A model generated the notes under the pieces. The model was given only the letters and a program-made list of their open reading frames with translations. It ran no database searches and was not told the DNA's origin. Shown in pieces: positions 1 to 35,832 of a stretch of 35,832 nt of DNA (position 1 is its first letter; every line of letters begins with the position of its first letter). The position numbers and the translations under genes are program-made. Source of the stretch: Gammaproteobacteria bacterium (lineage in GTDB: Bacteria > Pseudomonadota > Gammaproteobacteria > SZUA-229); the NCBI GenBank assembly GCA_003228405.1, contig QIDK01000104.1, positions 1 to 35,832 on the forward strand, written 5' to 3'.

Positions 1-1
1 G

Positions 2-88
2 CAAAACTACAGTATGGAAGAAATATCTATCCGCTTGCCGCGGGATCAGTTGTTTGAGGATGAGCTGGAAGAATATGATCGTATGTAG
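2..88 (+). CDS. C-terminal end of an unidentified protein (truncated by window edge)
   Basis: Open frame QNYSMEEISIRLPRDQLFEDELEEYDRM ending at TAG 86-88; no family recognised. Confidence 0.4.
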   Translation, partial: QNYSMEEISIRLPRDQLFEDELEEYDRM

Positions 89-128
89 TGGCTGATTTGT
101 CTGTATAAAACATCAGAATAACAACCTG

Positions 129-199
129 TGTCGGGAACCCGGTGGCCTTAACACTGCAGAGTCACTGGATTCCAGCTAGAAGCATGCTGGAATGACAGA
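129..199. repeat. dispersed palindromic repeat, copy 1
   Basis: CACTGGATTCCAGCTAGAAGCATGCTGGAATGAC, reverse complement found at about 16973-17010. Confidence 0.75.
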
Positions 200-439
200 G
201 CATGAAGTTTCCAGACATACCCGTACATACTCTCACAAAAGCGGAGAAGAGCCGTTAATAAGCTTTAGAAAAATAACGCCTGCAGAAGAAACTCTTTTTG
301 TTATGCTTCTTTGCATATAAGGCCGCTATTTTATCAGCTGATTCATTAGTAATTTACTGACCGGGCCAGGGGAAGTTCTGATTTAATCTGATTGATGAGA
401 TAGCTAATTAAAAGTATCTCTTTCCTTAAGCTATGGCTT

Positions 440-604
440 TCAGCTTAATTTTTTTATTTTGGCAGCATTGGTATTCCTGGTTTTATCACTAAATATAAAT
501 TTACCTGCTAATACACGGCCCTTCATACCCGGGTCACATTTTTTATGCTCTACTCGCTGACACCTGCCATCTACTTCGTGGGGGCATCCCCAGCCACCGC
601 TCAT
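440..604 (-). CDS. small Cys-containing protein of unknown function (54 aa)
   Basis: MSGGWGCPHEVDGRCQRVEHKKCDPGMKGRVLAGKFIFSD...; start moved to ATG at 602-604 because an AAGGTG Shine-Dalgarno lies just upstream. Confidence 0.55.
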   Translation of the reverse strand: MSGGWGCPHEVDGRCQRVEHKKCDPGMKGRVLAGKFIFSDKTRNTNAAKIKKLS

Positions 605-796
605 ATTTTTCACCTTAAATTGAACCTGAACAAACACACTTACTCATTGTCTGTCATAGTGCTACTATAATTTGTTATTGTATTGTAGCAAAATTTCTGC
701 GTGTAACCTGCAAGTTGATGGTATTAGAAATACTTGTATTTAGTTTAATATATGCCTATGTATAGGTAGACACATTAAATAAACGGGAATAAAAAA

Positions 797-2218
797 ATGA
801 CGCAAATCAGTAATGAACCCAGCTTTCGTGAAAGTGTTGAGCTTATGGTCGATAAAGCAATGACCGCAATGAACCTGGATGCAGGTACGGCGCAGGCCAT
901 AAAATCCTGTAATGCCGTTTTACAGGTTCAGTTTCCGGTAAAAATCAGGGGCAAAATAGAGATTTTTACTGGCTGGCGAGCAACCCACAGCACCCATCGA
1001 TTACCCTCCAAAGGCGGCATCCGCTATGCCCCCTATGCTAATCAGAATGAAGTTGAAGCTCTGGCCGCGCTGATGACCTATAAATGTGCCATTGTTGATG
1101 TTCCCTTTGGCGGCTCCAAAGGTGCGCTGGTGATTGACCCGAACCTGTATGATCGGGATGAACTGGAATTAATTACCCGCCGCTTCACACTGGAACTGGT
1201 ACGTAAGGGTTTTTTAAGCCCGTCAACCAATGTGCCGGCACCGGATGTGGGTACAGGGCAACGGGAAATGGCCTGGATTGCCGATACCTACAAACACCTG
1301 CACCCCGAAGACATTAATTATGTCGCCTGTGTAACGGGAAAGCCCGTGCATCATGGAGGTATTCAGGGCCGCATTGAGGCCACCGGGCGAGGTGTTCAAT
1401 ACGCCATTCGCGAATTTTTCCGCCACTCTGAAGATGTTAAAAAGGCCAGGATGTCTGGCAGTCTTGATGGCAAAACCTGTATCATTCAGGGGCTGGGCAA
1501 TGTGGGTTATCATGCGGCCAAATTTTTATCAGAAGAAGACGGAGTTAAGATAACTGCCGTTATCGAACGTGACGGTGTGCTGATAAGTGATGATGGAATA
1601 CACATAGAAGACCTGTTTCAACATATCCTTGAACACGGCTCCATTAAAAACTTTCCATCGGCTCGTTTTGATGAAAACGGAATCGCCGCACTGGAAAAAG
1701 AATGCGATATATTAATCCCCGCAGCACTGGAAAGTCAGATCACCCTGGAAAATGCTGCACGAATTAATGCTAAATTAATTGTCGAGGCGGCCAATGGCCC
1801 TGTGACTTATGGTGCAGATGAAATATTGAATAAAAAAGGCACAATCATTATACCCGATGCCTATGCCAATGCGGGCGGTGTTACGGTTTCCTATTTTGAG
1901 TGGATTCGTAATATTTCTCACATTCGATTTGGTCGCATGCAAAAACGCCACGATGAGTTGCGGGGCCATAATATAGCCAGTATGGTCGAGGAAATCACCG
2001 GTAAAACAGTATCAGAAACCCTGCGCAACAGTATTACCCAGGGCGCAGAAGAACTCGACCTGGTGCGTTCCGGGCTTGATGACACCATGCGCCTGTCTTA
2101 TCAGCAAATACGCAATACCCTGGAAAATGATGAAAATGTGCATGACCTGCGCACAGCCTGCTACGTAACATCAATTAGCAAAATAGCCAGATCATACCTT
2201 GATATTGGAGTATTCTAA
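797..2218 (+). CDS. Glu/Leu/Phe/Val dehydrogenase (glutamate dehydrogenase)
   Basis: 473 aa with GDH motifs (KGGIRYAPYANQNEVEALAALMTYKCAIVDVPFGGSKGAL, IQGLGNVGYHAAKF, EAANGPVT). Confidence 0.93.
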   Translation: MTQISNEPSFRESVELMVDKAMTAMNLDAGTAQAIKSCNAVLQVQFPVKIRGKIEIFTGWRATHSTHRLPSKGGIRYAPYANQNEVEALAALMTYKCAIVDVPFGGSKGALVIDPNLYDRDELELITRRFTLELVRKGFLSPSTNVPAPDVGTGQREMAWIADTYKHLHPEDINYVACVTGKPVHHGGIQGRIEATGRGVQYAIREFFRHSEDVKKARMSGSLDGKTCIIQGLGNVGYHAAKFLSEEDGVKITAVIERDGVLISDDGIHIEDLFQHILEHGSIKNFPSARFDENGIAALEKECDILIPAALESQITLENAARINAKLIVEAANGPVTYGADEILNKKGTIIIPDAYANAGGVTVSYFEWIRNISHIRFGRMQKRHDELRGHNIASMVEEITGKTVSETLRNSITQGAEELDLVRSGLDDTMRLSYQQIRNTLENDENVHDLRTACYVTSISKIARSYLDIGVF

Positions 2219-2282
2219 ACTCAGAGCAGATCTGGCGTATTTTTTTGCACCTGCAATTCCAGGCAGAAATCAGGAGAAACCA

Positions 2283-2840
2283 ATGAGTGAAGAAATCATA
2301 AAAAATCTCGGGCCACTGGCCGCATTAGCCGGCATATGGGAAGGTGACAAAGGCATAGATATATCCAGAATAAACAGCAGGGAGACCGAAACAAAATTTC
2401 GTGAACGCATGGTATTTGAACCTCTGGGGCCGGTTAATAATGGCCCACAGAAATTATATGGCTTAAGGTACTCTACAACGGCCTGGCGCCTGGGCGAAGA
2501 TGATGGCTTCCACGAAGAAGTCGGTTACTGGTTATGGGACAGTGATCGCAAACAGGTATTACGCTGTTTTATGGTGCCCAGGGGCGTATTAATTAATGCC
2601 GGCGGAGATGCACAGGCCAATAGTAAAAGCTTTCATTTAGAGGCAGAAGTCGGCTCTGAAACCTATGGCATACTATCTAATAAATTTTTAGATGAAACCT
2701 ATAAAACTAAAAAATACCTGCTGGATGTCACTGTGCATGATGATGCCAGCTTCAGCTATAAAGAAGACACCCAGTTATGGATACCCGTTAGTAATGCCAT
2801 TTTTCATCATACGGATCAGAACACATTACACAAAGTTTAA
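2283..2840 (+). CDS. heme-binding beta-barrel / FABP-like protein (nitrobindin-type)
   Basis: MSEEIIKNLGPLAALAGIWEGDKGID... with C-terminal FHHTDQNTL; ATG 2283 preceded by CAGGAG. Confidence 0.75.
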   Translation: MSEEIIKNLGPLAALAGIWEGDKGIDISRINSRETETKFRERMVFEPLGPVNNGPQKLYGLRYSTTAWRLGEDDGFHEEVGYWLWDSDRKQVLRCFMVPRGVLINAGGDAQANSKSFHLEAEVGSETYGILSNKFLDETYKTKKYLLDVTVHDDASFSYKEDTQLWIPVSNAIFHHTDQNTLHKV

Positions 2841-3090
2841 TTATATCCAGGGAATCTCTGATTAAGTCACAGGTTTCGCCGCACAGGAACACATCCCACT
2901 TTTTTCTTTTGCGCACTCTGATCAGTCAGGATGACTTATTCAGAGCTTGCGCAAGACACCTCTGATTGAATCTGCCTGGGTTTAGCCAGCGCAAATAACC
3001 CTGACTTGCAACTTTAAAATAAAAGTAATACACTCATCTGACTTAAAACGATTAAAGTCACTCTATAATCAATGCAAACAGGAAAATGCT

Positions 3091-3693
3091 ATGGATATAA
3101 CACTGTATTACACCCCTCAAACCCGCTCTGTTCGACCACGCTGGTTACTGGAAGAGCTGGGCCTTGACTACAAGTTGCACCCAATTGATTTATTTGCAGG
3201 TGAAGGCGAATCTAAAGAGTATAAAGAAATTAACCCATTGGGCGCCGTGCCCGCCATGAAAATTGGTGATCAGATAATGCTGGAATCCGGTGCCATGTGC
3301 CACTGGCTGACCGATTTTCACCCTGATAAAAAACTGGCACCTGCTGTTCAGGACCCGACAAGGCCAAAATATGAGCAATGGATGATGTTCTCTCAGGCCA
3401 CTCTGGAAATGCAGCCATGGCTGGTATTACTGCATTCAAAAATATTGCCTGAAGCAGATCGGGTAGATGATATTGTTCCCTGGGCCGAGCAACGCCATCA
3501 GTCAATTTTAAAGGTACTGAATGCAGCGCTTGAGGGTAAAGATTATTTACTGGGAGATGAATTTAGCACAGCCGATATTATGGTTGGATCAACACTGATG
3601 TTCGTGCCGGAGACCCTGACAGAATTTCCAGAATTACAGGCTTACATAAAAAGGTTAAACGACAGGCCGGCATTTAAACGAGCGACAAATTAG
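3091..3693 (+). CDS. glutathione S-transferase family protein
   Basis: N-terminal thioredoxin-like fold sequence MDITLYYTPQTRSVRPRWLLEELGLDYKL, INPLGAVPAMKIGDQIMLESGAM, C-terminal STADIMVG. Confidence 0.92.
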   Translation: MDITLYYTPQTRSVRPRWLLEELGLDYKLHPIDLFAGEGESKEYKEINPLGAVPAMKIGDQIMLESGAMCHWLTDFHPDKKLAPAVQDPTRPKYEQWMMFSQATLEMQPWLVLLHSKILPEADRVDDIVPWAEQRHQSILKVLNAALEGKDYLLGDEFSTADIMVGSTLMFVPETLTEFPELQAYIKRLNDRPAFKRATN

Positions 3694-3782
3694 GTAACTG
3701 CCTCGAATGGCACTTACTAATGAATCTGGATAAAAGAATACCTGTCATTTATCCAGAGAAGCATAACAAAAATAGTTTCTCC

Positions 3783-3909
3783 TGTAGGAGTTAGCTTTAG
3801 CTGACGATAATGATTGCGATGCGAAGCGAGCCGTTAAAACTATATTATAGTTTATCGTCTCGCTTCGTATTGTCAGGAACATCATCAGCTAAAGCTAACT
3901 CCTTGTACA
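3783..3909. repeat. about 126-bp REP-like composite inverted repeat
   Basis: TGTAGGAGTTAGCTTTAGCTGAC ... TCAGCTAAAGCTAACTCCTTGTACA arms; GCGAAGCGAG / CTCGCTTCG inner arms; central AAACTATA-T-TATAGTTT. Confidence 0.8.
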
Positions 3910-3948
3910 ATTTTTTCTAAAGCTTATTAGCAGTATTTTTAAATATGG

Positions 3949-4251
3949 TTCCCACGCAGTATCGAGGGTACAGGCTTAAACCTATTCTACAGTCATAGAT
4001 ACCGTGTTTTCAGAACCAGGGAACCTCTGATCAAGTCGTGATTGTGATCTTATTGTCAACCAGACTTAATCAGAAGTTCCCTGGCTTCTCTTAAGAGTTT
4101 TAGCAATGCATCAAATTTTGATGGCATCACATATAAAATAGCTTCTTTATTTTTTTCACTCAGCGCAATATTCACACCCAGCTCTGGTTACCCGTTAATA
4201 ATGCTATTTTCATCATACGGATCAGAATACTTTACAAAAAATTCAGTTTAA
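3949..4251. pseudogene. chimeric gene-end pseudogene interrupted by a TIR element
   Basis: 3949-4012 and 4097-4187 match the 3' end and downstream of the gene at 7462-8151; 4188-4251 matches the 3' end of the gene at 2283-2840. Confidence 0.85.
4016..4084. mobile_element. 69-bp MITE-like element with 22-bp terminal inverted repeats
   Basis: CCAGGGAACCTCTGATCAAGTC (4016-4037) and GACTTAATCAGAAGTTCCCTGG (4063-4084), 20/22 inverted match; related ends at 2847-2868 and 14062-14102. Confidence 0.75.
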
Positions 4252-4351
4252 ACTAAATTTCTGCTGGCCCTGTAACAGAATATCAACAGATTAATATGCA
4301 AATGTTTGAGCCTTAACAGTGCAACGAACATGATTAAAGAGTAGCATCCCT

Positions 4352-6076
4352 TTAATTTTCTTTAATCTTAGCCTGTCTGCCCTGAGCCTGAATTACTTTT
4401 AGCTGATCCCGAAAAAATATAAAATCTAAAGCCTCTGAGTTAATAAGCTTCAGCTGTGTTATATAATCTTCCATTTCCTTATACTGCTTATTCTCATAGG
4501 CTGAAGCCGTCAGTTTTAACAGACGATTTTCAATATTCTGCATGCCCTGTTTTGCGGTTTTATTTTCAGCATCCAGCTCTAATGCCTGCTCATAAAAATA
4601 AAATGCATTATTATTTACAGGTTTAACATAATCTCTGCTTGCCACAGCACTTCTGGCCTGATTAAACAGGTTATCCAGTTTTTCCTGTTGCGTTATAGAC
4701 TGCTGGTCTTTCTGTTGACTGGGCAGCTGATTTTGCTGTTGCGGCGGCTGTTGCCTGGCCTGCTGAACAGTATTAATATCTTCAGGCGCGGTTGAATCGC
4801 TCATTATCCAGCTTAGAAAGACGATTAATAAAACGACTACAGAACCGACTATCGCTATGGGCTGCCAGGGTTTTTCAAAGCTGGCAGTAAACCCGCCTGC
4901 TTTTTTAATACTACTGCCAGATGCTGGTTTAGCTGAATCAGGTATCGCGGTTTCTGCAGCAGATGATTTTGTAATTGCCGGTCTATTTTCACCTCCAGCA
5001 AACGTTGCATCACTATAGCCCGTATTTCTTATACCTTGCGCATCAATAAGCCCCAGAGTTCCACTTGATCTGGACATCTCCGTATTATAACCTAGCTCCG
5101 TATCAGACCATGACAGCTCCGTTTCATCGGCAGGCTCGGGTGGATTTATCATATAATCGGGTAAGGCTGGAGCCGGGGTTTTACCAAGTAACATATCGGC
5201 CCAGCTGAGAATATTTCTGGGACGTTCTTCTATTTTAAACATCAGGGCCTTATCTACGGCCAGCAGGAAATTTTCAGAATACTCACCTTCTGCCAGTATG
5301 GAAACCGGCTCATAGGAATCTATGCCCTTTTCCAGAAAACCGCCACCTCTAAATAGCGCATCTACGGGTTTTTTGCCGGTAATGCCGAAATAAATACTGG
5401 CACCCATTGAATAAATATCAGTCCATGGCCCCTGCTTTCCAGAGCCTTCATTGTATTGCTCAAAAGGTGCATATCCAATAGTAACCAGACTGGTCAGGGC
5501 TTTGGTTTTACCACCAATTGACTGTCGAGCAGAGCCAAAATCAAGCAGGATGGGTGAACTATTATCACAGATATAAATATTTGCAGGTTTGATATCTCTG
5601 TGTATAAAACCCGCATTATGCACCAGAGACAAACCATCCATAATGGGAATAAAGGTATCAAGCAGCTTATCTTCTGAAAATGTAGTTTCCTGTTTATATA
5701 CCTTTGACAGATCTTTACCCTGGGCGTATTCCATTACCATATAGGCGGTATTATTTTCTTCAAATACATTCAGCACGCGCACGATATTGGGGTGGTTAAA
5801 TTTTACCAGGGTTCGGGCTTCAGCAACAAACCGCTCCAGCCCCCAGTTATACAACTTTTTCTGCTCTCCCGTTTTAGGATAAACCATGCTATCTGATTCA
5901 CGAGAGGCAAAATCTTCGGGCATAAACTCCTTTATAGCGACATTACGATCCAGGTTGTTATCACGGGCCAGATAAGTAATGCCGAAGCCACCTCGACCGA
6001 TGACTTTTATAATTTCATACCAGTGGAGCACATAGCCCACATCAAGTGAATTTTTATTGGGTCGTAATTCCATCAC
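4352..6076 (-). CDS. membrane-anchored Ser/Thr protein kinase
   Basis: Hanks-type motifs (GRGGFGITYLA, VAIKEF, HRDIKPANI, LDFGSAR, GYAPFEQY); single TM VGSVVVLLIVFLSWIM; Gln-rich linker. Confidence 0.93.
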   Translation of the reverse strand: MMELRPNKNSLDVGYVLHWYEIIKVIGRGGFGITYLARDNNLDRNVAIKEFMPEDFASRESDSMVYPKTGEQKKLYNWGLERFVAEARTLVKFNHPNIVRVLNVFEENNTAYMVMEYAQGKDLSKVYKQETTFSEDKLLDTFIPIMDGLSLVHNAGFIHRDIKPANIYICDNSSPILLDFGSARQSIGGKTKALTSLVTIGYAPFEQYNEGSGKQGPWTDIYSMGASIYFGITGKKPVDALFRGGGFLEKGIDSYEPVSILAEGEYSENFLLAVDKALMFKIEERPRNILSWADMLLGKTPAPALPDYMINPPEPADETELSWSDTELGYNTEMSRSSGTLGLIDAQGIRNTGYSDATFAGGENRPAITKSSAAETAIPDSAKPASGSSIKKAGGFTASFEKPWQPIAIVGSVVVLLIVFLSWIMSDSTAPEDINTVQQARQQPPQQQNQLPSQQKDQQSITQQEKLDNLFNQARSAVASRDYVKPVNNNAFYFYEQALELDAENKTAKQGMQNIENRLLKLTASAYENKQYKEMEDYITQLKLINSEALDFIFFRDQLKVIQAQGRQAKIKEN

Positions 6077-6296
6077 GATACTCAGTATTTCCAGTGCCAG
6101 CCATTATAGTTATAATAAAGTAAATACTATTACCTTTTTTTCGAAGCATTTATATTTTGCCTTTATACACATTTCATTAATTTGAATAAATTAGCATCAC
6201 TAACCCTAATACTGTAAGCATGCCTGACATTAAAATAAACAGCAAGTTTGACCTGAAATTCAATTTAATGAAGTACTTATTTTATAATCTACAGCA

Positions 6297-7232
<936 letters not shown>

Positions 7233-7280
7233 TCACTACTGTTTTATCCTGTTCCAACGGCCCCCTGTGAGAAGCCATAA

Positions 7281-7359
7281 AATAAAAGTCAAAAGCTATT
7301 TACCGCAAATAAACGCAAATGCACGCAATGTTTTTATTTGTGCACCTGCGGTGCACAAA
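7281..7359. repeat. nested palindrome, class 1 arm (half element A)
   Basis: ACCGCAAATAAACGCAAATGCACGCAA arm followed by perfect hairpin TTTGTGCACC-TGC-GGTGCACAAA (7337-7359); right arm absent. Confidence 0.7.
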
Positions 7360-7461
7360 CCAGAATTATCTGGTTCCCACGGTCCCCGTGGGAATCCATA
7401 CCCTATTATATTATGCAGCCATATGCATTCCCACGCAGGAGCGAGGGAACGAGTTACAAAC

Positions 7462-8151
7462 CTAGTCTACAGACGTAGATTCAGATGTTGTTTCCTTTAA
7501 TGGTTTAACTATTGCATCAAATTTTGATGGCATCACATATAAAATCACTTCTTTATTTTTTTCACTCAGCGCAATATCCACACCCAGCTCTGGATATAGC
7601 CAATGAACCGCATCACTTTCTACATCTGCCCGTTTTTCTGCCGGCTGACCAAAACGGTTTACCAGCAGCTCGGCATCCAGATTAACCTTAGGCAAATACG
7701 TTATTGAGGCAATGGGCGAGCGTTTAACTTTAACAACATCTTCATCAGTCAGGGTCACTTTACGCGTGCCACTGCCCAGAGTGGCAATACGCAAACCGCG
7801 GTTATACATTGCTTCGATTTCTTTATCTGATATATCAATGGCCATCACCATTTTAGATTTAAGGCCGGCAATTTTCACTTCACTAAAAAAAGCTTCGATA
7901 ACAGCTTTTGACTGTTTGGGCACAAACAGGGATATTTCAGGTATTTCCTTAAATAACTGTTGCGCATCACCAAGCGTAGACTGGCCAATCACTAAATGAA
8001 AAACGCGAGTATAGCCAGAATCAAGCTGTTCTATCTGCCAGGGGAAACCCGCGTGTTCGGTTTCGACCTGTTTAAATGAGGATAAATAAATGCCTGCTGC
8101 AAGTGCCAGTATGGTGAACCCCAGTACGCTTAAAAAAACATGTTTACGCAT
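7462..8151 (-). CDS. hypothetical membrane-anchored/periplasmic protein
   Basis: N-terminal hydrophobic MRKHVFLSVLGFTILALAAGIYL; start moved to 8151, adjacent to the stop of the upstream gene. Confidence 0.7.
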   Translation of the reverse strand: MRKHVFLSVLGFTILALAAGIYLSSFKQVETEHAGFPWQIEQLDSGYTRVFHLVIGQSTLGDAQQLFKEIPEISLFVPKQSKAVIEAFFSEVKIAGLKSKMVMAIDISDKEIEAMYNRGLRIATLGSGTRKVTLTDEDVVKVKRSPIASITYLPKVNLDAELLVNRFGQPAEKRADVESDAVHWLYPELGVDIALSEKNKEVILYVMPSKFDAIVKPLKETTSESTSVD

Positions 8152-8152
8152 A

Positions 8153-8656
8153 TTAATTTTCTTCGACCGGGGGCAGTGCATTTTCAGGAAAACGTTCACT
8201 TACCCAGTTTGGTAACATGGCCGTTTTTGCCATATTCAGAGATTCAGATTCGAATATGATTAAGCCCAGTACCGTTACCATGGTGGGTAAAAAAGCAGCG
8301 CCGCCAAATGCCCAGTGCTGTGGTTTCATATCGCCACCGGAGAGCAGATAAATAATGCCGAATATTGCTCCCATAATAGCCAGCATCAATAGAAAAAACC
8401 GGCTACGCCGTGCTGCAATCTGCCAGTGCCCACTGACATACCAGCTGGCCTTTTTTTTAGCTCGTTGTGCGCCCCAGAATATATAGATTAAGCTGGCAAC
8501 TGAAAAAACGGGGATAAAGACAACAAAATGCGTCAATGAGCTTGCGCTCATAATCGCAACAAACACCAGTATATGGTTGAAAATTAAATTCGTTAAAAAC
8601 ACCTCATGGGGAACACGGGCTTTTTTTAAGTCTTCGGGGGGTACATCATATTTCAT
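8153..8656 (-). CDS. hypothetical multi-pass membrane protein
   Basis: Several hydrophobic segments; 1 bp from the next gene, operon-like. Confidence 0.7.
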   Translation of the reverse strand: MKYDVPPEDLKKARVPHEVFLTNLIFNHILVFVAIMSASSLTHFVVFIPVFSVASLIYIFWGAQRAKKKASWYVSGHWQIAARRSRFFLLMLAIMGAIFGIIYLLSGGDMKPQHWAFGGAAFLPTMVTVLGLIIFESESLNMAKTAMLPNWVSERFPENALPPVEEN

Positions 8657-8753
8657 GAAATGGGGTTCTACAGGCTTTATTCGGCGCAGATTATAGCATT
8701 TTATAAGGACATTGTTTTGTTGTTGGTGTAGCGGAAATTTTTGCAGCTGAACC

Positions 8754-8790
8754 TAATCCCCCTCAATCCCCCTTTTGCCAAGGGGGAGGC
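8754..8790. repeat. G/C-run hairpin repeat (AATCCCCCTCAATCCCCC...GGGGGAGG)
   Basis: CCCCCTTTTGCCAAGGGGG hairpin preceded by AATCCCCCTCAAT; related to 28127-28252. Confidence 0.6.
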
Positions 8791-8962
8791 TTAAGGCGAG
8801 TGCATGTAACGTATATAGCGCTGTAGATGGGTGGTGAGTTTACGAACCCCGACATCTGTCAGCACTGTTGGGCTTCGTGCCTCAGTGCCAACCTACGAAA
8901 AACCAGTTATTGTGGCTATCCTGACTTAATTAAGTGCCATTAGGCTCTGCCCCCAATCTCTA

Positions 8963-9733
8963 CTAACCACAGAATAACCGCAGATAGTTCTGCTTGCTCA
9001 ATTCTGCAATCTGCTCCAGCGAACCGCCCCGCACTTCTGCCAGACACTCGGCAACATGCCCTACCCAGCCGGGGTGATTCTGCTTGCCGCGGTGGGGCAC
9101 AGGTGCCAGATAGGGTGAATCGGTTTCAATTAAAAAGCGATCATCCGGCACCTGCCGGGCGACGTCTCGTAACTCTTGCGCATTGCGAAAAGTAACGATA
9201 CCGGAAAATGAGATATACATACCCATATCCAGTGCCTGACGCGCCATATCCCAGCTTTCTGTAAAACAGTGCATCACGCCACCACAGTTTTCTACATCAC
9301 CTTCTCCCAGAATATCTAATGTATCCTGCTGGGCATCGCGAGTGTGAATAATCACCGGTTTATGCAGCTCATTGGCCGCCTGCAAATGCACTCTGAATGC
9401 CGCCATCTGCTGCTCGCGGGTTTCTTTTGTATAATAATAATCCAGCCCGGTTTCACCTATGGCGACCACTTTTGCATCCGCACCCAACTTTATTAAATTC
9501 TGTAAATCAATGGCTTCATCTTTTATATCCCCCGGGTGCACCCCCACGGAGATATCAACATAATCCAGCTCGTCTACCAGTGCTTTCATTGCCGGGTAAT
9601 CCTGCAGAGTTATAGCCACACATAGCAGGCGTTCAACCTTACCCTGCTGGATGGTTTGCATAAGCTGGCTGAAGTTATTATCGAATTTTTTTAGATCGAT
9701 GCGATCGAGGTGACAGTGGGAGTCTATGAACAT
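8963..9733 (-). CDS. tatD: TatD family metal-dependent hydrolase
   Basis: MFIDSHCHLDRID, IGETGLDYYY, HTRDA, GVMHCFTES, IETDSPYLAP. Confidence 0.95.
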   Translation of the reverse strand: MFIDSHCHLDRIDLKKFDNNFSQLMQTIQQGKVERLLCVAITLQDYPAMKALVDELDYVDISVGVHPGDIKDEAIDLQNLIKLGADAKVVAIGETGLDYYYTKETREQQMAAFRVHLQAANELHKPVIIHTRDAQQDTLDILGEGDVENCGGVMHCFTESWDMARQALDMGMYISFSGIVTFRNAQELRDVARQVPDDRFLIETDSPYLAPVPHRGKQNHPGWVGHVAECLAEVRGGSLEQIAELSKQNYLRLFCG

Positions 9734-9735
9734 AA

Positions 9736-9828
9736 AAGAAGTCTTAAGTCGTAAGTCTTAAGTCATAAGTCTCAAAATACGCGCCTGCGGCGCACCGCTT
9801 TGATTTATGACTTATGACTTACGACTTT
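9736..9828. repeat. nested palindrome, class 3 arms (element H)
   Basis: TTAAGTCGTAAGTCTTAAGTCATAAGTC ... GATTTATGACTTATGACTTACGACTT around GCGCCTGCGGCGC (9781-9793). Confidence 0.85.
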
Positions 9829-9830
9829 GT

Positions 9831-10184
9831 TTACATAGTGTGAGTAGTCCGGTCGGATTTCAGTGCACCCGCCAGATATGTTTCAATTTTGGTTCTGGTC
9901 TGGCCATTATCCTGGGGCCCGAACTGCACACCGATACCCGCCGCTTTATTTCCCTGGGCTCCAGCCGGGGTAATCCAGACTATTTTTCCCGCCACGGGTA
10001 AGCGTTCTTTATCATCCATCAGGGTTAGCAGCATAAACACCTCTTCCCCCAGTCCATAGGATTTATTGGTAGGAATAAATAGCCCGCCATTATTCACAAA
10101 TGGCATGTAGGCTGCATAGAGTGCCGCCTTATCCTTGATAGTTAATGAGAGTATGCCCTGTCTTGGGGCGCCGCCTGCTGCCAT
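9831..10184 (-). CDS. pilZ: PilZ domain protein
   Basis: MAAGGAPRQGILSLTIKDKAALYAAYMPFVNNGGLFIPT; located between holB and tatD as in other gammaproteobacteria. Confidence 0.9.
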   Translation of the reverse strand: MAAGGAPRQGILSLTIKDKAALYAAYMPFVNNGGLFIPTNKSYGLGEEVFMLLTLMDDKERLPVAGKIVWITPAGAQGNKAAGIGVQFGPQDNGQTRTKIETYLAGALKSDRTTHTM

Positions 10185-10187
10185 ATT

Positions 10188-11159
10188 TTAAACCCGTTTG
10201 AGTACCTTGTACCATGATAATAGCAAATCTTCCCACAACAGTTGAGTATTCAATGGAATTGATTGCAATTGTCTGTTTTTAGTTAGCTGATCCAGATATT
10301 CATAAAGCCCGGCTAAACTGGAGCGGGGCACCAGCTGGTTTAATTCTATCTGCTGGGCTGCATGCACCAGAATTGCTGCATTACCACACAGGTGTAGCTT
10401 TATCAGATCCTGCACCCAGTCCTGCAACCAGTTCAGCAAATAGCTTAAGGGCAATTTATGCAGTTGCTCAGCCTGTTCTACCACGGACTGATTTTTAGCC
10501 ACACTGATCAGGGCAGATAGCAGTTGTTTATGATGCGCCAGCAAATCTGACTGCTGCAGCTCCATCGCCAGTAATGGCGCACCATGTGCCAGCCTGAGCA
10601 GCTCGCTGGCCTGCTCAATATCCTGAGCCTGTAACCAGCTAGTGGCCTGTTGTGCATCGGGCACTGTAAAATTAATCGCCTGGCAACGGGAGCGTACGGT
10701 AATCGGTAATTTCTGTGGGCTGGAGCTTACCAGCATCAGAACGGCATCACTGGTGGGCTCTTCCAGGGTTTTTAGCAGGCTATTCGCAGCATTAATGTTC
10801 ATATCATGTGCATCAACAATAATGGCCACCTTATAGCCCCCATACTGACTGGTCAGGTGCAATTTTGCCGAAAGCTGGCGCACATCATCCACCTTTATTA
10901 CCTTGCCTCGCTCTTCTGCCTGCAGCATAAATAAATCAGGGTGAGTTTGTGCCGCGATGAGCTGGCATGCGCCACATTGCCCACAGGCATGGCCCTGATC
11001 ATCAGACGTCTGGCAAAGCATGCTATGTGCCAGTTGCCGTGCAAAATCCAGTTTACCCTGCCCCTCAGCCCCTGCCATTAATATGGCGTGTGGCATCCTG
11101 CCCAGCCGTAGCTGCTGCTGTACGTTATGCCATTGCAATTGTTGCCAGGGGTAGGTCAT
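10188..11159 (-). CDS. holB: DNA polymerase III subunit delta'
   Basis: HAILMAGAEGQGKLDFARQLA, Cys cluster CGQCGACQLIAAQTHPD, NSLLKTLEEP. Confidence 0.94.
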   Translation of the reverse strand: MTYPWQQLQWHNVQQQLRLGRMPHAILMAGAEGQGKLDFARQLAHSMLCQTSDDQGHACGQCGACQLIAAQTHPDLFMLQAEERGKVIKVDDVRQLSAKLHLTSQYGGYKVAIIVDAHDMNINAANSLLKTLEEPTSDAVLMLVSSSPQKLPITVRSRCQAINFTVPDAQQATSWLQAQDIEQASELLRLAHGAPLLAMELQQSDLLAHHKQLLSALISVAKNQSVVEQAEQLHKLPLSYLLNWLQDWVQDLIKLHLCGNAAILVHAAQQIELNQLVPRSSLAGLYEYLDQLTKNRQLQSIPLNTQLLWEDLLLSWYKVLKRV

Positions 11160-11412
11160 GGGTAACTCATATGGTGTGTAGATATAGCGTCTTATCTAAA
11201 AAAACACAGACATGTCATGTGCATTTAAAGCAGCGCCGCATATTGATTGATCATGATTTTACTATTTACATCATAAAATCACCATAAGTAATCGTATTTA
11301 AATGATTTTCTCCATTAATCTGAATTAATTTATGGTAATTTAAAAACATCAGCTCACTAACTATAATTTAGTTGTGGAACTGCCCCCCCCCAAACAACTG
11401 GAGACTACAGTC

Positions 11413-11754
11413 ATGATGTTAAACGTAGCCGGTAAAAATATAGAGACAAATGAACAGGGTTTTCTCGCCAACCCTGGCGAATGGTGTGAAGAATTCACCG
11501 AAACCATCGCCAAAAATGACAGTGTCAATTTATATGATGATCATTGGGAACTGATTTTTTATTTTAGAGATTATTATGAAGAAAATCAGATCTGCCCCAC
11601 CATGCATAAGGTAATACGTGAACTGGGCAAAAAAAATGAGCATTTTCATAATCAGAAAGAATATGAAAAACACATCTATATGCTGTTTCCAACTGACCCT
11701 GCCCATGAGGTATGCAAACTGGCTGGCTTGCCCATGCCTCAACCAGATGATTGA
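11413..11754 (+). CDS. DsrC/TusE-family sulfur-carrier-like protein lacking CysA
   Basis: NEQGFLANPGEWCEEF..., DHWELIFYFRDYYEENQICPTMHKVI, LFPTDPAHEVCKLAGLPMPQPDD; ATG 11413 with GGAG upstream (alternative in-frame GTG at 11374). Confidence 0.88.
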   Translation: MMLNVAGKNIETNEQGFLANPGEWCEEFTETIAKNDSVNLYDDHWELIFYFRDYYEENQICPTMHKVIRELGKKNEHFHNQKEYEKHIYMLFPTDPAHEVCKLAGLPMPQPDD

Positions 11755-11820
11755 GTTATACCTGCAATAGTAAGACAGGAAGGTTCGTTAATGATATAGC
11801 CATTAAAATCAGAAGAAAAA

Positions 11821-11947
11821 AGCATTTTCCCGCAAATGAACGCATATTTTTTTTGTGCGTGCGGCCTGCGCCGCTCGCACTATACCTTTTTAATGCTTTT
11901 GCTCTTATTTGCGTGCCTTTGCGTTCATTTGCGGACAAACTGCTTTT
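11821..11947. repeat. nested palindrome, class 1 arms (element B)
   Basis: AGCATTTTCCCGCAAATGAACGCATA ... TTGCGTTCATTTGCGGACAAACTGCTTTT around GTGCGTGCGGCCTGCGCCGCTCGCAC (11855-11880). Confidence 0.85.
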
Positions 11948-11998
11948 TGCTGTTAGAAAATATTCATGGGGATAACTCAGGCTCTGTCCCCAGGCAAA

Positions 11999-13747
11999 TC
12001 AACTGTGGGATGTTCCAGCATCAACAGGAAAACTAAAGCTGAAACTTGCACCTGTACCCAGGCCTTCACTTTCAGCAGTAATTTCACCGCCCAGTGTTTT
12101 TGCCACCAGTGCACAATTATGCAGACCAAAACCATGACCATTCTTACGCTTTGTAAAGCCATATTCAAACAGGCGTGGTAAATCTTCCTTCGCTATACCA
12201 ATCCCATTATCCTTCACTTCAATAACCACCATGTTAGCTGATTTAGATAACACAATCGTTAAAACTTTATTTTCAATATCTGCATCTAGCAGGGCATGTT
12301 TCGAATTACTGACCAGATTGATTATGATCTGTAGCAAATTATGCTTATCCAGTTGCATTATCGGCAATTTCTGAAATTTCCTGACAACTTGAATTTTATA
12401 AAAATCACTTTTATCCATATTAATTTTTAAAGCATCTTCAATTAAATCGGCTAGTTGCACCGGTTCCGTCAAGCTGAAATTACCTGCATGGGATTGCTGC
12501 ATTTGTATTATATTTTTTATATGCGTTATATTACTGTCAAGATTATCCAGTTCAGCAATAAAAAAATCATGCTCGTGCTGCAACCTGTCAGATAATAGTT
12601 TTAGAAATTCAGGAACTTGCATGCCTTTGTTATTAGTAGTCATAAACTCACCAAGCTGACCCTTATTTTCATTCAGCATTGTAACCACTTTTTTTAAATT
12701 TACGGCACTAGATTTTAGCAATTGCCCCCTTATTATTGATGAAGATATATTTACGCTATTTAATACATTACCCACATTATGTAATACTCCGCTGGCGACT
12801 TCTGCCATGCCGGCACTGCGTGAAACATCAGCAATAATTTTATTCAGCTGTTCCAGTTTTTTAGTGCGGTCTCCCACTCTTTGCTCTAATGTTTCACTTA
12901 AATCTTTTAAGCGAGATTCGATACGTACTCTTTCTGAAATTTCATTTTCAAGGTCATTGTTGGTGAGTGACATTTCATTCGCAAAGATCTTTGCTTCATC
13001 TGCTAACTTCTCCGCATTTTCCTTTTGCGAATTCAATTCATTATCATGTTGCTGAATTTGCTCAAGCATCGTATTAAATGAATTTACCAGTAGCCCTATT
13101 TCATCATTACTCTGTTTACCCACACGAGCACTATAATCTTTATTATGGGTAACTTTCTGCATTGCATATGCCAGATTTTCAACTGGCTTTAAACAACTGC
13201 GCAATATAAAAAAGGTGGCAATAGATAAGATGAGCAGAATCGCAAAAAGCAAGACGACCACTTTAATGATAATTTCTTCGGAATATTCGGATTTTGTATC
13301 CATATAATAAGCCAGATGGGCATTAGCCATATGCTTATTAGCCAGATAGACTGGATAAATAACTTCTCGCACGGGACGATTTAAATAGAAAACATCTTTG
13401 ACAACAGGCGCGACTATTTCACCCACAGAATCGACCTTATGTGCCACTAAAGCAGGGTCTGTATGTGAAATAATAACCCCATTACCCTTGCTCAGATAGG
13501 CATAGGCAAAATTATCAATTGCAGTGGTTCCCCTGAGCCCGCCTTCTAATAACTCATAGTCATTAGTAGCCAGAAAATCCAGGCTACTTTCAGCCAGGCC
13601 TTTCGCCATCATATGCGCCTGATGCAACCTGACCTTTTCATAGACATTTTTAGCTTCATTTATAAGGCCATATGCTATAAAACTGGTGCTTACTAAAAAC
13701 AGCAGTGTCAGGCTAAGCAGCAGGCGATAAAAAATTCCAGGATTCAT
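11999..13747 (-). CDS. sensor histidine kinase (TM-Cache-like-TM-HAMP-coiled coil-HATPase)
   Basis: HAMP segment, GVLHNVGNVLNSVNISSSII, QIIINLVSNSKHALLDA, DNGIGIAKEDLPRLFEYGFTKRKNGHGFGLHNCAL. Confidence 0.9.
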   Translation of the reverse strand: MNPGIFYRLLLSLTLLFLVSTSFIAYGLINEAKNVYEKVRLHQAHMMAKGLAESSLDFLATNDYELLEGGLRGTTAIDNFAYAYLSKGNGVIISHTDPALVAHKVDSVGEIVAPVVKDVFYLNRPVREVIYPVYLANKHMANAHLAYYMDTKSEYSEEIIIKVVVLLFAILLILSIATFFILRSCLKPVENLAYAMQKVTHNKDYSARVGKQSNDEIGLLVNSFNTMLEQIQQHDNELNSQKENAEKLADEAKIFANEMSLTNNDLENEISERVRIESRLKDLSETLEQRVGDRTKKLEQLNKIIADVSRSAGMAEVASGVLHNVGNVLNSVNISSSIIRGQLLKSSAVNLKKVVTMLNENKGQLGEFMTTNNKGMQVPEFLKLLSDRLQHEHDFFIAELDNLDSNITHIKNIIQMQQSHAGNFSLTEPVQLADLIEDALKINMDKSDFYKIQVVRKFQKLPIMQLDKHNLLQIIINLVSNSKHALLDADIENKVLTIVLSKSANMVVIEVKDNGIGIAKEDLPRLFEYGFTKRKNGHGFGLHNCALVAKTLGGEITAESEGLGTGASFSFSFPVDAGTSHS

Positions 13748-13860
13748 AAAAAGTAGTTTATATCATTCCTGTATTTAGCATATCTTTAGTTGCAGGGAAT
13801 ATACAATTTTTAAAATTTGAGCTTAACTATCTGCAATGATTCATATTAAGCAGAAGCTGC

Positions 13861-14043
13861 TTATAAGCGGCCTGTTATTAACAGATTCTTTGTCATCTGT
13901 TTGATTTTATCATCATATTTTACAAATGACTTAATTTTCATACTTTGCATTTTATCCAGTAATTCCGCCCCTTCAGGGTTTATCGGCACGCTTAATAATT
14001 CTTCACGAAACCGCTCGATAAAATATTCTGGAAAGTTTTTCAA
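13861..14043 (-). CDS. small hypothetical ORF (60 aa)
   Basis: Open frame only; adjoins a TIR-element end, could be a remnant. Confidence 0.3.
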   Translation of the reverse strand: MKNFPEYFIERFREELLSVPINPEGAELLDKMQSMKIKSFVKYDDKIKQMTKNLLITGRL

Positions 14044-14061
14044 CGTAGTAGCGGGACGTTT

Positions 14062-14102
14062 TTGACAATAAGATCACCATCATGACTTAATCAGTGGTTC
14101 CC
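14062..14102. mobile_element. end of the TIR element related to 4016-4084
   Basis: Reverse complement GGGAACCACTGATTAAGTCATGATGGTGATCTTATTGTCAA matches 4019-4059 at 37/41 without gaps. Confidence 0.7.
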
Positions 14103-14881
14103 TAACTAAATATAACGCTCTTCAATAAAATATAACTGGCCACCAGCAACAAGAAAAGCGCGAAACCTTTTTTGAGTAAATCGGCCGGTAGACGATGCCC
14201 CAGCTGACTGCCTATAACGCTACCTACAACGGCAATGGCCGTAAATATTGCCATCATTTGATAATCAATAGCCACTGAGCCCGCATACCCGGCAAAGCCC
14301 GCAAATGATTTTAGAGAAACTACTGTTAACGATGTACCCACAGCTCTTTTCATGGACAGGCCTGATAACAGCACCAGCGCCGGAACAATCAGAAACCCCC
14401 CGCCCACACCCACAATACCCGTTAATATGCCCACAGCAATGCCGTGAATCGCGATATGACGGTACTGAAGGTCTTCACAATGCCCATCAGGGCAGTTTGT
14501 GATTGTGTCTTCCACGGGTTTATGTTGCAGCGATGGCCTTAACATTTTCCAGGCCGCCATATACATCACCAGTGCAAATAAACCGAGCTGGATCACGACA
14601 GGCGTAATCACGCCAAGCAGTGCTCCAACATAGGTGCCTGCCATTCCGAACAGGCCAAAAATTGCCGTAATTTTGAAATTTACATGACCCTGGCGCCAAT
14701 GTTGTAGAGCGGTAATTGCAGCGGTAACGGCCACTATTCCCAGGCTCATGGCAATAGCGGCTTTGGGTTCAACATTCAGTAAATAGAGTAAGGCAGGCAT
14801 GGTGATAATTGAGCCACCACTACCAAATACGCCTAGCAGTATACCGGTAGCCAGGCCCGCGATAACAATCGAAATGGACAT
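14102..14881 (-). CDS. TauE/SafE family sulfite exporter / anion permease
   Basis: Multi-pass; GLATGILLGVFGSGGSIITMPALLYLL and GILTGIVGVGGGFLIVPALVLL repeats; AAAGGAG before ATG 14881. Confidence 0.92.
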   Translation of the reverse strand: MSISIVIAGLATGILLGVFGSGGSIITMPALLYLLNVEPKAAIAMSLGIVAVTAAITALQHWRQGHVNFKITAIFGLFGMAGTYVGALLGVITPVVIQLGLFALVMYMAAWKMLRPSLQHKPVEDTITNCPDGHCEDLQYRHIAIHGIAVGILTGIVGVGGGFLIVPALVLLSGLSMKRAVGTSLTVVSLKSFAGFAGYAGSVAIDYQMMAIFTAIAVVGSVIGSQLGHRLPADLLKKGFALFLLLVASYILLKSVIFS

Positions 14882-15106
14882 ATCCATCTCCTTTAATGGG
14901 GTGTTAGATGCTTGAACAGGCGGACAGGCATCTATATTCAATTAATCTATTGAATACTAGAATAACATCGAATTCCCAAAGGTCAAGAAAATATCTGTGG
15001 TGAGGCAACAGAGTGAAAACTTTTACCCGAATTAACGATAAAGCAATGATTTTATGGTGAATATAGTAACCGGGTAGCGAGAGAGCCTGTACAAAAGCAA
15101 CAGTTT

Positions 15107-15150
15107 TCTCTGTGTACTCTGCGTCTCTGTGGCGGGCTTTTGCTTTAAAT
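15107..15150. repeat. lone class 2 arm
   Basis: CTCTGTGTACTCTGCGTCTCTGTGGCGGGCTTTTGCTTT, compare right arms at 25976-26008 and 35277-35320. Confidence 0.6.
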
Positions 15151-15277
15151 CAGCCTTTATCAGGCCCCATTCCAGCCGGGTAAAACAAGCTGTATGATTA
15201 TCGATATTTCGACATTTACTCAAGCTAACGACTCTGCCTGGCTAAAAATGAATCTGGCTGGCTAAATATGAATCGGG

Positions 15278-15904
15278 CTACAACTGCATATAATGACTCA
15301 AAATACGCTGAATTTGTTGCTGCACTGATTGCAGATCTCCCGATGCATCAACCACTTTTATTCTTTCGGGTTCTGCTTTAGCGCGAGCCAGATAGGTTTC
15401 TTTTACCCGATTAAAAAAAGTGTCACGCTCCTGCTCAAAGCGATCCGGCGCACTGCGCCTGCCCGCGCGTGCACGACCCACCTCAATCGGCGCATCCAGC
15501 AAAATTGTTAAGTCGGGTTTTAAATCACCTAGTACCCAGTTTTCCAGCCCCTGAATACGTTGCATATCCAGATGGCGGCCGCCTCCCTGATAGGCATAGG
15601 TTGCATCTGTAAAACGATCACATAATACCCACTGACCTTTCTCCAGTGCAGGCTTAATGACCTGTGCCACATGTTCTGCGCGAGAAGCAAACATTAACAT
15701 CAACTCGGTATCATCAGACATGCCTTTAAAGTCTTCACCCAGTAACATGGCACGCAGTGCTTCGCCTAAGGGTGTACCTCCGGGTTCACGGGTTTCTATA
15801 AAATCTATGCCCCTGTTTTTGAGTATAGTGTTAATAAATTCCATATTGGATGTTTTACCGACCCCTTCAGTTCCTTCCAGGCTTATAAACATTGCTTTAG
15901 TCAT
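15278..15904 (-). CDS. tmk: thymidylate kinase
   Basis: MFISLEGTEGVGKTSNMEFI, TREPGGTPLGEALR, DRFTDATYAYQGGGR. Confidence 0.96.
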   Translation of the reverse strand: MTKAMFISLEGTEGVGKTSNMEFINTILKNRGIDFIETREPGGTPLGEALRAMLLGEDFKGMSDDTELMLMFASRAEHVAQVIKPALEKGQWVLCDRFTDATYAYQGGGRHLDMQRIQGLENWVLGDLKPDLTILLDAPIEVGRARAGRRSAPDRFEQERDTFFNRVKETYLARAKAEPERIKVVDASGDLQSVQQQIQRILSHYMQL

Positions 15905-16905
15905 TACTTCTTCTTTTTACGTTTGCGCTGATGAACATCGACTGCCTGCTCATGTTCTTTTAAGGTTTTTGAAAATATATGCCGGCCTGATTTATCTGAC
16001 ATGGCAACAAAATAAATATACTCGGTTGAATCAGGGCGACTCACCGCATCTAAGGCACCCTGCCCTGGCATGGCAATCGGCGTAGGCGGCAGACCTTTTC
16101 GGGTATAGGTATTATACGGTGTATCGGTACGCAAATGTTTAAACCGAATATCCCCCTTATATTTATCACCAATTCCATAAATCACCGTTGGATCGGTTTG
16201 CAAACGCATACCTTTGCGTAAACGATTTATAAATACACCGGCGATTCGACTACGCTCTTCAGCAATGGCACTTTCTTTTTCAACTATTGAGGCCAGGATT
16301 AGAACTTCATAAGCAGATTTTAAGGGTAGATTTGCATCCCGCTGTTGCCAGGATTTATCTAACCGCTGCTGCATTTCCTCGTAGGCTTTTTTTAGCAGAT
16401 CTATATCACTCATGTCTTTCGGAAAACGATAGGTATCGGGAAAAAACCGGCCTTCCGGGTGTTCTCCGGCATAACCTATTTTTTGCATTATCTGGCTATC
16501 GGTTAGATCTGTTAAATAATGAGTTAAATAGGGTGATTTATTGACCAGCTGCATCATTTGCTTAAAGGTTAAGCCTTCAATCAGGGTTAAACTATATAAT
16601 CGCACCTTGCCTTTTTGCATTAAGGTAAATAATTGCAGCGTACTTAAATCGGGACTAATCAGATATTCACCGGCTTTAAGTTTTCTGGCACTACCCGTTA
16701 CTCTGGCCCAGAGTGAAAAGTACATTCGATTAGAAATAATATTTTTCTTTTCCAGGTCACGGGCAAGTGCAGCCACACTGGTACCGGGTTTGAAATTATA
16801 GATTTCTTCAGACTCCACACCCAGGGGTTTATTTAAAAAGAAATAAACATCAACAGCGAGTGCACTTGATGCAATTAAAATCAGGCCTAATATTTTTTTT
16901 ATCAT
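15904..16905 (-). CDS. mltG: endolytic murein transglycosylase MltG
   Basis: LIEGLTFKQMMQLV, ASIVEKESAIAEERSRIAGVFINRLRKGMRLQTDPTVIYGIG, YNTYTRKGLPPTPIAMPG. Confidence 0.95.
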   Translation of the reverse strand: MIKKILGLILIASSALAVDVYFFLNKPLGVESEEIYNFKPGTSVAALARDLEKKNIISNRMYFSLWARVTGSARKLKAGEYLISPDLSTLQLFTLMQKGKVRLYSLTLIEGLTFKQMMQLVNKSPYLTHYLTDLTDSQIMQKIGYAGEHPEGRFFPDTYRFPKDMSDIDLLKKAYEEMQQRLDKSWQQRDANLPLKSAYEVLILASIVEKESAIAEERSRIAGVFINRLRKGMRLQTDPTVIYGIGDKYKGDIRFKHLRTDTPYNTYTRKGLPPTPIAMPGQGALDAVSRPDSTEYIYFVAMSDKSGRHIFSKTLKEHEQAVDVHQRKRKKKK

Positions 16906-16967
16906 TATTTTTAAAGACTCACGCTTGCACTAAGCATCCCACTACTTGAAATAAAATCAAAAACACT

Positions 16968-17061
16968 TCGTCATTCCAGCATGCTTCTAGCTGGAATCCA
17001 GTGGCTTTGCAGAACTTAAAGACACTGGATCCCGGCTCAAAAACATACCGGGATGACGAAT
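16968..17061. repeat. dispersed palindromic repeat (CACTGGATTCCAGCTAGAAGCATGCTGGAATGAC type)
   Basis: Inverted-orientation copy of 131-199; degenerate copy at about 19331-19366. Confidence 0.75.
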
Positions 17062-17099
17062 ACATTCTGCTATATTTTAATATTTTTTAATAGTTCAAA

Positions 17100-17921
17100 T
17101 TACAACTTTTTTTCTAATTTACTGTTTATTTCATCAAGCAAATTATTCTGAAGAAAGTTTACAGATTTCTTTTCATCCACTATTGTCTTAACCGGCCACA
17201 GCCCAATCAAACTATTTGTTATAAACAACGCATCCATCTGCAAAAAATTTTGCTGGCTAATATCTACAATATTCACCGTTATGTTTAACTCATTGGCCAG
17301 ATTAATCACCTGCTGGCGCATCACACCCGCCACACCACATTGCTCAAGTAATGGTGTATACAGCTCATCACCCAGAATACAAAATACATTACTCATAGTC
17401 CCTTCAATAATATGTCCCTTGTTATCAAGCATGAAACCTTCGACTATCTCACTATCATGCCATTCATTTCTGGCGAGCACATTATCCAGTCGATTTATAT
17501 GTTTAATCCCCGCCAGAGCCGGATTTATCGAAATGGGTGTGTTACAGAATGTGGCAATAATGCCCTGTTGATTATCTGCAGGATAATCGGGCCAGGAATA
17601 AGCAGCGGTAACCCTTGTATTAGCATCCCGCTGATTATATGCGTAGCCTCTGGCGGAAATACCTCGACTGATGCTGATTTTAATAACTGCATCAGCGGAT
17701 AAATTCAGTTTTTTTATATCATCGAGCCAGACAGCTTCATCAACTGTGTTTAAAGATAAACGTTTACAACCCGCCTGCAAGCGTTGCATGTGCTCATTCC
17801 AGAGCTGTAATTTACTGTTTTTAAAGGCAATGGTGTCAAATAAGCCATCTCCATACTGGTAACCCCGGTCACGTACATCGATACGGGTTTCTTCAATTCC
17901 ATTTATTAAAATTTTATTCAT
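17100..17921 (-). CDS. pabC: aminodeoxychorismate lyase
   Basis: Class IV PLP aminotransferase fold: RGYQYGDGLFDTIAF, EGFMLDNKGHIIEGTMSNVF; downstream of pabB. Confidence 0.92.
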   Translation of the reverse strand: MNKILINGIEETRIDVRDRGYQYGDGLFDTIAFKNSKLQLWNEHMQRLQAGCKRLSLNTVDEAVWLDDIKKLNLSADAVIKISISRGISARGYAYNQRDANTRVTAAYSWPDYPADNQQGIIATFCNTPISINPALAGIKHINRLDNVLARNEWHDSEIVEGFMLDNKGHIIEGTMSNVFCILGDELYTPLLEQCGVAGVMRQQVINLANELNITVNIVDISQQNFLQMDALFITNSLIGLWPVKTIVDEKKSVNFLQNNLLDEINSKLEKKL

Positions 17922-19258
17922 CGGTTCCCTGTCTGTAGTGCGTGGATCAGGCCCTTTGCTTTGGCTCTGGTTTCATTTAATTCATTTTGTGGATCTGAGT
18001 CAACTACTATGCCGCCACCGGCGCGAAATTGCAGCTTACTGGCATCACGGGTAATGGTTCGAATCAGTATATTTAAATCCATACTACCATCATGGTTTAA
18101 ATATCCCAACGAGCCGGTGTAGGCTCCTCGTCCCACCTGCTCCAGCTCCGCCAGTATCTCCATACAACGTACTTTGGGACAGCCGGTAATTGTACCACCT
18201 GGAAAAACAGCAGCAACTAGCTGACCCGGGGTTACATTATCACGTAGCCTGCCGCGTACATTGGAGACAATATGATGCACATGACGATAGCTTTCCAGCA
18301 CCATCAACTCATTCACTTCAATACTGCCCGGTACACACACCCGCCCTAAATCATTGCGCTCCAGATCAATCAGCATAATATGCTCGGCACGTTCTTTAGG
18401 GTGAGCCAGTAATTCTTCTGATAAGTCGGTATCGGTTGCGTTGTCAGTAGACCGAGGTCGTGTGCCCGCAATAGGCCGCGTTTGCAGATAACCGTCTTTT
18501 ACCTGAATTAAACGCTCCGGTGATGAACTGATAATAGCCTTATCACCTAATGTCAGCAGTGCATTAAATGGCCCGGGATTTGACTGGCTAAGCTGATAAA
18601 ACAGGCTGCTGTGATTAACCGTTTGTTTCAGGCCTGTTTGCCAGCGCCGCGACAGGTTGACCTGAAATACATCACCCTCAATAATATACTGCTGCAAGGT
18701 TTCCAGCTGGTGTAAATAATCAGATGCACTATCTTCCTCTATTTCATTTATCTGAAATGCCTGCTGATATTCTGAAGTAGAAAGTTTCTGTGATACATCG
18801 GTTTCAATATCAGCCACACAGTCACCGAATGCAGCTTCACAAATTAAATAAGCCTGCTGTTTATATGAATCAATAATAATGGCAGCAGGAAAACGAGTGG
18901 CAAATGCTACTGGTAATCCATCCACCGCCTGCGGCAGGTTTAATCCGATTTCGATCTGTTGTGCTAATTCATAGCCTAAATATAAAAACCAGCCGCCGCT
19001 GAATGGCAAATCTGTTTTTTCTATTTCCTGCTTTTCTGCCTGCCATGCCTGATCTAACTGTTGTAAGAAATCACCATTATCACTTTGTATGGTTTGTTGC
19101 GGACAGGCAAATAAAATATCATATCGAGCCAGCTTATTGCTTTCATCAGTAGAAGCATTACTGCTTAATAAATGGGGATAGCGTTCGGGGTTACTGGCAT
19201 GAAGTGCGAGTAAGTCAGGAATGTTTTTCAGGGCATGAATAATTAATGAATCAGACAT
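17918..19258 (-). CDS. pabB: aminodeoxychorismate synthase component I
   Basis: GDVFQVNLSRRW, SSSPERLIQVKDGYLQTRPIAGTRPR, AEHIMLIDLERNDLGRVC, FPGGTITGCPKVRCMEILAELE. Confidence 0.94.
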   Translation of the reverse strand: MSDSLIIHALKNIPDLLALHASNPERYPHLLSSNASTDESNKLARYDILFACPQQTIQSDNGDFLQQLDQAWQAEKQEIEKTDLPFSGGWFLYLGYELAQQIEIGLNLPQAVDGLPVAFATRFPAAIIIDSYKQQAYLICEAAFGDCVADIETDVSQKLSTSEYQQAFQINEIEEDSASDYLHQLETLQQYIIEGDVFQVNLSRRWQTGLKQTVNHSSLFYQLSQSNPGPFNALLTLGDKAIISSSPERLIQVKDGYLQTRPIAGTRPRSTDNATDTDLSEELLAHPKERAEHIMLIDLERNDLGRVCVPGSIEVNELMVLESYRHVHHIVSNVRGRLRDNVTPGQLVAAVFPGGTITGCPKVRCMEILAELEQVGRGAYTGSLGYLNHDGSMDLNILIRTITRDASKLQFRAGGGIVVDSDPQNELNETRAKAKGLIHALQTGNR

Positions 19259-19420
19259 TATATTAATTTACATACCACCATCCCAAATTGCCTGTGTTGT
19301 GGACACAGGGCCATTAAATAATTTAAAAGTCGCTGGGTTCCCGACACAGGCATTCGGCAATGACAGGAAAAATTTTGGCGAAATTTGTGTTTATTTGCGG
19401 AAAAAAATGATTTCAGTTTT

Positions 19421-20659
19421 TTAAATCTTTTTAAACAGAATCGTGCCGTTAGTACCACCAAAGCCAAATGAGTTTGAAATGGCGACATCAATTTTCATAT
19501 CACGCGCTATATTGGGTACAAAATCCAGGTCGCAGGCAGGGTCCTGATTATGCAGATTAATGGTGGGTGAAGCCACCTGGTCATGCAGGCTCATTATCGT
19601 AAATACCGCTTCGATACCACCGGCAGCACCTAATAGATGGCCTGTCATAGATTTAGTCGACGTAATGGCCAGTGATTTGGCATGCGCACCAAATGCCACT
19701 TTCATCGCCATGGTTTCTGCAACATCACCCGCAGGGGTTGATGTGCCATGGGCATTAACAAACTGAATATCCTGCACATTGAGCTGCGCATCTTTTATCG
19801 CATTTATCATGCAGCGGGCCGCACCTTCGCCACCTTCTGAAGGGCTGGTCATATGAAAGGCATCACCACTCATACCAAAACCCGCCATTTCTGCATAAAT
19901 TTTAGCCCCTCGGGCTTTGGCGTGCTCGTATTCTTCCAGCACCATCACACCGGCACCGTCACCTAATACAAAACCATCACGGTCTCTATCCCAGGGGCGG
20001 CTGGCACCTTCAGGGTTATCATTATTGCGCGACAGGGCACGTGCAGCGGCAAAACCACCAATACCCAGAGGTGAACTGGCTTTTTCTGCCCCTCCCACAA
20101 TCATTACATCTGCATCACCATAGGCGATAATGCGTGCACCTAAACCTACACTATGAGTACCGGTGGTGCAGGCAGTCACAGGCGCAATATTAGGTCCTTT
20201 AATGCCATACTTAATAGATAGATTGCCGGAAATCATATTGATGATGGAGCCGGGAATTAAAAAAGGCGATATGCGTCGTGCACCGCCTTTTTCCATGGCA
20301 TCCTTGTTTTTTTCAATCATTGGTAGACCACCAATGCCTGAACCAACGGCAACACCAATACGCTCGGCATTTTCATCGGTAATTTCTATACCTGAATCTT
20401 TAATTGCCTGATCAGCAGCAGCTATACCGTAATGGATAAAGGTATCCATTTTTTTCAGTTCTTTCTTCGGAATATACTCAGTCGCATCAAAATCTTTTAC
20501 CGTACAGGCAAATTTCACTGCCTGATCGCCAGTATCAAATTCAGTTATCAGTGAGGCGCCACTTTTACCCGCCAGGATATTATTCCATGCGGTTTTCAAA
20601 TCATTGCCTACAGGTGAAACGATACCTAAACCGGTAACGACAACGCGACGTTTAGCCAA
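19421..20659 (-). CDS. fabF: beta-ketoacyl-ACP synthase II
   Basis: [58 protein letters not shown]. Confidence 0.97.
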
Positions 20660-20715
20660 GAGTATTCTCCAGAATTAAAAGCTGACAAAGCATAATACTA
20701 CTTCGCCAGAAACGT

Positions 20716-20746
20716 AAAAAGGGCAGGCACTATGCCTGCCCTTTTT
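20716..20746. terminator. bidirectional rho-independent terminator between acpP and fabF
   Basis: AAAAAGGGCAGGC-ACTAT-GCCTGCCCTTTTT. Confidence 0.88.
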
Positions 20747-20762
20747 ACTGGATTGAATTAAA

Positions 20763-20996
20763 TTAGCTGTTAGCGTTAACGTAATCCAGTGCCTGCTGAA
20801 CAGTGGTAATTTTTTCAGCATCTTCATCAGGAATTTCGCACTCGAATTCCTCTTCAAGAGCCATAACCAGTTCAACGGTATCCAGTGAATCTGCACCCAG
20901 GTCATCAACAAAAGAAGCTGCATTAGTTACTTCATCTTCTTTAACACCTAGCTGTTCTATAACAATCTTGCGAACGCGTTCTTCTGCACTGCTCAT
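20763..20996 (-). CDS. acpP: acyl carrier protein
   Basis: [22 protein letters not shown]...[21 protein letters not shown]. Confidence 0.98.
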
Positions 20997-21255
20997 GTAT
21001 TTTTCCTCTCGTTACGAATATGTTTGAGCTGGGCGGTATTTTAGTTAATAACGCCACAGACTGCCAGTGTTTTTTTAATCTATTTGATTTCGATTAAAAT
21101 CAAATAAATTCAATAACTTACATTGAATATTTGAATAAGGTATTGCATATTCAGGGTCAGATACCGGGCTGCCCTGAGGAATATTTTCTAAAAAACAAAA
21201 GCTTATCGTCCTCAAATAGCGGCTCTTGTGGGTAAAATGCTTTATCTTTCTAATT

Positions 21256-21993
21256 TTAAGGCATATACATGCCACCATTCACATTAATAGTTTCACCGGT
21301 AATGTAACTGGCTTCAGGCGATGCCAGAAACGCTACCGCATTAGCAATATCCTGTGGATCACCGAGTTTGTTTAATGGTATTTGTGATATCAGTGATTCA
21401 CGTTGTTCTTCTGGAAGTTCACGGGTCATATCGGTATCAATAAAACCAGGGGCCACCGTATTCACCGTAATATGACGCGAGCCAATTTCACGTGCCAGTG
21501 ACTTACTAAAACCTAAAATACCGGCTTTGGATGCCGAGTAATTGGTCTGTCCTGCGTTACCCGTTAAGCCAACTACCGATGCAATATTAATGATGCGACC
21601 ACTGCGTGCTTTCATCATTGGCCGAATAACCGCTTTTGACATTTTAAAAATAGAGGTCAGGTTAGTCTGAATAATGTCATTCCACTGATCGTCTTTCATC
21701 AGCATTAACAGGTTATCACGGGTAATACCGGCATTATTGACCAGAATGCTGATGGCACCAAATTCATCTTTAATCGCCGCCATTACATCTTTAATCGATG
21801 CATCATCCGCCACATTAAGGCACATGCCTTTACCGCCTTTCGAAGACAGGTAAGCAGTGATTTTTTCAGCACCAGCCTCTGAAGTAGCCGTGCCAATAAC
21901 GGTTGCTCCAGCGGCAGCTAAAGTTTCTGCAATGGCCTTGCCTATGCCGCGGCTGGCACCGGTGACTAAAGCAATTTGATTTTCTAAGTTCAT
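21256..21993 (-). CDS. fabG: 3-oxoacyl-ACP reductase
   Basis: SDR motifs ALVTGASRGIGKAIAE, NNAGITRDNLLMLM, YSASKAG, VAPGFIDTDMT. Confidence 0.96.
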   Translation of the reverse strand: MNLENQIALVTGASRGIGKAIAETLAAAGATVIGTATSEAGAEKITAYLSSKGGKGMCLNVADDASIKDVMAAIKDEFGAISILVNNAGITRDNLLMLMKDDQWNDIIQTNLTSIFKMSKAVIRPMMKARSGRIINIASVVGLTGNAGQTNYSASKAGILGFSKSLAREIGSRHITVNTVAPGFIDTDMTRELPEEQRESLISQIPLNKLGDPQDIANAVAFLASPEASYITGETINVNGGMYMP

Positions 21994-22105
21994 TCTAAAT
22001 CCTTAACCCCGATACAAGAGTTCGGGATGACTGTTTAAATTATCTTTATCTGTTATAAAGAATCTGATATTTTCATGCTTTCGTAATCAAAATCAAAAAG
22101 ATAAA

Positions 22106-22230
22106 GGCATTTTCACCGAAAATAAATGCTAATTTTTATTGTTTACACACCTGTGGCGCACTCGCCTTATTAAGGCTTTTGCTTTTATTTGCATGTTTTA
22201 GCGTTCATTTGCGGACAAAATGCTTTTTTG
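22106..22230. repeat. nested palindrome, class 1 arms (degenerate element C)
   Basis: AGATAAAGGCATTTTCACCGAAAATAAATGC ... TTTAGCGTTCATTTGCGGACAAAATGCTTTTTT. Confidence 0.65.
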
Positions 22231-22253
22231 TTTTTAGAGAATACCTATATAAA

Positions 22254-23195
22254 TTATGACGCGATTTCTTCAAGTGTTTTATCTAATGTCTCTACATTAT
22301 TAATAGTAAAATTCGCCACTTCTTTGTTAATGCGTTTATTTAAACCGATTAATACCTTGCCCGGCCCGCATTCAATAACGGTATCAACCCCTTCGGCAAT
22401 TAAATTATTAACACTGTCTACCCATAAAACCGGGTTATGTAATTGTTTCACAAGATTCTTTTTAACATCTGCAGGCGTCTTAACATTTTTTGCTATAACA
22501 TTTTGTATCACTGGCAATGTTGCTGATTTTTTAATTTTTATATTTTTTAAATAAGTTGCCAGTTTTTTTGCTGCATCTTTCATTAATTTAGAATGCGAAG
22601 GCACACTCACTGGAAGTTTTAAGGCGCGTTTAGCACCCTTATCTTTTGCAATCGCCATGGCGGTTTCAACTGCCTGTACATTGCCCGCAATAACGACCTG
22701 ACCCGGTGAATTAAAATTCACCGCCTGCACCGCAAAATTATCATCACTGCACATATCACAAATTTCTATTATGACATCATCATCCAAACCCAGGATAGCA
22801 GCCATTGCACCCACACCATCAGGCACCGCTTCCTGCATTAACTTACCCCGTTCAGCCACCAGCTTTATTGCATCTTCAAACTGTAATGCACCGGCGCACA
22901 CTAAAGCGGTGTATTCACCCAGACTGTGCCCTGCCATTATTGCAGGCTCTGCATCTAATTTGCTTTTTAAAATTTCATACACTGCTACACCTGCGGCTAA
23001 CATCGCAGGTTGGGTTACTTCTGTTTTATTTAGCTCTTCTACAGGGCCTTCCTGCACCAGATTCCACAAATCATAGCCCAGAACGTCTGAGGCTTTGGAA
23101 AATAGTTCGTTTACAACGGGATAGGCTTCAGCCAGCTCAGCCATCATACCCACCGACTGCGACCCCTGACCCGGAAATACACATGCAAATTTCAT
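22254..23195 (-). CDS. fabD: malonyl CoA-ACP transacylase
   Basis: FACVFPGQGSQSVGMM, AGHSLGEYTALVCAGAL, PVSVPSHSKLM. Confidence 0.96.
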   Translation of the reverse strand: MKFACVFPGQGSQSVGMMAELAEAYPVVNELFSKASDVLGYDLWNLVQEGPVEELNKTEVTQPAMLAAGVAVYEILKSKLDAEPAIMAGHSLGEYTALVCAGALQFEDAIKLVAERGKLMQEAVPDGVGAMAAILGLDDDVIIEICDMCSDDNFAVQAVNFNSPGQVVIAGNVQAVETAMAIAKDKGAKRALKLPVSVPSHSKLMKDAAKKLATYLKNIKIKKSATLPVIQNVIAKNVKTPADVKKNLVKQLHNPVLWVDSVNNLIAEGVDTVIECGPGKVLIGLNKRINKEVANFTINNVETLDKTLEEIAS

Positions 23196-23213
23196 AGATT
23201 TACCTTTTTATTA

Positions 23214-23340
23214 GAAGCAAAAGATTTACTGCAAATGAACGCAAATATTTTTCAGGTTTATGCGCCTGCGGCGCATAAATCTGAATTAAAACTTTTATTT
23301 GCGTGTTTTTCGTTCATTTGTGTGCGGTAAACCGATTTTG
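23214..23340. repeat. nested palindrome, class 1 arms (element D)
   Basis: ACTGCAAATGAACGCAAAT ... ATTTGCGTGTTTTTCGTTCATTTG around CAGGTTTATGCGCC-TGC-GGCGCATAAATCTG (23253-23283). Confidence 0.85.
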
Positions 23341-23343
23341 ATT

Positions 23344-24702
<1,359 letters not shown>

Positions 24703-24703
<1 letters not shown>

Positions 24704-25842
24704 TATAGTTTCATATCATCGAAAAATTTCTTAACACCATTCATCCACGAGTTACCCTGGGGATTATGTTTTTGTTTATCGCCATGAATGCTCTCTTCAA
24801 ATTCTCTCAAAAGCTCTTTTTGCTTTGAGGTTAGCTTCACTGGCGTTTCGATAACCACTTTGCATAACAAATCGCCAATCATGCCGCCACGCACCGGCTT
24901 GACACCTTTGCCTTTGAGACGGAACATTCTGCCAGTTTGAGTTTCACCGGGAATTTTTAATTTAACACGTCCATTTAATGTAGGCACCTCTAATTCACCA
25001 CCTAATGCAGCCACTGCCACACTGATAGGCATCTGGCATAACAGATTACTGCCATCACGCTCAAAAATTGTATGAGGTTTTACATGTACCTGTACATATA
25101 GATCACCTGATGGGCCTCCATTTTCCCCGGCTTCGCCTTCACCGGATAAACGAATACGATCACCATTATCCACACCTGGCGGTACTTTAACAGACAAGGT
25201 TTTGCGCTCTTCAATTCGGCCCTGACCATGACAGTCGTTACATGGGTCAGAAATGGTTTTACCCTGACCATGGCAGTGCGGACAGGTTTGTTGAACCGAG
25301 AAAAAGCCCTGTTGAATGCGCACCTGACCGGTACCACCACAGGTTGTACAGGTCGTTGGGGATGAACCTTTTTTGGCCCCGCTGCCATGACAGGTTTTGC
25401 AGCTGACTAAGGTTGGAATTTTTATTTTAATCGTGGTGCCTGCAACCGCATCTTCCAGATTCAGCTCCATATTATAACGCAGGTCTGAGCCACGATAAGA
25501 ACGACTCCGGCCACCACCGCCACCGCCAAAAATATCTCCAAACACATCACCGAAGATATCACTGAAGTTTCCGGCTCCGGCTCCGCCACCATAGCCCGGG
25601 CCGTGTCCGGCAGATGGGTCTACACCGGCGTGACCATATTGATCATAGGCCGCACGTTTTTGCGCATCAGATAAAATATCGTAGGCTTCTTTAGCTTCTT
25701 TGAATTTTGTTTCGGCTTCCGGGTTATCCGCATTCCTGTCTGGATGATGTTTCATCGCCAGACGTTTAAACGCTTTTTTAATAGCCGCTTCGTTTGCGTC
25801 TTTGGATATTCCCAGAACTTCGTAATAATCTCGTTTTGACAT
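24703..25842 (-). CDS. dnaJ: chaperone protein DnaJ
   Basis: J domain with HPD, Gly-rich region, four CxxCxGxG zinc motifs. Confidence 0.98.
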
Positions 25843-25891
25843 GCTTTATTTGTCTCTGTCTTTCAGCTGAATACTTAACAGCTTTTTATTT

Positions 25892-26008
25892 TTGAACCGC
25901 AGAGGGCGCAGAGGTACGCAGAGTTTTCTATTTATTTTTTGCGCCTACGGCGCTGTAATAAATAACATGTTTTTCCTCTGCGTACCTCCGCGCTCTCTGC
26001 GGTTCAAG
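25892..26008. repeat. nested palindrome, class 2 arms (element F)
   Basis: TTGAACCGCAGAGGGCGCAGAGGTACGCAGAG ... CTCTGCGTACCTCCGCGCTCTCTGCGGTTCAAG around GCGCCTACGGCGC (25941-25953). Confidence 0.9.
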
Positions 26009-26036
26009 CTTTTTCTTTTAGCCTTTTAAACACACA

Positions 26037-26066
26037 AAATGCCCGGCTAAAAAACCAGGCATTTCA
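26037..26066 (-). terminator. possible terminator downstream of dnaK
   Basis: ATGCCTGG-TTTTTTAG-CCGGGCAT stem on the minus strand; only a weak T-run follows. Confidence 0.45.
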
Positions 26067-26093
26067 TTGCAGGCAAATACCTGAGTAAATGTC

Positions 26094-28040
26094 TTATTTA
26101 TTATCGTCTTTTACTTCTTCAAACTCGGCGTCGACTACTTCGTCATCGGCGGCATTGCCAGCGGCAGCCTGTTCACCACCTGCATCCGCAGCACCTTCTT
26201 TCTGTTGCGATTGAGCATAGGCTTTTTCAGCGACCTTGCCCGCCGCTTCAGTGAGTGCAGTAGTTTTAGTTTCGATCTGGGTTTTATCATCACCAGCAAC
26301 GGCTTCTTTCAGTTCAGTGATGGCCGTTTCAATGGCTGTTTTCTCGGCTTCTTCTACCTTGTCACCCAGATCTTTGAGTGATTTTTCAGAGGCATGAATC
26401 AGGTTATCTGCGACGTTTCGTGCATCAACCAGTTCTCTCTGTCTGTGATCTTCTTCCGCATGAGCTTCAGCATCTTTCACCATTTTTTCAACTTCTTCGT
26501 CCGACAGACCTGAAGACGCTTTAATCACGATTGACTGCTCTTTACCGGTGGCTTTATCTTTCGCTGATACATTGAGTATGCCGTTTGCATCAATATCAAA
26601 CGAAACTTCAATTTGGGGTACGCCGCGAGGAGCAGGTGGTATATCCGCCAGATCAAAACGACCCAGTGATTTATTACCCGTTGCCATTTCTCGCTCGCCC
26701 TGAAGCACATGAACCGTAACCGCTGCCTGATTATCATCCGCAGTTGAAAAAACCTGGGATGCATTGGTGGGTATGGTGGTATTTTTTTCAACCAGCTTGG
26801 TCATAACGCCACCCATGGTTTCTATACCCAGTGACAGAGGTGTTACATCCAGCAGCAGGATGTCATTTACATCGCCACCCAGTACACCGCCCTGAATAGA
26901 CGCGCCCATAGCAACGGCTTCATCCGGGTTTACATCTTTTCGTGCTTCTTTGCCAAAGAAGTTTTTAACCGCTTCCTGAACCATTGGCATACGAGTCTGG
27001 CCACCCACAAGAATCACATCGTCAATTTCACCGATGCTTAGACCCGCATCTGCCAATGCTGTTTTGCAGGGCGCAATTGTGCTCTCGACCAGATCTTCAA
27101 CCAGTGACTCAAGCTTGGCGCGAGTCAGTTTCAGATTAAGGTGTTTAGGGCCAGATGCATCTGCCGTAATGTAAGGCAGATTTACGTCGGTTTGCGAGCT
27201 GTTTGATAATTCAATTTTTGCTTTTTCAGCGGCTTCTTTTAAACGCTGCAAAGCCAGTGGATCATTGTGCAGATCCATACCTGTGTCTTTCTTGAATTCA
27301 TCTGACAGATAGTCTATCAGACGCATATCGAAGTCTTCACCGCCGAGAAATGTATCGCCGTTGGTCGCCAGTACTTCAAACTGATGTTCACCGTCAATTT
27401 CGGCAATTTCTATAATGGATACATCGAAAGTACCCCCACCCAGGTCATATACCGCAATGGTAGAGTCGCCCTTGAGTTTTTTATCCATGCCATAAGCCAG
27501 TGCCGCAGCGGTTGGCTCATTAATAATGCGTTTAACTTCCAGACCGGCGATTTTGCCTGCATCTTTGGTTGCCTGGCGCTGTGAATCATTGAAATAAGCC
27601 GGTACGGTGACCACTGCTTCGGTGACTTCTTCACCCAGATATTCTTCAGCGGTTTTCTTCATTTTCTGCAAAATACGTGCTGATACTTCGGGTGGCGCCA
27701 TTTTGTTGCCATGGGCTTCAATCCAGGCATCGCCATTATCCGCTTTAACAATGGTGTAAGGCACAAGTTTGATATCGCGCTGCACCACTTTTTCGTCGAA
27801 ACGACGACCAATAAGACGCTTAACCGCGAACAGGGTATTTGCAGGGTTGGTTACCGCCTGACGTTTGGCAGACTGACCTACCATCACCTCATCACCTTCA
27901 CCGAATGCGACGATAGACGGGGTTGTACGATCGCCTTCTGAGTTTTCAATAATACGCGGTGCGTCACCATCCATAATGGCGACACAGGAGTTAGTTGTAC
28001 CCAGATCGATGCCGATAATTTTAGCCATGTTTTGCTCCAA
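26094..28040 (-). CDS. dnaK: chaperone protein DnaK
   Basis: [48 protein letters not shown]; acidic [17 protein letters not shown] tail. Start could be the internal ATG of MAKIIG. Confidence 0.98.
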
Positions 28041-28067
28041 AAATATAAATTTTTAACTTATCCCCTA

Positions 28068-28093
28068 GATAGGGGCGGGTTTTTATTTTTCAA
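28068..28093 (-). promoter_or_regulatory. possible sigma32-type promoter upstream of dnaK
   Basis: Minus strand TTGAAA-N12-CCCCTATC, partial match to CTTGAAA-N11-16-CCCCATNT. Confidence 0.4.
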
Positions 28094-28126
28094 TGGTTTA
28101 AGTGTGTTTACTTAGCTTTTATTAAC

Positions 28127-28252
28127 AATCTCCCCCCTGGAAAAAGGGGGTTGAGGGGGATTTATTCCAGATTTAAATCTCCCCCAACCCCTCTTTTTCA
28201 AAGAGGGGAGCAATATTCTCTCCCGGCCCTTCTTTTTCAAAGAGGGGGATGG
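28127..28252. repeat. cluster of G/C-run hairpins between grpE and dnaK
   Basis: TCTCCCCCCTGGAAAAAGGGGG, CCCCTCTTTTTCAAAGAGGGG, CCCTTCTTTTTCAAAGAGGGGG; also GGGGGTTGAGGGGGATTT / AAATCTCCCCCAACCCC. Confidence 0.8.
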
Positions 28253-28253
28253 T

Positions 28254-28862
28254 TTACTCGGCGGCTTTTGACACCATCACCATCGCCGGGCGTACCAGAC
28301 GGTCATTCAATAGATAACCTTTCTGCATTACCGCTATCACCGTATTCGGCTCATGCTCAGCACTGGGCTGCATAGACATGGCCTGGTGGTGGTCTGCATT
28401 AAACTTCTCACCTTCCGGGTTAAGCTCAACCACATTAAATTTTTCAAACACTCCGTTGAGCATGCTCAGCGTCATTTCACTACCTTCACGTAGTTTTTCG
28501 ACACTGGCATTTTCCTGGCCGGCCACTTCTACGCCCATTTCCAGGCTGTCTTTCACCGCCAGCATTTCGGCAATAAATTTCTCTAATGCATATTTATGCG
28601 CGTTTTCCAGGTCTTTCTGCGTTCGCCGGCGGATATTATCCATCTCGGCCTTGGTGCGCAGTAGCTGATCCCAGTTTTCAATGGCTTTCTTTTCAGCCGA
28701 ATCCAGCTTCTCCATCAGCTCTTCTGCTGACAGGGCCTCACCGTGGCTTTCATTAAGCACTTCAAGCGCTTCTTCATCAGCCGTTTCTTCTTCAGGTGAG
28801 ACAACTTCACCTTCTACAGCTGCATCTGGTTGATTCTTATCGAGGATTTCCTCGTTTGGCAT
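28254..28862 (-). CDS. grpE: nucleotide exchange factor GrpE
   Basis: RTKAEMDNIRRRTQKDLENAHKYALEKF...LNPEGEKFNADHHQAMSM...VMQKGYLLNDRLVRPAMVMVSK. Confidence 0.96.
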   Translation of the reverse strand: MPNEEILDKNQPDAAVEGEVVSPEEETADEEALEVLNESHGEALSAEELMEKLDSAEKKAIENWDQLLRTKAEMDNIRRRTQKDLENAHKYALEKFIAEMLAVKDSLEMGVEVAGQENASVEKLREGSEMTLSMLNGVFEKFNVVELNPEGEKFNADHHQAMSMQPSAEHEPNTVIAVMQKGYLLNDRLVRPAMVMVSKAAE

Positions 28863-28896
28863 CTCTAGATCTCCATCATTATTAGGTCTTTAGGGA

Positions 28897-28924
28897 ATAT
28901 GGGGTTATTCATTGGAAATTCAAG
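28897..28924 (-). promoter_or_regulatory. grpE: sigma32 (heat-shock) promoter upstream of grpE
   Basis: Minus strand CTTGAA-TTTCCAATGAATAA(14)-CCCCATAT, near-consensus for RpoH. Confidence 0.75.
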
Positions 28925-28930
28925 GGTCTT

Positions 28931-29070
28931 TAAAAGCAAAAGATAAAGGCATGTTGTCCGCAAATGAACGCAAATTAAATCAAAAACTTTAATTGGCTGT
29001 TGTAATGCGTCGCAGACGCATGAACCGAAAATTTGCGTTTATTTGCGTTCATTTGCGGACAAAACTGCTT
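28931..29070. repeat. nested palindrome, class 1 arms (element E)
   Basis: Perfect 20-bp arms GTCCGCAAATGAACGCAAAT (28956-28975) / ATTTGCGTTCATTTGCGGAC (29041-29060) around ATGCGTC-GCA-GACGCAT (29005-29021). Confidence 0.92.
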
Positions 29071-30120
29071 TTAAGATTTTTCAGCACCCAGCGCCAGGCT
29101 CAAAAACCGTGCGGTAATATCCACCGCCGTGATCACCTTGCTATATTCCATTCGCGTAGGCCCGATCACCCCCAGCACCCCCAGAATATTATCTCTGCTT
29201 CCATAGGGCACAGAGACTACACTGAACTCATCCAGCCCTTCTATGCCAGCTTCAGAGCCAATAAATACCTGCATATCTTCTGCCTGAATACAGCGATCTA
29301 ACAACCCCAGCATATCCCGTTTACTCTGAAACACCTGAAACAGCTGTTGCAGCTGGTTGGCATTATCAGCCTCATTAAAGCGAATTAAATTAGCCTGACC
29401 CTGTAACCGGTAGCGCTCATTAGCTTCATCGGGCTTCAGCGCCTGATCTGCCAGGCTAACCGCCGCCGCCATTAATTTATCGACCTGTGTGCGGGCATTC
29501 TGCATTTCCTTTACCAGCAATGCGCGAATCTGAAAAATATCCTTGCCCATAAAATGCTGGTTCAGGTAATTGGATATTTTAACCAGTTCATCCTGGGTGT
29601 AGTCTTTTTCCACATGCACAATTCGGTTTTGCACATCACGTTCATTGACCACCAGAATGGCAAGTATTTTTTTATCCGGCAGGGGCAAAAATTCAATACG
29701 GCGTAAGTTAAGCTGGCCACTTTTAGGCAGGGTGACAACCCCTGCCATCTGGGTAATATCAGACAACAGGCTATTCGCCATGTTAATCAGGGTGTCTTTA
29801 TCCTGATCTGCATTGAGTTGCTGCTGTAATTTTTCCTTAATCGCGACTTCTATGGGGCTGAATTCGAGCATGGAATCTACATACATGCGAAAGCCCATAT
29901 TGGTGGGTACACGACCGGCTGAGGTATGGGGTGCGGAAACCAGCCCCATGGAATCTAAATTAGCCATTACATTACGAATGGTGGCAGTAGAGATATTTAA
30001 ACCGGCGGTTTCTGCCAGGGTTTTTGAGCCCACCGGCGTTCCCTCTTCAACATAGCAGTTGATCAGGGTTTTTAATAAATATTGAGAGCGCTCGTTAAGC
30101 GTGGCTGATTTTTTTGGCAT
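29071..30120 (-). CDS. hrcA: heat-inducible transcriptional repressor HrcA
   Basis: LNERSQYLLKTLINCYVEEGTPVGSKTLAE...STATIRNVMANLDSMGLVSAPHTSAGRVPTNMGFRMYVD. Confidence 0.96.
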   Translation of the reverse strand: MPKKSATLNERSQYLLKTLINCYVEEGTPVGSKTLAETAGLNISTATIRNVMANLDSMGLVSAPHTSAGRVPTNMGFRMYVDSMLEFSPIEVAIKEKLQQQLNADQDKDTLINMANSLLSDITQMAGVVTLPKSGQLNLRRIEFLPLPDKKILAILVVNERDVQNRIVHVEKDYTQDELVKISNYLNQHFMGKDIFQIRALLVKEMQNARTQVDKLMAAAVSLADQALKPDEANERYRLQGQANLIRFNEADNANQLQQLFQVFQSKRDMLGLLDRCIQAEDMQVFIGSEAGIEGLDEFSVVSVPYGSRDNILGVLGVIGPTRMEYSKVITAVDITARFLSLALGAEKS

Positions 30121-30137
30121 TGATATTGTTTATAGTA

Positions 30138-30207
30138 GGGTAGATCACAACGAAGCAGATCCACCGATAGCCGATAAAATAATGGATCCGCTTCGCCTGA
30201 TCCACCC
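30138..30207. repeat. REP-like inverted repeat between lolD and hrcA
   Basis: GGGTAGATCACAACGAAGCAGATCCA ... TGGATCCGCTTCGCCTGATCCACCC. Confidence 0.75.
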
Positions 30208-30212
30208 CGCGT

Positions 30213-30947
30213 TTATATTGCTTTCAACTGTCCATTTTCAATGGCATAAATGGTATCCATCTTTTTAGCAAACTCCATATCATGGGTCACCACAATCAGA
30301 CTGGTGCCAAATTCTTTATTTAAACGTAGCATCACCTGCACCACCTGCTCTGCGGTCGCCTTATCCAGGTTACCGGTAGGCTCATCGGCACAAATGCATC
30401 TCGGCTCGTTAATTACCGCACGGGCAATCGCCGCACGCTGACGTTCACCGCCGGAAAGCTCTGAGGGCTTATGCAGCAAACGCTGTGTCATACCCACTTT
30501 ATCAAGTAACATCGCTGCTTTATTTAAGGCCTGAGATGGGCTGATGCCACGCACTAATGCAGGCATGGCGACATTTTCCTGTGCGCTGAACTCAGCTAAC
30601 AGATGATGAAACTGGTACACAAACCCCAGGTAATTATTACGTACCCGGCAGCGTTCTTTCTCTGACATGCGCACCAGGTCTTTTTCATCAACAAACACCT
30701 GGCCTGAAGTAGGCGAATCCAGCCCGCCTAATAAATGCAACAAAGTGCTTTTACCGGAACCGGAGGCACCCACTATGGCTATTTTTTCACCCGCTTTTAC
30801 CGTCAGATTAATATTTTTTAAAACTTCCAGTTGATTGCCACCGCCTTCACTAAAAGATTTACAGATATCCACGGCTTCCATCACAATCGGGTCTCCGGTG
30901 CCAGCAGGGAATATCTGTGAGTCTGAAAAACTGTCCAGATAATTCAT
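30213..30947 (-). CDS. lolD: lipoprotein-releasing ABC transporter ATP-binding protein
   Basis: Walker A GASGSGKST, LSGGERQRAAIARA, CADEPTGNLD; overlaps LolC/E gene end. Confidence 0.95.
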   Translation of the reverse strand: MNYLDSFSDSQIFPAGTGDPIVMEAVDICKSFSEGGGNQLEVLKNINLTVKAGEKIAIVGASGSGKSTLLHLLGGLDSPTSGQVFVDEKDLVRMSEKERCRVRNNYLGFVYQFHHLLAEFSAQENVAMPALVRGISPSQALNKAAMLLDKVGMTQRLLHKPSELSGGERQRAAIARAVINEPRCICADEPTGNLDKATAEQVVQVMLRLNKEFGTSLIVVTHDMEFAKKMDTIYAIENGQLKAI

Positions 30948-32194
30948 TACTCGTACCTCAGAGCATCAGCCGGTTGAATTCGGGCTGCACGCCAGGCCGG
31001 GTAAATGGTGGCCAGCACAGACAGAGAAAATGCAGATATGGTATAGATTAATACATCGGAGGCTCGCAGGTCTGATTTAATATCGGTGATGTAATACACA
31101 TCTGCGGGCAGAAATTTAGTTTGAAACAGCATTTCAAAGAAGGCCACTATCTCCCCCACATTAACCGCAACCGGCACACCGATGGCGACTCCTAATAATG
31201 TACCCACTAAGCCAATGACCACACCCTGCACTATAAATACCCACATTAAGCTATTCGGTGTCATGCCGATGGTACGCAAAATAGCAATATCTGCCTGCTT
31301 GTCATTTACCGTCATTACCAGAGTCGAAATAATATTAAAGGCGGCCACGGCAACTATGAGCAGCAATATAATAAACATCACCACTTTTTCAGTTTTTAAG
31401 GCCTTAAATAAATTACTGTGCATTTTAGTCCAGTCGCGCACCCAGTAATCTTCACCAATCGTGTTTTCCAGCTCGCGGGTGACTTTATAGGCATTAAACA
31501 TATCATCCAGCTTAAGCCGAACACCCTCTACTTTTTCACCCAGACTAAATAATTTCTGTGCATCTTTAATATGTATAAAGGCCATAGAACGATCATACTG
31601 GTGCATACCCACTTCAAATACACCGACGACCGTAAAGCGTCTTAAGCGAGGCATTACACCCACTGGAGTCACATTTGCCTGGGGTGTAATCAGGGTGATT
31701 TTTTCACCCTCAAATACCCCCATGGCGTTGGCCAGTTCACGGCCTAAAACGATACCATAACGGCCGGCTTTTAAATCGGACAGTTTGCCGGAGACCATTT
31801 TCTGATCGATTTCAGAAACACCTGGCTCCTGCTCGGGCAGCACACCGCGAATAATGGCTCCGCTCACCCGGTTGCGATTACTTAACATGGCTTCATTCTG
31901 GGTAAAGGGTGCGGACGCAATAACATTGGGATGCAGGGCTACTTTTGCCTGAATCGATTGCCAGTCACTGAGTTTGCCATCCTGACCTGACACGGTAGCA
32001 TGGGCAGTCATACCTAATGTACGATCTCGTAATTCCTTGCCAAAGCCATTCATTACAGACAGCACCACTATTAGAGCCGCCACTCCCAGGGCTATGCCCA
32101 GCATGGAAATCAGCGCAATAAATGACACAAAACCATTTCGGCGTTTGGCACGAGTGTATCTCAGGCCGATATAGAGCTCTTTCGGTCTAAACAT
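30947..32194 (-). CDS. lipoprotein-releasing ABC transporter permease (LolC/E)
   Basis: YIGLRYTRAKRRNGFVSFIALISMLGIALGVAALIVVLSVMNGF, RTIGMTPNSLMWVFIVQG, YPAWRAARIQPADALRYE. Confidence 0.94.
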   Translation of the reverse strand: MFRPKELYIGLRYTRAKRRNGFVSFIALISMLGIALGVAALIVVLSVMNGFGKELRDRTLGMTAHATVSGQDGKLSDWQSIQAKVALHPNVIASAPFTQNEAMLSNRNRVSGAIIRGVLPEQEPGVSEIDQKMVSGKLSDLKAGRYGIVLGRELANAMGVFEGEKITLITPQANVTPVGVMPRLRRFTVVGVFEVGMHQYDRSMAFIHIKDAQKLFSLGEKVEGVRLKLDDMFNAYKVTRELENTIGEDYWVRDWTKMHSNLFKALKTEKVVMFIILLLIVAVAAFNIISTLVMTVNDKQADIAILRTIGMTPNSLMWVFIVQGVVIGLVGTLLGVAIGVPVAVNVGEIVAFFEMLFQTKFLPADVYYITDIKSDLRASDVLIYTISAFSLSVLATIYPAWRAARIQPADALRYE

Positions 32195-32212
32195 ATCTGA
32201 AGGGGTTCTTCT

Positions 32213-32233
32213 TTGTTAATTGTTAATTGTTAA
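32213..32233. repeat. 7-bp tandem repeat (TTGTTAA x3)
   Basis: TTGTTAATTGTTAATTGTTAATTTTAA in the sfsA to lolC/E gap. Confidence 0.8.
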
Positions 32234-32235
32234 TT

Positions 32236-32946
32236 TTAATCCTGAAAGGCAAACGCTATAGCCCTGTCAATCGACATCCCATCTGGCTCAATGCTCGCCC
32301 TGTACGCAAGTATCTCTACCCCTTCCTTAACGGCTTCCCTTAAAAGTCGTCCATACTCGGCATCAATCAAATCCGCCGGCGCGACAAGGTTAACATCAGT
32401 GCGCATGATTATAAACAGCAATACGGCTCGATAACCGGATTTAACCTGTAGAATTAGCTCTCGCAGATGTTTCTGCCCACGTTTGCTAACCGCATCGGGG
32501 AATAGAGCCACGCCATCCTGCAGGCTTAAGGTAACGTGTTTTACTTCAACATAGGCCAGTTGCTCTGCATAACTCAATACAAAATCTACCCGGCTTTTCT
32601 CATTTCCATAGGGAACTTCACTACGACAGGTATCAAAGCCTGCAAGTTCCGTGATCTGATTTTGCAACAGAGCCTCATGCGCCAGCTTATTCGTCAGGCC
32701 CGTATTAATACAGGCCAGCACATCCGCTTTCACTTCTACCAGCTGCCAGCTATGGGGATATTTACGCAGGGGATTATCCGACACGCTTAACCAGACATTG
32801 GCTCCTGCGGGCGCACAGCCCGTCATGGCGCCTGTATTAGCGCAATGGGCGGTAATTTCTGTGCCATCATCTAAAACAATATCGGCAAGAAAGCGTTTGT
32901 AACGTTTTATGAGTTTGCCTTTGATTAGAGGCGGGCTGAAATTCAT
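32236..32946 (-). CDS. sfsA: DNA/RNA nuclease SfsA
   Basis: LIKRYKRFLADIVLDDGTEITAHCANTGAMTGC, RVDFVLSY, VEVKHVTL, FPDAVSKRGQKHLREL. Confidence 0.95.
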   Translation of the reverse strand: MNFSPPLIKGKLIKRYKRFLADIVLDDGTEITAHCANTGAMTGCAPAGANVWLSVSDNPLRKYPHSWQLVEVKADVLACINTGLTNKLAHEALLQNQITELAGFDTCRSEVPYGNEKSRVDFVLSYAEQLAYVEVKHVTLSLQDGVALFPDAVSKRGQKHLRELILQVKSGYRAVLLFIIMRTDVNLVAPADLIDAEYGRLLREAVKEGVEILAYRASIEPDGMSIDRAIAFAFQD

Positions 32947-33050
32947 TTATTTCTCAAAAATATTTATTATCCTGCCATTTTACAGAATATATCTGCACAT
33001 ATTCCGCAAACTTTTGAATGTGTTTTTTAGCGTGGGTGAGATACAGATAT

Positions 33051-33911
33051 TTAGTAAACCTGAGACAGATCAAGCGCTTTAATACAGGCTGCAGTATGTT
33101 GACTAACTGTTTGGTTATACGCTTTTTGTAGCGAAGCTAAAACCACATTATCCGCTTCACCCGTAAGCTCATTCATAAATACTTTTTTAGCCTCGGTTGC
33201 CAGTACCAGAACATTATCGTACAAACCATGACAGTACCCGGCCAAATAACCCTTTCCATAAAAAACATCATTTTCATCCGCCGTAATTTCAAGCCCTTCA
33301 ACTGACATGTGTTTAAGTACAGACAACCAGGAATCTATTAGCGGCCGCCATTTATCACTTTTAACTGAAGTTGTGCCCAGGTTAAATACCGGCAGCTCAG
33401 TTCGTTTATGGCGACGGTAATTATAGGAATGACTGTCATAAACAATGCACTGCCCAAAATCTTCAAGCAGCGCCTCAACTACGGCTGAAACAATACGGTA
33501 AAATTGCGCATGTTTTCCTTTACTGGTTGCAATAGCCTGTTTACTTAACGGGTTTTCCCATACATCTTTTCCCCAGGCAGTTGTATATACACAATTATCT
33601 GTATTGCGATTCAGGTCATATTCGTAGCGTGAATCATGGCCGATTAATGTAATCGCCTGCTGCTCAATAAAACTGCCTGTATAGGGGTCTTCCTCATAAT
33701 ATCGCTCTGCCTGAGTTAGCAGGCAATTATCCTTTAACTCATCCCGCAGATTACTACCATTATGAATTGCAGCACACATGGCGGGCAGGTATTTTTCAAT
33801 TTTCAGCGTAAAACCCCCGCTTTCTGTAGTCGTAATAAAGGTTTCACGCTGGTTAATTTTTTTAATAATTTCCTGCTCAGACAGTATCATTATGGCTAAC
33901 TCCTGTAGCAC
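33051..33911 (-). CDS. N-formylglutamate amidohydrolase-like protein
   Basis: AAIHNGSNLRDEL, DPYTGSF, YDLNR, VYDSHSYNYRR. Confidence 0.7.
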   Translation of the reverse strand: MLQELAIMILSEQEIIKKINQRETFITTTESGGFTLKIEKYLPAMCAAIHNGSNLRDELKDNCLLTQAERYYEEDPYTGSFIEQQAITLIGHDSRYEYDLNRNTDNCVYTTAWGKDVWENPLSKQAIATSKGKHAQFYRIVSAVVEALLEDFGQCIVYDSHSYNYRRHKRTELPVFNLGTTSVKSDKWRPLIDSWLSVLKHMSVEGLEITADENDVFYGKGYLAGYCHGLYDNVLVLATEAKKVFMNELTGEADNVVLASLQKAYNQTVSQHTAACIKALDLSQVY

Positions 33912-34032
33912 AGATAGCGTTACACACTAATTATCTAAGAATCAATGCTCTTATATTGAATTTACGACTTCTACAGCATATTATATGCAGTTAATCTGCC
34001 CACCTCTATAAAAATTAGTAAAAATAATTAAT

Positions 34033-35130
34033 ATGCTGTTTCCATCTCTACCCATACGCATTTTCGCCCTGACTATCTTTATCTCATGTTTCACTTTTAC
34101 AGAAGCAGATAATTCCAACTGGACACCGAATGCAGTTGAATTTGACTGGGTGCAACTCACCTCAGGGGAATGGCTGAAAGGTAAAATAAAATCCATGTAC
34201 AATGAGGTGCTTGAGTTCGATAGTGACAAACTCAAGCTGCAATCCATAAAACTGAACGATGTGAAATATCTGCAAAGCTTTAAGTCCTGCCATATTAGTA
34301 TTGAAAATATTGGCCCTGTCCATGGAAAACTGAATATTGTAAATGAAATAATTACCGTTACCGAGGGAGACAATATTAGAAAATTTAAACGCACTGAACT
34401 CATTTCATTTACTCCCGCCGGAAGCCGTGAAATTGACCTATGGGCTATCAAATTATCCATGGGCTTTGATATTAAAAAAGGCAATACCGATCAGATCGAT
34501 TTTAATACCCAGTTTTCTGCCAAACGCCGCACTGCAGAATCACGATTTACAACTAATTATACCGGCAACTTTTCACAGACCGATGCAGTGTCAGGCAGCC
34601 CTGAAGAAACCATAAATAATCAGCGCATAAATTTCTCTTTAGATAAATATGTAACCCGATATTTTTTCTATACCCCTATTTTTGGTGAATATTTCGAAGA
34701 CAAATTTCAGAATATTGAGCAACGAACTACATTAGGTGTGGGTATAGGTTATACCCTGATAGATACAGATGACATGGACTGGAATATATCTGGCGGCCCC
34801 TCCTACCTTTCAACAACCTATGTCTCAGTTCTACCGGGTGAAAACATTAAGGCAGACTCAGCCTCACTTGCTCTAAACACATATTTTGAAGCAGAAATAA
34901 ATAACAGAGTAGATTTTATATTTAAATACAATATTCAGCTTTCAAGCAAGGAGTCTGGAGGCTACTCACACGATATGACCGCTACATTTGAAACTGAATT
35001 AACCGGCGACCTTGATTTTGATGTTTCTTTTATCTGGCGTCGAATCAATAACGCTGCTGTTGATGACCAGGGTATAGCCCCTGAAGCCGATGACCTGAAT
35101 TTTATATTAGGCATTAGCTATACATATTAA
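34033..35130 (+). CDS. DUF481 family putative outer-membrane protein
   Basis: Signal peptide, WVQLTSGEWLKGKIKSMYNEVLEFDSDKL, C-terminal beta-strand pattern ending LNFILGISYTY. Confidence 0.82.
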   Translation: MLFPSLPIRIFALTIFISCFTFTEADNSNWTPNAVEFDWVQLTSGEWLKGKIKSMYNEVLEFDSDKLKLQSIKLNDVKYLQSFKSCHISIENIGPVHGKLNIVNEIITVTEGDNIRKFKRTELISFTPAGSREIDLWAIKLSMGFDIKKGNTDQIDFNTQFSAKRRTAESRFTTNYTGNFSQTDAVSGSPEETINNQRINFSLDKYVTRYFFYTPIFGEYFEDKFQNIEQRTTLGVGIGYTLIDTDDMDWNISGGPSYLSTTYVSVLPGENIKADSASLALNTYFEAEINNRVDFIFKYNIQLSSKESGGYSHDMTATFETELTGDLDFDVSFIWRRINNAAVDDQGIAPEADDLNFILGISYTY

Positions 35131-35204
35131 CGCTACTATTTAACCAGTGAAACTGATTCATAATATGCATTTCCACGTAGGAGAGATGGGGGAAGTTAAA
35201 AAAA

Positions 35205-35322
35205 AGATTGAACCACAGAGGACACAGAGTTTTTTTGATTGCTGCGCCGTAGGCACAGTAACCAATATTCGCTTTTCTCCGTGTCCTCTGTCTCCTCCGT
35301 GGTAAATAGCTTTTGCTTTTAA
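35205..35322. repeat. nested palindrome, class 2 arms (element G)
   Basis: TTGAACCACAGAGGACACAGAG ... CTCCGTGTCCTCTGTCTCCTCCGTGGTAAATAGCTTTTGCTTTT around CTGCGCC-GTA-GGCACAG (35242-35258). Confidence 0.85.
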
Positions 35323-35331
35323 ATTACCAGA

Positions 35332-35832
35332 TTAAATTATTTTCCCTGGATAATCCGCAATACCCGGATTAGCTTTTACTCCCACCAGCGTCGGGTGATT
35401 AATTTTAGGCAAATTCAGCACATTGTTTTTATCACGATTATTTAAAATATAATCATGCACCACATCCCACATTAAACGTCCTTCCGGGGCCTTATTTACC
35501 GTAGCCCAACCCGCTACTTTATAAATTTTATCTGGCTCAATCGCATGGCCATTATCCAGCTTTGCATTCGTAAGACGCTCGTATAAAGGCTTAGATGGGT
35601 CGATAGTGTAATCCATTCCACCTACTCGCACCATATCACCGCCTGACTGCAGGTATGGATCTGTATCAAATATATTATCTGCAACACCTTCCAGTATTCG
35701 CATTAAATCACGGCCGGACATTTCATTTACATAGGTTTCGCCATAGGTGATGGCACATTGAGTCATAACATCTTCCATGGTAATCCAGTCACCTTTTAAT
35801 ATAGTGGTACCCCAACGTACTCCGGCAGACAT
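35332..35832 (-). CDS. soxB: thiosulfohydrolase SoxB, C-terminal part (truncated at window edge)
   Basis: GVRWGTTILKGDWITMEDVMTQCAITYGETYVNEMSGRDLMRILEGVADNIFDTDPYLQSGGDMVRVGGMDYTI. Confidence 0.88.
   Translation of the reverse strand: MSAGVRWGTTILKGDWITMEDVMTQCAITYGETYVNEMSGRDLMRILEGVADNIFDTDPYLQSGGDMVRVGGMDYTIDPSKPLYERLTNAKLDNGHAIEPDKIYKVAGWATVNKAPEGRLMWDVVHDYILNNRDKNNVLNLPKINHPTLVGVKANPGIADYPGKII

Follow-up and report, generated by a model that had tools for sequence, protein, structure and literature searches.

The window, by which we mean the whole analysed stretch of 35,832 nucleotides, contains eight nested palindromes (A to H), lying where an earlier note on this DNA had described at least seven intergenic elements of this architecture; these elements are real. 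All eight show inverted arms made of tandem units, with A showing only one clear arm, and all are annotated here without strand. Class 1, whose arms consist of 10-bp CRCRRATRAA units, contains five of them. Element A (7302-7356) has a left arm, ACCGCAAATAAACGCAAATGCACGCAA, at 7302-7328 and a core hairpin, GTGCACC-TGC-GGTGCAC, at 7340-7356; its right arm is gone and replaced by a GTTCCCACG-type REP pair (7372-7453). Element B (11829-11948) shows a left arm at 11829-11844, the hairpin GTGCGTGCGGC-CTGC-GCCGCTCGCAC at 11855-11880 and a right arm at 11907-11948, and element C (22097-22229) a decayed left arm (22097-22141), a broken core (22146-22164) and a right arm (22183-22229). In element D (23225-23331), arms at 23225-23246 and 23297-23331 enclose a core located in TTCAGGTTTATGCGCC-TGC-GGCGCATAAATCTGAA (23251-23285), and in element E (28954-29062), arms at 28954-28975 and 29031-29062 enclose ATGCGTC-GCA-GACGCAT (29005-29021). 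Class 2, with CRCRRAG units of 8-10 bp, contains element F (25892-26007), which lies in the dnaJ/dnaK gap and shows 94% complementary arms (25892-25923 and 25976-26007) around GCGCC-TAC-GGCGC (25941-25953), and element G (35208-35306), with arms at 35208-35229 and 35277-35306, the core CTGCGCC-GTA-GGCACAG at 35242-35258 and an interior of the same family as locus L024. Class 3, with 7-bp units (AAGTCNT), is represented by element H (9739-9827), with arms at 9739-9771 and 9802-9827 and the core GCGCC-TGC-GGCGC at 9781-9793. The C(GNA)G loop, read on one strand, that had been noticed in six elements is indeed present in A, D, E, F, G and H; the exceptions are B, with a 4-nt loop, and C, with its broken hairpin. 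The three arm classes had been taken as unrelated, which does not hold: classes 1 and 2 are both built on the unit CRCRRA[T/G]R and accompany two subfamilies of a single protein. The motif assigned to the flank of these two classes is found, although in class 1 GCTTTTGCTTTT also lies between the core and the right arm and not in the flank alone.

Inverted-repeat clusters with long arms and an interior spacer number 82 in 755 kb, other repeat families included, and none was obtained in 116 kb of dinucleotide-preserving shuffles; the real number therefore far exceeds chance. About 100 local matches to one class-1 query, with common ends and interiors, were found in this genome. The core sequence GCGCCTNCGGCGC occurs 16 times in the host genome against none for its reversed control, and all 16 occurrences are inside arms: 11 of class 1, two of class 2 and three of class 3. 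A background frequency of such cores away from arms, which the earlier note had named as evidence against its proposal, was not seen in this genome. Among triloop hairpins with stems of at least 6 bp, a C(GNA)G or C(TNC)G loop is present in 7/11 inside arms and 0/46 elsewhere (Fisher p=1.2e-6), a comparison made on copies of one family, hence not independent, and on sampled stretches of the genome; the census as a whole drew on such stretches, chosen partly for holding class-1 matches. The core was absent from other genera that have the same arms. Outside the genus, these arms enclose very different interiors (REPINs, arbitrary DNA or a few bases), and a GxxExxY or four-helix-bundle gene can lie between them in the place of the core. 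The ends of the elements are conserved and the interior is free. Since interiors vary or carry genes outside the genus, the proposed fixed core with exchanged arms is supported for this genome, where one core is common to three arm classes, but not as a general rule: it is the arms that define the elements, the core being confined to this genus.

The arm units of the window elements match those found around GxxExxY and PF05635 genes, and the ends of the palindromes found their match in GxxExxY and four-helix-bundle elements. All 15 full-length GxxExxY genes (PF13366/TIGR04256) of the relatives lie between inverted quasi-tandem arms of class 1 or 2. In a wider survey, built on a subfamily-2 alignment and covering this subfamily only, such arms flank GxxExxY in 57 of 80 loci from at least 14 phyla, compared with one of 143 control stretches. 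Most intact four-helix-bundle genes in relatives sit between heptamer-type arms, and within the phylum class 3 arms accompany 18 of 30 four-helix-bundle genes (PF05635) versus one of 58 controls; the arm family of element H also flanks five of these genes (L052, L062, L053, L058 and L059). The genome itself has ORF-bearing members outside the window, on contigs C212, C173 and C146, and the class-1 arms on either side of the GxxExxY gene of C212 (1078-1416) have the TTGTCCGC ends seen in the window elements. The window members have no cognate ORF between their arms and are ORF-less derivatives. The GxxExxY subfamily matches the arm unit, CRCRRAT accompanying subfamily 1 and CRCRRAG accompanying subfamily 2 (6/7 vs 0/8, p=0.0014), and distant subfamily-1 genes show CRCRGATRAA units. 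In bacteria and archaea, the same arms surround the same two genes in unrelated operons (carA|carB, trpG|trpD, murA|hisG and fabD|fabG, names mostly inferred by reading the flanking sequence). Where arms are separated by 200-1500 bp, a strict filter found no other ORF between them in sampled contigs of this genome and its genus. Neither protein was matched in 50,697 phage records, no defence-system families were found, and no link between GxxExxY and such arms was found in earlier papers.

The two arms of an ORF-bearing element are more alike than arms of different elements (18.8 vs 12.7 of 23 positions, 0/10000 permutations). In ORF-less class-1 copies of this genome, the two arms of a copy are no more alike than arms paired by chance, and no arm-to-arm repair was seen. 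The GxxExxY protein was modelled with a pLDDT of 94.6, and its best PDB matches are SSO0001 (4ic1) and lambda exonuclease, with high Foldseek probability and modest E-value (best 3e-3). Together with the conserved residues D/ExK/QxxxY, GxxExxY models as a Cas4/lambda-exonuclease-like fold of the PD-(D/E)XK type.

For classes 1 and 2, copy numbers follow the genes. Within the family, class-1 copy number tracks subfamily-1 GxxExxY genes (p=0.004) and class-2 copy number tracks subfamily-2 genes (p=0.006), while comparisons of each arm class with the other subfamily are not significant (p=0.16); these correlations come from mostly fragmented assemblies and their statistics ignore phylogeny. Two congeners without GxxExxY, G001 and G004, both 99% complete, show one and zero class-1 matches, compared with 69-154. 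The relation between class 3 and four-helix-bundle genes is weak within the family (p=0.11), and G007 has 91 class-3 matches with no four-helix-bundle gene found. Furthermore, class-1 copies are present in G016, G018 and G010, where no subfamily-1 gene was found (G010 and G018 are incomplete), and class-2 copies in G000, which shows no intact subfamily-2 gene.

Comparison of orthologous gaps revealed both empty and filled sites within the genus, as the earlier note had proposed to look for. The gap of element A holds no element in G001, G003 and G004, and that of C is empty in G001-G004, G006 and G008 and holds in G005 a class-2 element with a REPIN inside. Element D has class-1 counterparts in G002 and G003, none in G001, G004, G006 and G008, and a AGTGAAAA-armed element in its place in G005. 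Element E is found in G002 and G003 and missing from G001, G004 and G008, where the surrounding intergenic DNA is partly alignable. The gap of F holds class 2 in G003 and G004, class 1 in G002 and, decayed, in G001, a GTTATCAGTTTTCAG-armed element in G005, and no element in G006 and G008. Element H has orthologous elements in G003 and G004 and is decayed in G001. The same gap therefore holds different arm classes in related species, which is only suggestive of a hot-spot, the region of G005 being itself dense in elements. A Nostoc plasmid gap likewise occurs in three states: empty, with a gene, or with ORF-less elements whose arms are of two further sets. Neither a target-site duplication nor an exact excision was seen; in this Nostoc gap, empty and filled sites show differences beyond the insert itself, and at genus level the intergenic flanks are too diverged. 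The suggestion of a mobile, modular family is thus supported as regards modularity, a core common to three arm classes in this genome, and mobility or exchange, and not supported as regards a generally fixed core.

Taken together, the window palindromes are probably ORF-less, MITE-like members, stripped down from arm-bounded elements that are themselves probably mobile. What would define such an element is its pair of inverted arms, in each of which a few quasi-tandem units of 7-10 bp follow one another. Between the arms, a full member would carry one small ORF, which encodes GxxExxY in classes 1 and 2 and, in class 3, a four-helix-bundle "23S rRNA IVP" protein; ORF-less members would carry other DNA, which in this genus is the short C(GNA)G hairpin. 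The arms most likely act as DNA, as an iteron-like tandem array putatively bound by the protein of the cognate ORF, which would also act in trans on ORF-less copies. Cutting and joining may be performed by the GxxExxY nuclease and/or by host single-stranded DNA, hairpin or replication-repair functions and would not obviously duplicate the target; the core may serve as a single-stranded DNA hairpin. Since the GxxExxY and four-helix-bundle proteins are unrelated, a common mechanism would need a shared host factor. The palindromes resemble MITEs in being many related copies with inverted ends, short AT-rich interiors and neither ORF nor transposase, and in a copy number that follows a candidate master gene. 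Unlike MITEs, they end in arrays of quasi-tandem units, and their presumed master gene encodes a Cas4-like nuclease or a helix bundle instead of a known transposase; a target duplication was not visible in the Nostoc gap, the genus-level flanks being too diverged.

Alternatively, the palindromes could fold in polycistronic mRNA, be cut by RNase III and spread as parasitic RNA-encoded intervening sequences (IVS). PF05635 is the ORF family of the Coxiella and Leptospira IVS, rRNA IVS have complementary ends and are excised by RNase III (PMC4990558), and the elements lie in co-transcribed gaps with their ORF in the direction of the operon in 42 cases against five, an orientation bias that also counts in favour of the arm-bounded element. 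The likeness to the 23S rRNA IVS with S23p/23S_rRNA_IVP (PF05635, TIGR02436) extends to a small ORF of the same four-helix-bundle family between inverted complementary ends and to a patchy distribution; however, the elements described here lie in protein-coding operon gaps and not in helix 9, 25 or 45 of 23S rRNA, the insertion sites of the rRNA IVS, have arms of tandem 7-bp units and include numerous ORF-less copies. Eight four-helix-bundle loci without heptamer arms, considered as candidate rRNA IVSs, gave no Rfam rRNA match, and no Rfam family was matched in the window. Some elements are in convergent gaps, and C(GNA)G loops do not favour one strand significantly (11:5). In mismatches of GxxExxY arms, sense-strand G.U is not in significant excess over A.C (69:51, p=0.12), and four-helix-bundle arms go in the opposite direction (6:18). 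The lack of a sense-RNA G.U bias favours a role of the arms at the DNA level, and we regard RNA-level spread as unlikely.

A slightly less likely explanation is that the palindromes are regulatory sites for nucleoid-protein or translational control, maintained by selection on the host, and that the adjoining GxxExxY and four-helix-bundle genes are under their control. In earlier papers such arms appear, in the passages concerned, as repeats or as regulator sites, and the four-helix gene is described from 23S rRNA intervening sequences. Classes 2 and 3 of the "global regulator binding sites" of Geobacter metallireducens (consensus TCTCCGTS[Y] and MTYCTGA; PMC2700814) have tandem units that match CACGGAG and the heptamer arms and are arranged as opposite-strand pairs at variable distance. 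The TAACTGA repeats of Beggiatoaceae and cyanobacteria (PMC4679880), proposed in Beggiatoaceae as possible post-transcriptional control sites, also match the heptamer arms. Both are read as regulatory sites in the passages that describe them, where no connection is made with an element or with genes of either family, GxxExxY or four-helix-bundle. Presence or absence and exchange of arm class at orthologous gaps, the existence of broken and ORF-less copies, and the recurrence of the same arms around the same two genes in unrelated operons of bacteria and archaea argue against host-selected sites.

Movement as REPINs by RAYT (Y1) transposases, the lead given by the earlier note, is improbable. 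Like the REP/BIME/REPIN systems with RAYT, including GTAG- and CGTC-tagged REPs (PMC3733652) and REPINs (PMC3116915), the elements are intergenic multicopy palindromes with a small GC-rich hairpin, the genome has four Y1 genes, and REPINs do sit inside some arms, as occasional passengers. However, none of the four Y1 genes lies between these palindromes, and the clear repeats that flank one of them are unrelated CCCGGATTTCGCT..ATCCGGGCTACG REPs. Furthermore, the arms are long tandem arrays instead of REPs of 20-40 bp, the core is a single hairpin of 13-35 bp with no inverted pair of tagged REPs, it is missing in the other genera with the same arms, and element numbers rise and fall with GxxExxY genes. 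Another of the Y1 genes has one class-2 palindrome about 300 bp upstream of it. In-situ expansion, in which short seeds grow into quasi-tandem inverted arms by template switching or slippage and a dedicated element is not involved, is the least credible reading: the units are quasi-tandem and the long arms of L040 and L119 carry the same non-tandem insert in both arms, pointing to arm-to-arm copying at times, but copies within one genome have common end sequences and interiors and the same unit consensus accompanies the same proteins across phyla.

The arm-bounded element would join three separate things: GxxExxY, a widespread small family of unknown function; four-helix-bundle IVP genes, hitherto described for the most part in rRNA intervening sequences; and the tandem or palindromic repeats that abound between genes. 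We propose, tentatively and at somewhat less than even confidence, that GxxExxY and IVP genes head a class of bacterial and archaeal mobile elements that had gone unrecognised. In this class the encoded protein would recognise the tandem-unit arms, ORF-less copies would be mobilised in trans via a hairpin or single-stranded DNA intermediate with the help of the host, and many of the unexplained intergenic repeats of 7-10 bp, supposed regulator sites among them, would be remains. This would predict a role in element mobility for two little-studied families annotated in very many genomes, and give genes and repeats across bacteria and archaea a mobile-element label. Copies would insert into the short gaps that separate co-transcribed genes, often directly behind a stop codon. 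Because such insertions lie within operons (carAB, trpGD, dnaJ-dnaK), they also give essential transcripts additional stem-loops.

Full-length GxxExxY genes (PF13366/TIGR04256) of the family lie between inverted quasi-tandem arms in 15 of 15 cases, with random positions in the same family loci reaching a maximum arm score of 12. In the genome of the window, an intact GxxExxY gene (C212:1078-1416) is enclosed by class 1 arms, the CRCRRATRAA type of palindromes A-E. Intact four-helix-bundle genes (23S_rRNA_IVP, PF05635) of the family are mostly found between heptamer arms, e.g. AAGTCGT or AGTGAAA. A subfamily 2 GxxExxY scan of 85,000 species genomes gave 80 loci in many phyla, and inverted ACCRCRRAG-type arms directly adjoin the ORF in 57 of them versus one of 143 control stretches. 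The arm-flanked lineages include Acidobacteriota, Planctomycetota, Chloroflexota, Verrucomicrobiota, Nitrospinota, Cyanobacteria, Armatimonadota, Omnitrophota, Cloacimonadota, Bacteroidota/Ignavibacteria and Pseudomonadota, as well as one Methanosarcinales archaeon (score 14). Arms of 7-bp units flank 18 of 30 four-helix-bundle genes sampled over the phylum (controls, 1/58); units elsewhere are GGGAACA in Nostoc plasmids and AAGGTTC-like in Riemerella. The 23S rRNA intervening sequence (IVS) is regarded in the literature as selfish, its complementary ends enclosing an S23p ORF (PMC4990558). Tandem units resembling these arms have been annotated in Geobacter metallireducens as paired regulator sites (PMC2700814), and those of Beggiatoaceae and cyanobacteria as TAACTGA repeats (PMC4679880). 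The available open-licence full-text literature yielded no report on GxxExxY mobility, and an earlier description elsewhere is possible.

Several family genera carry a GxxExxY gene in the same intercistronic gap, intact at carA|carB (L032, L036-L041) and, at trpG|trpD (L042, L043, L045, L046, L049), broken in two congeners; this may reflect either prolonged retention or recurrent insertion into a single site. In a Fusobacteria plasmid (L107), the GxxExxY gene (986-1360) has on both sides a direct, not inverted, repeat of about 27 bp, AGATTTAATCCGTGTACCTAT[C/T]AAAA.

The GxxExxY structure was predicted confidently (pLDDT 94.6, pTM 0.88), and its best structural matches were the Cas4 protein SSO0001 (4ic1; Foldseek probability 1.00, E 3e-3) and lambda exonuclease (0.98, E 1.2e-2). 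Its sequence relatives include no solved structure, and the conserved positions are D, ExK and QxxxY. The four-helix-bundle family is represented by 2rld and 2gsc. The putative activity is binding or cleavage of the arms.

Within the family, CRCRRATRAA arms surround 6/7 GxxExxY genes with the '..FEVS..ENALC' signature, and CRCRRAG arms surround 8/8 with '..IEVH..EECL' (p=0.0014, several genes being at a shared orthologous site and hence not all independent). Distant subfamily 1 genes (44-56% identity) show CRCRGATRAA arms with a 10-bp period, 7/14 above threshold. The arm unit thus tracks the GxxExxY subfamily, and therefore classes 1 and 2 (CRCRRAG; F and G) represent a single design in two forms, and class 3 (7-bp units; H) a second design, instead of the three unrelated classes proposed in the earlier note. 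Across 30 related genomes, kinship ignored, unit counts are higher with the corresponding gene for class 1 and subfamily 1 (family p=0.004; all p=0.0002) and for class 2 and subfamily 2 (p=0.006; p=0.0001), and more weakly for class 3 and the four-helix-bundle gene (p=0.11; 0.011 overall); neither cross-comparison (class 1 with subfamily 2, class 2 with subfamily 1) was significant within the family. In the window genus, class 1 matches number one in G001 and none in G004, both 99% complete and without GxxExxY, and 154, 69 and 75 in G000, G002 and G003.

The orthologous gaps of C, D and E are empty or filled across the genus. The occupant of the dnaJ|dnaK gap (F) differs between species: a class 2, a class 1 or a AGTTATCAGTT-armed element. 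The clearest case of mobility is that of Nostoc conjugative plasmids, where the gap downstream of a TraM-domain gene is empty, at 52 bp, in p057_K and p057_A. In pNe_5 and pC052_D it is filled by a four-helix-bundle element whose arms consist of GGGAACA units, while the elements at this position in pNsp_c (related arms) and p057_H (TTCAAAA arms) are ORF-less. Flank identity is 97% for pNe_5 versus pNsp_c, about 88% for p057_K and p057_A, and about 77% for p057_H. Insertion is just behind the stop codon of the upstream gene, shows no visible target duplication at this gap, and seems to replace part of the intergenic DNA.

There is no sign of selection for an RNA stem, since sense-strand arm mismatches show no preference for G.U over A.C (69:51 for GxxExxY, 6:18 for four-helix-bundle elements) and the loop strand of the C(GNA)G core hairpin is unbiased (11:5). 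In co-directional gaps the ORF is nevertheless strongly biased towards the direction of its operon (42:5), as a gene that lacks a promoter of its own should be. The two arms of an ORF-bearing element match each other at 18.8/23 positions versus 12.7/23 for arms of other elements (0/10,000 permutations), a difference partly due to unit spacing, and L040 and L119 carry an identical non-tandem insert in both arms; arm-to-arm copying at times is therefore indicated. ORF-less class 1 copies of the own genome show no better own-arm match.

All eight palindromes reported for the window (A-H) were found in place. Inverted-repeat clusters numbered 82 in 755 kb of real sequence, REPs and other repeats included, versus none in 116 kb of shuffled sequence. 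The 3.09-Mb genome has 16 copies of the core GCGCCTNCGGCGC, all between arms (11 class 1, two class 2 and three class 3), and its reversed control is absent, so the core is not background; cores at background frequency away from arms were the first outcome that the earlier note had named as contrary to its proposal. Among triloop hairpins of the sampled own genome with a stem of at least 6 bp, 7/11 inside arms and 0/46 elsewhere carry a C(GNA)G-type loop, which is thus confined to arms. The stems vary (ATGCGTC/GACGCAT, ATACGCC/GGCGTAT, GTTCTCC/GGAGAAC, ATGTGCC/GGCACAT), and about half of the class 1 copies lack such a hairpin. Several class 1 copies (L092 11701, L093 17018, L097 7693, L099 6707) have it split by an insert of about 55 bp, GTGCGCC[..TGTACAGG..TCTCAG]GGCGCAC, apparently another small repeat.

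Three arm classes share the core in the window genus, but a fixed core with exchanged arms is not supported as the general rule. In two other genera, REPINs, unrelated DNA or a few bases lie between these arms and ends (AAAG..GTCCGCAAATG / CATTTGCGGAC..CTTT), and the C(GNA)G core is absent. Copies in the window genus have a common interior, as amplification of a single local master would produce. The occurrence of the core in three arm classes is the least explained part; it may reflect either reuse of one earlier insertion or convergence on a stable mini-hairpin required by a common factor.

Other repeat families were also found. A GTAGGAG-tagged REPIN, AGGAGTTAGCTTTAGCTGACGAT...ATCATCAGCTAAAGCTAACTCCT (window 3786-3903), is separate from the arm-bounded elements and has at least eight more copies in sampled own-genome contigs (L090, L091, L092, L094, L095, L098, L100). 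The REP pair GTTCCCACGCxxxGCGTGGGAAC (window 7372-7453, near 35167, and L088 11375-11547) has taken the place of element A's right arm and, in L088, lies between class 1 arms. An imperfect palindrome, CCAGGGAACCTCTGATCAAGTC (window 4016-4084), is repeated elsewhere in the genome (L095 8703-8779), and three near-identical 76-bp palindromes, GAGACACCCATAC...GTATGGGTGTCTC, lie within 4 kb in L092 (2386-2461, 4377-4452, 5957-6032). Palindromes of about 120 bp, GTAACTGCTCAGGTTGCCCCTG...GGGGTAAGCTGAGCAGTTAC, unrelated to the studied arms, occur in G000, G002, G003 and G004 (L103 4792, L104 2000, L106 7632, L072 8167, L073 6286, L068 3109). Finally, L012 (G000:C94) contains a Y1 transposase gene between CCCGGATTTCGCTGCGCTGCATCCGGGCTACG repeats, the normal RAYT-REP arrangement.
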